64,000 nucleotides of DNA from Thiocapsa bogorovii. Its GTDB lineage: Bacteria; Pseudomonadota; Gammaproteobacteria; Chromatiales; Chromatiaceae. The DNA lies in contig NZ_CP089309.1 in NCBI RefSeq assembly GCF_021228795.1, positions 806,001 to 870,000 of the forward strand. Direction: 5' to 3'. The translations under genes and the position numbers were made by a program. This document shows positions 1-64,000 of this stretch, piece after piece. Position 1 is the first letter of the stretch. Every line of letters begins with the position of its first letter. The notes below the pieces were generated by a model that did not search any database, was not told the origin of the DNA, and saw nothing but the letters and a program-made list of their open reading frames with translations.

Positions 1-558
1 GATCAGGTTTCGGATATTGCTGCGGTGCCGCCAGAAGAGCAGACCCGTGATGATGAGCTGCATCCCGATCAAGACGTTGTCGGGCCAGAAGATCCACACG
101 ATGACGGGTGCGAGCGCCATGGAGATCAAGGCAGACAACGAGGAGATCTTGAGCACCTTGGCGACAAAGAGCCAGATGGCGGCCACCGAGAGGCCGATCG
201 GCCAGAAGAGCCCGATCTGCACGCCCAGGGCCGTGGCCACACCCTTGCCGCCGCGGAACCCGAAAAAGACCGGATAGAGGTGGCCGATGAAGGCGGCCAA
301 ACCGATGCCTGCGAGCACCGCCGGCCCGGCGCCGAGGAGATGGCCGGCCACCATCGGGATGATACCCTTCAGGCTGTCGCCGACGAGCGTGATAGCAGCG
401 GCCTTCTTGCCGCCGATTCGCAGCACGTTGGTCGCACCGGGATTGTTGGAGCCCTGCGTGCGCGGGTCGGGCAATCCCATCAAACGGCAAACGATGATGG
501 CGCTGGACACCGAGCCCAGCAGGTAGGCGGCGACGATCAGGAGCGAGGCTGTAATCAT
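1..558 (-). CDS. plsY: Acyl-phosphate:glycerol-3-phosphate acyltransferase PlsY (3' end cut by window edge)
   Basis: PlsY is a polytopic inner-membrane enzyme that transfers the acyl group of acyl-phosphate to glycerol-3-phosphate, the first step of phospholipid synthesis. The ATG lies at 558 and 186 codons are visible with no stop, so only the last residues (family length about 200) are missing. The family motifs are clear: GSNNPGATN at residues 36-44, GDSLKG at 60-65 and FRGGKGVAT further on, between hydrophobic helices. It is divergent from folB, the usual gammaproteobacterial neighbour. Confidence 0.95.
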   Translation of the reverse strand, partial: MITASLLIVAAYLLGSVSSAIIVCRLMGLPDPRTQGSNNPGATNVLRIGGKKAAAITLVGDSLKGIIPMVAGHLLGAGPAVLAGIGLAAFIGHLYPVFFGFRGGKGVATALGVQIGLFWPIGLSVAAIWLFVAKVLKISSLSALISMALAPVIVWIFWPDNVLIGMQLIITGLLFWRHRSNIRNLI

Positions 559-717
559 GGGCGGCAATTGGACATGGGAAGCCGGTACAGGTCAAGCGAA
601 TGGCAGACCTCCGCGGCAGCCCCGTTCAGTGGGTCCAGCCAACGCCCGTGCAGCGCGGTTTCTTAAGATCGGCGGATTGTCGAGTTGAACTCGATGCCGC
701 TGGCGGTCGGGTCAGCG

Positions 718-740
718 AAAAAAGACGACTGCAAGTCGTC
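718..740 (-). terminator. Intrinsic-terminator-like hairpin without an obvious upstream gene
   Basis: On the minus strand a perfect 7-bp stem (GACGACT/AGTCGTC, three-base loop) at 724-740 is followed by six T (plus-strand A-run 718-723). No minus-strand gene ends just upstream. It may end a small leftward transcript or act as a cryptic signal before plsY. Confidence 0.5.
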
Positions 741-866
741 GATCCCGGGGTGTTGGCGCTTCGCGGCGATCGCAGGCGTCGCTTCCGGCAGGGTCGCATA
801 GGGCCTGCGGCGGTCCGCACTCGCTGAATTGAAGACGACGAAACCTTCGGATGGAGCTGGTCCAAC

Positions 867-971
867 ATGAAGAAAGACAACATCCTAGACCGCGTTCGCG
901 ACAACGGCGGCGAACCCCTCGGACCTCACGCCGACACGAAACCATCACATGTCCCGCCGGACGCGGTCTAG
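867..971 (+). CDS. Possible small protein of 34 aa (weak)
   Basis: An ATG at 867 lies nine bases after GGAG and opens 34 codons beginning MKKDNILDRVRDNGG. The stop TAG at 969-971 is formed by the outer end of the repeat copy at 886-970, so most of this ORF lies inside the repeat. The start context and lysine-rich N-terminus favour it. The short length and the overlap with a non-coding-looking repeat argue against it. No family is recognised. Confidence 0.2.
   Translation: MKKDNILDRVRDNGGEPLGPHADTKPSHVPPDAV
886..970. repeat. 85-bp inverted-repeat element, copy 1
   Basis: The ends are TAGACCGCGT at 886-895 and ACGCGGTCTA at 961-970, a perfect 10-bp inverted pair. The TAGACC variant is present on both arms. 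It lies directly upstream of folB, so it will be in the folB leader if transcription starts further upstream. Confidence 0.85.
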
Positions 972-976
972 CGAGC

Positions 977-1333
977 ATGGACAGGGTATTCATTCGCGGC
1001 CTGAAGATCGACACCACCATCGGCATCCACGACTGGGAGAGGCGCATCCGCCGACCCGTCGTTTTGGATTTGGAGATGGCGAGCGACATCGGGCGCGGCG
1101 CCGCCACCGATCGCATCGAAGACGCACTGGACTACGAGACCGTCACCCGGCGCCTGGAGCAATTCGTCTCCGAAAGCCGCTTCGAGCTGGTGGAGACGCT
1201 CGCCGAACGCTGTGCGTCCATCCTGATCGACGATCTCGGGATCCCCTGGGTGCGGCTCACGCTGAGCAAGCCAGGTGCCGTCGGCGAAGGCGTGGACGTG
1301 GGTGTGGTGATCGAGCGCGGCGATCCGGGCTAG
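977..1333 (+). CDS. folB: Dihydroneopterin aldolase FolB
   Basis: FolB cleaves 7,8-dihydroneopterin to 6-hydroxymethyl-dihydropterin and glycolaldehyde in cytoplasmic folate synthesis. The 118-residue product matches the family length of about 120. Family features are GIHDWERR near residues 16-23, LDYETV near 51-56 and the C-terminal LSKPGAV with the conserved lysine at 98. The frame stays open upstream, but homology begins at MDRVFIRGL, so 977 is the start. No clear Shine-Dalgarno is visible because the repeat copy ends at 970. The TAG stop lies in the terminal inverted repeat of the next element. Confidence 0.93.
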   Translation: MDRVFIRGLKIDTTIGIHDWERRIRRPVVLDLEMASDIGRGAATDRIEDALDYETVTRRLEQFVSESRFELVETLAERCASILIDDLGIPWVRLTLSKPGAVGEGVDVGVVIERGDPG

Positions 1334-1603
1334 TACCTCGTTCCACCTTATTTTGCATGCTCAGAGCCCCCCCAAAGGCGTCAGGGCAAGGCACAGACCG
1401 CGGGGAATAGTGGGTGCTATTTCCAAGGGCTGTAACGCTGCCCTGGCGCCTTTGGGGGGCTCCCGAAGGGGCGAGGCGAGAAGCGTTCAGCGCCGTTGTT
1501 GCGCGAGCTTGAAAGAGGGTCACTCTTCCTTCACTCGCGCGCCTAGCCGCTGAACACTTCTCGCCTCGCTGAGCACGCAAAATAAGGTGGAACGAGGTAC
1601 TAG
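1330..1603. repeat. 274-bp MITE-like element with 35-bp terminal inverted repeats and two large internal hairpins
   Basis: Positions 1330-1364 and 1569-1603 are inverted repeats of 35 bp with one mismatch, starting CTAGTACCTCGTTCCACC. Both outer ends read CTAG, which could be a target duplication or part of the repeat. Inside are two long imperfect hairpins: 1365-1388 with 1439-1462 (C7AAAGGCG against CGCCTTTG6) and 1471-1492 with 1548-1568 (GCGAGGCGAGAAGCG...). Together they would fold as a three-way junction. No ORF of note is inside, which is consistent with a non-autonomous mobile element. Confidence 0.85.
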
Positions 1604-1613
1604 GGCCGGGAGA

Positions 1614-2279
1614 TCATTTCGCAGGGTTTCCGGTCACCTCGACATCAATGAGGACCTCGTTGCGACGCAGAAAGCCAGGCGTGAAGGGATCATTGTAGTA
1701 GGCATAGACTGCAGGACCTGCGGGCGTCAGGCCGCGGGAGGCCATCCAGGTCCGCAGCGCCGCCTCCTGCTCCGCAATCGCGGCGTCGGAGGTCGAGCCG
1801 CTGAAACGAACCGCCGCGCGTCGCTGGGCAGGGATCTCGCGCAGTCGGACCTCGGATGAACCCGGCGCGGGTAGCTCGTCCAGACTGTACCGGGAAGGCA
1901 TGATGAAGCGAACCGACCAGGCGTCCTCCCCCGTCGGCGATTGGATCACCGGGGCCGTCATGGCGATCCGCTCGACGCGCGTCTCGGGGCGCTGCTGGAT
2001 CACGGGTGCGGTCATCGCGATCTTCTCCCCTTCACGCTCCTTGGCAAAAATGTAGCGCGCGAGCGGCCCGAACCCGGCACCGAGCGCTTCGCGACGGGCG
2101 CCGCTACGCGTCGTCTCCGCGACGACGAGTGCGGGATAGTCCCGGATCTCGAAGGCACCGTCACTCTCCACCGCCACATAGTCGGGCGTCTCGACGTTTT
2201 GAACCACGAAGACGAAGATGGCCATGGCGACGATGCCGAGCGCCAACACCACTCCGACGATCAGTAGGAGTGTCTTCAT
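1614..2279 (-). CDS. SOUL haem-binding family protein, membrane-anchored
   Basis: The 221-residue product has one N-terminal hydrophobic helix (about residues 3-25) followed by a SOUL/HBP-type domain. Recognisable features are FEIRDYPALVV and two copies of a KIAMTAPVIQ/RIAMTAPVIQ motif, the signature of this fold. SOUL proteins bind haem or tetrapyrroles in eukaryotes; the bacterial role is not established. The start at 2279 is chosen because the hydrophobic anchor begins there. The ATG overlaps the stop of the upstream DUF2452 gene (ATGA), so the two are translationally coupled. Confidence 0.85.
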   Translation of the reverse strand: MKTLLLIVGVVLALGIVAMAIFVFVVQNVETPDYVAVESDGAFEIRDYPALVVAETTRSGARREALGAGFGPLARYIFAKEREGEKIAMTAPVIQQRPETRVERIAMTAPVIQSPTGEDAWSVRFIMPSRYSLDELPAPGSSEVRLREIPAQRRAAVRFSGSTSDAAIAEQEAALRTWMASRGLTPAGPAVYAYYNDPFTPGFLRRNEVLIDVEVTGNPAK

Positions 2280-2773
2280 CCCTCGCCCCGCGAGGCCAAG
2301 CCACCGATGCGCAGCAGTTGAGTGACCAGCTCGCCCGTGTCGTCCGGCTGATCGGCTCGGCCTGCCGGTGTCCAGGAATAATCCGTCTCGAGCCGGTAGG
2401 ATCCCAGAAACTCGTAAGGGACCTCGCCGCCCCACTCGGCGGGTGACAGCATCGAGAAAAAGGGCTCACCGACCGCCTTGCGGTAGAGGTGATAGGTCCG
2501 GCCCGGGATGCGTTTGAAGGCACACTGCGCACGCGTCAGCGTCTGTTCCTCCTTGGCATCCGCAAGGACCTTACGCGCCTCTTGTTGAAGCAGCTTGATC
2601 TGGTCGGCGATGACCCGGAGCTTCGCCCCCGTCCGGGCGCCCAACATCGACTCCGCCAGCGCGACCTCTTTGGCCAGCTCGCCGGAATCGAAGGCCGGAG
2701 CCAAACGGCTCACCGGATAGGGCGAACTGTGCGCGGCGCCGCGGTGAAGCACGCCTTTGTCGTCGTTGCTCAT
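2276..2773 (-). CDS. DUF2452 domain protein
   Basis: This is a 165-residue soluble protein of the DUF2452 family, recognised from the N-terminal SSPYPVSRLAPAFD stretch, a central acidic-basic helix (residues about 45-75) and the RIPGRTYHLYRK...FSMLSPAEWG block. The family has no assigned function. It is the first gene of a two-gene operon with the SOUL protein, overlapping it by four bases. It is divergent from the methyltransferase at 2869. Confidence 0.85.
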   Translation of the reverse strand: MSNDDKGVLHRGAAHSSPYPVSRLAPAFDSGELAKEVALAESMLGARTGAKLRVIADQIKLLQQEARKVLADAKEEQTLTRAQCAFKRIPGRTYHLYRKAVGEPFFSMLSPAEWGGEVPYEFLGSYRLETDYSWTPAGRADQPDDTGELVTQLLRIGGLASRGEG

Positions 2774-2868
2774 CTGCGTGTCTCTCTTGTTTTGTCGTCC
2801 GTCCGAGGATCGACGGTATGCCCGGTATATAGTGTCGAGGTGCGAAAAGCACGAACGAGGATTTCACG

Positions 2869-4041
2869 ATGGACGACACGACCGAAAGGAGCGGCGACAC
2901 CGACCGCACGGGGGCGACTGAGGTCTCGGCCCGCCTCGCCGCGCAAATCCGTGACGAGATCGCGGCCGCCGGGGGCCGCCTGCCTTTCGACCGCTTCATG
3001 GAGTTGGCACTCTACGCACCGGGCCTCGGCTACTACGTCGCCGGTGCCGTGAAGCTCGGACGTGACGGCGACTTCGTGACCGCGCCCGAGATCTCGCCAC
3101 TTTTCGGGCGCTGCCTTGCCGTCCAGTGTGCCGAGGTGCTCGATCGACTCGGCGGCGGCGATCTTCTCGAGCTCGGTGCCGGTACCGGCACACTCACGGT
3201 CGAGGTACTCTGCGCCCTGGAGCAACGCAATGCCCTGCCCCGCCGTTACCTGATTCTGGAGCCGAGCCCGGATCTTCAAGAGCGCCAGCGTGCGCTGATC
3301 CAAGAGCGGATTCCGCATCTGGCCGAACGCTGCGCCTGGCTATCCCGGCTGCCGGCGACGCTGCGCGGGGTCGTTCTCGCCAACGAGGTGCTGGACGCCA
3401 TGCCGGTGCATCGCTTCAGCATCCGAGATGACGGCGGGATCGACGAGGTCTTCGTCACCGAGCGCGCCGGCGCGTTCCTCGAGGTCACCGCGCCGGTGCG
3501 TTCACTCGGACTCGCCGACGCCCTCGGCGCACTGCACGCCGAGGGTTTTGCGAAAACGCCGGGGTACAGCTCGGAGATCAACCTGCGCCTGCCGGCGTGG
3601 ATGAAGGCGTTGGGCCGCGCGCTGGATACCGGTCTCGTCCTGCTCGTCGACTACGGCTATCCGCGCCCCGCCTACTACCAGCCCGACCGGACCATGGGGA
3701 CACTCATGTGCCACGTACGCCACCAGGCCCACGGCGACCCCTGCGCCCATATCGGGCTGCAGGACATCACGGCGCATGTCGATTTCACCGCGGTCGCAGA
3801 GGCCGGGGATGCCGCAGGCTTCGAGCTCGCCGGTTTCACGACACAGGCGAACTTCCTGATCGGCTGCGGAATCGACCGAATCCTATCCGAATCACCCGAC
3901 GCCTTCGACCTGACCCCGGGCGCGAAGCAATTGCTCCTGCCGACGATCATGGGGGAGCGGTTCAAGGTCATGGGGCTGACGAAGGGGATCGACGGGGCAC
4001 TGTGCGGATTCTCGATCCGAGACCTGAGTGAACGGCTCTGA
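2869..4041 (+). CDS. MidA/NDUFAF7-type SAM-dependent methyltransferase (COG1565)
   Basis: This 390-residue protein belongs to the family whose mitochondrial member NDUFAF7/MidA methylates a complex I subunit; bacterial substrates are unproven. The SAM-binding loop LELGAGTGTLT is near residues 100-110 and the family block GDFVTAPEISPLFG precedes it. ANEVLDAMPVHRF and LLVDYGYPRPAYY are further signatures. The stop codon TGA (4039-4041) is the first three bases of repeat copy 2. Confidence 0.9.
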   Translation: MDDTTERSGDTDRTGATEVSARLAAQIRDEIAAAGGRLPFDRFMELALYAPGLGYYVAGAVKLGRDGDFVTAPEISPLFGRCLAVQCAEVLDRLGGGDLLELGAGTGTLTVEVLCALEQRNALPRRYLILEPSPDLQERQRALIQERIPHLAERCAWLSRLPATLRGVVLANEVLDAMPVHRFSIRDDGGIDEVFVTERAGAFLEVTAPVRSLGLADALGALHAEGFAKTPGYSSEINLRLPAWMKALGRALDTGLVLLVDYGYPRPAYYQPDRTMGTLMCHVRHQAHGDPCAHIGLQDITAHVDFTAVAEAGDAAGFELAGFTTQANFLIGCGIDRILSESPDAFDLTPGAKQLLLPTIMGERFKVMGLTKGIDGALCGFSIRDLSERL

Positions 4042-4123
4042 ACCGCGTCGGTCACACCCGGTGCAGACGTTGACTCGGTTCGAGCGCGGACCCACTCATC
4101 GGCGTCGGAGTCGACGCGGTCCA
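4039..4123. repeat. 85-bp inverted-repeat element, copy 2 (pair with copy 3)
   Basis: TGAACCGCGTC at 4039-4049 pairs with GACGCGGTCCA at 4113-4123. Its first three bases are the stop of the upstream methyltransferase. A 27-bp A-rich spacer separates it from copy 3. Confidence 0.85.
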
Positions 4124-4150
4124 GAACAAGAAAACGAAAAATTCATCACT

Positions 4151-4234
4151 TGAATCGCGTCCCCGCAACGGCCGCAAGTCCCGCAAGCCGCGAACTCGAT
4201 CTCGACTTTCCGTATCCCAAAAAGACGCGATTCA
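4151..4234. repeat. 84-bp inverted-repeat element, copy 3 (pair with copy 2)
   Basis: TGAATCGCGTC at 4151-4161 pairs perfectly with GACGCGATTCA at 4224-4234. The C-to-T change relative to other copies is compensated on the other arm. The last three bases (TCA) are the stop codon of the leftward VOC gene. Confidence 0.85.
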
Positions 4235-5002
4235 ATGCTGAATAACGGCGAAGATGGCGCCCTGCGGATCGCCGAGGAAGGCGAACCGCCCGACGTTCGG
4301 GACCTCCATCGGATCCATGACGACGCTGCCGCCCAAGCGCTTGGTCGTGTCGATGGCGCGATCGCAATCCTCGACCCCGAAATAGATCGACCAGTTCGGC
4401 GGCATCGAGCCCCATTGGGCATCGAGCTCGATCATCCCGCCGACCTCCTTGCCGTCAAGCTCGAACAGGGTATAACGCCCGTCCATCAAGCTCTTGCTGG
4501 TCCGTGCGGTCCAGCCGAAGAGGTCCTGGTAGAAGCGCGTCGCGGCCTTGGTGTTGCGGGTCTGCAGTTCGCTCCAGCTACGCGCGCCCTCGGTGTTGTC
4601 GATCTCGGCACCGAACAGCGAGCCCGGCTCCCAGAGGCCGAGCACGGCGCCGGTGGGATCCTGAATGAAGGCCATGCGTCCGAGCTGCATCACATCGACC
4701 GCGGGCATCACCAGGCGGCCGCCCAGCTCGACGGCCTGCTCGGCGCTCGCCTGAACGTCCATCACCCGGACATAGCTCGCCCAATAGGGAAAGGCGCCTT
4801 GCTCGGGCGCCATCTCGTAGAGTGCGGCAGCGCGCTTGCCGTTGCGCTTGAGGATGCTGTAAGGCACCTCGTACTCGGTCGCGAGGTCCTCGGAGGTCCA
4901 GCCGAAGATCTCGCCGTAGAAGGTCTTCGCGGCCTCGGGCGCATTGGTCGCCAGATCGACCCAGCAGAAGGTCCCGGCTGGGTAGCTTGTCATCTCGGCC
5001 AT
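4232..5002 (-). CDS. Two-domain VOC (glyoxalase/bleomycin-resistance-like) protein
   Basis: The 256 residues form two tandem vicinal-oxygen-chelate domains (about 8-120 and 132-256). Each begins with FYxxxFGW (TFYGEIFGW, RFYQDLFGW) and ends with AFxxDPxGAxxxL/A (AFIQDPTGAVLGLW, AFLGDPQGAIFAVI). The domain fold is certain but the substrate is not; related proteins are annotated only as VOC family. The start follows the first ATG; MTSYPAGTF three codons later is an alternative. The stop TGA lies in repeat copy 3. Confidence 0.88.
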   Translation of the reverse strand: MAEMTSYPAGTFCWVDLATNAPEAAKTFYGEIFGWTSEDLATEYEVPYSILKRNGKRAAALYEMAPEQGAFPYWASYVRVMDVQASAEQAVELGGRLVMPAVDVMQLGRMAFIQDPTGAVLGLWEPGSLFGAEIDNTEGARSWSELQTRNTKAATRFYQDLFGWTARTSKSLMDGRYTLFELDGKEVGGMIELDAQWGSMPPNWSIYFGVEDCDRAIDTTKRLGGSVVMDPMEVPNVGRFAFLGDPQGAIFAVIQH

Positions 5003-5059
5003 GGGGCGTTCCTCGTTTCGGATCCTGGACTCGGATCCTTCAGGTTGAATGCTGCGAGC

Positions 5060-5671
5060 TCAATCGCCATCCGGATCGCTGCGCCGGCCTTTGCGGCCGG
5101 TCAAGCGGCGCGGCGGCGGATCGCCGTCCATCATCATGAGCATGCGCTCCTCCTCGGCGAGACGCTTGGCCGCGAGATGTTTCTCTTGGCGCACCCGGGC
5201 GGTATATCCGAGCGCGGCACCCCCTGCCGTCGTCAGGGTGAGCAGCCCGAGCGTGACGAACTGAGCCAACATCATGGCCACACCGAGACCGACGGCACCG
5301 CCGACCACGACACCGGTCTTGAGGTTCGCACCCATCGAACCCCGGTGCCGGACCTTGGCCTGGAGGACCGCGTTGTCGCGACCGACCTTGGCACGGATCT
5401 GCTCGGCCTTGACCCGGATCTTCTCGCGCTCCTTGGAAAAGCGCTCGCTCACGCGCGAGACGGTACGATGGCGGTCCGCCGCAACGATGGTATTGAACCA
5501 AAAGGCGACCAACGTGCCGATCGAGCCGCCCAAAAGCAGGAAGAGCGGCCAGGTCGTGTGCCAATCGGTGCTCAAGGCCGTGTACACCAGGAGACCCGTG
5601 ACACCCTGGAGTAGAAAGATCCCGATCAGGAAGCGGACCAAGCTACCCACACCGGTTGGAATGATATTCAT
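5060..5671 (-). CDS. Unrecognised inner-membrane protein with basic, coiled-coil-prone middle
   Basis: I do not recognise a family. The 203-residue product has two N-terminal hydrophobic segments (about residues 12-30 and 42-62) and a strongly charged helix-forming stretch rich in Arg/Lys/Glu (about 65-105). A glycine-rich hydrophobic hairpin follows (about 113-150), then a charged tail with a MLMMMDGD run and a basic end. A GTG at 5686 would add five residues; the ATG at 5671 is preferred. It may be co-transcribed with the lipoprotein gene at 5705-7162. Confidence 0.7.
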   Translation of the reverse strand: MNIIPTGVGSLVRFLIGIFLLQGVTGLLVYTALSTDWHTTWPLFLLLGGSIGTLVAFWFNTIVAADRHRTVSRVSERFSKEREKIRVKAEQIRAKVGRDNAVLQAKVRHRGSMGANLKTGVVVGGAVGLGVAMMLAQFVTLGLLTLTTAGGAALGYTARVRQEKHLAAKRLAEEERMLMMMDGDPPPRRLTGRKGRRSDPDGD

Positions 5672-5704
5672 CGTCTTAGTCTGCACTCCCTGGCGTCGAG
5701 CGGG

Positions 5705-7162
5705 TCAGGCACTCGGCGGCTCGTTCTTCAGGATGCCCGCAACGCCGGGGATCAGCCGACCGATGGCCGCACCGGTCTCGGATTGGCCCGATCCGCCCAG
5801 CATGAACAACCACACCGGTTCCACGGTCGCCATTGTCCCCGCATGATCCGATTGTGGCGCCCCGACGTCCCGGAGTCGATCGCGGATCGTCGCCAGGCTC
5901 TCAGGTCGACCGCCGAGCGCCGGGGCAATGTCGCGATCGAAGGCGTCGACAACCGCGTACAGGTACTCGATCCCGAGGCCGGAGAGATCCGCAACGAGCC
6001 GGTAGTCACCGGGCCCTCCATGCAGTAGATCCGGACCGAGACCGGCAACGAGGAAGGGACCGGATCCCTTCTGCAGACGCGTCGCGAGGGTCGCCTCGCC
6101 CCGTTCGCGCAGTTCCTGGATCAGCTTCCCGCGCATCCGATCGGAGAGATCAGCGGCGACTTGATTGAACAAAGGCATCCCTCCGAGCTCCGCATCGACT
6201 GGGATCAAAAAAACATGAGCATCGGGGCGCGGTGCGGGCTCGGCGTCGTCGCCGACCGCCGAATAGGTCTCCACGAGTCGAAATAATTCGCGGTGACGGT
6301 CCTGATCGGTCTGCGCAAGGCGCTCGACATTCGGGCCGATCATGACGAAGGTGTAGACGCCGAAACCGGGTATCGCACGCCGATACAAACGATCGACGCC
6401 GTTCGAGCTCCCGATACGCACCGCCGATCCCGCCGACGGGAAATAGGCCATCGCGTGGTCGCGTGCGAGACGCGTGGGCCCGCTGCTCGAGCCGTTCAAC
6501 TCGAGATGGCGCGTGAGCCCGTCGGCTGCCGCCGTCTCGATCGCGCGTCGCGCCTGAGGCGCACTCAGAGCGCGGGCGCGCTCCGCAACCGCAGGCATGG
6601 CCTGGTCCCCGCCCTTTGCGACCATCTCACGCACGATGTCCGTCGTCGGAGCGCAGTTACCGAGGATCAGCGCCTCGGTGCCTTCGGCCGGGTCGATCAC
6701 AGACGAATACAGGCTTGCCACCAATGCATCGAGCCCGTCACGCGTCGAGACCGACATGGATCGTGCAGACAAACACTCGGCCGCCACCTCGGCCCGAAGA
6801 ATCGCGGGATCTTGGCTGAAGAGCACCGGTGGCGCGCCGGGATCGTTGAACAACACACCGTCGACCGGACGAGGCTCGGCCGCAAGCGCGTCGGACGGAA
6901 CCACCCCGCCCGTCGGCGCTTCGGACGCAAGGGAATCGTCCAAGCCCTCCCATCGTGGAGGCTCCGTCGCCCGAGCGACACCAGGGTCCGTTGTCGACGC
7001 GGCGCCCCCCGGGAGATCCGGTCGCACACCGGCACAACCGGCGAGCGAGACGGCGAGCCCGAGCAACCCACACGCCGCGACGGCTCGCACCCGCGGGGCC
7101 GCCCGAATCGGGCGAGCCCGGAGCGCAGGCCCCGCGAGGGTGCGGTGCAAAGGTGTCTCCAC
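5705..7162 (-). CDS. Predicted lipoprotein of unknown function
   Basis: The product has a lipobox-like LAVSLAGC (Cys at residue 43 from the GTG at 7162) after a hydrophobic segment, so lipidation and envelope location are likely. The signal is long from this start; a GTG at 7090 would give a more normal signal peptide. The body (about 430 residues) is soluble and shows no motif I recognise. It may be specific to this lineage. It is divergent from the DUF938 gene and upstream of an unknown membrane-protein gene on the same strand. Confidence 0.72.
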   Translation of the reverse strand: METPLHRTLAGPALRARPIRAAPRVRAVAACGLLGLAVSLAGCAGVRPDLPGGAASTTDPGVARATEPPRWEGLDDSLASEAPTGGVVPSDALAAEPRPVDGVLFNDPGAPPVLFSQDPAILRAEVAAECLSARSMSVSTRDGLDALVASLYSSVIDPAEGTEALILGNCAPTTDIVREMVAKGGDQAMPAVAERARALSAPQARRAIETAAADGLTRHLELNGSSSGPTRLARDHAMAYFPSAGSAVRIGSSNGVDRLYRRAIPGFGVYTFVMIGPNVERLAQTDQDRHRELFRLVETYSAVGDDAEPAPRPDAHVFLIPVDAELGGMPLFNQVAADLSDRMRGKLIQELRERGEATLATRLQKGSGPFLVAGLGPDLLHGGPGDYRLVADLSGLGIEYLYAVVDAFDRDIAPALGGRPESLATIRDRLRDVGAPQSDHAGTMATVEPVWLFMLGGSGQSETGAAIGRLIPGVAGILKNEPPSA

Positions 7163-7455
7163 GATGTGACCGTCTCCGATATCGGGTCAGTAGGAATCCA
7201 CTCGGCGCCGGACTGCGCGCCGGCGACGCTCTTGTCCATGCCCGCGTGCCTCAGCGCAGAGGGGACCGCGCGGTATGCAGCATAACGGATCGCGCGGACC
7301 GATCCGATGCAATTTCGATCCGTTGCGATGCGAAACCGGTTGTCGATCGACCCGTGCGCCCCGACGTCCGGACTGCTCGGAGTGCGACATTGCATCGCGT
7401 ATGGCCGGAACATGCGAGCATTGCAGCCCCGATTCACCCCCGAACGGCAAAGACC

Positions 7456-8058
7456 ATGTATCCGATCGACAAACCCTACTCGGAAGCCTGCGAAGAAAAC
7501 AAGCGCCCGATTCTCGACGTGATCGGCCCGCTTTTTCAAGAGGCCCGTCACCTTCTCGAGATCGGAAGCGGCACCGGTCAGCATGCGGTCTTCTTCGCCG
7601 CTGCCATCCCCCATCTGATCTGGCAGACCAGCGACTGCGCGCACAATCTTCCGGGAATCCGGGCCTGGCTGGACGATGCCGCCCTGCCCAATCTACCGCC
7701 CGTCCGCGTGCTCGACGTGACCGGCCTGTGGCCGGAGGAGCGCTTCGATGCCGTCTTCAGCGCCAACACCGCACACATCATGTCGGAATCGCAGGTGGAG
7801 GCAATGTTCGAGGGCGTCGGCCGAGTCCTGATCGATGGCGGGCACTTCGTGCTGTACGGGCCCTTCAACGTTGGCGGTCGCTACACCAGCGAGAGCAACG
7901 CACGCTTCGACGCCATGCTGCGCTCGCGCGACCCCGCGATGGGCATCCGCGACCTCGACCTTCTGATCCGAATGGCCCGCGACAACGGCATGGAGCTGAT
8001 CGCGGATCACCCGATGCCGGTCAACAACCGCACCTTGGTTTGGCAGCGTATCCCTTAA
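7456..8058 (+). CDS. DUF938 SAM-dependent methyltransferase-like protein
   Basis: The product is 200 residues. The DUF938 signature is strong: KPYSEACEENKRPIL at the N-terminus, the SAM-binding loop LLEIGSGTGQHAVFFA near 34-49, AVFSANTAHIMS in the middle and a GPFNVGGRYTSESNARFD block later. The substrate is unknown. The start at the ATG of MYPIDKPY is set by family alignment; the frame is open far upstream. The stop TAA (8056-8058) is the outer end of repeat copy 4. Confidence 0.9.
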   Translation: MYPIDKPYSEACEENKRPILDVIGPLFQEARHLLEIGSGTGQHAVFFAAAIPHLIWQTSDCAHNLPGIRAWLDDAALPNLPPVRVLDVTGLWPEERFDAVFSANTAHIMSESQVEAMFEGVGRVLIDGGHFVLYGPFNVGGRYTSESNARFDAMLRSRDPAMGIRDLDLLIRMARDNGMELIADHPMPVNNRTLVWQRIP

Positions 8059-8140
8059 ACCGCGCCCGGCGCGGTCTGCGATGTCTGCGGACAGGAACAG
8101 CCGCGGCAGACTTAACGACCGTTGGAGACGGCGCGGTTTA
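8056..8140. repeat. 85-bp inverted-repeat element, copy 4 (pair with copy 5)
   Basis: TAAACCGCGCC at 8056-8066 pairs perfectly with GGCGCGGTTTA at 8130-8140. Both arms carry the GCC/GGC variant instead of GTC/GAC. Its first three bases are the stop of the DUF938 gene. A 21-bp A/T-rich spacer follows. Confidence 0.87.
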
Positions 8141-8161
8141 AGATATCGAAAAGTTAAATTC

Positions 8162-8245
8162 TAAGCCGCGTCTCCCCAAAGGTCGGAAAAGACCCTAAGC
8201 CCGACCCTCGATGAAAACAACGCATTTCACTCGGGACGCGGTTTA
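8162..8245. repeat. 84-bp inverted-repeat element, copy 5 (pair with copy 4)
   Basis: TAAGCCGCGTC at 8162-8172 pairs with GACGCGGTTTA at 8235-8245 with one mismatch. It is not attached to a stop codon. It lies upstream of the DUF427 gene. Confidence 0.85.
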
Positions 8246-8391
8246 GTCACAATCCAGAAGAAAGCTGAGCACCACACTCTACGTCGTAATGGTTGTGGTC
8301 GTCGTTGTCGAGAACGACAACAACCAAAACGAAAGATATTCTCTCGGCGAGTCGTTTTCCTTATTGATGAACCATTTCCTGGTGAGATCCC

Positions 8392-8955
8392 ATGCCCGAG
8401 ATGCCGACAGACGACCCCCGGATCGCACGTGCCCGCGCGGCATGGCGATTTCGCGGGCAGACACGACCCGACTTCGCCATTGAGCCCGGCCCTGATCAAG
8501 AGTCCGTCTGGGACTACCCTCGTCCGCCCGCGATCCGCCCCGAGCCACGACCCGTCCGAGTCCTCGCCGGCACGGTGACCCTGGCCGATTCCAACCGTGC
8601 GGTTCGGGTCTGCGAGACCGGCAGCCCGCCGACGCTCTATGTCCCGCCGCAGGATGTCGCGATGGCGCTCCTGACGGTCTCGCCGACGCGCAGCTTCTGC
8701 GAATGGAAAGGCCAGGCACGCTATTTCCGGGTCAAGAATGCCGCCGGCCCCGCGATCGACGTCGCCTGGTGCTATCCGGAGCCTCTCGCGGGCTTCGAGC
8801 CCCATGCGGGGTGGATCTGCTTCTATCCCGGACGGGTCGCGTGTTTCCTCGACGGGGAACGCGTGATTGCGCAGCCCGGCGGCTATTACGGCGGATGGAT
8901 CACCGCCGACGTCGTCGGTCCATTCAAGGGCGAGTCCGGGACCTCGCACTGGTAA
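8392..8955 (+). CDS. DUF427 domain protein
   Basis: The 187-residue product is a DUF427 protein, a small beta-rich fold. Recognisable elements are VWDYPRPPAIRPEPRPVRV, a central SRxxxY/VPPQDV block, the SFCEWKGQARYF stretch and the C-terminal PGGYYGGWITADVVGPFKG. Function is unassigned. It is eight bases upstream of the YbaK-type gene on the same strand, so the two probably form an operon. Confidence 0.88.
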   Translation: MPEMPTDDPRIARARAAWRFRGQTRPDFAIEPGPDQESVWDYPRPPAIRPEPRPVRVLAGTVTLADSNRAVRVCETGSPPTLYVPPQDVAMALLTVSPTRSFCEWKGQARYFRVKNAAGPAIDVAWCYPEPLAGFEPHAGWICFYPGRVACFLDGERVIAQPGGYYGGWITADVVGPFKGESGTSHW

Positions 8956-8963
8956 CGGAACCG

Positions 8964-9440
8964 ATGCCGAAAGCACCCGTCACGCAAGCCGTCCGCGCAC
9001 TGCGCGCCGCCAAGGTGGACTTCGAAGACCACCCCTACACCTACGTCGACGGAGGCGGAACGGCGCAGTTTGCGCGCGAGCATGGCGTCGACGAGCACCT
9101 GGTCGTGAAGACCTTGATCATGGAGGACGATCGGGGCAACCCGATGATCGTGCTGATGCACGGGGATCGGCAAGTGTCCACCCAAGCCCTTGCACGCGCC
9201 ATCGGCGTAAAACGCGTCCAACCCTGCGCGCCGGAGATCGCGGACAAGCATTCGGGTTATCAGGTCGGCGGCACCTCGCCCTTCGGCACGCGGCGCGCCA
9301 TGCCGGTTTACTGCGATAGCGGAATCGCCGCACTGCCGCGGATCTACATCAACGGAGGCAAGCGCGGCTACATCATCTCGCTTGCGACCGCCGATGCACT
9401 CGCGCTCCTCAAACCCACACTGGTCGAGATGGCGACCTGA
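8964..9440 (+). CDS. ybaK: YbaK/EbsC-family Cys-tRNA(Pro) deacylase
   Basis: YbaK hydrolyses Cys-tRNA(Pro) formed by prolyl-tRNA synthetase error. The 158-residue length matches the family. Key features are VVKTLIMED near 48-56 with the conserved lysine, the GDRQVS stretch, and the GGTSPFGTRRAMPVY loop typical of the YbaK subgroup. The ATG at 8964 starts eight bases after the DUF427 stop. It converges with the RpfE-type gene. Confidence 0.9.
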   Translation: MPKAPVTQAVRALRAAKVDFEDHPYTYVDGGGTAQFAREHGVDEHLVVKTLIMEDDRGNPMIVLMHGDRQVSTQALARAIGVKRVQPCAPEIADKHSGYQVGGTSPFGTRRAMPVYCDSGIAALPRIYINGGKRGYIISLATADALALLKPTLVEMAT

Positions 9441-9562
9441 ACGAAGTCGACCGTCGAGCTGGACCGTCGGCCGTTCCGCGAACTCTGGCCGAGGCCTCCG
9501 GAACAGTCCGAAGGCGGACCGATCGGCCCGTCTGGGGCCTGCGCCGGTTCGAGCCCCGCCAC

Positions 9563-10576
9563 TCAAGAGTGCCGAACCAGCCCCTCGGCCAACCCACCGC
9601 GACGCCAGAAGCGCCGGGCCGAGGATCGCGTCAGCCGATAGACGATCCCCTCGCAGGGGTCGAGCCGGACCTCGTCGAGGCCCCGGCGTTTGATCCGCGC
9701 TTCGAGCACGGCGATCGTTCCCTCCAGCGCCTCCAATGCGGTCGACCAGCCCGCGAGATCCCGCTCCAGCAGCGCCGCACCGAGCCGGTCCCAGAGCACG
9801 AGTTGGCGCCGCCCCGGGAGCGACTCCTGCGGCGACCATCCCTCAAGCGAGCGGTGCGCAACCCCACACCATCGTGCCAGACCCGCGGTCAGCGGATCAT
9901 CCCCGATCACCGCGTCCGGAGGCTCGCCCGAGCGCTCCGGCAGCACGCCGCCGCCCCAGGTCCAGATGCCGCTGATCGCCGGACGCCGGACCTGCTCGCG
10001 GAGACGATTGACCTCACTGCCGTAAAAGAGCATCTGAACCTCGTTCATCAGGCCACGCCAGCGCCGGGCATCCGCACCGCTCGGGAGATCGATCGGGACA
10101 GGCCCGCCGACGACGCGCTCGAGGGTCTCGGTGCGCAGGTCCAGGATCCGATCCGATTTTAGATACCACCGATTCGGGTGTGGCGCGGTGAGGCGCAGCC
10201 CATCTGCGGCGAAATGGCTGTTGAAGAGTGCAACCAGGGCATCCGCCTCTGCACGGTCGGGCGCGACACCCTCGCCGGCAAAGAGCAATAGGCGGTCGCG
10301 ATCCGGGCGCAGATGCACCGGATCGGCATGCATCCAATAGCCGTCGCACCGCGCATCCGATGCCTCGCCGAGGAGGCTGAGCGAGGCCGTCGGGGCGTCC
10401 TCGTCCGGGTCGATCGAAACGCCGACGTCCCTCAAAAGTGCGATCCCAGCGCTGTGCCCGCCGGCCGGGATAAGATCCGCGCGCGCGAGCAGCCGATCGA
10501 TGGCCGAAACCTTCGGGAGTGTCTCCGGGGCCGCCGGGATCGGGCCGAGGAGGCCAGGGCAGATGAGAGTCAGCAT
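9563..10576 (-). CDS. RpfE-type / phosphoglycerate-mutase-like conserved protein (COG4255)
   Basis: The 337-residue product resembles proteins annotated as RpfE-type regulatory protein or cofactor-independent phosphoglycerate mutase in beta- and gammaproteobacteria. The recognisable core is the PHPNRWYLK block, then a MNEVQMLFY stretch and ISGIWTWGGG (about residues 193-205). No catalytic serine/metal set of true iPGM is evident to me, so enzymatic activity is doubtful. It lies 39 bases downstream of the APC permease gene on the same strand. Confidence 0.75.
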   Translation of the reverse strand: MLTLICPGLLGPIPAAPETLPKVSAIDRLLARADLIPAGGHSAGIALLRDVGVSIDPDEDAPTASLSLLGEASDARCDGYWMHADPVHLRPDRDRLLLFAGEGVAPDRAEADALVALFNSHFAADGLRLTAPHPNRWYLKSDRILDLRTETLERVVGGPVPIDLPSGADARRWRGLMNEVQMLFYGSEVNRLREQVRRPAISGIWTWGGGVLPERSGEPPDAVIGDDPLTAGLARWCGVAHRSLEGWSPQESLPGRRQLVLWDRLGAALLERDLAGWSTALEALEGTIAVLEARIKRRGLDEVRLDPCEGIVYRLTRSSARRFWRRGGLAEGLVRHS

Positions 10577-10615
10577 GATGATTCCGGAACGGCGGAGACG
10601 GCGACAGCCTGAGCC

Positions 10616-11905
10616 TCAGCGACGCCCCGACAGCCTCACGGACACCCAGCCGAGACCGAGGAGAAGCACGGCCAGCAACACCGGGAGCGGTCGTTCCGCC
10701 GCAAGAAAAAGTAGGCTCGCCAGACTGACCAGGATAAACACCAAGGGCGGCAGCGGATACCAGGGCACCCGAAAGGGTCGCGGCAGGTTCGGCTCGCGCC
10801 GACGCAAACGGACGACACCGGCGACGGTGATGACCGCGAAGAGTGTGAGCGTGAAACCCGCAAAGCTCAAGACGCCCTCGAATGAGCCCGTGAGGATCAT
10901 CGCAAGCGCCAAACCCTGTTGCAGCAACACCGCACGGGTCGGTGCGCCGCGCCGATTGCGCACACCGAGCGGTCGGAAGAACGGCAGATCTTCGCCGATA
11001 CGCTCCAAGACGCGCGGTCCAGCAAGCACCATGGCGCTGACGGTCGAGACCAGCAAGAGGGTCAGCACCAAGCTCATGAGATGCCCGCCGACGGCGCCGA
11101 AGATGGTCTCGGCGGAGAGCGCACCGACCTCGACGCGACCGACCAAGGCGCCGTAGTCGACGGTGCGCAGGAAGGTCAGATTGAGCAGAAGATACAGCAG
11201 CGTGACACTCAGCGTGCCGAGCAGCAGCGCCCGAGGAACCGCACGGTGCGGGTCCTGGACCTCGTCCACCACATAGGCGGCGGCGTTCCACCCGGAGTAG
11301 GCATAGGCGACATAAATCAAGGACACGGCGAATGGCGCACTCCAAACCGCCTCGAGCGTCATTGCGGAGGGCAGCACTGAAAGACTGCCCGAGGTCGCCG
11401 GCAGAGCAAGCCCAACGACACAGAACAGCAGGATGACAGCAATCTTCAGCCAGGTGGCGACGACCTGCACGCGCCGCCCCAGATCCAGGTCGAAGGCGTG
11501 CACGGCCGTGATCAGGACCAAGGCCGTCACCGCGATCGCCGTGGGCGGCGCCGGAAGGACGGTCGCGGCATAGTGACCCATCGCCATCGCTGCCAAGGCC
11601 ACCGGGGCCGCGAAACCGACCGTCACGGACACCCAGCCGGCCAACTGGCCGAGCAGCGGATGAAAGATCCGCGATAAGAAGTGGTACTCCCCGCCCGAGC
11701 GTGGCAAGGCAGCGGCCAACTCCGCGTAGGAGAGTGCACCGCAGAGCGCAATCAGGCCGCCGATCAGCCAGAGCAGCAGCAAGGCTGCGCCGTCGGGGAT
11801 TCCGGCCGCCTGGAGGCCGAGCGTCGTGAACACGCCTGTCCCGATCATGTTGGCGACGACGATCAGGATCGCGGTGCGTCGGTCGATAAAGCGGGGTCTG
11901 CTCAT
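10616..11905 (-). CDS. APC-superfamily amino acid permease
   Basis: The 429-residue membrane protein has about twelve hydrophobic helices and the APC start NMIGTGVFTTLGLQA in helix 1, the unwound substrate site of this superfamily. YVAYAYSGWNAAAYVVDEV in helix 6 and PRALLLGTL after it are also typical. The substrate cannot be read from sequence. The start at 11905 places the first helix 12 residues in; an upstream in-frame start at 11962 is less likely. Confidence 0.88.
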   Translation of the reverse strand: MSRPRFIDRRTAILIVVANMIGTGVFTTLGLQAAGIPDGAALLLLWLIGGLIALCGALSYAELAAALPRSGGEYHFLSRIFHPLLGQLAGWVSVTVGFAAPVALAAMAMGHYAATVLPAPPTAIAVTALVLITAVHAFDLDLGRRVQVVATWLKIAVILLFCVVGLALPATSGSLSVLPSAMTLEAVWSAPFAVSLIYVAYAYSGWNAAAYVVDEVQDPHRAVPRALLLGTLSVTLLYLLLNLTFLRTVDYGALVGRVEVGALSAETIFGAVGGHLMSLVLTLLLVSTVSAMVLAGPRVLERIGEDLPFFRPLGVRNRRGAPTRAVLLQQGLALAMILTGSFEGVLSFAGFTLTLFAVITVAGVVRLRRREPNLPRPFRVPWYPLPPLVFILVSLASLLFLAAERPLPVLLAVLLLGLGWVSVRLSGRR

Positions 11906-11958
11906 GGCTACGGCATCGCAGTCCGTGTCGTCGTTGCCTCGAATCGATCGCAATCGAA

Positions 11959-12420
11959 TCAACGAACAAGACGTGGATCAAGATCGAAGGATTCGAGCGT
12001 TGCCGTCGCGAACACCGCGCCTGACGCCGCATGACCGGGATTCAACACAAAGTTGCGTTGCTGCGGAATCAGGACACTCGGAACCGACAGCGCGAGTGAT
12101 TGGCCGCCGGCCAACCAGGCGCTTCCGATCGCCGCGGTCGAGACAGGTGCGGGATCGTCTCGCCAATCCTCGGGCAGTCCGGCGTCGTCCAGAACCAGCA
12201 CATCCTCATCGGGAAGATCGAGGGTCACCAAACAATACCGATTCAGCACCTCGCTGCGATGCAGATGCACCAGAAGCTCGAGAGCCGCCAGCGCGATGCT
12301 GTCCAAGGTGTACACGGCCGCATTACCCTTGCGATTCCAGCGTCCGCCGTAGACCTTCGCGCCCGAACCGTCCAGGGCGTTGTCGGCGAATCGTTCCTTG
12401 ACGAGCCGAAAGACCCGCAT
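11959..12420 (-). CDS. RES-domain toxin
   Basis: The 153-residue product is a RES-domain protein; characterised members degrade NAD+ in Xre/RES toxin-antitoxin systems. Signatures are GGRWNRKGNAAVYTLDSIALAALE with the GGRWN motif near residues 26-30, and the C-terminal SVLIPQQRNFVLNPGHA. The ATG overlaps the antitoxin stop by one base (TGATG), so the pair is translationally coupled. The frame stays open far upstream, antisense to rluB, but homology begins at MRVFRLV. Confidence 0.9.
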   Translation of the reverse strand: MRVFRLVKERFADNALDGSGAKVYGGRWNRKGNAAVYTLDSIALAALELLVHLHRSEVLNRYCLVTLDLPDEDVLVLDDAGLPEDWRDDPAPVSTAAIGSAWLAGGQSLALSVPSVLIPQQRNFVLNPGHAASGAVFATATLESFDLDPRLVR

Positions 12421-12908
12421 CAGCTGTAGACGCCATGCTCCAGACGCCCGATGAGGTCGTGCACCTGCGTGGCGCCGGCCTCGGTATCCAGATGCTCGAT
12501 CGGCGCCGTCCCGCCCAGCGCCTTCGCCGGCTCGCCGAGCCACCCGGACGCGGCGGAGGCGTCGCCCTCGAAGAGATCCACCGCATCGCCGAACGCAGCC
12601 GCGATGCGGTAGACACGATCGCTCTCTTCCGGAGACAGGCGCCCGTCGGGGCTGCGCCGACGCCGGGTCAGAGTGGACGGTGCAATCTTGGCGATTCGCA
12701 GCAGAGTCTGCTGCGGCCGGTCGAGGATCTCGGCCAGCCGCTCGATGACGGTCACCGGAAAGCCACGGCGGCTCTCGGCGACCAGACCCGCCCGATCGGT
12801 CGGAAGTCCGAGGCGCAGAAAGACCGTCGCCCCACCTCCGGGAGCGATCTCGGCGTCGGCGGCACCGGAAGACACCGGAATCCGGAAAACTCTCGCGTGC
12901 GACTCCAT
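12420..12908 (-). CDS. Xre/MbcA/ParS-type antitoxin (DUF2384)
   Basis: The 162-residue antitoxin partner of the RES gene. It has an Xre-like helix-turn-helix region (about 45-90, LLRIAKIAPSTLTRRR) and a C-terminal DUF2384 toxin-binding domain (WLGEPAKALGGTAPIEHLDTEAGA with the conserved PxxxLxTxxG pattern). An ATG at 12908 is preceded by an in-frame GTG. The antitoxin gene comes first in the operon, as usual for this type, and is likely autoregulated by the TA complex. Confidence 0.88.
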   Translation of the reverse strand: MESHARVFRIPVSSGAADAEIAPGGGATVFLRLGLPTDRAGLVAESRRGFPVTVIERLAEILDRPQQTLLRIAKIAPSTLTRRRRSPDGRLSPEESDRVYRIAAAFGDAVDLFEGDASAASGWLGEPAKALGGTAPIEHLDTEAGATQVHDLIGRLEHGVYS

Positions 12909-12974
12909 CACAGACCCTCGAAATGCGATATGGCATTAAGAGTACACCCAAACGGCAATCACGCAAGCCCGGGC

Positions 12975-13874
12975 TCAGCGATCGCCCCGTGGCCGGCCCC
13001 ACTTGGGACCGCGCGCGAAGGGGGACTCGCCGCTCGGTCGTTTGGACTGCCAAGGTTTTGCCCCGGGGCGGATCTGTCGGCGCTTGGGCACCGGGGGCGT
13101 CAGACCGGCCAGCGCCATCAAGGTCTTCTGCTCGTCCTCGGACAAGGGTCGCCAGTTTCCGGTATAGAGGCGTCGCCCGAGCTCGATATTGCCGTAGCGA
13201 ATGCGGATAAGCCGACTCACCTGGCAGCCGGCGGCCTCCCAGAGACGGCGCACCTCGCGGTTGCGACCCTCGCGCAGGACGACATGAAACCAGCGATTCG
13301 CGCCCGTGCCGCCGCGCTCTGTTACGGCGTCGAACTTGGCGAGCCCGTCTTCCAGGTCGATGCCGGCGGCAAGACGTTCGAGCGTTCCTTCGGGCACCTC
13401 GCCAAGGATACGCACGGCGTACTCGCGCTCGACCTCGCGCGAGGGATGCATGAGCCGGTTTGCCAACTCGCCGTCGGTGGTGAAGAGGATGAGTCCGGAG
13501 GTATTGATGTCGAGCCGCCCGACCGCGATCCATCGGCCCTCTTTGGGTTTGGGCAGGCGACGAAACACGGTCGGGCGCTCCTCGGGATCGCGGCGCGTGA
13601 CCAGCTCGCCTTCGGGCTTGTGGTAAGCGATGACTTGAGAAATCTTATCTCGCCGCCCCTTGAGCTTGACGTCTTGCCCGTCGATACGGATCCGATCCCG
13701 GCTGGTGACCCGATCGCCGAGCTTGGCGAGATCACCGTTGACCCGGATCCGCCCCTCGCTGATCCAACCCTCGATGGTTCGACGCGAGCCCAGTCCAGCG
13801 TCGGCAAGGGCCTTCTGCAGGCGCACGGGCTCATCGGCAGGTGGCGGCGGAGGGGAACGTCGGTCGGTTGTCAT
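12975..13874 (-). CDS. rluB: 23S rRNA pseudouridine(2605) synthase RluB
   Basis: RluB isomerises U2605 of 23S rRNA to pseudouridine. The 299-residue product has an N-terminal S4 RNA-binding domain (LQKALADAGLGSRRTIEGWI, residues 19-38). The RsuA-type catalytic domain has GRLDINTSGLIL, catalytic Asp at 122, and REGRNREVRRLWEAAG. The C-terminal tail is basic. It lies downstream of scpA-scpB, a common gammaproteobacterial order. Confidence 0.94.
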   Translation of the reverse strand: MTTDRRSPPPPPADEPVRLQKALADAGLGSRRTIEGWISEGRIRVNGDLAKLGDRVTSRDRIRIDGQDVKLKGRRDKISQVIAYHKPEGELVTRRDPEERPTVFRRLPKPKEGRWIAVGRLDINTSGLILFTTDGELANRLMHPSREVEREYAVRILGEVPEGTLERLAAGIDLEDGLAKFDAVTERGGTGANRWFHVVLREGRNREVRRLWEAAGCQVSRLIRIRYGNIELGRRLYTGNWRPLSEDEQKTLMALAGLTPPVPKRRQIRPGAKPWQSKRPSGESPFARGPKWGRPRGDR

Positions 13875-13923
13875 ATCGGGCTCTCGGGTTTATCGTCTTG
13901 GGCGGTCAGCGTCCAGGGGCTTG

Positions 13924-13944
13924 CTTCCTGCTTCCTGCTTCCTG
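13924..13944. repeat. Short heptamer tandem repeat (CTTCCTG x3)
   Basis: Three exact CTTCCTG units lie 50 bp upstream of rluB. A second heptamer array (14176-14210) lies in the same intergenic region. Confidence 0.85.
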
Positions 13945-13965
13945 CTATCGGCCTAAAAAGAGTCG

Positions 13966-14099
13966 TTGAACCGCAAAGGCGCAAAGGACGCTAAGGCGTT
14001 CAATGCCTTGCTTCAATGACGCTATTCACGCGAAAGGCGAACATCGTCATTGCAAATTTTTGTTTTCCTTTGCGTCCTTTGCGTCTTTGCGGTTCTCAA
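13966..14099. repeat. 134-bp inverted-repeat element of the CCGCAAAGGCGCAAAGGACGC type
   Basis: The left arm (13966-13996) begins TTGAACCGCAAAGGCGCAAA. The right arm (14067-14099) is its near-complement, ending TTTGCGGTTCTCAA, and they flank about 70 bp. Similar AACCGCAAAGGCGCAAAG sequences recur in many bacterial genomes. A single arm also occurs at 57577-57594. It lies in the scpB-rluB gap. Confidence 0.8.
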
Positions 14100-14175
14100 T
14101 GCCGGATTTAGGATCGGCCATCAGCTATCGATTCGGTTTGCGGCTTGGATTCGGTTCTCAGACGGCAGAGTGAAG

Positions 14176-14210
14176 CTGGCGGCTGGCGGCTGGCGGCTGG
14201 CGGCTGGCGG
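14176..14210. repeat. Heptamer tandem repeat (CTGGCGG x5)
   Basis: Five exact CTGGCGG units sit just downstream of the scpB stop. A seven-base unit in an intergenic region is prone to copy-number change by slippage. Copy number may vary among strains. Confidence 0.9.
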
Positions 14211-14221
14211 CGATCCTACGA

Positions 14222-14821
14222 TCATACACCAGCGTCGTCTCGGGGCTTTTTATCCGCGGCATCGTGGGTGGGAGCCTCCAGCGCCAATGCCTCGTCGATC
14301 AGGAAATCCGGGGCGCGGATCTCGGCGAGGGTCGGCAGCTCGTTGAGGGACCGAAGACCGAAATAATCCAGGAACTTGCGCGTAGTCGCGAAGAGCGCAG
14401 GTCGGCCGGGAACATCACGATGGCCGACCACACGGATCCACTCCCGCTCGGTCAGGGTCTTGACGATCTGCGTGCTGACGGCGACCCCGCGGATGTCCTC
14501 GATCTCGCCGCGTGTGATCGGCTGCCGATAGGCGATCAGCGAGAGCGTCTCGAGCAGGGCGCGCGAGTAGCGCGGGGGTCGCTCGTCCCACAGGCGGGCC
14601 ACCCAAGGGGCGATGCTCGCGCGCACCTGAACACGCCAGCCGCCGGCAACCTCGACGATCTCGAGACCGCGCTCGGCATAGTCCTGCTGCAGTGCGCCGA
14701 TCGCCGCGAGCACATCGGCACGCGACGGACGTTCCTCGTCCAGAAAGAGCGCCAAGAGCTGGTCCGCGGTCAGCGGCCCGCCCGCGGCGACCAGAGCGGC
14801 TTCGACGATCTGCTTAAGCAC
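14222..14821 (-). CDS. scpB: Segregation and condensation protein ScpB
   Basis: ScpB is the winged-helix (kite) subunit of the SMC-ScpA-ScpB complex for chromosome segregation. The 199-residue product carries the ScpB signatures LKQIVEAALVAAGGPLTADQL at the N-terminus and a LIAYRQPITRGEIEDIRG block in the second winged helix. A GTG at 14821 is chosen: it starts exactly at the conserved VLKQIVEA and overlaps the scpA stop by eight bases. A longer frame upstream would lie inside scpA. Confidence 0.92.
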   Translation of the reverse strand: MLKQIVEAALVAAGGPLTADQLLALFLDEERPSRADVLAAIGALQQDYAERGLEIVEVAGGWRVQVRASIAPWVARLWDERPPRYSRALLETLSLIAYRQPITRGEIEDIRGVAVSTQIVKTLTEREWIRVVGHRDVPGRPALFATTRKFLDYFGLRSLNELPTLAEIRAPDFLIDEALALEAPTHDAADKKPRDDAGV

Positions 14822-15686
14822 CTGCCGCCTCGTCGAGGACTTCGCCCGCCGCCGTCTCGCGCAGACGCACATGAATGGGGGCGAACGGCTCGGCCTGGAC
14901 CAGCTCCAATGTCGCCGCCTTGATCAGCTCCAAGAGCGCGAGAAAGCTCACCACAACGCCTTGGCGTCCCTCGGTGATATCGAAGAGGTCCGTGAAGGCG
15001 AGGAAACCGCCGTCGCTCAGACGCTCGAGCACCCACGACATGCGCTCGCGCAGCGACAAGGACTCACGCTCGACGCGATGGCGCGTGAAGAGATCGGCGC
15101 GGGCCATCACCTCGCGCATGGCGAGAAGCAGCTCGCGAAAATCGACATCGGGTGGGACGCGCTGAACATGACCGGGCGGCACCTCGGCCCGGACGGCAAA
15201 GACGTCCCGCTCCAACCTTGGAAGTGCGTCCAGATCCTGCGCAGCCTGCTTGAACCGCTCGTACTCCTGGAGCCGACGCACCAGCTCGGCGCGCGGATCC
15301 TCGCCCTCCTCCTCCGCGGCCTGCACACGCGGCAGGAGCATCCGGGATTTGATCTCGGCCAACATTGCAGCCATAACCAAATACTCCGCTGCCAGTTCCA
15401 GGCGCAGCTCGGTCATGAGATCGACGTATTCGATGTACTGCGCGGTGATGGCCGCGATCGGGATATCCAAGATGTCGAGATTCTGTCGCTTGATCAGATA
15501 GAGCAGTAGATCCAGCGGTCCTTCGAAGGCATCCAAAAAGACCTCGAGCGCGTCCGGCGGAATATAGAGATCCACAGGCAAGGTCAGGAAAGGCAAGCCC
15601 CGCACCATGGCGAAGGGCGCCACCTCGAGCGGCATCTCCTGCTGTTGCCCCGGCGGCGGCTGCCGGTCTGTGCCTTCATCCGCCAT
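14814..15686 (-). CDS. scpA: Segregation and condensation protein ScpA
   Basis: ScpA is the kleisin subunit bridging SMC heads. The 290-residue product has the family core AFEGPLDLLLYLIKRQNLDILDIPI (read in two parts) and the AEYLVMAAMLAEIKSRMLLP helix. The C-terminal winged helix ends QAEPFAPIHVR. The ATG at 15686 is used; a further upstream ATG (15761) would run through repeat copy 6. It overlaps scpB by eight bases and is downstream of trpS. Confidence 0.92.
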   Translation of the reverse strand: MADEGTDRQPPPGQQQEMPLEVAPFAMVRGLPFLTLPVDLYIPPDALEVFLDAFEGPLDLLLYLIKRQNLDILDIPIAAITAQYIEYVDLMTELRLELAAEYLVMAAMLAEIKSRMLLPRVQAAEEEGEDPRAELVRRLQEYERFKQAAQDLDALPRLERDVFAVRAEVPPGHVQRVPPDVDFRELLLAMREVMARADLFTRHRVERESLSLRERMSWVLERLSDGGFLAFTDLFDITEGRQGVVVSFLALLELIKAATLELVQAEPFAPIHVRLRETAAGEVLDEAAGA

Positions 15687-15712
15687 ACTTGAGTCCCTAA
15701 ATTTGGGTGTTC

Positions 15713-15795
15713 TAAACCGCGCCCTGCCGTCGCCGACCGACGGCTGCGACGCCGAGAGCACCTCTGGCCAACGCCCGGACGCCGAGCGCGGTTTA
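15713..15795. repeat. 83-bp inverted-repeat element, copy 6
   Basis: TAAACCGCGCC at 15713-15723 pairs with AGCGCGGTTTA at 15785-15795. The last three bases are the trpS stop. This copy sits between two co-directional genes (trpS and scpA) of one run, so it cannot be a simple strong terminator if the run is one transcript. Confidence 0.85.
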
Positions 15796-17010
15796 GCTCA
15801 TCACCAGGGACATCGCGTGCCGAACCTCTTCAAGCGTCTCGTGTGCAACATCGCGTGCACGCTCGCAGCCCTCGTTGATGACGTTGCGCAGGAGCTCCGG
15901 CTGGGCCGAGTACTCCCTGGCGCGTTGCTGCATCGGCATCAGCTCGGCGAGCACACCGTCGATCACCGGCTGCTTGCAGTCCAAACAGCCGATGCCGGCC
16001 GAGCGGCAGCCCTGCTGCACCCAGTCGCGAACCTGATCGTTCGAATACACCAGGTGGAACTGCCAAACCGGGCACTTTTCCGGATCGCCCGGATCGGTCC
16101 GGCGCACCCGCGCGGGGTCGGTCGGCATGGTCCGCAGCGCCTTCTCGACATCGGCAGGCTCGTCGCGCAAGGCGATGGTGTTACCGTAAGACTTGGACAT
16201 CTTTTGCCCGTCCAGCCCCGGCATCTTCGAGGCCTTGGTCAGCAGCGGCATGGGTTCGGGCAGGATGACCCGTCCGCCGCCCTCGAGATACCCGAGCAGT
16301 CGCTCGCGATCGGCCAGGGTGATATTGCCCTGCCCCTCCAGAAGCGCATGGGCCACGCTCAATGCCTCCTGATCGCCTTGCTCCCGATAGCTGCGCCTCA
16401 GCCGATCGAAGAGTTTGGCGTTCTTCTTGCCCATCTTGCGCTTGGCCTCCTCCGCTTTCTCCTCGAAGCCGGGCTCGCGACCGTAAATGTGATTGAAGCG
16501 CCGCGCGACCTCGCGCGTCAGCTCCACGTGGGCGACCTGATCCTCTCCGACCGGGACCTGCCCGGCCTTATACATCAGGATGTCCGCGCTTTGGAGCAGC
16601 GGGTAACCGAGGAAGCCGTAGGTCGCAAGATCGCGCTCCTTGAGCTTCTCCTGCTGGTCCTTGTAGCTCGGCACCCGCTCCAGCCAGCCCAGAGGCGTAA
16701 TCATGGAGAGCAGAAGATGCAGCTCGGCATGCTCCGGAACCCGCGATTGGATGAAGAGTGTCGCCGAGCCCGGATTGATCCCGGCGGCCAACCAGTCGAT
16801 CACCATCTCGCGAGTGCTCGTCGGGATGATCGAAGGATCCTCGTAGTGCGTCGTCAAGGCATGCCAATCGGCGACGAAGAAGAAACACTCGTATTCGTGC
16901 TGAAGCTCCAGCCAGTTCTTCAGGACACCGTGATAGTGTCCGAGATGGAGACGGCCCGTAGGACGCATCCCGGAGAGGACGCGCGAGTGGTGTGCGGAGA
17001 CGGAAGTCAA
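15793..17010 (-). CDS. trpS: Tryptophan-tRNA ligase TrpS, long form
   Basis: TrpS charges tRNA(Trp). The class I signatures are HLGH at residues 22-25 and KMSKS at 270-274. At 405 residues it is about 70 longer than E. coli TrpS. The extra length is a charged insert at about 178-255, between FNHIYG and LLTKASKMPG, in front of the KMSKS loop. Comparable long forms exist in other proteobacteria. It is preceded by the site-2 protease gene 18 bases away, and its stop is the end of repeat copy 6. Confidence 0.94.
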   Translation of the reverse strand: MTSVSAHHSRVLSGMRPTGRLHLGHYHGVLKNWLELQHEYECFFFVADWHALTTHYEDPSIIPTSTREMVIDWLAAGINPGSATLFIQSRVPEHAELHLLLSMITPLGWLERVPSYKDQQEKLKERDLATYGFLGYPLLQSADILMYKAGQVPVGEDQVAHVELTREVARRFNHIYGREPGFEEKAEEAKRKMGKKNAKLFDRLRRSYREQGDQEALSVAHALLEGQGNITLADRERLLGYLEGGGRVILPEPMPLLTKASKMPGLDGQKMSKSYGNTIALRDEPADVEKALRTMPTDPARVRRTDPGDPEKCPVWQFHLVYSNDQVRDWVQQGCRSAGIGCLDCKQPVIDGVLAELMPMQQRAREYSAQPELLRNVINEGCERARDVAHETLEEVRHAMSLVMS

Positions 17011-17028
17011 GGTTTGGCAGCCTCGTAA

Positions 17029-17700
17029 TCAGACGAAGAAGAGCTCTCTCACGATCGCCGAACCCGGGAGCAGGCCCACGGTCCCGATCACGAGGGGCAG
17101 CAGAACCGCTCCGAGGAGCCCGGTGATCAGCAATGCCAGCAGGATGATCAGCCCGAAAGGCTCCAATCGCGAGAACTGCGCGGCCAGTTTCGGCGGAAGC
17201 ATCGCGTTGAGCACCCGCCCGCCGTCGAGCGGCAGCAGAGGGATCAGATTCAGAACCATCAGGAAGACGTTGATCAGGATTCCGGCAGCGCCCATGTACA
17301 CCAAAGGAAGGGCAATCCATTGGCTGATCGGCAACAGGAGGATACCCAGCTTGATCATGCCTCCCCAAAAGAGCGCCATCAGCAGATTCGCCCCCGGACC
17401 CGCGATCGCCACCAGGGCCATGTCTCGACGGGGGTGATGCAGGTTGCGCCAATTGACCGGCACAGGTTTCGCCCAACCGAAGAGGAATCCCACCAGGAAA
17501 AAGGTGGCGAGAGGAACCACGATGGTTCCGATCGGATCGATATGCTTGATCGGATTGAAGGTCACGCGACCGAGCATCAAGGCGGTGCGATCGCCCAGCT
17601 TGCTTGCGACCCATCCGTGTGCGGCCTCGTGGACCGTGATCGCAAACAGGACCGGGATGGCGAGGACGGCCAGCAGTTGGTAGGGGTTCAGGGCTTCCAT
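17029..17700 (-). CDS. Site-2-type (M50) membrane zinc metalloprotease
   Basis: The 223-residue integral membrane protein has the zinc motif HEAAH at residues 24-28 in helix 1 and the third ligand region NLIPLLPLDGGRVL, typical of the short M50B (Rv-type) proteases. NWRNLHHPRRDMALVAIAGP is also characteristic. The substrate is unknown. The ATG at 17700 begins MEALNPYQLL; the open frame upstream lacks family similarity. It lies in the yciV-yciO-trpS run. Confidence 0.9.
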   Translation of the reverse strand: MEALNPYQLLAVLAIPVLFAITVHEAAHGWVASKLGDRTALMLGRVTFNPIKHIDPIGTIVVPLATFFLVGFLFGWAKPVPVNWRNLHHPRRDMALVAIAGPGANLLMALFWGGMIKLGILLLPISQWIALPLVYMGAAGILINVFLMVLNLIPLLPLDGGRVLNAMLPPKLAAQFSRLEPFGLIILLALLITGLLGAVLLPLVIGTVGLLPGSAIVRELFFV

Positions 17701-17815
17701 CGCGGCATTATATACCGAGCGCACGTGGGATTTTCGCCGACGCGCGTGCGACGCACCCTGCTCTCCACGGAGCCGTTCCGCGCGCGGCACAGCCGCCGCG
17801 CAACGTTACCGCGGC

Positions 17816-18439
17816 TCATTCCTCGAACAAGGTCGCATCGCCCTTGCCGAGACGCATCAGGCTCGGCGGCTCCGCGGTCATGTCGACCACGGTGGTCGGC
17901 TCAACCCCGCAGAACCCCCCGTCGATGATGAGATCGACCTGCTTGTCGAGCAGCTCCCGCATCTCCTCGGGGTCGGTGAGGGGTCGATCGTCACCCGGCA
18001 TGATCAGCGTGGTGCTGAGGATCGGCTGGTCGAGCTCGCCGAGCAGTGCACGACAGATCTCGTTGTCGGGCACCCGGATGCCGATCGTCTTGCGCTTGGG
18101 ATGCAGGAGACGCCGCGGAACCTGCTTGGTCGCCTCGTGGATAAAGGTGTAGGGACCGGGGGTGAGTGTCTTCAGCAACCGAAAGGCCTGATTGTCGATC
18201 CTGGCGTAGGTCGTGATCTCGGAGAGGTCTCGGCACACCAACGTGAAGTTGTGCTTGTCGTCGAGCTTGCGGATCCGGCGGATCCGCTCCATCGCGGATT
18301 TTTCGCCGATCTGACAGCCGAGCGCGTAGGACGAGTCTGTCGGATAGAGGATGACGCCACCCTCCAACAGGATCTCGACCGAGCGGCGGATCAGCCGTGC
18401 CTGAGGATTCGCGGGATGGATCTGAAAGAACTGCGCCAT
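17816..18439 (-). CDS. yciO: YciO-type L-threonylcarbamoyladenylate synthase family protein
   Basis: The 207-residue YrdC-domain protein is of the YciO branch. The KxR/SxN-type active-site pattern is represented by ILYPTDSSYALGC near 30-42, RIRKLDDKHNFTLVCRDLSE and GPYTFIHEATKQVPRRL. YrdC/TsaC makes threonylcarbamoyl-AMP for t6A tRNA; the YciO branch is less well defined. It lies ten bases after yciV, as in many gammaproteobacteria. Confidence 0.9.
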   Translation of the reverse strand: MAQFFQIHPANPQARLIRRSVEILLEGGVILYPTDSSYALGCQIGEKSAMERIRRIRKLDDKHNFTLVCRDLSEITTYARIDNQAFRLLKTLTPGPYTFIHEATKQVPRRLLHPKRKTIGIRVPDNEICRALLGELDQPILSTTLIMPGDDRPLTDPEEMRELLDKQVDLIIDGGFCGVEPTTVVDMTAEPPSLMRLGKGDATLFEE

Positions 18440-18448
18440 GGCCCGCGA

Positions 18449-19324
18449 TCAACCGGCAGCGACTCGAGGCAAGCTCGATTCGGCGTCGAGATCGGGCCAG
18501 TCGTGCCAGATCGGCGTACACGCCTTCGGTAGGGCGGGCAAACGTCCCAGATCGATCCAAGGGTTCTCGGGGCCGTGATAGTCGGAGCCGGCAGAGGCAA
18601 GCATCTTTTGGTCGCGCGCGAGACAACCGAAATTGAAGATCTCGTCACGGCTGTGGCTCCCGGAGACGACCTCCAGACCCACGCCACCGCACTCGCGGAA
18701 CTCACCGAGTAACTTCAGCAGGCGGGTGCGCGTGAGCTTGTAGCGCGCCGGATGGGCGATGACGGCCTGACCTCCCGCGCCCGTGATCCAGCGGGTCGCC
18801 TCGTCGAGGGTCGCCCATTCGCCGCTGACATGACCGGGCTTGCCGTTGACCAGATAGCGGTTGAAGACATCCCGAAGGTCGTGCGCATGGCCCTGCGCGA
18901 CCAGGAAGCGGGCAAAATGGGTGCGCCCGATCAGACGACCGTTCGAGAACGCCTTCGCGCCATCGTAAGCGCCCTCGATACCCTGCCGGGCCAGGCGGCG
19001 CCCGATCTCCTCGGCGCGCCAGCCTCGATAGGCGAGTAGTCGACTCAGGCCCGCCTGTAGGGCGACATTCTCGGGATCGACATTGAGACCCACGATGTGA
19101 ACCGTGCGGCCGCCCCAGGTCACCGAGATCTCCACCCCCGGGACGAGCCGAAGACCGAGTGCCTCGGCCGCGGTGCGTGCCTCGGCGAGGCCCTCGGTGG
19201 TATCGTGATCGGTAAGAGCGATGGCCTGTACACCGGACGCGCACGCGCGTTGCATCAGCGCATCGGGGGTCAAGGTGCCGTCGGAGGCCGTGGAATGACT
19301 GTGGAGATCTGGGCTTTTTCTCAT
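18449..19324 (-). CDS. rnm: PHP-domain phosphoesterase YciV/RNase AM
   Basis: The 291-residue PHP-family enzyme carries DLHSHSTASDG (residues 6-16), LTDHDT near 37-42, the HIVGLN stretch and the C-terminal AGSDYHG metal site. E. coli YciV (RNase AM) hydrolyses 3',5'-bisphosphonucleotides and trims 5' ends of rRNA; the older name TrpH reflects a location near trp genes. It is the first gene of a leftward run with yciO and trpS. Confidence 0.9.
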   Translation of the reverse strand: MRKSPDLHSHSTASDGTLTPDALMQRACASGVQAIALTDHDTTEGLAEARTAAEALGLRLVPGVEISVTWGGRTVHIVGLNVDPENVALQAGLSRLLAYRGWRAEEIGRRLARQGIEGAYDGAKAFSNGRLIGRTHFARFLVAQGHAHDLRDVFNRYLVNGKPGHVSGEWATLDEATRWITGAGGQAVIAHPARYKLTRTRLLKLLGEFRECGGVGLEVVSGSHSRDEIFNFGCLARDQKMLASAGSDYHGPENPWIDLGRLPALPKACTPIWHDWPDLDAESSLPRVAAG

Positions 19325-19529
19325 CGTGACTAGTCTAACCGATCCCGCGGATGCATGCCTCGGGCCGACGTGAGACCGCGCACGAGACGGGTATGGTCGC
19401 TCTTGCTATATTTTCCAGGTAAGGCGGTCGGAGTCCGCTTGCAACGACTCGATGCCGCGCCGCTGCAGGACGCAGGCCGGATCGGTCGATCCGACCTCGG
19501 TTTCTTTCTGTTGCCAGGATGATCAGCCC

Positions 19530-20276
19530 ATGCTCCCGAAGGTCGACCTCAGCGATATCGCGGATGAGCTCAAGCGACTCGGCGACGAGATCCAGCGCGC
19601 CTACGACGACTCCGAGCAGACAGTCGAGCCCGCACCGCAGGTGTCGCTGAGCGGATTCGCGCAACTGCTCGACGCCGTGCGCGCCGGCGAGGCCGAACCG
19701 CGCGGCGAGTCAGCACAGGTGTCGCGCCCGGTCACCGGCGCGGAACCCGAGGCCCTGCTCGAGCACGGACTCGGCCTGCTTCGCGAGCTCGGCGATGTCG
19801 CGCGGCGTCTGAGTCTCGAATCACAGGCGCAAGCGGTCGAGGTCCTCGCAGTCCCTTTCGCATGCTGGATGTTGCGCCGAGGCGGCGAGCTCCAGCACCC
19901 GGAGGATGTCGTGAACGCCCTGGCCATACTCGCGAATCGGTTGAGCCGACCCGAGGAGCTCGCCGAGCTTTACGGCCTGATGGGCGAGATTGCAGAGGGC
20001 ATCGGCGCAGACCGCGTCCAGGGTATGGACCCGACCGACCCGACCGATCCTTGGCTCGTCCTCCTGATCAACCGAGGGATCGTCGCCACGCGCAGCCAGC
20101 AGCCCGCCCTGATGGAAGAGTCCTTCGCCGCTATCGGCGAGCAACTGCCCGACCACGCACCCAATTTCTTCCGCGAGGGCATGGGACAGATGGAAGCGCT
20201 GAATTACCCTGCACCTGTCCGCGAGGTGATGCAGCGTTACTTCGACAAGTGGTGCAGCGGTCAGCGTTTACACTGA
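19530..20276 (+). CDS. Conserved-looking soluble protein of unknown function
   Basis: I recognise no family. The 248-residue acidic protein is largely alpha-helical, with a helical first third (about 5-35), a proline-containing linker and an all-helical body. A PTDPTDP run is near residue 170. There is no signal peptide or membrane segment. CAGGAT lies nine bases before the ATG. The stop TGA is the first three bases of an extra repeat arm at 20274. It converges with the AAA+ gene. Confidence 0.75.
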   Translation: MLPKVDLSDIADELKRLGDEIQRAYDDSEQTVEPAPQVSLSGFAQLLDAVRAGEAEPRGESAQVSRPVTGAEPEALLEHGLGLLRELGDVARRLSLESQAQAVEVLAVPFACWMLRRGGELQHPEDVVNALAILANRLSRPEELAELYGLMGEIAEGIGADRVQGMDPTDPTDPWLVLLINRGIVATRSQQPALMEESFAAIGEQLPDHAPNFFREGMGQMEALNYPAPVREVMQRYFDKWCSGQRLH

Positions 20277-20367
20277 ACCGCGCTGAACCGCGTCGGAGGT
20301 ACATGCATTCTTTCGAGAATTCTTTCGGCGTGGCGCAGTCCACTACCGCCGGCGGAGACGCGGCTCA
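20274..20367. repeat. Inverted-repeat element, copy 7, with a duplicated left arm (pair with copy 8)
   Basis: TGAACCGCGTC at 20284-20294 pairs with GACGCGGCTCA at 20357-20367, giving an 84-bp unit. A further TGAACCGCGC (20274-20283) directly precedes it as a tandem copy of the left arm. The extra arm supplies the stop of the upstream gene. A 20-bp spacer with a T5 run follows. Confidence 0.82.
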
Positions 20368-20387
20368 GAGATTATTTTTCGATCTTC

Positions 20388-20475
20388 TAAACCGCGTCCG
20401 GCGCCGACGCGCAGACACGGTTCCGACCGTCGCCTCAGATTGCAACATCGCCGGACAGCACGGGGACGCGGTTTA
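20388..20475. repeat. 88-bp inverted-repeat element, copy 8 (pair with copy 7)
   Basis: TAAACCGCGTC at 20388-20398 pairs perfectly with GACGCGGTTTA at 20465-20475. The last three bases are the TAA stop of the leftward AAA+ gene. Confidence 0.88.
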
Positions 20476-21366
20476 GCCGCCGATAATGTGTTTTTGAAGG
20501 CGATACAACAACGTATCTCGCGTCAACCCGAGCAGACGCGCGGCCCGACTCTTATTTCCGCCGGCCAGCGAGAGGGCTTGGCGGATCAGCTCCGCCTCGA
20601 GGTCGTTAAGATCGATCCCGTGCGGCGGCAGCGAGAAACCGATGTCCTTCTCCGACTGCGGCGCACCCCGTATCACCTCGCCGGGTAGGTTCTCGGGACC
20701 CACCTCGGTGCCCGGAAGGAGGATCACGAGACGCTCGCACAGGTTGGCGAGCTCGCGCAGATTGCCCGGCCACGTATACCGGCGCAGCAAGCGCTCCGCA
20801 CCGGATTTAAGCCGCGGCGGATCGAGCCGATGCCGCGCCGCCGCGGTCGTGATGAAGTGCTGCGTCAGCGCAGGGATATCGAGCGCCCGGTCACGCAAAG
20901 GCGGGACCTCGAGCGGAACGACACAGAGGCGCAGATACAGATCGCGCCGAAAGACCCCTTCCTGTACGAGCCGATCGAGGTCCAAAGCCGAGGCCGCGAT
21001 GACCCTCAGCCTGACTCCGGAGCGAGACCCGTCGCGAGGGGCGTCCTGCGCAACGATGGCATGCAGCAGTCGCGCCTGATCCGCCGCATTCAGCTCACCG
21101 ACCTCGTCCAGGTAGAGGGTCGCCGGCGCATCCTGCGCAAACGCAGCCAAACAGCCCTCGAGCGCTTCGGGCGGCGCTCCCGCGCAGGCGAGCACGCCGA
21201 AGGGACCATCCCGACGTGCGCTGCACGCATGGATCTCGCGCGCCAGGGTCTCTTTTCCCGTACCGGGCTCGCCCAACAGGAGAACCCCCACATCCGTAGC
21301 GGCAACCAGCGACAGGGCATTACGAAGTCGGGTAAAGGCGGGGGACTGGCCAATCAGAGTCGTCAT
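20473..21366 (-). CDS. NtrC-like AAA+ protein lacking the GAFTGA sigma-54 loop
   Basis: The 297-residue protein consists of an NtrC-type AAA+ domain and a Fis-type helix-turn-helix (NKSRAARLLGLTRDTLLYRL) with no receiver domain. Walker A is GEPGTGKE (residues 32-39), Walker B is LYLDEVGE (84-91), and the arginine and sensor II region is FRRDLYLRL plus YTWPGNLRELA. The sigma-54 contact loop GAFTGA is absent: Walker A to Walker B is 16 residues shorter than in NtrC. It may be a DNA-binding regulator that does not activate sigma-54 promoters. It is coupled by ATGA to the upstream membrane-protein gene. Confidence 0.88.
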   Translation of the reverse strand: MTTLIGQSPAFTRLRNALSLVAATDVGVLLLGEPGTGKETLAREIHACSARRDGPFGVLACAGAPPEALEGCLAAFAQDAPATLYLDEVGELNAADQARLLHAIVAQDAPRDGSRSGVRLRVIAASALDLDRLVQEGVFRRDLYLRLCVVPLEVPPLRDRALDIPALTQHFITTAAARHRLDPPRLKSGAERLLRRYTWPGNLRELANLCERLVILLPGTEVGPENLPGEVIRGAPQSEKDIGFSLPPHGIDLNDLEAELIRQALSLAGGNKSRAARLLGLTRDTLLYRLQKHIIGG

Positions 21367-22061
21367 GTGACTACGTCCACAATCGTTTGGGTTGTACTCA
21401 GGGTCAAGAGTCCGAGCAGGATGACACCGATACCGGCCGCCGCCTGGAAGCGTCTGTCCTGACCGAGCCGGTAGAGCTGACCGGCGAAGACTCCGCCCAG
21501 TGCCAAAACCGGCAAGGTTCCGGCGCCGAACAGGGTCATGTAGAGTGCCCCGGCCAGGACGCCACCTTGCGCAGGCGTGCTGAGAAGCATGCTGTAGACC
21601 AGCCCGCAAGGCAACCATCCCCAGACCATACCGAACAGCACGGAGCGCGGCAGCGTAGTCACCGGCAGGAGGCGCCGCCCGAGCGGCTCAAGCCGACGCC
21701 ATAGGGGCATGCCCAAGCGCTCGATCGTCGCGAACCGGGGAAACCAACCCCCGATGTAGAGACCGATGCCGATCATGATACCGGCGGCCAGCACGCGCAC
21801 GGCTTCGAAGATCCAAGGCGATGCGCCTGAACCGAGCAGTGCCGCCCCGAATGCACCCGAAAGGGCCCCGGCCGCAGCATAGCTGGCGATCCGCCCGAGA
21901 TTGAAGGCGAGCACGAATAGCCCGAGCCGTCTGCGATCGTTGCGTGTCTCGGGTGGCAGCGAGTAGCTCAAGGCGCCGGTGATGCCGCCGCACATGCCGA
22001 TACAATGCATGGCACTGAGCAGCCCGACGACGAATGCGAGCGCGTACGCGGAGCCCGTCAT
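21363..22061 (-). CDS. TauE/SafE-like membrane protein of the COG2836 (cbb3-assembly-associated) type
   Basis: The 232-residue polytopic protein begins with the COG2836 signature GLLSAMHCIGMCGGITGAL (residues about 14-32). It also has the second half-motif GMVWGWLPCGLVYSMLL. Proteins of this group often accompany cytochrome cbb3 oxidase and copper genes, but none are in this window. The ATG at 22061 is set by the start of the first helix. It overlaps the AAA+ start by four bases, suggesting a shared function or shared regulation. Confidence 0.88.
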   Translation of the reverse strand: MTGSAYALAFVVGLLSAMHCIGMCGGITGALSYSLPPETRNDRRRLGLFVLAFNLGRIASYAAAGALSGAFGAALLGSGASPWIFEAVRVLAAGIMIGIGLYIGGWFPRFATIERLGMPLWRRLEPLGRRLLPVTTLPRSVLFGMVWGWLPCGLVYSMLLSTPAQGGVLAGALYMTLFGAGTLPVLALGGVFAGQLYRLGQDRRFQAAAGIGVILLGLLTLSTTQTIVDVVT

Positions 22062-22236
22062 CGCGGGGAAACCCGTCCGACCCGATCGCCCGTCATCCTG
22101 CCCGACTCCATCGCCACACCTCTCGCCGGGATGAAGATCCCGAACCGAGACCAGGCTAATCCGAAGACGCCCCACCCGCGATGACATCGATCAGGCGCCA
22201 CTGGAGATTTCTCGCCCTAACGCCTTATATTGTCGG

Positions 22237-22252
22237 TTCAGTGTCGACTGAA
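22237..22252. promoter_or_regulatory. Candidate operator upstream of DUF3050 gene
   Basis: TTCAGT-GTCG-ACTGAA is a 6-4-6 inverted repeat about 27 bp upstream of the DUF3050 ATG. TATATT lies just before it. The position suits a regulator binding near a promoter, but no cognate regulator is identified. Confidence 0.35.
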
Positions 22253-22278
22253 ATACTGAAATAACGAGGACGGGACTC

Positions 22279-23058
22279 ATGGCATCACTGAACCTGGACC
22301 ACATCCAACCCCTGCAGGAACAGCTCAACGCACATCCGATCTACAGCGCCATCGAGCGCATCGAGGACCTCCAGGTCTTCATGAGTCATCACATCTTTTC
22401 GGTCTGGGACTTTATGTCCCTAATCAAGTACCTGCAAGCGCGAGTTGCACCCATCGCGGTACCCTGGATGCCGCATGGGGACGCGGGTGTACGCTATTTC
22501 ATCAACCAGCTTGTCCTGGAAGAGGAATCCGACAGCCTTCCGCTCCCGGGCGGCGGCGTCGAGTACGCCAGCCACTTCGAGCTGTACTGTCGCGCCATGA
22601 ACGAGATCGGCGCCGACGGCGAGATGCCGAAGCGCTTTCTCGACCTCGTCACCGAGCAAGGTGTCGACAAGGCCCTTTACGCGCCGATGGTGCCGCTGCC
22701 ATCGCGCTATTTTTCCGAGACCACCTTCTGCTTCATCCGCGAGGACAAGCCGCATCTCGTCGCCGCTGCACTGGCCCTCGGACGCGAGAAGCTCATCCCC
22801 GGAATGTTCCGGCAGTTCCTCGGACAGATGCACATCACCGAGGCGCAGGCACCCGTTTTTCATCATTATTTGAACCGGCATATCCACCTCGACGAGGATT
22901 TCCATGGCCCCCTGTCGATGAAACTCCTCGAGCAGCTCTGCGACGATGACCCCAAACGGCTCGGCGAGGCCGAAACCGCTGCCGAAGAGGCGATCTGCGC
23001 CCGCATTCGGTTTTGGGACGGCGTGCTGGAGGCGATTCAGGCGGGCCGCGGCGGCTGA
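22279..23058 (+). CDS. DUF3050 domain protein (haem-oxygenase-like fold)
   Basis: The 259-residue protein is a DUF3050 member with an all-helical haem-oxygenase-like fold. Recognisable parts are the N-terminal HPIYSAIERIEDLQVFMSHH (residues about 19-38), VWDFMSLIKYLQ and the EEESDSLPLPGG segment. The HIHLDEDFHGPLS block near 205-217 contains conserved His/Asp/Glu candidates for metal binding. The enzymatic activity of the family is not known to me. AGGA precedes the ATG. It is followed by dsrC on the same strand 108 bp away. Confidence 0.88.
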   Translation: MASLNLDHIQPLQEQLNAHPIYSAIERIEDLQVFMSHHIFSVWDFMSLIKYLQARVAPIAVPWMPHGDAGVRYFINQLVLEEESDSLPLPGGGVEYASHFELYCRAMNEIGADGEMPKRFLDLVTEQGVDKALYAPMVPLPSRYFSETTFCFIREDKPHLVAAALALGREKLIPGMFRQFLGQMHITEAQAPVFHHYLNRHIHLDEDFHGPLSMKLLEQLCDDDPKRLGEAETAAEEAICARIRFWDGVLEAIQAGRGG

Positions 23059-23120
23059 CGAGCGGTCGGACGAGCAGGCAACCAACGCCTTGTATCGATT
23101 CGCGTCGCCACCACTATTCT

Positions 23121-23135
23121 ATTGAACTTTTCAAT
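23121..23135. promoter_or_regulatory. Small palindrome in the dsrC leader
   Basis: ATTGAA-CTT-TTCAAT (6-3-6) lies 31 bp before the dsrC ATG in an otherwise GC-rich stretch. It could be an operator or leader hairpin. There is no independent support. Confidence 0.3.
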
Positions 23136-23166
23136 CCTGATCAGACCACTTCCCGGAGTCGTACCC

Positions 23167-23469
23167 ATGACCGAAACACTGAGTGTTCCCTTGGACAATG
23201 AAGGATTTCTCGTCAACCGCGACGACTGGAGCGAGGAGGTTGCGATCGAGCTGGCCAAGGCGGACGACTTCGAGATGACCGATCAGGTCATGGACTTCAT
23301 CCGCGAGGCCCGGGCCATGTACGAAACCGACGGCGTCGTGCCGCCGATCCGCATCTTCGCCAAAAAGCAGAAGGTCTCGACCAAAGACCTCTACAACATC
23401 TTCAAGAAGGGACCCATGAAGTTGATCTGCAAATGGGGCGGGCTGCCGAAGCCGACCGGGTGCGTTTAG
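23167..23469 (+). CDS. dsrC: DsrC/TusE-family sulfur carrier with both redox cysteines
   Basis: The 100-residue product ends in the mobile arm LICKWGGLPKPTGCV. The two cysteines are 11 residues apart, CysA is the penultimate residue and CysB is upstream. This arrangement defines DsrC proper, which carries sulfur between sulfurtransferases and dissimilatory sulfite reductase in sulfur oxidisers. TusE proteins keep only CysA. No dsrAB or tus genes are nearby, so this is an orphan copy. GGAG lies nine bases before the ATG. Confidence 0.9.
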   Translation: MTETLSVPLDNEGFLVNRDDWSEEVAIELAKADDFEMTDQVMDFIREARAMYETDGVVPPIRIFAKKQKVSTKDLYNIFKKGPMKLICKWGGLPKPTGCV

Positions 23470-23902
23470 CGCGCCCTGAGCTTCGACGTCTGAATGGACG
23501 TCATCGGTTGGTTCCCAGGCGTTTCGAACCGGGGCTTTCTTAGCGAATGTGCTCTTGGCACAGGGTGAAGCCCGGCACTCCGACACCCCGCCGCCCCCGG
23601 GCGGGGCGCGATTCGCTCGCATCGGTTCGACCATCCCGGATGGCTTCCTGCGCGCTCGCCGGGACGAATCTCGGCGACACGTTACCGCGTTCCTTCATGC
23701 GAAGCGCGCATCACTCCACGCTCGTCCCCGCTGACCTCCGACGCCTCATCACCACCGGGTCACTCCGGACGCAGAAAAACCCGCTCGGGATCATGTGCAG
23801 CCGTTGAAAAAACTGCTGAAATAGGACATGTGGCGAGCCGTCTTGTCGGAATCGTCTTGCGGTCGTATCAGGGCGGAACGTCGCCCCGACACTGCCTCGC
23901 GT

Positions 23903-23917
23903 TGAGAATCATTTGCA
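23903..23917. promoter_or_regulatory. Fur-box-like site
   Basis: TGAGAAT-C-ATTTGCA is a 7-1-7 match to the Fur consensus TGATAATNATTATCA (12 of 14 arm positions by eye). It overlaps the -35 element of the promoter ahead of feoA, as expected for iron-dependent repression. Confidence 0.65.
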
Positions 23918-23941
23918 ACTAGATTAAAGCTGGGCTAGCAT
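23913..23941 (+). promoter_or_regulatory. Candidate sigma-70 promoter of the feo operon
   Basis: TTGCAA (23913-23918), a 17-bp spacer and TAGCAT (23936-23941) form a plausible -35/-10 pair. The -35 overlaps the Fur-box-like site. Confidence 0.5.
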
Positions 23942-24103
23942 TTGAATCAGGCGTCAGGCCTGCCGGGCAAGCGCTCGCCGCAACCCCACGACAAGCCCAT
24001 CCCGATGGTCCGTCTCGGCGCTCGACCCACCCTGCGTGCGCCATGTCGCCTTTCAGCCCCGACGACGTTCCCGGATCGGGCTCTTTGAAACGGAGAATCA
24101 ACC

Positions 24104-24400
24104 ATGTTCGGTCAACACGGCCTGTCAAACCCCATCGGCCACGAGCCACTGATGACGAGTGGCCCACCCGTGAAAGGTTTTCCGCTCATGATGGCCGACG
24201 AAGGGGCAAGCCTCCGAATCGTCGCTCTAAACGGCGGTAAAGGCTTGACGGTGCGTCTGACGGAGCTTGGCCTGAACGTGGGATCCGAGGTCCGTGTCGT
24301 ACAACGTCAGGGCGGCGGACTTCTGGTCGCCCGCGGCGAGTCGCGCATCGCGCTCGGCGGCGGCATGGCCGCCAAGATCTTGGTTGCACCGATCCAGTGA
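24104..24400 (+). CDS. feoA: FeoA-type ferrous iron transport protein (first copy)
   Basis: The 98-residue product has an SH3-like FeoA domain from about residue 30 (ASLRIVALNGGKGLTVRLTE...LNVGSEVRVVQRQGG). A 25-30 residue N-terminal extension is not found in ordinary 75-residue FeoA. FeoA is a small cytoplasmic partner of the FeoB Fe2+ transporter. The ATG is preceded by GGAGA. It is the first gene of a four-gene feo operon. Confidence 0.88.
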   Translation: MFGQHGLSNPIGHEPLMTSGPPVKGFPLMMADEGASLRIVALNGGKGLTVRLTELGLNVGSEVRVVQRQGGGLLVARGESRIALGGGMAAKILVAPIQ

Positions 24401-24469
24401 CAAGGCGCATTTGGCGCAAGCCCTCCGGAAACCGATCTTTTTCGATTCGCAAGTAACGTATCAGCGCTC

Positions 24470-24703
24470 ATGACCACCCTCAGAGATATGAAGTCCGGCG
24501 ATCACGGCCGGGTCCAGGGCTTTGACGCCGGCACGCCCGCGTATCGCCGCAAGCTCCTTTCGATGGGGCTGACCCCCGGTGCAGAGATCCAGGTGCTCCG
24601 GGTCGCACCGCTCGGTGATCCCGTGGAGATTCGGGTACGTGGCTGCTCGATTAGCCTTCGCAAGGACGAGGCGGCCGCTCTGCTGGTGGAGCGACTCTCG
24701 TGA
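24470..24703 (+). CDS. feoA: FeoA-type ferrous iron transport protein (second copy)
   Basis: This 77-residue product is a standard-length FeoA: MTTLRDMKSGDHGRVQGF at the start, KLLSMGLTPGAEIQVLRVAPLGDP in the middle and ISLRKDEAAAL at the end. Its stop overlaps the FeoB start by four bases (GTGA). It differs clearly from the first FeoA, so this is not a recent duplication. Confidence 0.92.
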   Translation: MTTLRDMKSGDHGRVQGFDAGTPAYRRKLLSMGLTPGAEIQVLRVAPLGDPVEIRVRGCSISLRKDEAAALLVERLS

Positions 24704-27078
24704 GCATCCTCCCGAGCGACACCAAACCGGGAACGGGGAACAAAACGTTGAGCAAGCCCTTGACCGTCGGCGTGGTCGGCAATCCGAACTGCGGCAAGAC
24801 GACCCTCTTCAACGCGCTGACCGGGTCGCGTCAGCGCGTCGGGAATTGGCCGGGTGTGACCGTGGAGCGCAAGATCGGGCGCTATCGTTTCGAGGGTGCC
24901 ATCGTTCACCTCGTCGATCTGCCCGGCACCTACTCGCTGGATGTCTCGGACCATGATCTCTCGCTCGATGAACGCATTGCCCGTGACTTCATTCACGATC
25001 GCGAGGCCGATCTCGTCCTGAATATCCTGGACGCGACCAACCTCGAGCGGAATCTCTATCTGACCACCCAACTGATGGAGATGGGCCGCCCTCTGGTCGT
25101 GGCACTCAATATGATGGACGTCGCCCGCGAGCGGGGTATGCGGATCGACGTCGCAGCCCTCGCGAAGCGTCTAGGCTGTCCGGTTGTCCCCATCTCGGCG
25201 GCGACCGGAGAAGGCATCGCGGAGCTCAAGCACGTCCTGCTCGAGAGCCAAGCGACCCATCCGATCCCGCAGGTCGAGATCCCCTATCAGCCGGTGCTCG
25301 AAAAGGCGATCGCTGCGCTCTTGCCGCGTGTTGCGACCGTCGCGCGCGACAACGGCGACTCGCCGCGCTGGCTTGCGGCCCGTCTGCTGGAGGGTGACGA
25401 TCTGGCGCAGCGTCTGGTGGGCGACCACCTGCAGCCGGGCGAGGTCCAGGCGCTGCTCGGCGATCAGGCGGACGATATCGACATCCTGATTGCGGATGCC
25501 CGCTACAGCTTCGCCCACGCCATGACCCAGGCCACCGTGACCCAGGTCGGAGAGGTCTCGCGCAACCTCTCCGATCGCATCGATCGCGTGATGCTTAACC
25601 GACTGCTCGGCATCCCGATCTTCCTGGTCGTGATGTATCTGATGTTCATGTTCACGATCAACATCGGGGGGGCCTTCATCGACGCCTTCGACCAGGCCGC
25701 CGGCACGCTCTTCGTGGACGGGACGGCCCATGTCCTCGCCGCTCTCGGCGCACCCGGGTGGCTCGTCCTGTTGCTGGCCGACGGCATCGGCGGAGGCATT
25801 CAGGTGGTGGCGACCTTCATCCCCATCATCGCCTTCCTGTACATCTTCATGTCGATCCTGGAGGACTCGGGCTACATGGCCCGCGCAGCCTTCGTGATGG
25901 ATCGCTTCATGCGCGCCGTCGGCCTGCCGGGCAAGTCCTTCGTGCCGTTGCTGGTCGGCTTCGGCTGCAACGTGCCGGCGATCATGGCGACACGGACCCT
26001 GGAGAACCAACGCGACCGGACCTTGACGGTCCTGATGGCGCCCTTCATGTCCTGCGGTGCGCGTCTGCCGGTCTATGTGCTCTTCGCCGCCGCATTCTTC
26101 CCGGTCGGCGGTCAGAACATCGTCTTCGGGCTCTACCTCATCGGCATCGCGGTCGCGGTGCTGACCGGCTTCGTCATGAAGAGCACCCTACTCAAGGGCA
26201 ACGCCACGCCTTTCATCATGGAGCTGCCGCCATATCATCTGCCGACGCTAAAAGGTGTCGCCTTGCGCACGATCGACCGCACCAAAGGGTTTGTGGTGCG
26301 CGCCGGGCAGGTCATCGTCCCCATGGTGCTGGTGCTTAACGTCATGAACAGTGTCGGCACGGACGGATCCTTCGGCAACGAGAACAGCGACAAATCCGTC
26401 CTCGCCGAGGTCGGGCGCACGCTCTCGCCTGCCTTTGCACCGATGGGCCTGGACGCGGAGAACTGGCCGGCCACCGTCGGCATCTTCACCGGCATCCTGG
26501 CCAAAGAAGCCGTGGTGGGTACCCTGGATGCGACCTATTCGGCCCTCGCAGTCTCGGACGCCGGCGAGGCCGAAGAGGAAACGCCCTTCGATATGAAGGC
26601 CGGACTGCTCGGTGCCTTGGCGACGATTCCCGCGAACCTTACCGATGCAATCGGCAGTTGGGAGGACCCGATCGGCTTGAACGTGGGCGACCTCACCGAC
26701 ACGGCCGTCGTGGCCGAGTCTCAAGAGATCACCACAGGTACCTTCGGGGCCATGGCCTCGCGCTTCGACGGAGCCGCCGGCGCCTTCGCCTATCTGCTCT
26801 TTATCCTGCTCTACGCACCCTGTGTGGCGGCGATTGCGGCCATCTATCGCGAGACATCGCCGGGCTGGGCGGTCTTCACGGTGCTCTGGACGACCGGGCT
26901 CGGCTATATCGTCGCCACCGTCTTCTATCAGAGCGCGATCTTTGCGCGCGACCCGACCAGCTCGGCGGCCTGGATCACCGGCATGTTGGCCCTCTTCGCC
27001 GCTGTGGTCATCGGGATGCGGCTCAGTGCAGAGCGCGGAGGTCCGCGGCCGTCCGGGCTCGTCCGCGAAGGGACCTGA
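24700..27078 (+). CDS. feoB: Ferrous iron transporter FeoB
   Basis: FeoB imports Fe2+ across the inner membrane. The 792-residue protein has a cytosolic G domain with P-loop GNPNCGKT (residues 27-34), the switch DLPGTYSL, and NMMDVA (NxxD G4). The GDI-like helical region follows. The membrane domain contains the Gate motifs VGFGCNVPAIMATRTLE and APFMSCGARLPVYVLFAAAFF. The GTG start at 24700 overlaps feoA by four bases. Confidence 0.96.
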   Translation: MSILPSDTKPGTGNKTLSKPLTVGVVGNPNCGKTTLFNALTGSRQRVGNWPGVTVERKIGRYRFEGAIVHLVDLPGTYSLDVSDHDLSLDERIARDFIHDREADLVLNILDATNLERNLYLTTQLMEMGRPLVVALNMMDVARERGMRIDVAALAKRLGCPVVPISAATGEGIAELKHVLLESQATHPIPQVEIPYQPVLEKAIAALLPRVATVARDNGDSPRWLAARLLEGDDLAQRLVGDHLQPGEVQALLGDQADDIDILIADARYSFAHAMTQATVTQVGEVSRNLSDRIDRVMLNRLLGIPIFLVVMYLMFMFTINIGGAFIDAFDQAAGTLFVDGTAHVLAALGAPGWLVLLLADGIGGGIQVVATFIPIIAFLYIFMSILEDSGYMARAAFVMDRFMRAVGLPGKSFVPLLVGFGCNVPAIMATRTLENQRDRTLTVLMAPFMSCGARLPVYVLFAAAFFPVGGQNIVFGLYLIGIAVAVLTGFVMKSTLLKGNATPFIMELPPYHLPTLKGVALRTIDRTKGFVVRAGQVIVPMVLVLNVMNSVGTDGSFGNENSDKSVLAEVGRTLSPAFAPMGLDAENWPATVGIFTGILAKEAVVGTLDATYSALAVSDAGEAEEETPFDMKAGLLGALATIPANLTDAIGSWEDPIGLNVGDLTDTAVVAESQEITTGTFGAMASRFDGAAGAFAYLLFILLYAPCVAAIAAIYRETSPGWAVFTVLWTTGLGYIVATVFYQSAIFARDPTSSAAWITGMLALFAAVVIGMRLSAERGGPRPSGLVREGT

Positions 27079-27130
27079 TTCCCGTCTCGGATCGACGCCC
27101 TCGACCCCCACATCATCAAGGAGATCGTGC

Positions 27131-27376
27131 ATGATCCTATCGGAGCTCACCGGTTATCTCGAGCAACACCATCGGGTCGGCTTGATGGATCTCGCCTATC
27201 GCTTCGAGTCCAGCCCGGACGCATTGCGCGGCATGCTGAGCATTTTGGAGCGCAAAGGCCGAGTCCGTCGGATCACGGGTTCGGCCGGATGCAGCTCGGG
27301 CTGCAGCAAATGCGACCCGGCAACCATCGAAACCTATGAGTGGATCGGCGAGGGAGCTCATGCAGCGGAGGGCTGA
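27131..27376 (+). CDS. feoC: FeoC-like winged-helix protein with cysteine cluster
   Basis: The 81-residue product has a FeoC-type winged helix (LSELTGYLEQHHRVGLMDLAY...LRGMLSILERKGRVRRI) followed by a cysteine loop GCSSGCSKC (about residues 57-65). In other FeoC proteins such a loop carries an iron-sulfur cluster. FeoC probably modulates FeoB. The ATG at 27131 lies 52 bp after feoB. Confidence 0.88.
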   Translation: MILSELTGYLEQHHRVGLMDLAYRFESSPDALRGMLSILERKGRVRRITGSAGCSSGCSKCDPATIETYEWIGEGAHAAEG

Positions 27377-27483
27377 GGTCGGCGTGAGAGGATTCATCCG
27401 CCGTCGGCGATGAGCTGTCGGTTATCGGTTGTCGGCCAAGAGCACACAGATCGGAGGCGATAGCGGCTTGGATCACAGACGAG

Positions 27484-28536
27484 ATGCCCATGCAGAAACA
27501 CGACATCAGCGACTGGGATCATAGCCACGACTTCTCGACCGCCGACCAGGCGGATGCCGAGCGTCGAACGCGCTGGGTCGTCGGTCTTACGCTCGCGGCG
27601 ATGTGCGTGGAGTTGGTGGCGGGCTGGATCACCGGCTCGATGGCCCTACTGGCGGATGGCTGGCATATGGGCAGTCACGCCGCAGCGCTCGGTATCGCCG
27701 CCTACGCCTATGCCTTCGCGCGGCAGCGCGGCGCGGATCCTCGCTTCACCTTCGGGACCGGCAAGGTGCCCTCGCTCGCAGGCTATACGAGCGCGCTGCT
27801 GCTGGCCGCCGGTGCCGTTTGGATGGTGTTCGAATCCTTGAGCCGACTGATCGATCCGGTCGAGATCCGCTACGAGGAAGCGATCATCGTCGCCGTCTTC
27901 GGTCTGGCCGTGAACCTGCTCAGCGCCTGGTTGCTGGGTCATTCCGGACACGATCACCACCATCACGAGCATGCTCATCCGCATGAGCCTAAGCATCCGC
28001 ACCACCACGCTCACGAGCAGCGTCACGGATTGGCAGACATCCAGGATCACAACCTCAAGGCGGCCTATCTGCATGTGATCGCCGATGCCCTGACCTCCGT
28101 GCTGGCGCTGGTTGCACTGGGGATGGGCATGCTCTACGGCTGGGCATTCATGGACCCTTTGATGGGTATCGTCGGCGCCATCCTGGTGGGCCGCTGGGCC
28201 TGGGGGCTTGCGCGCGAGAGCGCGCAAGTGCTGCTGGACGCCGGCGATCACGGCGAGATCGAGCGAGAGATCCGCACACGCATCGAGTCCGACGCCGACA
28301 ACCAGGTCTCCGATCTACATGTCTGGCGGATCGCTCCGGCTGGTCGCGCCTGCATCCTGTCGCTCGTCACTCACCATCCGCGCCCCGTCGAGCACTACCG
28401 CGGGCTGCTCTCCGGCATGAAGGGCTTGCTTCACATCACGGTCGAGGTCAATCAGTGCCGACAGCCGGCATGCGGGGGCGAGTCAATAACCCTCGATCCT
28501 GCAGTTGACCGCTTCACGCCCCATACAAGTATTTGA
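27484..28536 (+). CDS. dmeF: Cation diffusion facilitator of the DmeF type
   Basis: The 350-residue CDF exporter begins HDISDWDHSHDF, a DmeF-type N-terminus. Six transmembrane helices include the metal-site motif ALLADGWHMGSHA in helix 2 and HVIADALTSVLAL in helix 5. A long histidine-rich loop (GHDHHHHEHAHPHEPKHPHH) lies between helices 4 and 5. DmeF proteins export Co2+ and Ni2+; metal preference here is inferred. It lies just downstream of feo, possibly reflecting metal homeostasis. Confidence 0.88.
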   Translation: MPMQKHDISDWDHSHDFSTADQADAERRTRWVVGLTLAAMCVELVAGWITGSMALLADGWHMGSHAAALGIAAYAYAFARQRGADPRFTFGTGKVPSLAGYTSALLLAAGAVWMVFESLSRLIDPVEIRYEEAIIVAVFGLAVNLLSAWLLGHSGHDHHHHEHAHPHEPKHPHHHAHEQRHGLADIQDHNLKAAYLHVIADALTSVLALVALGMGMLYGWAFMDPLMGIVGAILVGRWAWGLARESAQVLLDAGDHGEIEREIRTRIESDADNQVSDLHVWRIAPAGRACILSLVTHHPRPVEHYRGLLSGMKGLLHITVEVNQCRQPACGGESITLDPAVDRFTPHTSI

Positions 28537-28661
28537 CACGGTCGGCGATCTTGGACAGCGGACGCCTCACCCGCCGGGCTTGATGATCGCGCCGTATCCA
28601 ACGGCGGACCGATCACGAGCGACACTGTCGGCGGTCGAAGCGGAGCGCGACGCATGGCGAA

Positions 28662-29318
28662 TCAGGGGATGCGCAGCGAGCCGTCTCGAACGTCTGGCTG
28701 CTCCGGGGCCGGCGGCTTGGGTTTCGGGAGCTGCTTCAGGGTCACGGCAACATCCCGGCTGAAATCGCTCAACGTCTCGCTCATCGCCGCGATGAGTGCA
28801 CCCTCGTCCTTCGGCTCGGCCAGCGGGCGACGGTAACGCGTTTCCTCGACGCGTAAGACCTGATCCGTGCGGTGGTCGAGCACGATCCAGCGCGCCCGCA
28901 GCACGGCATATCCATCGTAGGTCCCTTCGAAGGCGAGAACGTCGGCCGTCACCCGAAAATCCAACGGATAGCGCACCTCGCCGGGAACGGCGAAGACGCT
29001 GGTCGTGCCCAACAGGGCGGACACGTTCTCGATCCAGACCCGCAGAAAGTCGTCCTGGATGGTCCCGCCCCAGCGATGGAACTCGTCGATGGCCAATCGA
29101 TTTCCGGCATCGCGCGTCACGATCTGGGGTCTGTCCAAGAACCGAGGAAAGTTCACCGGACCCAGTCCGACGCTCGGCGCCGTGCTCGACGAACCACCCG
29201 CATCGGGCAAACCCCGCATCGGCGTCAGGGTATAGAAGCTCGACGGCGGCGTGGTCGCACACCCCGTGGAGAGCAGGACAGCGACCGCGACGACCAGCCC
29301 AAAACGCCTCACCTTCAT
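28662..29318 (-). CDS. pqiC: ABC-type transport auxiliary lipoprotein PqiC
   Basis: The 218-residue outer-membrane lipoprotein of the PqiC family has the lipobox LSTGC (Cys about residue 20). The family opening follows (PPSSFYTLTP, then VGLGPVNFPRFLDRPQIVTR). A proline-rich C-terminus completes it. It binds the PqiB barrel tip in the Pqi lipid transport machine. The ATG overlaps the pqiB stop by one base. Confidence 0.92.
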   Translation of the reverse strand: MKVRRFGLVVAVAVLLSTGCATTPPSSFYTLTPMRGLPDAGGSSSTAPSVGLGPVNFPRFLDRPQIVTRDAGNRLAIDEFHRWGGTIQDDFLRVWIENVSALLGTTSVFAVPGEVRYPLDFRVTADVLAFEGTYDGYAVLRARWIVLDHRTDQVLRVEETRYRRPLAEPKDEGALIAAMSETLSDFSRDVAVTLKQLPKPKPPAPEQPDVRDGSLRIP

Positions 29319-31000
29319 CAACCTCCTCCTTTACCCCTCAGCAGGGCTTCCGGGTGACGCTCGAGATAGTCCGTCAGGACCCGCAGCGATCGCGCCGCGC
29401 CCGAGACCTCGTTCAACGAGCGTCGCAGCTCGACGGAGATGGGCGATCCCTCCTCGATCAACTGACGGACACTCCGCAAGGTCGCAGTGGTCTGACGCAG
29501 GGTTTCGGTCAACTCGGGCGCAATGCCTGTGTTGAGCTGCTCGGCTAGCCCACGAATCTCGGTCAGCGACGCTTCAAGCTCCACGATACCCTGTTTGAGT
29601 GCCGGGGAGTTCACGATCTCGCTCGCTCCGGAGAGCGTGTCGGTCAGATCCTTTCCGATCCGATCGAACGGAAAGGCATCAAGCCGGTCGAGGATCGCAG
29701 TGACCTTGTTGGTCAACGCCTCGAGCGAGCCCGGGATCGTCGGCAGGACGTCATAGTCGCCCTCCTTCGCAAGCACCGCCGGCGGTGTATCCGGGTAGAA
29801 ATCCAACTCGATATAGAGCTGGCCCGTAATAAGGCTGCCCGTCTTGAGCTGAGCCCGCAAACCTTTGGCGACCAATTGCCTGATCATACCCGTCTCGTCG
29901 AACGCGCCTCGATCACCGCGGACCGCAACCCGTTCAGGCTCCAGCTCGATCAGGACCGGAATATGGAACTGAAGGTCTTCGACGCTGAGCTGGAGTTGGA
30001 TATCGAGGACCTTCCCGATCGCAATCCCACGCAGCATCACGGGTGCGCCGACACTCAAACCCCGCACCGAGCCCTCGAAGAGGAGGAGATAGCGCTCTTT
30101 GTGCAGGTAGGTCTTCTCGTGGGCGTTGTCGCGGTTCGCATAGAGCGGAAACACGTGATCCGGGCCCGGGGGCTCGCCCGGCGCATCGATGGTATCGGGC
30201 GTATCGAAGGCGACACCGCCGATCAAGACCGACATTAGCGACTCGGTATCCACCTTCACACCGGCCGCACTCAAGGAAAAATCGATCCCGCTGGCGTTCC
30301 AGAACCGGGTACTCGTCGATACCAAGCGGTCATGCGGCGAAAAGACAAAGACGTCGATACTGACCGCTTCCCCGTCTTCGTCGAGCGAGAAGCCCGCAAC
30401 CTGTCCGACCTGAATCTGGCGATAGTAGACCGGCGCACCGATGTTCAACGATGCCAAGGTGGGCGAGCGCAGCGTGAATCGCGTCCCCGGCTCCGAGGTC
30501 GTGAAGAGCGGCGGCTCCTCGAGACCTTTGAAGTGACGCACTTCTTTACCCCCGAGCACCGGATCGATCGCGATAAAAGAGCCCGACAGCAGGGTTTCCA
30601 GGCCCGAGACACCGCTGGCGGTCACCCGCGGGCGCTCGACCCAGAAGCGCGTCTTCGCGGTCAGAAACTGCTCCGCGCCGTGCTTGAGCTCGGCCGTGAC
30701 GATGACGCTCTTCAGATCAGCACTCACATCGATGGAGGTGACCTGACCGATGTCGACATCCTTGAACTTCACCTTGGTCGTACCGGCTTCCAGCCCCGAC
30801 GCCGTCCCGAACTCGATCTTGACCGTCGGTCCCCGTTCGGCATACGTCTTTACCGCAAGCCAGCCTCCGATCAACAGGGCCAAGATCGGAATCAGCCAGA
30901 CGAGCGAGACACCGCTGCGCCCCCTGACGATCGCCGCAGGCGGGTCCTCAAGGGGATTCGGCAAGGGCGGCCCCGAACCGGTGTTCTCGATCTCCGACAT
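29318..31000 (-). CDS. pqiB: Intermembrane transport protein PqiB (three MCE domains)
   Basis: PqiB forms a syringe-like tunnel between the inner and outer membranes. The 560-residue product has one N-terminal membrane helix (about residues 31-49, VSLVWLIPILALLIGGWLA) followed by three MCE repeats. These begin near TVKIEFGTASGLEAGTTKVK, FTLRSPTLASLNIGAPVYYR and LLFEGSVRGLSVGAPVMLRG. A long C-terminal coiled-coil-like region follows. It starts 53 bp inside pqiA and ends on the pqiC start. Confidence 0.95.
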   Translation of the reverse strand: MSEIENTGSGPPLPNPLEDPPAAIVRGRSGVSLVWLIPILALLIGGWLAVKTYAERGPTVKIEFGTASGLEAGTTKVKFKDVDIGQVTSIDVSADLKSVIVTAELKHGAEQFLTAKTRFWVERPRVTASGVSGLETLLSGSFIAIDPVLGGKEVRHFKGLEEPPLFTTSEPGTRFTLRSPTLASLNIGAPVYYRQIQVGQVAGFSLDEDGEAVSIDVFVFSPHDRLVSTSTRFWNASGIDFSLSAAGVKVDTESLMSVLIGGVAFDTPDTIDAPGEPPGPDHVFPLYANRDNAHEKTYLHKERYLLLFEGSVRGLSVGAPVMLRGIAIGKVLDIQLQLSVEDLQFHIPVLIELEPERVAVRGDRGAFDETGMIRQLVAKGLRAQLKTGSLITGQLYIELDFYPDTPPAVLAKEGDYDVLPTIPGSLEALTNKVTAILDRLDAFPFDRIGKDLTDTLSGASEIVNSPALKQGIVELEASLTEIRGLAEQLNTGIAPELTETLRQTTATLRSVRQLIEEGSPISVELRRSLNEVSGAARSLRVLTDYLERHPEALLRGKGGG

Positions 31001-32237
31001 GTCCCTGCTCCATTGCGTCCCAGATCAACCTGGGATCGAACGACATGGCCGCGAGCATGGTCAAGACCACGACCGCGCAAAAAAAGACGGCGCCGAGCTC
31101 CGCTTGGACGCTCGCAATATTCCCGAGCCGCACCAAAGCGACAAGGATGGTGACCACATAGACATCCACCATGGACCAGCGCCCGATTGTCTCCACGACG
31201 CGATAGAGCCGGGTTCTCTCGCGTGGCCGCCAGTTGGAGCGCCGCTGGACCGAGACGAGAAGGGATAACAGAATCACCAGCTTCAACAGCGGAACGAAGA
31301 TGCTCGCAGTAAAGATCACAAGGGCCAGGGGCCACATTCCGTGATCCAACATGAACCATACTCCGCTGAAGATGGTATCCGATTGGCTGCTTCCCAGCGA
31401 AGTCACCGACATGATCGGCAAGACGTTCGCCGGGATGTAGCAGACGATCGCCGCAAACAACAGCGCCCACGTCCTCTGCAGGCTTTGGGGTTTTCGTCGG
31501 TGCAGGACATCCGTGCAACGCGGACAGCGCAGACGATTGCCGTCGCGCATGGCTTCGGAGGGCCGAACCACCAGCTCGCAGACATCGCAGGAGACGTGAT
31601 CCTCGCCATGGCGCAACGGGCGCGCGCGACCGCCTGTGATCGGCACACGCGACCAGACGAGATCGGGATCCAGAGCCGATTGGGCAGCCGCCAGGACAAA
31701 GATGAGCGCGACGAGCGCAAAGAGCGAGGCACCGGGAACAATCGACGCCAGGTCGGCGAGCTTGACCACCGCCACAAGAATTCCGACCATGAAGACGTCC
31801 ATCATCCCCCACGGGACCAAGGTCCGGACCCATCGAAAGAGTGTCGGCAACCAGTGTGGCATTCGGTTCATCGTCAGCGGAACCAGGACGACCAGCAAGA
31901 GCGCCAACTGCAGACCCGGCGCCAGAATGCTGGTGAAGAGCACCACCGCGGCGATCGGCCAATTGCCTCCTTGATAGAGATCGACCACGCCCGTCATCAG
32001 CGTGGTTTGCGTCCCCCTGCCCTGCATCTCGAACGAGAGAAAGGGGAAACCGTTGGCGATGATGAAGAGGACGAGCCCGGCGATCGTGAGTGCCAGAGTC
32101 CGGTTCAGGCTATCCGGTCGATGACGGTGCATCACGCCGCCGCAGCGCACGCACTGCGCCGATCCGCCCGACGGCACCTCCGGGATGCGCTGGAGCAGAC
32201 CGCATTCCAGACATGCGGTGAGCGGGTCTTGGGCCAT
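30948..32237 (-). CDS. pqiA: Intermembrane transport protein PqiA
   Basis: The 429-residue inner-membrane protein consists of two PqiA repeats, each with an N-terminal zinc-ribbon-like cysteine set (CLECG...CVRCGG and CDVCE...CPRC) followed by four helices. ANGFPFLSFEMQG and PANVLPIMSVTSLG mark the two helix-1 loops. The ATG at 32237 begins MAQDPLTACLECG. The last 53 bp overlap pqiB. Confidence 0.93.
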   Translation of the reverse strand: MAQDPLTACLECGLLQRIPEVPSGGSAQCVRCGGVMHRHRPDSLNRTLALTIAGLVLFIIANGFPFLSFEMQGRGTQTTLMTGVVDLYQGGNWPIAAVVLFTSILAPGLQLALLLVVLVPLTMNRMPHWLPTLFRWVRTLVPWGMMDVFMVGILVAVVKLADLASIVPGASLFALVALIFVLAAAQSALDPDLVWSRVPITGGRARPLRHGEDHVSCDVCELVVRPSEAMRDGNRLRCPRCTDVLHRRKPQSLQRTWALLFAAIVCYIPANVLPIMSVTSLGSSQSDTIFSGVWFMLDHGMWPLALVIFTASIFVPLLKLVILLSLLVSVQRRSNWRPRERTRLYRVVETIGRWSMVDVYVVTILVALVRLGNIASVQAELGAVFFCAVVVLTMLAAMSFDPRLIWDAMEQGHVGDREHRFGAALAESP

Positions 32238-32667
32238 GGTGCTCGGTCGTCTGTTCGGTGTTCCGTGCGAATCGGCGCTGGATCGGTTGCGTGACGCGCG
32301 CGACGCGTCACCCTGCGAAGAAGGGTTAGGCTGCCGGTATACTACACCGAGCACACGCGGATTTTTCGCTGCATTGCACGCCCCGCGCGCGCACGCCGGG
32401 CCGGAGTTGCGCCTTGTCCCGACACGCGCGGTGCGCACCCTGCTTTCCTAAAGACCCCAGTGCTCGGAATAGCCCCCTAGTCGGAAGGCGGAGAGGTCAA
32501 TTCCCGGCAACCCCGGCACCGCAGCCCGCATCGCCCACGGAGCAGCGCGCCCGAGATCAATGAAATCAAATCAAGGCTCAAGGCGCTTCGACGACGCTGA
32601 TTTGGGATACATACAAGGCCGGACCCGAACGACAACAGACCATGCCACATCAGACGCGCCTTAATCC
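32238..32667. other. pqiA-holC divergent intergenic region (430 bp)
   Basis: Promoters for both sides must lie here, but no convincing -35/-10 pair stands out. The stretch near 32346-32372 resembles one near 17714-17740 (CCGAGC.CACG..GGATTTTCGC pattern). No gene is supported. Confidence 0.5.
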
Positions 32668-33099
32668 ATGACCCGAATCGACTTCTACAGCCTCGACGGC
32701 AACAGCGGCGGCGATCGCTTCCTCCTCGTCTGTCGCCTCGTCGACCGCATCCGTGCAACCGGCGCGCGCGTGCTGATCCACTGCCCCGATCCGGATCAAG
32801 CTCAGCATTTGGATCGTCTGCTCTGGACCTTCCGAGAAGACAGCTTCTTGCCCCACGGACGGGTCGGCCGCACCGATCCGGAACTGACTCCCGTCCTCAT
32901 CAGCGGCGACGGCTCCCCCGACGAGGAGGATCAGGTCTTGGTCAACCTCTCGAGCGAGGTCCCCGAGTTCTTCGGCCGCTTCGAGCGTCTCTGCGAGCCC
33001 ATCGACCACGACCCCGCCGCCCGCCTCGCCGGCCGCGAGCGCTTCCGCTATTACCGCGATCGCGGCTACCCGCTGGAGCACCACGAGATTCGGCTCTAA
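32668..33099 (+). CDS. holC: DNA polymerase III subunit chi HolC
   Basis: The 143-residue HolC-family protein, which connects the clamp loader to single-strand-binding protein. Signatures are RIDFYSLDG at the N-terminus, ACRLVDRI-type helix (LLVCRLVDRIRATGARVLIHCP), a LLWTFREDSFLPHG block and PVLIS with the following DQVLVNLSSEVPEFFGRFER. The stop TAA is followed by ACC, a half-match to the repeat arm, but no closing arm is visible. Confidence 0.93.
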   Translation: MTRIDFYSLDGNSGGDRFLLVCRLVDRIRATGARVLIHCPDPDQAQHLDRLLWTFREDSFLPHGRVGRTDPELTPVLISGDGSPDEEDQVLVNLSSEVPEFFGRFERLCEPIDHDPAARLAGRERFRYYRDRGYPLEHHEIRL

Positions 33100-33297
33100 A
33101 CCACCCCGCAAGACGCGTTGCAATCGAGCTTTGTTGGCCGGGGTGAGCCCCGGAGCCTCGGCATCCGCGAAACCCTGCATCAAGCCGGGTTCGCGGACGC
33201 ACTCCACCCGGCCCCTTCCCGTCGGTCTCTCATTCCTTCGGTAGCGTCGAGCCACAGGCGGACGAGCCGGCCCGCTTGCGCGCTCGCAATCAGGGGG

Positions 33298-33325
33298 TTG
33301 ACGCGCCGTCAATTCTGACTATATT
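33298..33325 (+). promoter_or_regulatory. Candidate sigma-70 promoter of the DsrC-like gene
   Basis: TTGACG (33298-33303), a 16-bp spacer and TATATT (33320-33325) lie about 70 bp upstream of the ATG at 33394. Confidence 0.55.
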
Positions 33326-33393
33326 CGTAGGTGAGAGAGCAGTTAATGTCGGCATAAGAATTATTGATCCACCAAAGACCAAGGATAATCACG

Positions 33394-33738
33394 ATGACCC
33401 AAACCGCCGTCCGCACCCAGACCCCGCCCAAACATCGACCCCTACCCGTCGACGAGGACGGATTCCTGATCGACCCGACGGATTGGAACGCGGGAATGGC
33501 CCGTGTCATGGCGGAGCTCGACGAGATCGGGCCGCTTGGCCCCGACCATTGGTCCATCATCTACTACCTTCGCGAGCACCGCATGACCTACGGCTCCATC
33601 CCGCCGGCGTCGCAGATCTGCCGCACCCACGGCATGAAGCGCGATGCAGTGCATCGGCTCTTCGGATCCTGCCGCCAGGCGTGGCGCATTGCGGGTTTAC
33701 CGCATCCCGGTGATGAAGCCTTGAGCTATATGAGCTAA
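33394..33738 (+). CDS. DsrC-like protein lacking the redox cysteines (RspA-type)
   Basis: The 114-residue product has the DsrC fold pattern LPVDEDGFLIDPTDWN and LREHRMTYGSIPPASQI. The C-terminal arm reads AWRIAGLPHPGDE, not KWGGLPKPTGCV. The position of CysB is a tryptophan, CysA is replaced, and the protein runs nine residues beyond. The only cysteines are elsewhere. Such DsrC paralogues have been called RspA and proposed to be regulatory. AAGGA precedes the ATG. The stop TAA is the start of repeat copy 9. Confidence 0.85.
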   Translation: MTQTAVRTQTPPKHRPLPVDEDGFLIDPTDWNAGMARVMAELDEIGPLGPDHWSIIYYLREHRMTYGSIPPASQICRTHGMKRDAVHRLFGSCRQAWRIAGLPHPGDEALSYMS

Positions 33739-33819
33739 ACCGCTTCTGGAGCGGGATGCATCGGGCCGGGAGTGATCAGCTACGGCAGAAACCAGACCTG
33801 TCGTCGCTGACGCCGTTTA
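33736..33819. repeat. 84-bp inverted-repeat element, copy 9 (degenerate)
   Basis: TAAACCGCTTC at 33736-33746 pairs with GACGCCGTTTA at 33809-33819 with two mismatches. The first three bases are the stop of the DsrC-like gene. Confidence 0.7.
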
Positions 33820-33948
33820 GGGTTCGAAAACGATCGAAACACCAAGCACCTCGCTCTGGACAGGGCTTTCAGCCGCGTCGGTAAAACCCTGCCATTCAAG
33901 TCAATCACCTGTTTGTTGCCAGCGAAGGGGCCGCGACAAGGTTCACGG

Positions 33949-33966
33949 GTCGGGCTGAAGCCCGAC
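33949..33966. other. Hairpin downstream of parC
   Basis: GTCGGGCT-GA-AGCCCGAC is a perfect 8-bp stem between the DsrC-like gene and the parC stop. There is no adjacent T-run, so a terminator role is doubtful. Confidence 0.4.
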
Positions 33967-34018
33967 CGACAGCGGATCGGGTCGTGCGCGCGTCGGATTT
34001 GGTCTTCGCCCAGCCGGC

Positions 34019-36280
34019 CTAGATCACCGATAAGGCTTCAACTCGTTGAAACCCGCGCGGCAGCAAACGCCCGCGGCGCCCGCGTTCGCCCTGGTAGACA
34101 TCCAGATCGGCCGGCTTCAGGGTCAAGGTCCGTTTTCCCGAGAGCAACACGAGACTCCCGCCCTCCGGGACCACGGCGAGCGCGGTCACCATCTCCTCCC
34201 GAGCCGCGGCGCGGGCCGACGGGATTCCGATGATCTTGTTCCCCTTGCCCCGCGGCATCTCGGGAAGCTCCGAAACCGGGAACAGCAGCAGATGCCCCGC
34301 CGTGGTGACGGCCGCAAGCCTGGCGCCCTCGAGGCCGCCTTCCTCCCCGGTCAACGCGACCGGCACCAAGACCTCGGCCCCCTTCGGCAGACTCAACACC
34401 GCCTTTCCGGCCCGAGACTTCGCGTAAAGATCCTCCATGCGGGCGATAAAGCCGTACCCTGCGTCGGAGGCCATCAGCACACGACTTTCGGGAGGCTCGC
34501 CGAGTACCGCGACGAAACGCGCACCGGATGGCGGATCGAGTCGGCCGGTCAAAGGCTCACCCTGCCCACGCGCGGACGGCAGGCTATGGGCCGGCAAGGA
34601 ATAGCTGCGCCCTGTCGAATCGAGAACGACCACGGCTTGACTGCTGCGCACCCGCACCGCCATGAGGAACCGATCTCCGGAGCGATAGCTCAGCCCGGCC
34701 GGATCGACCTCGTGCCCCTTGGCCGCGCGCACCCAGCCCTTCTCCGACAGGACCACGGTCACCGGCTCGCTTGGTGTCAGATCGACCTCGTCGATCGCCG
34801 CCGCGCCGGCGCGTGCGACCAGAGGCGAGCGCCGCGGATCGCCGTACTTCTCGGCATCGAACGTGATTTCCTCGGAGATGAGCCGCTTCAGTGCCGCGGC
34901 GTCGCCCAGGATGGCTTGCAGCCCGTCGCGCTCCTCGGCCAGCTCCGCTTGCTCGGCACGGATCTTCATCTCTTCCAGACGTGCGAGCTGACGCAACCGG
35001 GTGTTCAGCACGTAGTCCGCCTGGGCGTCGGAGAGCGCGAACCGCTCCATGAGCACCGGCTTGGGCTCGTCCTCCGTGCGGACGATGCGGATGACCTCGT
35101 CGATATTGAGAAAGGCGATCAGCAGGCCGTCCAAGAGGTGCAGACGTTCCAGGACCTTATCCAGACGATGTTGCGAGCGCCGCCGGACCGTCTCGGTGCG
35201 GTAGGCCAGCCACTCGACAAGGATATCGCGCAGGGTCATGACCCGCGGCCGACCGTTCAGCGCGATCACGTTCATGTTGACCCGGTAACTGCGCTCCAGA
35301 TCGGTCGTGGCGAACAGGTGCGACATCAGGCGATCGACATCCACGCGATTGGAGCGCGGTACGATCACCAATCGGGTCGGAAACTCATGATCGGACTCGT
35401 CGCGGAAGTCCTCGATCATCGGCAGTTTCTTCGCATTGAACTGCTGCGCGATCTGCTCCAGAACTCGGCTGCCGGAGACTTGATAGGGCAAGGCCGTGAT
35501 GACGATCTCGCCGCGCTCGACCTCGTAGACGGCACGCTGCTTCAGGCTCCCGCCGCCGGTCTGATAGATCTTCGCAAGATCTTCGCGCGGGGTGACGATC
35601 TCGCCGGCAGTCGGAAAATCCGGCCCCGGAACGAAGCGCATCAGGTCCTCGAGTGTCGCGTCCGGATGATCGAGCAGATGGATGCAGGCACGTGCCACCT
35701 CACGCAGGTTGTGCGAAGGGATGTCGGTCGCCATGCCGACGGCGATCCCGGTCGCCCCGTTGAGCAGAAGGTTCGGCAGACGCGCCGGCAGCAGCTTCGG
35801 CTCCTCGAGCGTCCCGTCGAAGTTCGGCTGCCAGTCCACCGTCCCCTGATCGACCTCGTCGAGCAGCAATCCCGCGTAGGGCGTAAGACGCGACTCGGTG
35901 TAGCGCATCGCCGCGAACGACTTGGGATCGTCCGGCGAGCCCCAGTTGCCCTGTCCGTCCACCAGCGGATAGCGATAACTGAAGGGCTGGGCCATCAGCA
36001 CCATCGCCTCGTAACAGGCGGAATCGCCGTGTGGATGGAACTTACCCAGCACATCGCCGACGGTGCGCGCGGACTTCTTGAACTTGGCTGCGGCGGAGAG
36101 CCCGAGCTCCGACATGGCATACAGGATGCGCCGCTGCACGGGCTTGAGCCCGTCACCCACATGGGGCAGGGCACGGTCGAGGATGACGTACATGGAATAG
36201 TCCAGATACGCCTTTTCGGTGAAATCCTTCAGCGGCAGGCGCTCGAGGCCCTCCGCGTTGTAGGTCGTGATTTCCGTCAT
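34019..36280 (-). CDS. parC: DNA topoisomerase IV subunit A ParC
   Basis: ParC breaks and rejoins DNA with ParE to unlink daughter chromosomes. The 753-residue product matches the family. The active-site tyrosine is Y127 in [10 protein letters not shown]. The quinolone-resistance region [10 protein letters not shown] keeps wild-type Ser87 and Glu91 (equivalent to E. coli S80 and E84). The C-terminal beta-pinwheel has the [11 protein letters not shown] box. parE is not in the window. Confidence 0.97.
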
Positions 36281-36451
36281 ACCGTCGTCTTGCGCTCACT
36301 GAATCCGCGGTCGGGCATGATGCGGCAAGATGCGGCTCGGGACAAACCCGGGCCGAGGCCCGGACGACGGGATTTCCAGCATGGCGCCCCCGAACGCAGC
36401 CCGATCATTGATCCTGAACCCCGCCGTGGATCCCTTTCTGCGGCACGCATC

Positions 36452-37528
36452 CTACTCGAAAAGATCGAGCTGGCTCCCCGGGAGCAGCGGCCGGCGAAAG
36501 CGGGACGCGTCGAGATCCCACCCGCTGTCCTGTCGGTCCAAGCCGAGGCGCCGCGCGGCTAGGCGAAAGCGCTGAGCAAGCAGTTCGGCCACTGGACCTT
36601 TCCCCGTCATCCGAGTCCCGAAGTCCGGGTCGTTGAGACGTCCGTCTCGGCATTGTCGAATCAGGCTCAGGACCCGCTCGGCCCGATCCGGGACATGCAC
36701 CCGCAGCCAGGCATCGAACAGCTCCGCAACCTCGCGCGGCAGACGGACGAGCAGGCAGCCGGCACGGGAAGCACCCGCCGCAGCGGCGCGCTCCAGGATG
36801 CGTTCCAGATCCGCATCCGTCAGCCCCGGGATCAGCGGCGAGACCAAGACGCCTACGGGCACGCCGGCCTGTGCGAGGGTCTGCACGACCTCCAAGCGCC
36901 GCGCCGGAGACGCCGCCCGCGGCTCCAGCCGACGCGCCAAGTGTGCATCGAGCGTCGTCACGGAGATCTGCACCGCGACCAGTCCAAGCTCGGCCATCGG
37001 GATCAGCAGATCCAGATCGCGCAGGACCAGGGCCGACTTGGTGGTGATGGCGACCGGGTGGCGACAGTCATGCAACACCCGAAGTAGGGAGCGCGTCAGC
37101 GCAAGGCGCCGCTCGATCGGTTGATAGGGATCCGTGTTCGCCCCGAGCACCAGGGTCGCGGGGCGATAACTCCGGGCGGCCAGTTCCTGCTCGAGCTGGC
37201 GCGCCGCATCCGGCTTCCAGAAGAGGCGTGTCTCGAAATCCAGGCCCGGAGATAGGCCCAACCAGGCATGTGTCGGACGCGCATAGCAATAGATACAGCC
37301 ATGCTCGCAACCGCGGAATGGATTCACCGAGCGATCGAAGGGGATGTCGGGCGATTGGTTGTAGCTGATCAGGGTGCGGCTCGTGTCCACCCCAAGCTGC
37401 GTGCGAAGGGGCGGGAGCTCAGCGTCGACCGGCCAACCGTCGTCTTCGGACTCGCGTCGCGCGGCCGAATAGCGCGAGTCCGGGTTTAGGGTTGCACCGC
37501 GTCCGTCCGGCTTGGTCGGTCGAATCAT
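36452..37528 (-). CDS. PA0069-family radical SAM protein
   Basis: The 358-residue radical SAM protein has the 4Fe-4S motif CEHGCIYCYARPTHAW (CxxxCxxC), preceded by the family entry PFDRSVNPFRG and followed by LVLGANTDPYQPIE. The family resembles SPL-like proteins, but its substrate is unknown. The start at 37528 matches the family N-terminus (KPDGRGATLNPDSRY); an ATG at 37606 would add 26 residues without similarity. It is divergent from trmO. Confidence 0.88.
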   Translation of the reverse strand: MIRPTKPDGRGATLNPDSRYSAARRESEDDGWPVDAELPPLRTQLGVDTSRTLISYNQSPDIPFDRSVNPFRGCEHGCIYCYARPTHAWLGLSPGLDFETRLFWKPDAARQLEQELAARSYRPATLVLGANTDPYQPIERRLALTRSLLRVLHDCRHPVAITTKSALVLRDLDLLIPMAELGLVAVQISVTTLDAHLARRLEPRAASPARRLEVVQTLAQAGVPVGVLVSPLIPGLTDADLERILERAAAAGASRAGCLLVRLPREVAELFDAWLRVHVPDRAERVLSLIRQCRDGRLNDPDFGTRMTGKGPVAELLAQRFRLAARRLGLDRQDSGWDLDASRFRRPLLPGSQLDLFE

Positions 37529-37734
37529 TCCAAAAGACACCGCCGGCCGCCAGCTTCCAGCCACCTGCCCTTCAAGATCCCCGAATGCGCTCGTCTTGAC
37601 GGACATTGATCCCGGCTCATCGCGGTCAGGCCCACGACCAAACGATCCCGCATATCACTGCCGGAACCCGGCGACGGGAGGCCTGCGGCATTCTCCGACA
37701 TAATGGGACCCACCCAATCACAGCAGGCGAATGC

Positions 37735-38481
37735 ATGTCCTTCACCTTCGCACCCATCGGCCACATCCGCTCCCCCTACACCGACAAGTTCGGGATCCCG
37801 CGCCAGCCCGGATTGGTGACCGCCGCCGAGGCGCGTGTCGAGCTGCTGCCCGACTTCGCGCGGGAGGAGGCATTCAAAGGGCTCGAAGGCTTCTCGCATG
37901 TCTGGCTCCTCTTCGTCTTTCACGAGGACTGCCTGATCGCCGGCTGGAGCCCGACGGTGCGACCGCCGCGTCTCGGCGGCCGCGAGAGCGTCGGCGTCTT
38001 CTCGAGCCGCGCGCCCTACCGGCCGAACCCCATCGGGATCTCCGCGGTCGAGCAGCTCGGACTCGTCAAAGACGGACGCGGACTCGCGCTCGAGGTGCGC
38101 GGTGTCGATCTCTTGGATGGCACCCCGATCCTCGACATCAAGCCCTATGTCCCTTATGCAGACAGCATTCCTGGAGCCAGAAGCGGCTTCGCCACGGCGC
38201 CCGAGATCGTCGCCGCCGACGTCGACTTTTCCGCGGAGGCCCTCCAAGGCATTGCCGAAGCGGATCCGACCGGGGCGCGCCGACTGCGCACGCTGATCGA
38301 ACAGGTCCTCGCCCAAGATCCGCGCCCGGGCTATATGGGCCGCTACCCCGAACGCCGCGAGTTCGGCCTCCGGCTCTACGATCTGAACGTCCGCTGGAGG
38401 ATCGACGGAAACACCATGTGCGTCGTCACCGTCGAACCGCTTGTCGACACCGCCGCCGGTGGCCGGATCGGCGAAGCCTAA
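37735..38481 (+). CDS. trmO: tRNA (N6-threonylcarbamoyladenosine37-N6)-methyltransferase TrmO
   Basis: TrmO methylates t6A37 to m6t6A37 in tRNA(Thr). The 248-residue product has PIGHIRSPYTDKFGIPRQPG at the N-terminus, the SAM-binding VFSSRAPYRPNPIGIS (about residues 90-106) and DLLDGTPILDIKPYVPYADS. The start at 37735 is set by the family; the upstream frame is non-homologous. It converges with rlmB. Confidence 0.93.
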   Translation: MSFTFAPIGHIRSPYTDKFGIPRQPGLVTAAEARVELLPDFAREEAFKGLEGFSHVWLLFVFHEDCLIAGWSPTVRPPRLGGRESVGVFSSRAPYRPNPIGISAVEQLGLVKDGRGLALEVRGVDLLDGTPILDIKPYVPYADSIPGARSGFATAPEIVAADVDFSAEALQGIAEADPTGARRLRTLIEQVLAQDPRPGYMGRYPERREFGLRLYDLNVRWRIDGNTMCVVTVEPLVDTAAGGRIGEA

Positions 38482-38532
38482 TCCGACAGGCCGCCCCGGA
38501 CGCCCGATACGACCACGCCGGCCGCGGTCGGC

Positions 38533-39327
38533 TCAGGCCCGGCGCTGGCGCAACGCCTCGTAGAGACAAACACCCGCGGCGACCGAGACATTGAGACTCT
38601 CGACGGCGCCGCACATGGGTAGGCGGACCAGCCGATCGCAATGCTCGCGTGTGAGACGACGCAGGCCGGTGCCTTCGCTGCCCATGACCAGGCCGAGCGG
38701 CCCTGTGAGGTCGGCGGCATAGAGCTCGGTGTCCGCATCGCCGCTCGTTCCGGTGAGCCAGATCCCTCGCTCTTTGAGGTAGCCCATGGTCCGGGCCAGA
38801 TTGGTGACCTGCACATAGGGCAGGGTCTCGGCGGCACCGCTGGCGACCTTGCAAACGACCGGCGTGAGACCGACGGCGCTGTCCTTCGGCGCGATGACGG
38901 CATGGACGCCGGCACCTTCCGCGGTGCGCAGACAGGCCCCGAGATTGTGTGGATCCTGCACCTCGTCGAGCAGAAGAAGAAACGGCGGACCTTCGACGCG
39001 CTCGAGGAGTCCATCGAGATCCTGCTCGGAGCGTGCCGCCGGAACACGCACCCAGGCCAGTGCGCCCTGGTGATTGGCGCCCTCGGCTGCGCGCTCCAGT
39101 TCGTCGCGCTCGACCTGGCGGACCTTGACGCCCGCCTGACTCGCGAGATCGGCCAACTCCGCTAACCGCCGGTCCCGACGACTGCGGTCGAGCCAAAGCT
39201 CACCGACCCCTTCGCTCCCGAACTTGATCGCGGCGCGCGCACTGTGAATACCGCCGACCGGATGCAGCCCCGCCGTCGGGCGCCGCACCTCGTCACGGCT
39301 CCCGACGAGGCGTCGCGCAGTCTTCAT
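38533..39327 (-). CDS. rlmB: 23S rRNA (guanosine(2251)-2'-O)-methyltransferase RlmB
   Basis: The 264-residue SpoU-family methyltransferase has an N-terminal substrate-binding domain (about 1-100). The SPOUT trefoil-knot domain has the three SpoU motifs: LLLDEVQDPHNLGACLRTAEGAG, LVMGSEGTGL and LPMCGAVESLNVSVAAGVCLYE. It methylates G2251 in the ribosomal P loop. It is two bases downstream of rnr, the conserved gammaproteobacterial pair. Confidence 0.95.
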   Translation of the reverse strand: MKTARRLVGSRDEVRRPTAGLHPVGGIHSARAAIKFGSEGVGELWLDRSRRDRRLAELADLASQAGVKVRQVERDELERAAEGANHQGALAWVRVPAARSEQDLDGLLERVEGPPFLLLLDEVQDPHNLGACLRTAEGAGVHAVIAPKDSAVGLTPVVCKVASGAAETLPYVQVTNLARTMGYLKERGIWLTGTSGDADTELYAADLTGPLGLVMGSEGTGLRRLTREHCDRLVRLPMCGAVESLNVSVAAGVCLYEALRQRRA

Positions 39328-39329
39328 GG

Positions 39330-41702
<2,373 letters not shown>

Positions 41703-41739
41703 TTGGGCTCGTTCTTGTCCGGAAAAGGTTAGTGTAGCC

Positions 41740-41768
41740 TTGACACCCTTTGGTTGTCTCACTAATAT
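41740..41768 (+). promoter_or_regulatory. Sigma-70 promoter of tRNA-Leu
   Basis: TTGACA (41740-41745), exactly 17 bp and TAATAT (41763-41768) form a near-consensus promoter 52 bp before the tRNA. Confidence 0.85.
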
Positions 41769-41819
41769 TCGCGCCTTGCCACGGGGACGACCTTCTTCAA
41801 GAGATCCCCGGAACCTCAT

Positions 41820-41906
41820 GCCGAGGTGGCGGAACTGGTAGACGCGCATGGTTCAGGTCCATGTGGGCGAAAGCTCGTGGAGGTTCGAGTCCTCTCCTCG
41901 GCACCA
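41820..41906 (+). tRNA. tRNA-Leu (CAG)
   Basis: The 87-nt gene has acceptor stem GCCGAGG/CCTCGGC, anticodon stem CATGG/CCATG around loop TTCAGGT (anticodon CAG), a long variable arm and T loop GTTCGAGTC. A CCA end is encoded. The long variable arm and the anticodon make it a class II leucine tRNA. Confidence 0.97.
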
Positions 41907-42035
41907 TCTTCTCGGCCCCCTGGATCCCCTCGGTCTCTTCAGCCCGCTACGGGCGCTCAACCCTTAAGTACAGCGGCGACCGGAAAGACGGTCGCGCCAA
42001 TCGCTACATTCCCGCCTGGAATTCATCGCCGGTCT

Positions 42036-42599
42036 TCACCGAGCAAACGCTTTTCCGGCTCGGGCGAGCGCTGCTGTTCGCCACATGGGCAGGTACAGCA
42101 TCTTCGGCGAATCACGGCAGGCGAGGAAGCCGAAGCGCCGATAGAACCGCGCCGCCGCTTCGTCCTTGGCATCGACGGCGATTCCGGCACTGCCGACGGA
42201 TTGCGCCGCGCCACGGGCCCGATTCACGGCATCCGCCAACAGGATCCTCCCGAGCCCCTGCCCCTGGATGTCGAGCCGAACTGCCAGGCGACCAAGGCGC
42301 GTCACCGGAATCTGACGCGGATAACGCTTCGCCAACCCAGACGGTAAGGCTTCGACAAGGACGATGGCCGACGACAGGGCATAGAACCCCAAAATGCTGG
42401 ATGAGCCGACACCTGCGTAGCCGTTGCGCTGAAACGCCTGCGCCGCCTCGTCGTCGCGCGGGACTGCAACGAATGTCCGCGAGATGCCTTTGCTCTGATG
42501 CTGTAGAGCGGTTTGCCTCAACCAGGAATCGAGGGCCCCAACGCCGGAGTCAAACCCGCTTCGGTCGTGGCGCCCAGTCAAGGGTTCCAGTGTGATCAT
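42036..42599 (-). CDS. tacT: GNAT acetyltransferase, TacT-type toxin
   Basis: The 187-residue GNAT protein has the acetyl-CoA loop QGQGLGRILLADA near residues 112-124. The TacT-type N-terminus carries FDSGVGALDSWLRQTALQHQ, and ARFYRRFGF has the catalytic tyrosine. TacT toxins acetylate aminoacyl-tRNA and block translation. The ATG at 42599 overlaps the DUF1778 antitoxin gene by about 50 bp, the usual TacA-TacT arrangement. Confidence 0.88.
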   Translation of the reverse strand: MITLEPLTGRHDRSGFDSGVGALDSWLRQTALQHQSKGISRTFVAVPRDDEAAQAFQRNGYAGVGSSSILGFYALSSAIVLVEALPSGLAKRYPRQIPVTRLGRLAVRLDIQGQGLGRILLADAVNRARGAAQSVGSAGIAVDAKDEAAARFYRRFGFLACRDSPKMLYLPMWRTAALARAGKAFAR

Positions 42600-42873
42600 C
42601 ACGTCGCACCGCGTAGTCCTGAAGTGCCGCCGTCAAGGTCTCGTTGGGCGGCAGCGGGTTATCGAGCGCACGCAGAAAGGCATCGGCGTCACGTTCGGAC
42701 AGACGAATGACCCGCTCCTGCTCGATAATGCGCTCGGCCTCGCGCAACGCCGTTTGGACGATGAACTGGTTGACCGTCGCGCCCACCATGCCTGCCGCAA
42801 TCTCCAGTGTCTTTTGGACGTCGGCGGGTACACGGGCGGTAATGCGGCCGCGGTCGATCGATGCTGTTGACAT
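42550..42873 (-). CDS. tacA: DUF1778 antitoxin, TacA type
   Basis: The 107-residue antitoxin has an N-terminal ribbon-helix-helix (ITARVPADVQKTLEIAAGMVG), then FIVQTALREAERII and LSERDADAFLRALDNPLPPNETL, typical DUF1778 segments. The C-terminal tail would bind the GNAT toxin. AGGAGAT precedes the ATG. It lies upstream of and overlapping the toxin, with autoregulation expected for the class. Confidence 0.9.
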   Translation of the reverse strand: MSTASIDRGRITARVPADVQKTLEIAAGMVGATVNQFIVQTALREAERIIEQERVIRLSERDADAFLRALDNPLPPNETLTAALQDYAVRRDDHTGTLDWAPRPKRV

Positions 42874-43053
42874 GAGAATATCTCCTGATCGCCTGACACA
42901 AGCATCTTAGCAAAGTGGTGACATTTTGTCACCTCACGCGATTGCGACGCTGCGCCGGCTTCGGCGATCGATGGAGCTGCGAAACATCCGTGGACCTCAC
43001 GGCGTCCGTTTCGTCGATGATCCTGTCTGCGGACTCGACTCCTTTGTTCGGGT

Positions 43054-43737
43054 TCAATCCTCGATCCGCCGAACCCCATCGAAATTCTCAACGACCGGAT
43101 GATCACCGAAGTGCCAGGTCACGCCTTCGCGGCGCAGGGCGGTCGTCGCCATCCCGGCATCGCTGGCGGCATCGAGCTCTTCTCGGATGTCCGAGAGGAA
43201 GAGGATCTCTCCGGGCGGCAGACCGATCTCGGAAGCAATGGCACCGTAGGATTCGGGCTCGCGCTTCACGCCGATGCGCGTGTCAAAGAAGCCGGAAAAA
43301 ATCGGCGTGAGGTCGCCGTAGTCGGTGTGCCCGAACAGTAGCTTCTGAGCGTGCACCGATCCCGACGAATACACATAGAGCCGCAGGCCAGCGCCATGCC
43401 AGGCTCGAAGGCGACGGACAGCATCTGGGTAGATGTGGCCCCGGAAGTCGCCGCGGGCATAACCCTCCTCCCAAATCAGCCCCTGCAGTGCCTTGAGCGG
43501 GGTGATCTTGCGGTCGGTCGCGATCCAGTCGAGCAACTGCCTGATCAGCGCCTCGTCGTCGCCGGATCCACCCGCGGCGGCGCGTGCATCTTCGAGCAAC
43601 TGCGTCACCTGCGGATCGTCGCGATGCGCCCGCACAAAGTCGGGCAGCCGCTCTGCGGCGTAGGGAAAGAGCACGTCCTTGACGAACGAGAGGCTCGAGG
43701 TCGTCCCCTCGATGTCGGTGAGGATCGCCTTGATCAT
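43054..43737 (-). CDS. mtnC: Enolase-phosphatase E1 MtnC
   Basis: MtnC converts 2,3-diketo-5-methylthiopentyl-1-phosphate to the acireductone. The 227-residue HAD hydrolase shows DIEGTTSSLSFV (nucleophile Asp near residue 8), VYSSGSVHAQKLLFG, a KREPESYGAIA lysine motif and FLSDIREELDAA. It is the last gene of mtnB-mtnD-mtnC. Confidence 0.95.
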   Translation of the reverse strand: MIKAILTDIEGTTSSLSFVKDVLFPYAAERLPDFVRAHRDDPQVTQLLEDARAAAGGSGDDEALIRQLLDWIATDRKITPLKALQGLIWEEGYARGDFRGHIYPDAVRRLRAWHGAGLRLYVYSSGSVHAQKLLFGHTDYGDLTPIFSGFFDTRIGVKREPESYGAIASEIGLPPGEILFLSDIREELDAASDAGMATTALRREGVTWHFGDHPVVENFDGVRRIED

Positions 43738-43746
43738 GTGGACTGA

Positions 43747-44286
43747 CTACTCGAAGCGGGGAAAGCGCGACGCGATGTCGCTGCCGGTGAAGTTGGCGAC
43801 CCAGCCTTCCGGGTTGGTGAAGAGACGGATCGCGGTGAAGTGCGGACGCGGGCCCATGTCGAACCAGTGGGTCGTGCCGTCGGGGACGCTGATGAGATCG
43901 CCCTGCTCGCAGATCACGGCGTAGACGCGGCCGCCGGTATGCAAATAGAAGAGACCGCTGCCCTCGACGAAGAAGCGCACCTCGAACTCGGTGTGGGTGT
44001 GCTCGTTCAGGAACTTCGCGCGCAGGGCCTCGCGGTCGGGGTGGTCCGGCGTCATGCGCAGGACATCCACCGAGCCGAAGCCGTAGTCGGAGATCAGACG
44101 GTCGATATCGGTGCGATAAGCGGCGATGACGTCGTCGGGCGTCGCTTCCGGCGCCAGGACGCGGTCGGCCTGCCAGCGCTCGAAATTGACACCGATCGCG
44201 TCCAGCTCGCGCCGGATGTCGGCGAAGTCCGTAAAGACTGCATCGGGGACGGGGCGGTCTTCGGTGTGAATGCGCAGCTCGCTCAT
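43747..44286 (-). CDS. mtnD: Acireductone dioxygenase MtnD
   Basis: MtnD oxidises the acireductone to the 2-keto precursor of methionine plus formate. The 179-residue cupin has the metal motif [16 protein letters not shown] and [10 protein letters not shown]. The ATG overlaps the mtnB stop by four bases. It is followed by mtnC nine bases after its stop. Confidence 0.95.
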
Positions 44287-44903
44287 CGGCTCATACTCCT
44301 CGTGAGGGTTTCGCATTCGAGCAGGAACTCGAACGCCTCGATCCGCCGACGCGCTTCGGCGACGTTGCTGCCCCAGGTATAGAGGCCGTGACCGGCAATC
44401 AAGTAGCCGGACAGATCCGGCGTGCGCTCCAGCGCCTGCTCCACCTCGAGCGCCAGACGCCCGATATCCTGGTCGTTGGGGAAGACGGGCAGTGCGAGCC
44501 GGGTCTTGTGGGTCTCGATCCCGGGCAACGCCTTCAAGACCTCGTAGTCGGAGAGCATCAAGGCGTCGCCGGCCAGGCGAGAGAGCACGGTGGCGTTGAC
44601 CGAGTGGGTGTGCAGCACGGCACCGATGGCCGGATCGCGTCGGTACAACATCAGATGGAGCTCGGTCTCGGCGGACGGGCGACAGCCCGCGGTCAGGATT
44701 CCGCCTCCGAGATCCATCGCCATGATCCCGCTCGCGTCGAGCTCGCCCTTGTGACGCCCCGACACGGTGATGGCGATGCGGCGCTTATCCAGACGCGCGG
44801 AGAGGTTTCCGGAGGTCGCCGGCAACCAGCCACGCGAAAAGCAAAAGTGCCCGACGTCGATGAGCTCGGCGGCGCGCTGTTTGAAGACCTCGGGATCGTC
44901 CAT
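44283..44903 (-). CDS. mtnB: Methylthioribulose-1-phosphate dehydratase MtnB
   Basis: The 206-residue class II aldolase-like enzyme dehydrates methylthioribulose-1-phosphate. Signatures are [16 protein letters not shown], the zinc motif [12 protein letters not shown] and [13 protein letters not shown]. The ATG at 44903 is used; a TTG at 44921 would add six residues. It begins the mtnB-mtnD-mtnC operon. mtnA, mtnP and mtnK are not in the window. Confidence 0.93.
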
Positions 44904-45043
44904 CTCGGTTCTGCCGGACAAATCCGCAATCTAAGGCAGAATCCGGATGAGGTCCAATGGTGGAGGCAGATTCAACCGCCGCGATGCGATGCGATGCAGC
45001 CCGCCCGGCCGAACCGCCGGGCGGACCGAGTCGGTCCCGCTCC

Positions 45044-45814
45044 TTATTTCACCAAGTCGCGGTAGGCATGCCAGGTCGCATGCCCGAGCAGCGGAAAGAT
45101 CGCCACCATGCCGACAAGGAAGGTCGCGAACCCTATGGCGACCAGGATGACGATCAGGGCGGCCCACAGGATCATCGCCGGCAGATCGGCAAGCGTGACA
45201 CGGATGCTGGTGCGCACGGCTGTCGGCGAATCCACGTGACGGTCGATGATGAGCGGGACCGCGACGACCGATCGCGCAAAGACGACACATGCGAGAAGAC
45301 CGCCGACCACGGCGTAGGAGATCATCTGCGCCCGGGTCAACTGCTCGAGCACGCCACCCCACATCGTCGCCTCGACGCCCGGACCGGCACTTCCCAAGGC
45401 CAGATACAGCATCAGCGTGGAGGCCGCAAACCAGATCGCACCGATCGCCAACAGCTCGGACGAGAACCGAATCAGGGCCGTGCGATGCTCCGCAAGGACC
45501 GAGAGCGAGGTGTCGAAATCGGCGGGCTCCCCGGCCGCGAGACGACGCGACAGCTCGCACAAGCCCGCCGCAAAGAGCGGCCCGACCAGCAGGAAGCCGG
45601 AAACGGCTGCGGCGATGAAATACGGATGCCGCCAAAAGCCGAGGATCACCGCACCCAGCACGGAGACAAGCAATCCGTAGGCGAGGCTGGCGCCGGGGGT
45701 CCGGCGGAGATCCTCCCAACCTCTGCCCAGCCAGACGAAGGGTTTTGCCAAAGAAACTTGCATGACAGGCAACGCATGGCCGCCATGTCCGCTCAGGTAG
45801 GTGACGAGACTCAT
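45044..45814 (-). CDS. DUF2189 family membrane protein
   Basis: The 256-residue protein with six or so hydrophobic helices belongs to DUF2189. It is recognised by the N-terminal PFVWLGRGWEDLRRTPGASLAYG and GPLFAAGLCELSRRLAAGEPAD segments and the terminal LLGHATWHAYRDLV. Function is unknown. Confidence 0.88.
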   Translation of the reverse strand: MSLVTYLSGHGGHALPVMQVSLAKPFVWLGRGWEDLRRTPGASLAYGLLVSVLGAVILGFWRHPYFIAAAVSGFLLVGPLFAAGLCELSRRLAAGEPADFDTSLSVLAEHRTALIRFSSELLAIGAIWFAASTLMLYLALGSAGPGVEATMWGGVLEQLTRAQMISYAVVGGLLACVVFARSVVAVPLIIDRHVDSPTAVRTSIRVTLADLPAMILWAALIVILVAIGFATFLVGMVAIFPLLGHATWHAYRDLVK

Positions 45815-46202
45815 GATTCTTCCTCCCGACGGTTGTCGTGTCTACCGACAGGGGTTGCCGGAACGGCGGCGAGGATCTTCACGGCATCGCGAAAGGATGC
45901 GTTTGAAGGTGGCTCGCTGGTCTGGATAAGATCCGATGCACTGCCTCCCGGAAACCCGATCGGCGCGGACTTCAAAACCAACTTTTGCGCTTGGTCTTCA
46001 GTGAGAGACTAGTCGCGGGAGGATTGGTTCGCAAGTCACGTCGATGACGTGTATCGATGATTCGAGTCGCTGACCTGGCTCGACAGCGATTACGACTCCG
46101 GGAAACGCCGGTTGAGACAGGCGTCCGGACAGGACGTCGCCCAGAGGCGTCCCGGCCTCGCGGCGTGAAAAACCGGCGGGAATCCTTTCCCGCCGTGCGC
46201 GG
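45815..46202. other. Intergenic region upstream of DUF2189 and downstream of degP (388 bp)
   Basis: No gene is supported. It contains a perfect CACGTC-GAT-GACGTG palindrome at 46037-46051 and the degP terminator at 46168-46195. Confidence 0.5.
46168..46195 (-). terminator. Intrinsic terminator of degP
   Basis: On the minus strand a 9-bp stem CGGCGGGAA/TTCCCGCCG (loop of four) is followed by GG and a T5 run, just past the degP stop at 46203. Confidence 0.8.
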
Positions 46203-47675
<1,473 letters not shown>

Positions 47676-47802
47676 CGTTGTCTCCAATGAATTGACTTGT
47701 TCAATCGAAATCGCTCGATTCTCCCACGTGCTCCGACGCCGCTCGCCTCTGCGATGCCGTCGGCTGATCGCTCGATCGCCGACGCGGCAATCATCCGCGA
47801 GC

Positions 47803-48579
47803 TTACGCCTCGGCCCAACCGCGCCACCGGTAGACCCACCATCCGACATACTCCTTCAGGGCACGCGTGCTGTCCGACAAGGCTTCGGCGTCCGGGAGCC
47901 AGCGGATGAGATGAGCAGGCTCGGGCATCACCTCGAAATCGGTCGCCGCCGGCACCGCATCGATCCCGGCTGCGCGAAAGGTCGCCAGTGCGCGCGGCAT
48001 GTGCAGAGCCGAGGTCACCAAAAGGACGCGATCGAACCCCTCCGCGCTTAGGATCTCGCGAGTATAGAGCGCGTTCTCGCGGGTGTTTCGACTGCGTCCC
48101 TCCAGCAGGATCGCAGCGGACGGCACACGCAGATCGGCGAGGAAACGCAGCATCGCATCGGCCTCGCTGCGGCGCTCGCCCGCCCAAGGCATGGAGCCAC
48201 CCGAAACGATGACGCGCGGGGCCTTCCCCGCACGATAGATCCGCGCCGCGTGCCAAACCCGGTCCGAGGCCCGCCCCAGATCCGGGTCCGGCCAAGCGGG
48301 CGGGCCGCCGCGAATGCCGCCTCCGAGGACGACCACGGCATCCGCCTCCGGCAAGACGTCCACCGGCTCATGCGGGAACCGGCCTTCCAGCGAGAGGCGC
48401 AAACCGTCCGAGACGATCGGAATCGACCAGAAACCGAGCCAAAGGATCCCGACCGACAAGGCAAAAAGCCCCGATCGGCGCCGGCCCGCGACGAGAAGCA
48501 CAAGCGCCAACAGCGCCAGTACGATCGAGAGCCCGAGCGGATAGGCCAGTTGGCTGAGCACCTTATCGAGGTAAAGCAT
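47803..48579 (-). CDS. YdcF/ElyC-like DUF218 membrane protein
   Basis: The 258-residue protein has two N-terminal helices (about 10-30 and 36-55) and a periplasmic DUF218 domain. Signatures are ADAVVVLGGGIRGG, a DRVWHAARIYRAGKAPRVIVSGG stretch, RNTRENALYTREIL and LLVTSALHMPRALATFR. E. coli ElyC affects lipid carrier use in envelope synthesis; the function here is inferred by family only. It lies upstream of degP on the same strand. Confidence 0.88.
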   Translation of the reverse strand: MLYLDKVLSQLAYPLGLSIVLALLALVLLVAGRRRSGLFALSVGILWLGFWSIPIVSDGLRLSLEGRFPHEPVDVLPEADAVVVLGGGIRGGPPAWPDPDLGRASDRVWHAARIYRAGKAPRVIVSGGSMPWAGERRSEADAMLRFLADLRVPSAAILLEGRSRNTRENALYTREILSAEGFDRVLLVTSALHMPRALATFRAAGIDAVPAATDFEVMPEPAHLIRWLPDAEALSDSTRALKEYVGWWVYRWRGWAEA

Positions 48580-48638
48580 GAGGTCGATAGCTCCGATCGC
48601 CGGGATCGTTCGGCCGATCCGGATCCGTGCTCAGGCGG

Positions 48639-49541
48639 CTAACCCAAATAACCGGGTACCACGGCGTCGACATCGGTCGCCACGATGCCGAGCCGATCGA
48701 GTCCATCCTCTCGACAGAGGCTGTCGATCTGAAGGGACAGATAGTTATCCGTACTGAAGGGTTTACCGGGAAGCTTCTCGAAGATGCGCGCCTGAAGTCG
48801 GGCGAGACGATCGCTCAGGGCGACCACTCGGACCTTGCGCCCGATCCGGCTTCCCGTGTAGATCAGGATATCGCGCAGTGCGAAGGTGCGCGGTCCGCAA
48901 AGCTCATAGATCTGTCCGCGGCTCGCCGGATCTTGGAGCGTGCGAAGCATGGCGGTCGCGACATCGCCGACATAGACCGGGGCGAATCGCGCGTCGGCAC
49001 AGGCGAGCGGGAATGGCCCCGGAAGCAAACGCAGCAGCGATGCGAACCGATTGAAGAGTCCATCGCCCGGCCCGAAGATGACCGAGGGACGAAACACCGT
49101 CACCGCCAATCCCTGTTCGGCCGCCGCCAAGGCGACCGCCTCGCCCCTGCCCTTGCTGCGTAGATACTCGCTTGGACCGGCCGGGTCCGCATTCAGCGCA
49201 CTCATGTGCAGGTACCTGTCGATGCCGGCGGCGAGCGCCGCGCGTGTCGTCGACTCGACCATCCCGACATGGGTTTGCTCGAAGGTGCGCCCGCCCCCCT
49301 CGTTGAGGATGCCGAGCAGATACACCACCGCGTCGCATCCGACCATCAGATCGGCCAAACCGGCTTCGTCCCATTGGTCGAGCTGCACCAGCTCGCAGCC
49401 CGGAACGAGCCGTAGGTGTCGATAGCGATGGGGATGGCGCGTCGGCACACGGGTCCGATATCCGGCGCCGGACAGGCGATTTAGGAGATGTCGACCGACG
49501 AAGCCGGTTCCCCCAATGACACAAATGCACGGATGTCTCAT
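48639..49541 (-). CDS. NDUFA9-like NAD(P)-binding epimerase family protein
   Basis: The 300-residue atypical SDR has the nucleotide motif GGTGFVGRHL (residues 10-19), YLLGILNEGGGRTFEQTHV, a HMSALNADPAGPSEYLRSKG segment in place of the YxxxK active site, and RPSVIFGPGD. This is the subgroup related to mitochondrial NDUFA9, often annotated complex I NDUFA9 family in proteobacteria. No catalytic role is established. It is first in the run to ydcF-like and degP. Confidence 0.88.
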   Translation of the reverse strand: MRHPCICVIGGTGFVGRHLLNRLSGAGYRTRVPTRHPHRYRHLRLVPGCELVQLDQWDEAGLADLMVGCDAVVYLLGILNEGGGRTFEQTHVGMVESTTRAALAAGIDRYLHMSALNADPAGPSEYLRSKGRGEAVALAAAEQGLAVTVFRPSVIFGPGDGLFNRFASLLRLLPGPFPLACADARFAPVYVGDVATAMLRTLQDPASRGQIYELCGPRTFALRDILIYTGSRIGRKVRVVALSDRLARLQARIFEKLPGKPFSTDNYLSLQIDSLCREDGLDRLGIVATDVDAVVPGYLG

Positions 49542-49588
49542 GATGTCGTCGTGACTCGTCTGGGGCGTCTCGGCGCCCGTGGCCAGAC

Positions 49589-49671
49589 TAAACCGCGTCC
49601 AGGTGTGATGCTTTCACCCCGAGGAGCGCACGGCCTCGCCGCCACGTGCGGCGTTGGCGAGACGCGGTTTA
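49589..49671. repeat. 83-bp inverted-repeat element, copy 10
   Basis: TAAACCGCGTC at 49589-49599 pairs perfectly with GACGCGGTTTA at 49661-49671. This copy lies between divergent genes and ends no ORF. Confidence 0.87.
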
Positions 49672-49894
49672 GGAAACTCAAAAAGCCATGAAGCTCGCTG
49701 CGCCTGTGGATTGACTCTGCCGTGACCCGGGCGAGTCCGTTAGCCGGATGCGATCGAACCCGGCCGGGCGACATTGGCACAAGTCATGCGGGACGCGCAA
49801 TGCGCGATTCATCCATTCGTTGCGGAGTCATGTCGAAGACAGCCCTGGCCGCCCTTCAGCCATGCCGGCCTTCGATCGTTCAGGACGGAATCCA

Positions 49895-50680
49895 GTGCTC
49901 GAGCTCCTAGCCTATCTCGCCATCGGCGCCGCCTCCGGAATGTTGGCCGGCCTTTTCGGCGTGGGCGGCGGCGTGATCGTCGTCCCGGCACTGATCCTGC
50001 TGTTCACACAGATCGGCATGGGATCGGAGTGGATCCCGCATCTCGCCGTCGGAAGCTCACTGGCCGCCATCGTCGGGACGGGAGCGGCGTCGACCTATGC
50101 ACATCACCGGCGCGGTGCCGTGCGCTGGGATCTGGTCGCCCGACTGGCACCCGGCATCGTCCTCGGCGCCTGGCTCGGCGCCGCCTTGGCCGGGATCATC
50201 CCCGAACTTTGGCTGACTCGTCTCTTTGCCGTCTTTCTGACCTATGTCGGGATCCGAATGCTGATTCCCCGGAAGATCCATCTCGAGCACACCCTGCCCG
50301 GCTCTCCGGGGATGTGGGCGGCGGGCGGAGGCATCGGGACCCTCTCGGCGCTGGTCGGGATCGGCGGCGGCACCCTGACGGTGCCTTTTCTCGGAAACCG
50401 CGGAATCGACATGCGCAAGGCAGTCGGGACCTCGGCCGCCTGCGGTTTGCCGATCGCGCTTGCCGGCGCCATCGGCTTCATGGTCGTCGGCTGGGGACGC
50501 GAGGGATTGCCCGAGGCCAGCACGGGTTTTGTCTACTGGCCTGCAGTCGGGGCCATTCTGCTCGCCAGCATGCCCACCGCCCCCCTCGGCGCATCCCTTG
50601 CGCATCGTCTCCCGGTTGCCCTCTTGAAGCGGCTGTTCGGGGTGTTTCTGCTGCTGATCGCCCTGCGCTTGGCCTATTGA
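49895..50680 (+). CDS. TauE/SafE-type membrane permease
   Basis: The 261-residue protein has eight or so helices with the two TauE/SafE half-motifs: GMLAGLFGVGGGVIVVPALI near residues 14-33 and TLSALVGIGGGTLTVPFL. The family exports sulfur-containing organic anions or sulfite; the substrate is not predictable. The GTG at 49895 has AGGACGG eight bases upstream; an ATG at 49862 would add 11 residues and lacks one. The stop TGA opens repeat copy 11. Confidence 0.88.
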   Translation: MLELLAYLAIGAASGMLAGLFGVGGGVIVVPALILLFTQIGMGSEWIPHLAVGSSLAAIVGTGAASTYAHHRRGAVRWDLVARLAPGIVLGAWLGAALAGIIPELWLTRLFAVFLTYVGIRMLIPRKIHLEHTLPGSPGMWAAGGGIGTLSALVGIGGGTLTVPFLGNRGIDMRKAVGTSAACGLPIALAGAIGFMVVGWGREGLPEASTGFVYWPAVGAILLASMPTAPLGASLAHRLPVALLKRLFGVFLLLIALRLAY

Positions 50681-50766
50681 ACCACGTCCGGGTGTCCGAT
50701 ATGCGAGGCTCGCCGACTTGGGCTCGCGTCCGATCGATCCGCAAAGCTCGGAGTCGACGCGGTTCA
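50678..50766. repeat. 89-bp inverted-repeat element, copy 11 (pair with copy 12)
   Basis: TGAACCACGTC at 50678-50688 pairs with GACGCGGTTCA at 50756-50766 (one mismatch). The first three bases are the TauE stop. A 20-bp spacer with a T6 run follows. Confidence 0.85.
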
Positions 50767-50786
50767 AGAGTTTTTTGGATTGATTC

Positions 50787-50868
50787 TGAACCGCGTCTTG
50801 CCCAGGTTCTTTAGATCCTCGACGGCGCTTCCAACGACGATATGGCGGATTGCGCCGGACACGGTTCA
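50787..50868. repeat. 82-bp inverted-repeat element, copy 12 (pair with copy 11)
   Basis: TGAACCGCGTC at 50787-50797 pairs with GACACGGTTCA at 50858-50868 (one mismatch). The last three bases are the stop of the leftward gene at 50866-51489. Confidence 0.85.
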
Positions 50869-51489
50869 GCTGCCCTCGAGGACGAGACGGCGATACAGAT
50901 AGATCTGGCCCTGGCGGTCGCGTAAGACCAAGCGGCCTTGGTCCAAGGCGTACTCGAAGTCCTGAGTGAAGCCCTCGCGCCGATTGGTCAGCTCGACACG
51001 GTCTCCGTTGATGCGAATATCCCCGTCGATGTAACCGCTCAAGGGCGCGTAGAGACGGTAACGTCGGCCCTGCACGATCAGGAGTCCATCGTCGCTGCCC
51101 TCCCAGATTCCCTCCAGCGGACCCGCGGCCCAGGGCATCGCGCCCGTCATGGCGCTGCCCGGATTAAAGCGCTCCATCATCTGGCCCATCTGGCCCATTT
51201 GACCTGTCGGATCCATTTGCGACCCACCCGGAAAGGGCATCGAACCCGCGCCCGGAACGCCCGGCATAGCCCCGAACCCCGACGGCCATCCGGACATGCC
51301 CATTGGATTCGGCACGCCGGGCGAACCGCCGGACATAGCTCCGCCGGCGGCGCCGAAGAGACCCATCGCCTCCATCATGCGCACCATGGCATCCGCCATG
51401 GCCGAGCGCGTATCGGCGAGCACGGGCGGAGCCGCCAGCGAGAGCCAAATCGCGATACATGCAAGACAAGTGCGGACGACGTTCGACAT
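50866..51489 (-). CDS. Secreted Gly/Met/Pro-rich protein of unknown function
   Basis: The 207-residue product has a signal peptide (about 1-25, cleavage after LADT/VLA). A low-complexity middle follows (about 45-120), rich in Gly, Met, Pro and Ser, with repeats GQMGQMGQMM. The compact C-terminal domain is beta-like (GIWEGSDDGLLIVQGRRYRLY onwards). I recognise no family; the C-terminal part resembles small lipocalin-like or OB-type beta barrels only in pattern. It lies 11 bp downstream of slt on the same strand. Confidence 0.78.
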   Translation of the reverse strand: MSNVVRTCLACIAIWLSLAAPPVLADTRSAMADAMVRMMEAMGLFGAAGGAMSGGSPGVPNPMGMSGWPSGFGAMPGVPGAGSMPFPGGSQMDPTGQMGQMGQMMERFNPGSAMTGAMPWAAGPLEGIWEGSDDGLLIVQGRRYRLYAPLSGYIDGDIRINGDRVELTNRREGFTQDFEYALDQGRLVLRDRQGQIYLYRRLVLEGS

Positions 51490-51500
51490 CAGTGTTTCAT

Positions 51501-53474
51501 TCAGGACTCGAAAAAATCCGCGCCGGGCACGGGGGGGAGCCAATCGGACAGGCGTGTCGGCGGAAGACCCAAACGCTCGCCGTAGATCACCCGATAGGCG
51601 AGGACACGTTCGACATAGCGACGCGTCTCGCGGAAGGGGATCGACAGGATCCAGAGATCGGCCTCGACACAGGCGTCCGGCAGCCAGCGTGCAACGCGCG
51701 CCGGACCGGCATTATAGGCCGCCGTGGCCAACGCGGCGTGACCAAAACGATCGCGCATGCGTGTGAGGTATGCACTGCCCAGCGCGATGTTGACCGAGGG
51801 GTCGAGCAGATCCCACCGTGACGGCGGATCCAAATCGAGCGTCTGCGCGACCTCTCGTGCCGTCGTGGGCAGGAGCTGCATCAGACCGATCGCACCGGCG
51901 TGGGAGGCCAGGGTGCCGGCAAAGACGCTCTCTTGTCGAATCACAGCGAGGACCCAGTCCGGCTCCACGCCACGCTGCCACGCCTGCTCCTCGACCAAAG
52001 AGCGATGAGCGACCGGGAAGCGCAACTGGATGTCCTCCCAGTAGCCGGACCGTGCCGATGCCTGAATGGCCTGGTCGTGCCAGCGCATCACGTCGGCCAC
52101 GTAGGCGGCCGCCAACAGATCCGGGCCGCCCAGATGCTCCATCAGCTCGCGCCACTCGCGGCGCATGTCCGTCTCCCGACCCAGTCGGCTGAGCTCGCGC
52201 ATGCGTGCGAAGGTAGGGCCGCTCGCCAAGGCGCGGATCCGCTCGGGCTCCGCGGGCGTCCCGACTTGGTCGAGTTGATAGGGCAACCCCAACCGATCCG
52301 CCGCCAGGAAGGCCCAGAGACTGCGCCCCCCGGCTGCCCGCATCAGGGTGGCGTGCGCGTCCTCGTCGCGCCCGAGCTCGGCCTCGGCACGCCCTTGCCA
52401 GTAAAGCCAGCGGTCACGCTTGACGGCACCTTCGGGCATTCGAGCCACCCAATCGGCGACCCGTTCCCAGGCCTTCAGGTCGACCGCCGCGCGCAGGCGA
52501 ACCTCTTGCTCGGTCAGGGTGTGCTCGGTCGCGCGCACACCGTCCCACACCGCAAGTCCGCGTGGATCCCCGGCGCGGGTCAATGCCTGTCCGATCGCCG
52601 CATGGGCGCGATCGGATGCCTCTCCATTCGTGCGCAAAACGTCCGCGAGAGACGCCAGCGCGTCGGCCGCCGTCCCGGGCGAGAGACGCGCCAAACCGAC
52701 GAGCCCGTGCGCCAGGATCGCAGCGCGTTGGGGATGTCCGTCCTCGACGGATGCCGGATCCAAGACCAGCGACGGATCGGCGTCGACCGCGCGCCAAGCG
52801 GCGTAACGATGCTTCTCCGAATCCCGTAGGAGCCCGCCCAGATAGCCGGCGACACCGCGCTCGCCTGCCTCCATCGCCAGGCGGATGCGCTGGAGGACAA
52901 GCTCGGTCGTGAGCCCGCCGACATCGCGCCACGCCGCGAAGACGGGATCGCAGGCATCCGGCTGCGACCGGGCCGAGAACCACAGAGGCTCGACCTGAGC
53001 CAGCGCCTCGTCGCGCCGCCCCGTCTCGATAAGTGCGCGCAGGTAGAGACAGCGCCGCTCGGGCGCCCGGTCCGGCCGGTAGATCCGCGCGTAATCCGAC
53101 CAGCGCTCGGCTGCGGCGAGGCGTGCCAGATAGGCCAGGCGAAGCCGGGTCCCAAGCTGTGTTTGCGGGAAATCGCTCAGAAAGCGCTCGATCTCCTCAT
53201 CCGAGGTCGCCGCGAGATCCCGGGTTAAAACGGCAAAGCGCAGGTAGGGGTAAAGGGGGTGATCGACGAGACCCGCGGAGAGACGGCCGAAGGTCTCGAG
53301 GTCATTCGCCTCGAGCGCGCGCTCGGCAGCCAGAAACGCGGGGCGATCGTTTGCGCCGGGCTGACCAACCACAAGGCACGCGACGAGGAACAGGGCCGTC
53401 GAAGCGCAGATCCGGAAGACAGCCGACGCGGCACGCGAAGAAGATGGACTGGCGAACATGGACGTGGAAAACAT
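51501..53474 (-). CDS. slt: Soluble lytic murein transglycosylase Slt70-type
   Basis: Slt cleaves glycan strands of peptidoglycan in the periplasm. The 657-residue product has an N-terminal signal region, a superhelical U-domain of about 450 residues and a C-terminal lysozyme-like SLT domain. Catalytic Glu lies in VIRQESVFAG, followed by GAIGLMQLLPTTA and AYNAGPARVARWL. The start at 53474 gives a plausible signal peptide; an ATG five codons later (53459) is also possible. Confidence 0.93.
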   Translation of the reverse strand: MFSTSMFASPSSSRAASAVFRICASTALFLVACLVVGQPGANDRPAFLAAERALEANDLETFGRLSAGLVDHPLYPYLRFAVLTRDLAATSDEEIERFLSDFPQTQLGTRLRLAYLARLAAAERWSDYARIYRPDRAPERRCLYLRALIETGRRDEALAQVEPLWFSARSQPDACDPVFAAWRDVGGLTTELVLQRIRLAMEAGERGVAGYLGGLLRDSEKHRYAAWRAVDADPSLVLDPASVEDGHPQRAAILAHGLVGLARLSPGTAADALASLADVLRTNGEASDRAHAAIGQALTRAGDPRGLAVWDGVRATEHTLTEQEVRLRAAVDLKAWERVADWVARMPEGAVKRDRWLYWQGRAEAELGRDEDAHATLMRAAGGRSLWAFLAADRLGLPYQLDQVGTPAEPERIRALASGPTFARMRELSRLGRETDMRREWRELMEHLGGPDLLAAAYVADVMRWHDQAIQASARSGYWEDIQLRFPVAHRSLVEEQAWQRGVEPDWVLAVIRQESVFAGTLASHAGAIGLMQLLPTTAREVAQTLDLDPPSRWDLLDPSVNIALGSAYLTRMRDRFGHAALATAAYNAGPARVARWLPDACVEADLWILSIPFRETRRYVERVLAYRVIYGERLGLPPTRLSDWLPPVPGADFFES

Positions 53475-53588
53475 CCTGATACCGAAAGATCCTGATACGC
53501 TTGTCGGCACCCGCCGAGTCGGCGACACTTCGGGCTCCGACCCGCTCCGATCGCAGTCGCCGACGGCACAGTGGATAGGATAACGCCG

Positions 53589-54014
53589 ATGCACCTTCGA
53601 CACCCTGACCTGGCCTTCATACGTTTGAGCGTCGCACTCTTGGCTTCCGCGGTCATCTGCGCGGCTGCCGAGGCGGCGAAGCTCCAAGGCATCTACTCCA
53701 ACATGGAGCCGTCGGTCGAGCAAGGGGAGCTGATCGGCATCGAGGTCTTCGTCGTGCCTCATGTCGAGGATGACGAGGTCGCTTACGTCGCCTTGGTCCA
53801 GTTCTCCGATGGCCTGCCGACGCGACCTCAACTCGTCGATCTGGCGATTCAGGATGACGGCATTTCCTTCTCCGCCGTCCATCCCATCGAAGGTGAGATC
53901 GGATTCACGGGGAGCATCGACGCCGAAGGGTTGACCGGACGCTTCGACGCCCTCGGCGAGGTCTCCTTACCTCGCGGAGAGAGTATCTGGCAATGGGGCG
54001 CGAGCGGGCGCTGA
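53589..54014 (+). CDS. Small secreted protein of unknown function
   Basis: The 141-residue product has an N-terminal signal-like segment (about 8-28, ending AAEAAK). The body is acidic and probably beta-rich (VFVVPHVEDDEVAYVALVQF, a FTGSIDAEGLTGRFD stretch). The reading frame has in-frame ATGs at 53571 and 53589; the second gives a better signal peptide. I recognise no family. Confidence 0.68.
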   Translation: MHLRHPDLAFIRLSVALLASAVICAAAEAAKLQGIYSNMEPSVEQGELIGIEVFVVPHVEDDEVAYVALVQFSDGLPTRPQLVDLAIQDDGISFSAVHPIEGEIGFTGSIDAEGLTGRFDALGEVSLPRGESIWQWGASGR

Positions 54015-54068
54015 CCTGCCGACGCTATCCGCCAACTCCGACATTTTATTTCTCAAAGAGAGACGTCC

Positions 54069-54428
54069 ATGAAGACTTTCATCCTCGCCCTAATCTTTCT
54101 CTTGATCGGAAGCGCCGTCGGAGGTTTCCTCGCGCTTGGCTTCGGTGCCGGATTGGGTGCGGCAAGCGGACTGGTGATCGGATCCCAGGCCGGTGCCTGC
54201 CTGGCGGTCGAGACCGCCGAAGAGAGCGGTCTCGTCACCGATCCCGCCCAGATCGACGCGCTGATCGCAACCACGATCGGGAAGATCCGCGACAAGAGCG
54301 GCGCCGTGCCGGCCGAGGCCGGATTGCAGTGGATCAGCAATGCCGCCGAGTGCCGGGACATCATCCGTCAGTTGGTCGAAGGCCCCGAGGCGGTCGCCCA
54401 GGCACCGGCCGCCCCGCGAGCGGAATAA
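54069..54428 (+). CDS. Small membrane-anchored protein of unknown function
   Basis: The 119-residue product has two glycine-rich hydrophobic segments (about 4-22 and 24-45: FLALGFGAGLGAASGLVIGS) and a short soluble C-terminus with two cysteines (residues 43 and 95). I recognise no family. It lies 54 bp downstream of the secreted-protein gene on the same strand, so the two may form an operon. Confidence 0.65.
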   Translation: MKTFILALIFLLIGSAVGGFLALGFGAGLGAASGLVIGSQAGACLAVETAEESGLVTDPAQIDALIATTIGKIRDKSGAVPAEAGLQWISNAAECRDIIRQLVEGPEAVAQAPAAPRAE

Positions 54429-54587
54429 GCCGACCCTCCGGGGTCGGAGCGGCGGGATCAGGATACCCGCCCGCGCTCGGCATCCTCGGCCCGACCGGCC
54501 CGGATCCATTCGTCGGAGAGATCGGCCTTCCGCAGAGCGGGTCGGCTCTCCAACATCGACCACCGGGATAACCGCCTCAAACACGAT

Positions 54588-54953
54588 TCACACCGTACCA
54601 CCTGTTTCGTCCTCCGGTCGATCCGATGGCACGACCGCCCCGCACCGCACGCCCTCGACGCCGCGCTTCTCCCGTGGCGGCTCCACCACCAGCCGTTTTC
54701 CGCTGATCAGGGCGTCCGTCACCTTGCGTCGCGCCTGCGCGAGGGTTCGCGACAAGGTGGTCCGCGAGATCCCCATCTGCACCGCACACTCCTCCTGATA
54801 CAAACCTTCGAGGTCCGCGAGACGCAAGGCTTCAAGCTCGTCGGCACGCAGGGTCACGGACTCCAGACCCCGTCCGGGTCGACCGCAGGGTTTGAAACAG
54901 AGAAAGCCCGGATCGAATCCGATACAGCGGGCGCGTCGCTTTCGACCCGGCAT
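54588..54953 (-). CDS. DUF134/UPF0251 helix-turn-helix protein
   Basis: The 121-residue protein is of UPF0251: a basic start MPGRKRRARCIGFDP, a cysteine-containing CFKPCGRP loop, an acidic LRADELEALRLADLEGLYQEE core and a sigma-70-region-4-like helix-turn-helix MGISRTTLSRTLAQARRKV (about residues 59-77). A DNA-binding role is inferred. It is divergent from the NifX-like gene, a common pairing. Confidence 0.9.
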   Translation of the reverse strand: MPGRKRRARCIGFDPGFLCFKPCGRPGRGLESVTLRADELEALRLADLEGLYQEECAVQMGISRTTLSRTLAQARRKVTDALISGKRLVVEPPREKRGVEGVRCGAVVPSDRPEDETGGTV

Positions 54954-55186
54954 CAGGCATCCTCAGGTTGAAGAGTTCCGATTCGCGGGCTCAGTAAAAC
55001 GCACATATGTCCGTTTCACATTGACGGATATCAGAGTCATGCCCCACGAGAACAGGGGAGAATACGGATCACCCAAGTCGGAATACGACTTTCATCAGCC
55101 GCGACGGTCGAAGACGCCACGCCCGAGAACCCCGATTAGCCCCCAATGAACCCCGAATGACCAGCCGATCAACCAGGAGAGTGAAG

Positions 55187-55558
55187 ATGAAGATCGCCAT
55201 TAGCGCCGAATCCGGCCAGGGTCTCGACAGTCAGGTCGCCCAGCACTTCGGCCATGCCCCCTACTTCATTGTCGTGAACGTCGAAAACGACGCGGTCACC
55301 ACGACGCTGGACATCGCCAACCCCTTCGCCGAGGCGCATCAGCCGGGACAGATCCCGGACTTTATCAAGCAACAGGGGGTCGATGTGATGTTGAGCGGCG
55401 GCATGGGCGGTCGCGCCATCGCGTTCTTTACCCAAGCCGGCATCAAAACCGCGACCGGTGCGAGCGGCACGGTGCGGGCGTCGCTGGAGCGCTACTTGGG
55501 CGGTACGCTCGCCGCCGCAGCGCCCTGTGCCGAGAGCGTGGCGCATGGGCACGCTTGA
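55187..55558 (+). CDS. NifX/NifB-type dinitrogenase iron-molybdenum cofactor family protein
   Basis: The 123-residue protein belongs to the family that binds FeMo-cofactor-like clusters. It is small and single-domain: MKIAISAESGQGLDSQVAQHFGHAPYF, VDVMLSGGMGGRAIAFFTQAGI and a cysteine-histidine C-terminus (CAESVAHGHA). No nif structural genes are nearby, so nitrogen fixation is not implied. AGGAG precedes the ATG. Confidence 0.9.
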   Translation: MKIAISAESGQGLDSQVAQHFGHAPYFIVVNVENDAVTTTLDIANPFAEAHQPGQIPDFIKQQGVDVMLSGGMGGRAIAFFTQAGIKTATGASGTVRASLERYLGGTLAAAAPCAESVAHGHA

Positions 55559-55706
55559 GGGCGCTCGCGCCTCGACGAGCGATCAACACGCGGCGCTGCG
55601 GGCGGGTCGATGCCCGGAAGACGTCCGCACGGCCGCGCCTCTCGCCTCGACGAGGAGGCGCGGGTAAGGCAAGTTCTACACGGAATGACCTCGATCGGAG
55701 GAACGC

Positions 55707-56426
55707 ATGACACCTCCCCCACGCCTGACGATCCTGTTCGACAACGAACCGGGACTTCCCGCGCTCACACGCCTTTGGGGATTCGCCGCACTGATCCGCG
55801 TCGGCGATCGGACCGTCCTGTTCGACACCGGCAGTCACGGGCGCGTGCTGCTGAAGAACATGGCCGCTCTCGGCCTGAGCGCGGAATCCCTTGATCTGCT
55901 GTTTCTCTCCCACCCCCATTGGGACCACATCGGCGGATGGGATTCGGTTCTGGAGTTGAATCCGCGGCTGACCGTCGTGGTGCACGAGGGTTTTTCAAAG
56001 CACCTGATCCGAGATCTGCGGGGTCTGTGCGGCGACCTGATCGTGGTCGGAGCCGATCCTCGCCCGCTCGCCCCGGGGCTTTTTTCCACCGGGATGCTCG
56101 ACAGCAACCCACCGGAGCACGCGCTGGTGATCGATACCGTAGAGGTCACCGCCGCAATCAGCGGTTGCGCGCATCCCGGGATGGAGCGAATCGTCGAACG
56201 CGGTGTCGGCCTTCTCGGCAAATCGGTCGACTGGGCGATCGGGGGCTTCCATTTGATGGACGCAGACCCGGTTCGCATCGAGCAATCCGTCCGGAACCTC
56301 AAGGCGCTCGGGGTGACCGGCGTCGTCCCGACACACTGCACGGGAGACGCCGGTAAGGCGGCGTTTCGACGTGCCTTCGGCGCAGCCTGTCTCGATGGGG
56401 GTGTCGGCAGGGATATCGGCGCATGA
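55707..56426 (+). CDS. MBL-fold metallo-hydrolase
   Basis: The 239-residue metallo-beta-lactamase-fold protein has the metal motif SHPHWDHIGG, the ligand regions VLFDTGSHGRVLLKNM and SGCAHPG, and a late GVVPTHCTGD. It resembles the class annotated as dihydropterin-type phosphate synthase or Rv-like MBL. The substrate is unknown. It overlaps the Crp/Fnr gene by four bases. Confidence 0.88.
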   Translation: MTPPPRLTILFDNEPGLPALTRLWGFAALIRVGDRTVLFDTGSHGRVLLKNMAALGLSAESLDLLFLSHPHWDHIGGWDSVLELNPRLTVVVHEGFSKHLIRDLRGLCGDLIVVGADPRPLAPGLFSTGMLDSNPPEHALVIDTVEVTAAISGCAHPGMERIVERGVGLLGKSVDWAIGGFHLMDADPVRIEQSVRNLKALGVTGVVPTHCTGDAGKAAFRRAFGAACLDGGVGRDIGA

Positions 56427-57109
56427 TCGGTGATCCTCGGCAACGACAGCGTCTTCTCGATGCCTTCCCGTTTCTTCAGGCGGCATCGGAGGAGTTCCAA
56501 GCCGAGGTGTTCGCTCACGTCACCTTGGTCCGCCTGCCGGTCGGGCAGCTGATCTCCCACGACGGCGACCATTGCACGCAGCTGCCCTTGGTGCTGACCG
56601 GAACAGGGCGCGTCTACAAGCTCGGCGAGAACGGTCGAGAGATCACCCTGTACCGCGTTCATCCCGGCGAGAGCTGCGTGGTCACCACATCCTGCATCCT
56701 CAGCGGACGGGCCTTTCCCGCCTTCGCCGTGTGCGAGAGCGCGGTCGAGGCGGTCGTCGTTCGACCGGCAGAGGTCCGCCGCTGGATGTCCACCTCGGAG
56801 CCTTGGCGGGAATATATCTTCGGCCTGATCGCCAACCGCTTGCAGGAGGTCTTCGGCGTTCTCGATGCGGTGCTCTTCCAGCGCCTGGATCAACGTCTGA
56901 TCACCCATCTCCTCGGCCTTCGTGCAACCGGCTCGGGGCCGGGCATCCAGATGACGCATCAGGCCCTCGCGGTCGAGCTGGGATCCTCGCGCGAGGTCGT
57001 CAGCCGTGTTCTCAAGGGCCTGGAGTCACAGGGACTGCTGCGCACGACGCGCGGCCTTATAGAGTTGCTGGACATTCCCGCGCTCGAGGTGCGGTCCCAG
57101 GAGGGCTGA
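56423..57109 (+). CDS. Crp/Fnr-family regulator with four N-terminal-domain cysteines
   Basis: The 228-residue protein has a cyclic-nucleotide-type beta-roll (about 25-125) and a Crp helix-turn-helix (LAVELGSSREVVSRVLKGLESQG). Cysteines at 51, 85, 91 and 104 are spaced within the sensor domain. This arrangement differs from the FNR iron-sulfur set but is seen in other Crp/Fnr regulators, suggesting redox or metal sensing. It is coupled to the MBL gene. Confidence 0.9.
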   Translation: MIGDPRQRQRLLDAFPFLQAASEEFQAEVFAHVTLVRLPVGQLISHDGDHCTQLPLVLTGTGRVYKLGENGREITLYRVHPGESCVVTTSCILSGRAFPAFAVCESAVEAVVVRPAEVRRWMSTSEPWREYIFGLIANRLQEVFGVLDAVLFQRLDQRLITHLLGLRATGSGPGIQMTHQALAVELGSSREVVSRVLKGLESQGLLRTTRGLIELLDIPALEVRSQEG

Positions 57110-57234
57110 GCCGGCGCAAACCCGTCCCTCGGTGACAAAGTCACTGAATCGCCAGCTCGCCCCGATTAGTCTTGCACCACACACTCGTCGGATCGGCCGA
57201 ACACGCCGGTCCCCACAACAGCAGAGAGCATCCT

Positions 57235-57414
57235 ATGACCCCGAATGTCGGAACACTCGACCGCACCCTCCGTATCCTCGCCGGCGTCGCCATTATCGGC
57301 TGGGGCGTCTATGCCCAAAACTGGCTCGGCGCCATCGGGCTGGTGCCGCTGGCCACCGGGCTCTTGCGCTGGTGCCCCGTCTACCTGCCCCTCAAGCTGA
57401 ACACCGGCAAATAG
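57235..57414 (+). CDS. DUF2892 small membrane protein
   Basis: The 59-residue DUF2892 (YgaP-like transmembrane) protein has two helices (IAGVAIIGWGVYA and LGAIGLVPLATGLLR) followed by WCPVYLPLKLNTGK with the conserved CPVY-L pattern. The ATG at 57235 is set by the family length. It ends the rightward cluster, 108 bp before a strong terminator. Confidence 0.88.
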   Translation: MTPNVGTLDRTLRILAGVAIIGWGVYAQNWLGAIGLVPLATGLLRWCPVYLPLKLNTGK

Positions 57415-57522
57415 GCTCGGATCGCGGGACAACCGCCGGAACGGCCCGCTCGGTCACCAAGGCAAGCGGCTCTTCGACGGGCCGGCAACACCGGTCCGAA
57501 TGAAAGCCGCCAACGCGACCTA

Positions 57523-57554
57523 AGGCTGCTCCGGATCCGGAGCAGCCTTTTTTT
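57523..57554 (+). terminator. Strong intrinsic terminator
   Basis: A perfect 26-bp palindrome (AGGCTGCTCCGGA and its complement) at 57523-57548 runs into seven T. It ends the MBL-Crp-DUF2892 run. Confidence 0.92.
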
Positions 57555-57576
57555 CTTATCCGAAATTCGGCCATCG

Positions 57577-57594
57577 GAACCGCAAAGGCGCAAA
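57577..57594. repeat. Single arm of the CCGCAAAGGCGCAAA repeat
   Basis: GAACCGCAAAGGCGCAAA is identical over 18 bases to the left arm at 13966-13996. No opposing arm is seen here, so this is a partial copy. Confidence 0.7.
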
Positions 57595-57876
57595 CGATGC
57601 CTATAAAAACAGAGACTTGCTTATCAGCCCCCTTGTTGTTTCCAACATACCCTCGTCGCAGATTTCTAGGATTCGCTCACCTGACTGCCGCCGATCCTTC
57701 CGCACTGCGGAACCGGAGGAGAGTCAGCGGAAGGGGCAAGTGTCGAACCGTTGCAGACGCAGGTGCTTCGCCGGCCGGGGTCCGCAGTCGAGTCGGCAGC
57801 GGACACTCGCCGTAGCCATGAGTTACAGATACTGTCCACGGAACTCGAAAAATGGGCGCGAATAGTCGAAGACGGG

Positions 57877-60800
57877 CTAAGTCGCGCCGGATTGATCTGA
57901 GCCCAAGACCCCGGGATCGCCCGGCCTCTGCAACAACTCCACCTGCAGCGGCCTGGAGGTATCCATATGCAGATCGCGCTGCGGAAAAGCGATGACGATC
58001 CCGGCGTCCGCGAACTTGCGATTGATCGCCTTGTGCAGATCGGTGATGGTGGCGATCCGATAGTCGATCGAGCTCAGATAGGCGCGCAAGATCAGCGTGA
58101 GGGAGTTGTCGCCGAAGCCCTCGAAACTCAGAACGGGGGCGGGATCGTCGAGGACGTGCTCGTGCTCTTGTGCCGCCTCGCGCATCAGCGCCAGGGCCTT
58201 GTCGACATCGCTGCCGTAGGCCACGCCGGCGACGACGACCACCCGCGTCATCTGGTCGGACAGGGACCAGTTGAGCAGTCGTCCGGTGACGAATTCCTTG
58301 TTCGGCACCAGGAGCTCTTTGCGGTCCCAGTTGCGAATCGTGGTCGCCCGAATCTGGATCTTGGTGACGACGCCATCGGTATCGCCGACGGTGACGATGT
58401 CGCCCACCCTGACCGGACGCTCGAACAGGATGATCAGCCCGCTGATGAAGTTGGCGACGATCTCCTGCAGGCCGAAGCCGATGCCGACGCCGAGCGCTGC
58501 CACCAGCCATTGCAGCTGAGACCACTGGACGCCGATGAGTCCAAAGACCACCAGCAGACCGACGGTGATGATGGCATAGGTGGTCAAGGTCGTGACGGTG
58601 TAGCGGCTCCCGGCCGTCACGTCGGCGCTCCGCAGCAGGATCATCTCCAGCACCGCAGGGAGCTGCTTTGCGAAGACGAAGGTTGCTACGCCGATGACTA
58701 ACGCGAGACCGAGATCGGCCAGGGTGATCGGGTCGAGCCGTTCTTCGCCGTCGACGTTAACGGTCTGTTGCCAAAGGCTGACGTTGTCCAGTACACGCAA
58801 CGCCGGGATGACATCGGACCAGATGATCCATAGACCAACGACCCCGGCCGTAACGACGGCGGTCGTGATCAGACCGCCGGTCGTATCGCTGAGGGCGTCG
58901 AGATCGACCTCCGGCTCTTCCACCTCCGTCAGCCCGGCACCGTTGTCGCCATCACGTTGTTCGGCGTCGCGTTGGCGAGCTGCCTCTGCGGCTCGGCGGC
59001 GCTCCATCGCCTTGTTGAAGGCGATGCGCCGGCGTGTGACCTTGACCCAGCGTTGCGCCAGTGCCGCCAGGAGGAGCAGCGCGACCACCATCCAGGTGCT
59101 CTGAACGTACCGGCCGAGGAGGATTTGCGCCGTATAGAGGTACCCCAGCAGCTCAAGTACCCCGAGCGCCAGGGGAGCGATGACGAGCAACGAATACCAG
59201 AACGGGTACAGGAACGGCAGCTTCCGCTCCTCGGAGCGTCCCGCCGCGTGCGCGAAGACGCCCGACCTCGGGTGCAGCAGGCGGAAGAACGCGAAGGCCA
59301 GGGAGACGGCGAGAATCACAAAGGCGACGCGCCCCACCGCCCAGCCGTTATTGAGCGGATCGAGGTGGACGATGACCAGGAGCACCCCGGCCGCCGGCAG
59401 GTAGGTCCAGGACAAGCGGTCCAGCTCGCGTCGGAGTAACCGGAGGTTGGGCTCTGGCCAGCGGAAGTGGGCCGCCGCGAGCCCTCGCGGGATGCAGATG
59501 AGCCGCAGCGCACGCAGGAAATAGAACTGCATGGCCAGCGCGACGAGTGCCCCGCCCACGGCCATGGAGAAGTCGGTGGCCCGGGGCGAGACCCGAAGCT
59601 GCCAGCCCGCGACCGCCGCGACCAAAGGCCAGGCGGCAGCAGCGACAAGGGTGACGACGAGCACCTGCACGCTGTAGGCGAAGCGGTCGGTCGTCGGCTT
59701 GCCAAGCCGCTCGCTGGTGGTCTCGATGAACCGGATCAGGTGCTTGCGACCCCACAGGAATGCGGCAAGGACAACGCCGAGCAGGACGAAGACGGCGGAG
59801 TGCGTGGCCTGATGGGCGAGCACGCCGGCGACCCCGGTCCAACCGCTCGGCGAAACGATCCGCCAGACCTGATCGGGCAGTGCCCCGAGCTCGTCGAGCT
59901 GGGCGCGGGAGGCACTGCGCACCCAGAGCAGGTTCACATCGAGCAACTCCTCGAAGCGTTTGATCGTCGCCAGGAGGTCCGATTGCGCGTTTTCGAGCTC
60001 GCCGAGCTTGCGCAGCATCACGTCCTCGGACTCGATGGCCTTCTCCAGCACGGCCTGGCGCTCGTCGACGAGCGCAACGAGCCGTGCCCGCATTGGCGCC
60101 AGCGCATCATCCGCACCCGCTTCGGCCAGCAGCGTGCCGAGGTAGGCGTCCGTGTCCGCCAGTCGCTGCTGCTCGCGCCGGTTCAGGACGCGCTTGACGC
60201 CGATCTCGCTCGCCTTCTCCTCGCGCTCCCGTGCCGCACGCTCGAACGTGCGCAGGTCAGGCAGGGATTGACGCTGCTGCCGCAGCAGGTTGCCAAGCTT
60301 GCCACTGAGGTTGGCGCCGCCGATCGCGATGACCTCCCGGGCGCTCTCGAAGTCACCGTCGAGTTGTTGTTGCAGCCGCCGGGTCGACTCGGTCTGAAGC
60401 CGGATCTCGTCGAGGTGAGCGACGGTCTCGGCGACATCGCCGGACAGAGCGGCATTGCGCTCGGCGAGCCGCACGACCAAGGGGTGTCGGCCTTCCGCTT
60501 CCAGGCGTGTCGCCTCCGCTGCCACCTTGGCGCGCTCAGCGTCGGCTTGCCGCCGCTGCGTGATCCCTTCTTCCAACTGCGCGACTCGCCGACCGATCGC
60601 TGCTGCATCTCGCGCCGCCTTGTCGCGTTTCGCCTCCAACAGCCCGGTCCGGGCCGGCTGGCTCAGGAGCTCCTGACGGAGCATGTCGATCTCGGCGGCC
60701 AAGGCTTCGGCATGGGTGTCCAACGCCCATCGCCGCGCCTGCGACTCCGCGGAGGCCTCCCCGGAGGCCGCCACCAACTGTCGCTGGGCAAGGTTCTCGG

Positions 60801-61347
60801 TCTGTTCCGCTTCGGCCGCTTGCAGACGCTGACGGATCGCGGCGGAGCGGGCGGCCGCCTCGTCGAGTCGGTTCGACAGGTCCGCCAGCCGCTTCTCGGT
60901 CAGCGCGAGATCGCCTTTATCCTGTTGCAGGAATGCCTCCAAGTCGGGAAGCGGGACCGAATCCTGTAGCGGCGGGGTGTCCTCGGCGACGGCCGGCTCA
61001 GTCAGCGTCTCGCGAATGGCCTGCGCCTCGGCTGGCGCCGTCTGCAATGTCTCCCGAAAGCTCTCCGCGGCGGCTCGATCCGCCATCGCCTCTTCCAGGT
61101 TGCTCAGCGCCCGTCGGTAGAGGGAGAGCAGCCGGTTTTTGGGCTCCTCCGGCAGACCGGACGCCGACTCGGTCTCGGCGATCTTCGCTTCGAGGGTCTC
61201 CACCGTCACCGGGACGGACGCGTCCTGGATCGCTTGCTGAGCGGTGGCGAGCGGCGCAACGCTGGCCAGCAGCCAGAGACCGAGCGCCGGGAGGCGACGC
61301 GGCTGCCGGGGGATTGCGGCGCGGCGCCGCCGGAGGTCACCATTCAT
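57877..61347 (-). CDS. mscK: Large mechanosensitive channel of the MscK/KefA (MscS) type
   Basis: The 1156-residue MscS-family channel has a signal peptide, an N-terminal periplasmic coiled-coil region (about 40-500). Multiple membrane helices follow (from about 520), and the MscS pore/vestibule has GVQWSQLQWLVAALGVGIGFGLQEIVANFISG and SDVTAGSRYTVTTLTTYAII. The length and long coiled-coil periplasmic part match MscK/MscM. It releases solutes under osmotic downshift. The ATG overlaps the DUF481 stop by 11 bp. Confidence 0.9.
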   Translation of the reverse strand: MNGDLRRRRAAIPRQPRRLPALGLWLLASVAPLATAQQAIQDASVPVTVETLEAKIAETESASGLPEEPKNRLLSLYRRALSNLEEAMADRAAAESFRETLQTAPAEAQAIRETLTEPAVAEDTPPLQDSVPLPDLEAFLQQDKGDLALTEKRLADLSNRLDEAAARSAAIRQRLQAAEAEQTENLAQRQLVAASGEASAESQARRWALDTHAEALAAEIDMLRQELLSQPARTGLLEAKRDKAARDAAAIGRRVAQLEEGITQRRQADAERAKVAAEATRLEAEGRHPLVVRLAERNAALSGDVAETVAHLDEIRLQTESTRRLQQQLDGDFESAREVIAIGGANLSGKLGNLLRQQRQSLPDLRTFERAAREREEKASEIGVKRVLNRREQQRLADTDAYLGTLLAEAGADDALAPMRARLVALVDERQAVLEKAIESEDVMLRKLGELENAQSDLLATIKRFEELLDVNLLWVRSASRAQLDELGALPDQVWRIVSPSGWTGVAGVLAHQATHSAVFVLLGVVLAAFLWGRKHLIRFIETTSERLGKPTTDRFAYSVQVLVVTLVAAAAWPLVAAVAGWQLRVSPRATDFSMAVGGALVALAMQFYFLRALRLICIPRGLAAAHFRWPEPNLRLLRRELDRLSWTYLPAAGVLLVIVHLDPLNNGWAVGRVAFVILAVSLAFAFFRLLHPRSGVFAHAAGRSEERKLPFLYPFWYSLLVIAPLALGVLELLGYLYTAQILLGRYVQSTWMVVALLLLAALAQRWVKVTRRRIAFNKAMERRRAAEAARQRDAEQRDGDNGAGLTEVEEPEVDLDALSDTTGGLITTAVVTAGVVGLWIIWSDVIPALRVLDNVSLWQQTVNVDGEERLDPITLADLGLALVIGVATFVFAKQLPAVLEMILLRSADVTAGSRYTVTTLTTYAIITVGLLVVFGLIGVQWSQLQWLVAALGVGIGFGLQEIVANFISGLIILFERPVRVGDIVTVGDTDGVVTKIQIRATTIRNWDRKELLVPNKEFVTGRLLNWSLSDQMTRVVVVAGVAYGSDVDKALALMREAAQEHEHVLDDPAPVLSFEGFGDNSLTLILRAYLSSIDYRIATITDLHKAINRKFADAGIVIAFPQRDLHMDTSRPLQVELLQRPGDPGVLGSDQSGAT

Positions 61348-62320
61348 AGCCGAGCTTGAGGCGCACTGTGGTATCCGTCGTCTTGGCCTCCACGGCCGGA
61401 TTGCTGTCGTAGTCGTATTCAAGCTCGATGGCACCCGTGAAACCGCCGGCCAGAGGCACGCTCACACCCGTCCAAGACTGCCAGAAAACCTTGTCTTCGC
61501 TGTCGAGGGCCACGTAGCCGAATTGGCGGTGGTAGGGCTGCAGACGGTCCTGCCAGACGAGCTGGTCGTAAAGCAGGAACCATGCCGCGCCCGAAGAATT
61601 TTGGTCGGGCTGACCGTAGAAGTCCTCCTGCAGTGCCGCCGGACCGGCCTCGACGGCGAGGTTCAGCGCGTCGCTCTCGAACACCAGATTGCCGAGGACG
61701 GGTCCGCCGACGCTCCGCAGGCGGAGGTCCGAGAAACGATCATGCTCCAGCGCGAACCAGGCTGCGCCGTACCAGCGGGACGGGAAGACCCGACTGTATT
61801 GATTGAAGGTCGCCCACTTGTCGGTGGTCTCCTCCTCGTCGTCGGTGTCGAATTCGAGCGCCCCACGGCTGTGGAGACGATGCCAGCCGTGGCGGTATTC
61901 GACCTGGTAGTCGAAATCGACCTCGCTCTTGTCCGTGTTGCCCTGATCCTGGCTCAGTGCAAAGTTGACGCGCCCGCTCCATTCACTTCCGGGCGTAAAG
62001 GGTGATGACCTTGCAGACTCGGCGCGGGCCGGCATGGGTGACGGCTCCGTGGAACGCACCCTTGTCGCGTCGTGCTCATTGGCCGTCGAGCCGTCTGCAA
62101 TGGGCGTGGTCGTGGCATCGGGGCACTCCTGCGCGACCCGGCGCGCCTGCGTCGCCCCACGGCGCAGCGATCGGACCTGACTGCGCTCGATCCGGACGAT
62201 GCCGGCGTAGGCGGTTTTCAGCAGGACGCGATCGGCATCGGTCTCGATGATCGTACCACTGAGGCGGTCGCCGTTGGCCGTGATGATCTCGTCGCCGAAC
62301 GCCGCATCCGACGAGAGCAC
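61337..62320 (-). CDS. DUF481 outer-membrane protein with 5' end next to an IS
   Basis: The DUF481 protein is recognised by DYQVEYRHGWHRLHSRG, a TTDKWATFNQYSRVFPSRWYG stretch and the C-terminal RLKLGYEW, a beta-barrel ending with an aromatic residue. From the GTG at 62320 only nine residues of signal sequence remain. The frame stays open to 62380 through a hydrophobic stretch (IASAPTIVLLGVLSSDAAFG) with no ATG, so the native start seems to have been lost when the IS inserted. The gene may be inactive. Confidence 0.7.
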   Translation of the reverse strand: MLSSDAAFGDEIITANGDRLSGTIIETDADRVLLKTAYAGIVRIERSQVRSLRRGATQARRVAQECPDATTTPIADGSTANEHDATRVRSTEPSPMPARAESARSSPFTPGSEWSGRVNFALSQDQGNTDKSEVDFDYQVEYRHGWHRLHSRGALEFDTDDEEETTDKWATFNQYSRVFPSRWYGAAWFALEHDRFSDLRLRSVGGPVLGNLVFESDALNLAVEAGPAALQEDFYGQPDQNSSGAAWFLLYDQLVWQDRLQPYHRQFGYVALDSEDKVFWQSWTGVSVPLAGGFTGAIELEYDYDSNPAVEAKTTDTTVRLKLGYEW

Positions 62321-62365
62321 ACCGAGAAGAACGATGGTCGGAGCTGAAGCGATGGCCCCTGAACC

Positions 62366-64000
62366 TAAAAAGAGCAGTTAGCGCCCGTCGCGGAGCGTTT
62401 TCGGCCCGCGGGCGAGTACACATACCGGCGGTTCGGCGGCTACGCCGGCGCCGGTAACACCGCCGGCGGCTGCAATTGGCGGCCGTTGAGATACTTCACC
62501 AGCGCCCGCGAGAGGAGCCGGTACCAGCGTTGCAGGGGACTCAACTGCTCCGCAGTTCGGCGCAGCGTGTTGAAGAAGGCCGTGATCTCGCGGCAGGTCG
62601 CCTCCACCCACCCGGCTTCGGCATGGGGATGGCTGATGGTCAGGCGCGTCTGCCCGCCGTGACGGGTCAGTCGTGCCGGTGCGCTGAGCAGCAGCGGGCG
62701 GCTGGTGATCGCCTCGGTGTGCCGAGTCGGGTCGGCCAGGCGCACGAACAGGCTCCACCAGTTGTAGGTCAAGGCGGTGATGCGCGCCATGAAGCGGCAG
62801 CGCTTGATGTCGCGGGTGGTGAAGCCGCCCCAGCCCCAATGGTTCTTGAGCTCGTCGAAGGGATTCTCCGCGTCGGCGCGATCGCGATAGAGTTGCGCCA
62901 CGCTCAGGATCTCATGGGGCAGCGAGGTCACCAGCACGGCGTACTCGTAGACGATCGTCTCGTCGGTGAGCTCGGCGAAGCTCAGGCGCAGCTGCTCGGG
63001 ATCACCCTGCTCGACGACGGCCAGGTCGGCCTTGATGCGCCGGCGCAGCACGACGGCGCGCCGGGCACGGCTCCAGCCCGACAGACGCAGGGTCGTCTCG
63101 GCCCCCTGCCAGCCTTGACCGGCATCGCACCACTCGGCATCGCGCATCAGGCGCTCGACGGTCTGCTTGACCTTGGAGGTCATGCGCAGCTTGAACAGAT
63201 ACGGGATCCCCTCCTGCTCGGCCCGTGCCATGTTGGCTTGGGTGCCCCAATCGCGGTCGCCGCGAATGCACAGCGGCCAGTGCGCCCGCGGCAGGCGCGC
63301 GAGCAACTCCCACAGCCCCGGCGCGCTGTACTTGGACGCGGTTTGGTTGCCGGCCAGCACCTCCACGTCCAGGATCAGACGCAGACCGGCGACGAAATAG
63401 GTGTGGTAGGTGTGCGAAGGGCGCCCCGGCTTGTGCGGGTTGTAGCCCTTGAGCGCACCCTCTTGATGCCCGTAGAGCGGCTTGACCGTCACGTCGGTAT
63501 CGAGAATCCAGGGCACGCCCGGCACCGGCGCCACGCAGGCGTCCAGGTGGTTCTGCAACCAGGCCACCCCGTCGGCTTCATCGAGCTTGCCGAGGTTGCG
63601 GCGCACCGAGTCCTCGCTCACCACCGCCTCCATGCCCAGCAGGGCGGCGTTGATGGTGTCGCCGCGCAGGGCACTGATGTGGGCATCGCGCTGATGCCCG
63701 GACAGCACCGCCAGGATGGCGGTACCCAGAACGTCGCGCGTGCTCGGGGCGTTCGGGCTGGTCAGCTTCAGCGGGCAGCTCTCGACCCAGGCATCGAAGC
63801 GCCCGCCCAGGCGCAAAAACTCGGTGAAGAACGGCAGCTGCCCCAGCGGGGTGACCGCCGCCTGCGCATCCCACTCGACGTGGACGCGCCCGCCAAACGT
63901 GTCCACCGCAACCGGGCCGGCATGCGGTACCAATGCGGTGGTTTCGGGTTCACCCTGCGGGTGAGGGATCGGGTTGCTCATGGGGACCTCCTTGCGCCGA
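62366..64000 (-). mobile_element. IS1380-family insertion sequence, incomplete at window edge
   Basis: The element includes the transposase gene at 62440-63981. Its right end is outside the window, and the left end is placed roughly at 62360-62380 because the DUF481 reading frame loses its start there. Terminal repeats cannot be confirmed with one end missing. Confidence 0.7.
62440..63981 (-). CDS. IS1380-family DDE transposase
   Basis: The 513-residue transposase shows the IS1380 pattern ILDTDVTVKPLYGHQEGALKGYNPHKPGRPSH (read in parts; first catalytic Asp in DTDVTV), then RGDRDWGTQANM with a second Asp. The late YRDRADAENPFDELKNHWG has the catalytic Glu in the family YREK-like box. A near-perfect AAGGAGGT lies before the ATG. 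The gene appears intact. Confidence 0.92.
   Translation of the reverse strand: MSNPIPHPQGEPETTALVPHAGPVAVDTFGGRVHVEWDAQAAVTPLGQLPFFTEFLRLGGRFDAWVESCPLKLTSPNAPSTRDVLGTAILAVLSGHQRDAHISALRGDTINAALLGMEAVVSEDSVRRNLGKLDEADGVAWLQNHLDACVAPVPGVPWILDTDVTVKPLYGHQEGALKGYNPHKPGRPSHTYHTYFVAGLRLILDVEVLAGNQTASKYSAPGLWELLARLPRAHWPLCIRGDRDWGTQANMARAEQEGIPYLFKLRMTSKVKQTVERLMRDAEWCDAGQGWQGAETTLRLSGWSRARRAVVLRRRIKADLAVVEQGDPEQLRLSFAELTDETIVYEYAVLVTSLPHEILSVAQLYRDRADAENPFDELKNHWGWGGFTTRDIKRCRFMARITALTYNWWSLFVRLADPTRHTEAITSRPLLLSAPARLTRHGGQTRLTISHPHAEAGWVEATCREITAFFNTLRRTAEQLSPLQRWYRLLSRALVKYLNGRQLQPPAVLPAPA

What the first reader, a model, noticed from the sequence alone, without database searches (positions are those of the whole stretch)
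886..50868. Twelve-copy family of ~85-bp elements: conserved inverted ends, constant-length but non-conserved interior
Copies at 886-970, 4039-4123, 4151-4234, 8056-8140, 8162-8245, 15713-15795, 20284-20367, 20388-20475, 33736-33819, 49589-49671, 50678-50766 and 50787-50868 share 11-bp ends T(A/G)AACCGCGTC...GACGCGGTT(C/T)A. Interior length is always 60-67 bp, but the interior sequences do not match by eye. Known mobile repeats (MITE, REP, BIME) normally conserve the whole unit. Conserved ends with fixed spacing and free interior imply selection on the ends and on distance, or generation of each interior by an unknown process. The class is not one I recognise; novelty is inference.
Basis: partly seen in the sequence, partly recalled or inferred. 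Interest (0 to 1): 0.85.

Follow-up and report, generated by a model that had tools for sequence, protein, structure and literature searches.

The report
Mini-transposons that end genes
The repeats are small mobile DNA elements, related to a known transposon family, that often sit exactly on the stop codons of purple sulfur bacterium genes, supply the stop codon themselves, and fold its surroundings into a short stem that seems to be kept while the rest drifts.

Summary
In detail: 12 copies at the stated places, 82-89 bp, far above chance. By origin they are not a new class but an IS630-type MITE family of Thiocapsa and some other Chromatiaceae, roughly 680-1060 units in this genome by density. 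Two clean empty sites show a TA target duplication; 30 of the first 36 nt of one unit equal the end of an IS630 element in a relative. 50 of 101 interiors have recognisable kin; 51 have drifted too far.

The striking part: the unit's first triplet, T(A/G)A, is often the stop codon of the upstream gene. 38 of 101 units start exactly on a stop at their 5' end, 2 of 101 at the 3' end. Orthologues in element-free species mostly end at the same codon (69 of 96). Insertion into the TA of TAA/TAG followed by the element's A rebuilds TAA. The unit's ends pair over 11-12 bp, stop codon included. Arms diverge half as fast as interiors with compensatory changes (P=0.001), so the stem is probably selected; function untested. 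Closest in anatomy: REPINs; in origin: RUP.

The parts
886..970 (-). single unit between a divergent gene (1-558, not identified here) and folB; 5' triplet TAG; not at a gene end
   Evidence: orthologous unit aligned in G001, G002, G003, G004, G008, G010 and not in G005, G006, G009; folB by Pfam PF02152
4039..4123 (+). first half of dimer; first triplet TGA is the stop codon of gene 2869-4041 (+)
   Evidence: gene is PF02636 methyltransferase-like
4124..4150 (.). 27-bp AT-rich dimer spacer
4151..4234 (-). second half of dimer; its 5' triplet (complement of 4232-4234) is the TGA stop of gene 4232-5002 (-)
   Evidence: gene is glyoxalase-like
8056..8140 (+). first half of dimer (subfamily B); first triplet TAA is the stop codon of gene 7456-8058 (+)
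   Evidence: DUF938 gene
8141..8161 (.). 21-bp AT-rich dimer spacer
8162..8245 (-). second half of dimer (subfamily C-like), faces no gene end
15713..15795 (-). single unit; its 5' triplet TAA (15793-15795) is the stop of gene 15793-16968 (-)
   Evidence: class I tRNA synthetase (W/Y) gene; orthologous units in G002, G004, G008, G010, a shorter remnant in G001
20274..20283 (+). partial tandem copy of the arm (TGAACCGCGC) carrying the stop codon of gene 19530-20276
20284..20367 (+). first half of dimer, 10 nt after the stop codon of gene 19530-20276
20368..20387 (.). 20-bp AT-rich dimer spacer
20388..20475 (.). second half of dimer; right end supplies the TAA stop of gene 20473-21366 (-); interior too drifted to orient reliably
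   Evidence: orientation called '+', 0.95, against the gene context
33736..33819 (+). single unit; first triplet TAA is the stop of gene 33394-33738 (+)
   Evidence: DsrC-like gene
49589..49671 (+). single unit between divergent genes, not at a gene end
50678..50766 (+). first half of dimer; first triplet TGA is the stop of gene 49895-50680 (+)
   Evidence: TauE/SafE gene
50767..50786 (.). 20-bp AT-rich dimer spacer
50787..50868 (-). second half of dimer; its 5' triplet TGA is the stop of gene 50866-51423 (-)

Best explanation
A family of IS630-derived MITEs. Shown at two sites: a ~190-bp inverted dimer inserts at a TA and duplicates it; its tips read AACCGCG(T/C)C inwards. When the TA belongs to a TAA or TAG stop codon, TA plus the element's first base A makes TAA, so the protein is unchanged. 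Inferred: insertions inside genes are lost, so stop codons and other non-coding TA sites accumulate copies; single units are left by recombination or decay of dimers. Shown: each 85-bp unit can pair its two ends into an 11-12 bp stem that includes the first triplet, and its arms evolve about half as fast as its interior with an excess of compensatory changes. Inferred (about 50%): the stem is kept because, in the mRNA, a hairpin that begins at the stop codon shields or delimits the 3' end after the last ribosome leaves; the interior only needs to be a loop, so it drifts.
For: TA duplication at two clean empty/filled pairs (G010 vs G001; targets C-TA-A and T-TA-G). End match to an IS630 element: 30 of 36 nt with the G006 end; beyond the arm, score 36 vs shuffled maximum 19; transposases are IS630 by NCBIfam, 155-178 bits against cut-off 100. 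Stop codon: 5' end at distance 0 in 38 of 101 units, 3' end in 2 of 101 (Fisher 3e-11); in other Chromatiaceae 44 of 90 clusters have an end exactly on a stop, 0 of 3 clusters that passed the filter in other taxa. Same stop position against orthologues in the three element-free genomes 69 of 96 pairs (88 within 3 residues; 42 genes), control genes 175 of 320 (249). Outer flanks Y-TA-R in 24 of 25 dimers. Stem: pairing ends sharply after 11 bp inward; compensatory pairs 8 observed vs 2.06 permuted, P=0.001, one comparison per locus, 38 loci; TGA-type units at stops 17 of 21, TAA-type 31 of 74 (Fisher P=0.0025).
Against: No autonomous partner with these ends was found in the own genome, G002 or G008, so what moves young copies is unknown; ends were checked at only 30 of 48 DDE_3 matches in the genus, and with a pattern allowing one mismatch. 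Subfamily A and B units do not match IS ends clearly above shuffling beyond the arm, and the inner 3' arm has no counterpart in the IS. Four of six printed insertion sites were too diverged to show a boundary. About half of clusters are not on stops: exactly on a stop are 36 of 76 own clusters and 44 of 90 elsewhere, against 18 of 59 non-coding Y-TA-R sites in element-free species (P=0.053 and 0.028); in Thiobaca only 3 of 11. Old copies are not significantly more often at stops than young ones (29 of 51 vs 19 of 50, P=0.07). Arm rate is similar at stops (0.085) and away from them (0.091), though pairing is better kept at stops (559/610 vs 308/366). No consistent T run follows the stem. No expression data.
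Confidence: 0.85

Rival explanations
1. REPIN-like elements moved by RAYT (Y1) transposases: inverted ends with fixed spacing, mobilised as single-stranded hairpins.
For: Same anatomy as REPINs as described in PMC3116915 (passages); 14 PF01797 matches in the own genome.
Against: Clean TA duplications; ends match IS630; of 13 own RAYT loci with 2 kb flanks 1 holds complete units, of the 12 loci fetched two do, no more than the general density gives; G006 and G009, with no exact-arm copy, also have RAYT genes.
Confidence: 0.05
2. The arms are not selected: plain neutral decay of a MITE, with conserved arms only because I searched for arms.
For: Copies were found by their arms; subfamily structure alone gives some arm covariation (two halves of the dimer differ at arm base 10); a first alignment gave a rate ratio of 0.97, though it misplaced arms; arm rates at and away from stops are alike.
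Against: Pairs of relatives not chosen for arms give ratio 0.50 over 24 loci; compensatory changes exceed permutation; TGA/TCA forms are mostly old and concentrated at stops.
Confidence: 0.3
3. A structured regulatory RNA or riboswitch-like family with a conserved fold and variable sequence.
For: Conserved outer stem with covariation; 5' end on the gene side.
Against: Interior folds no better than shuffled (z mean 0.09 sense, -0.38 antisense); the window has no Rfam match at gathering threshold except one tRNA; hundreds of copies.
Confidence: 0.05
4. Stop codons are actively targeted (not just tolerated) by the transposition machinery, for example through translation or transcription at gene ends.
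For: Clusters exactly on stops: 36 of 76 own, 44 of 90 elsewhere, against 18 of 59 non-coding Y-TA-R sites in element-free species and 93 of 484 in the own genome. With a 20-nt tolerance 48 of 76 own.
Against: On exact distance the excess over element-free species is slight (P=0.053 and 0.028); loss of insertions that harm promoters or operons would do the same; a second, unrelated element also has 6 of 15 full copies on TAG stops.
Confidence: 0.1

Closest known systems
RUP of Streptococcus pneumoniae (IS630-Spn1-related MITE)
   Same: Short, non-autonomous, ends similar to an IS630 family element, TA target (PMC2229807 and PMC3049150, passages)
   Different: RUP is described as a simple 107-bp element of high sequence conservation; here inverted dimers of two different halves, an extra inner arm making each half a hairpin, strongly drifted interiors, and the end triplet acting as host stop codon
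ERIC (RU-1) and Correia (NEMIS) elements
   Same: Small repeats with TA termini and TA target duplication; ERIC reported to affect stability of the upstream mRNA in an orientation-dependent way (PMC2229807 and PMC2759123, passages)
   Different: Sequences not compared by tool. In the passages seen, RU-1 at a gene's 3' end removes the normal stop and lengthens the protein (PMC2759123); here the stop is rebuilt in place
QMITE2 of Coxiella burnetii
   Same: A MITE at a gene's 3' end that touches the stop codon and offers a stable stem (PMC5896051, passages)
   Different: There it extends the protein by 33 residues in one strain and follows a stop made by an indel in another; a single case, not a genome-wide rule in the passages seen
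REPINs of Pseudomonas fluorescens
   Same: Conserved inverted ends, fixed spacing, less conserved spacer, compensatory changes, mostly extragenic (PMC3116915, passages)
   Different: REP palindromic core and RAYT linkage not found here; TA duplication and IS630 ends present
MIRU of mycobacteria; REP near stop codons in E. coli
   Same: Repeats touching stop codons, or hairpins just after stop codons affecting expression (both recalled, no paper seen)
   Different: Not compared here

Membership tests
IS630-related MITE | Short, no transposase gene, many dispersed copies | tested here: met
   82-89 bp units / ~190 bp dimers, 154 exact-arm copies in the genome
IS630-related MITE | TA target duplication | tested here: met
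   Two clean empty/filled site pairs; outer flanks Y-TA-R in 24 of 25 dimers
IS630-related MITE | Terminal repeats shared with an IS630 family element | tested here: met
   Subfamily C end: 30 of 36 nt with the G006 IS end, well above shuffling for G006 and G079 ends; transposases IS630 by NCBIfam. Subfamilies A and B not clearly above shuffling beyond the arm
IS630-related MITE | Mobilised in trans by that transposase | not testable with these tools
   No partner with these ends found in own genome, G002 or G008
REPIN / RAYT | REP palindromic core within each end | tested here: not met
   By reading the copies: the arm holds no palindrome longer than CGCG
REPIN / RAYT | Association with a RAYT gene | tested here: not met
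   1 of 13 own RAYT loci (2 kb flanks) and 2 of 12 loci fetched hold complete units; the 14th own match was not fetched
BIME | Mosaic of REPs in alternating orientation | tested here: not met
   Inverted dimers yes, REP core no (by reading)
Intrinsic terminator | G+C-rich hairpin followed by a T run | tested here: not met
   Downstream sequence is A and T rich without a consistent T run (T 0.19-0.44 per 5-nt bin)

The most novel reading that the evidence does not exclude
A transposon family has been turned into a genome-wide 3'-end part: in these bacteria hundreds of genes end in a transposon-derived hairpin whose first paired bases are the stop codon itself, kept by selection on pairing alone (even the switch TAA to TGA is matched on the other strand), so that a terminating ribosome and the 3' stem exclude each other.
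Probability: 0.4. Interest if true: 0.75.

Novelty: new variant of a known kind. Interest (0 to 1): 0.55.

Why it matters
It shows a simple way for a mobile element to live harmlessly at very high copy number: target TA, start with A, and land in stop codons, which it rebuilds. It also offers a natural experiment with many loci on whether a hairpin that begins at the stop codon matters for mRNA fate, since old copies appear to keep little but pairing. No paper on such repeats in these bacteria, or on MITEs that rebuild stop codons in place, turned up in my searches (listings, with passages of six papers read); most subscription papers are not in that library.

Tried and rejected
RAYT/REPIN origin: looked for RAYT linkage, not found. 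Structured RNA: interior folding no better than shuffled; Rfam on the window gave only a tRNA. Terminator: no consistent T run. IS630 elements of the own genome as parents: their flanks lack these ends. A first pass at coding context used a strict score and called only 20 of 84 units' 5' ends in frame (3' ends 2 of 84); the gene finder replaced it. First orthologue comparison by interior-only alignment with ungapped arms gave equal arm and interior rates; 49 of 163 pairs had 6 or more mismatches in one arm, and nearly all of the 14 most divergent that I looked at were slipped alignments. It was replaced by gapped alignment (144 of 163 pairs re-located, 19 dropped) and by pairs not chosen for arms. 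An earlier version was too permissive (60% identity, element-free species included) and is not used. The stop-position test was first counted against all orthologues in which my scan found no unit (137 of 183, control 561 of 785); but 35 of the 87 such pairs outside the three element-free genomes still begin with arm-like remnants, so I report the element-free subset. The 12th stem pair: outer and inner flanking bases match in 82 of 101 units; in dimers the outer base is genomic, so part of this may be target choice rather than compensation; it is 22 of 30 in young and 19 of 20 in old dimer units. The +6 offset of 8 units looks like a duplicated TRAACC hexamer; not resolved. Copy number was first put at 850-1060 with one empty block left out and corrected to 680-1060. 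The paper PMC12320835 was opened for REP effects near stop codons; passages gave nothing on that.
Full report
What is there. The exact-arm pattern occurs 154 times in it and never in the reversed control. Of 56 genomes searched (own included) 11 have a match: in the genus 9 of 11, namely the own with 154, seven with 96-322 and G005 with 1, while G006 and G009 have none; elsewhere in the family G028 has 56 and G031 one. A stricter pattern is found in 10 of 116 family genomes. A capped scan of named genomes lists Thiocapsa, Thiobaca, Thiocystis, Lamprocystis, Thiodictyon and scattered single hits elsewhere. By density (12 units in the 64-kb window; 12 in five 20-kb blocks placed at round numbers, one of them empty) the genome holds roughly 680-1060 units.

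Anatomy. Orienting copies by their interiors shows subfamilies (my labels A, B, C) and a weak common motif near one end. Pairing of the two ends runs over 11 bp, with clear covariation at arm positions 2 and 10, and stops abruptly inwards: position 12 pairs less than by shuffling. Of 76 clusters, 51 are single and 25 are dimers with a 20-29 bp spacer; 23 are in '+ -' order and 2 were called '++'.

The stop codon. A simple gene finder trained on the genome's own long frames was used on 604 kb of the own genome: the window, 22 blocks of 20 kb chosen knowing that they hold exact-arm copies, and 5 at round numbers. Choosing blocks with copies does not bear on where copies lie relative to genes. 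Of 115 candidate units, 14 scored below 28 of 33 and were set aside (5 of these lie inside predicted genes). Of the other 101 none lies inside a gene; the 5' end, fixed by interior sequence alone, lies exactly on a stop codon in 38 and at +6 in 8; the 3' end exactly on a stop in 2. In the window 8 of 12 units are exactly on stops, 20284 follows a duplicated arm piece 10 nt after a stop, and 886, 8162 and 49589 are not at gene ends. Counting clusters, 36 of 76 own ones have an end exactly on a stop, 44 of 76 at 0 or +6, and 17 of 25 dimers exactly. In loci from named Chromatiaceae found by the exact-arm scan, 44 of 90 clusters have an end exactly on a stop (Thiocapsa 32 of 66, Thiocystis 6 of 7, Thiobaca 3 of 11, unnamed Chromatiaceae 3 of 4, Lamprocystis and Thiodictyon 0 of 1 each); of 14 loci in other taxa only 3 clusters passed the filter, none on a stop. 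Against orthologues in the three element-free genomes the protein ends at the same residue in 69 of 96 pairs (88 within 3 residues; 42 genes with an element), control genes in 175 of 320 (249). So the element rebuilds the stop rather than cutting or extending the protein.

Insertion. Two clean pairs of filled and empty sites show the mode. In G001 a gene ends C-TAA-GGGG; in G010 the same place reads C-TA-[AACCGCG...CGCGGTT]-TA-AGGGG. In a second, T-TAG-GCGA becomes T-TA-[dimer]-TA-GGTGA. The duplicated target is TA, and TA plus the element's first A makes TAA even from TAG. Outer flanks are Y-TA-R in 24 of 25 dimers. Four other sites printed were too diverged for a clear boundary.

Origin. The genus has 48 DDE_3 matches. 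At the 30 loci fetched, a pattern allowing one mismatch found related ends on both sides of the transposase only in the element-free genome G006: a 1277-bp IS with a split transposase. Searching that transposase in 116 family genomes finds relatives in 5, including three identical-scoring copies in G135, and none at 1e-20 in the own genome, G002, G005 or G008. A subfamily C unit shares 30 of its first 36 nt with one G006 end; beyond the arm the match scores 36 against a shuffled maximum of 19. Subfamilies A and B give no clear match beyond the arm. NCBIfam names the transposases IS630. The inner arm that closes each unit into a hairpin is not in the IS ends looked at: it seems to be the MITE's own gain.

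Selection. 50 of 101 copies have recognisable kin, 51 do not, yet both keep a stem with mean pairing probability about 0.9. Since copies were found by their arms this alone proves little. Comparing orthologous copies in two relatives, neither chosen for its arms, arms differ at 0.096 and interiors at 0.192 per site over 24 loci, and pairing is kept in 811 of 893 pairs. Taking one most-diverged comparison for each of 38 loci, 8 compensatory pairs stand against 2.06 after permutation (P=0.001). The TGA...TCA form is mostly old (3 of 59 younger units have it) and sits on a stop in 17 of 21 cases against 31 of 74 for TAA (P=0.0025). I read this as TAA to TGA changes tolerated with the partner change, that is, selection on pairing; subfamily history could explain part. 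Against a purely stop-linked function: arm rates hardly differ between copies at stops (0.085) and elsewhere (0.091), and old copies are not significantly more often at stops than young ones (29 of 51, 19 of 50, P=0.07), though pairing is better kept at stops, 559 of 610 against 308 of 366 (counts not independent).

Targeting or tolerance. Of non-coding Y-TA-R sites outside elements, 93 of 484 in the own genome and 18 of 59 in element-free relatives are stop codons. Clusters exactly on stops are 36 of 76 (P=0.053 against 18 of 59) and 44 of 90 (P=0.028). The excess is slight on this measure, larger with a 20-nt tolerance (48 of 76, P=0.0002) or against the own genome's share. Loss of insertions that hurt promoters or operons could produce it, so I do not claim targeting.

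Against the literature (all from passages, not whole papers). The closest by origin are RUP and other TA-flanked small repeats (PMC2229807, PMC3049150), by anatomy REPINs (PMC3116915), whose authors already stress spacer length, hairpin and compensatory change. MITEs touching gene ends are known: ERIC/RU-1 fused to a 3' end lengthens the protein (PMC2759123), and QMITE2 does so in one Coxiella strain (PMC5896051). MITEs of Thiomargarita were looked at too (PMC4853749). I saw no account of stop codons rebuilt in place across a genome; searches.

Verdict. A real, ordinary-by-origin but unusual-by-placement element: a new IS630-type MITE family whose tips double as stop codons and whose stem outlives its interior.

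Noticed in passing
window 1330-1605: A second, apparently unrelated MITE of about 276 bp (ends CTAG-TACCTCGTTCC ... GGTA-CTAG) sits in the TAG stop codon of folB (977-1333). Of 15 full copies examined in the genome (92-100% identical) 6 have an end exactly on a TAG stop; one further copy was partial.
   Followed up: partly
window 20274-20283; G004 locus L067 near 2326: Tandem partial copies of the arm on the stop-codon side (10-11 nt, up to three in G004) and, in 8 units at offset +6, what looks like a duplicated TRAACC hexamer; may be footprints of repeated insertion or slippage.
   Followed up: no
window 4039-4234: The same site holds different elements in different species: a drifted dimer here, a young-looking A:B dimer in G004, a single unit in G003, which suggests turnover at fixed sites.
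   Followed up: partly
window 886-970: Unit just upstream of folB's start codon, kept at the same place in six other species of the genus; could have been taken over as a 5' leader element.
   Followed up: no
own genome, 14 PF01797 matches: Many RAYT-like (Y1) transposase genes not linked to this family; their own REP partners were not sought.
   Followed up: no
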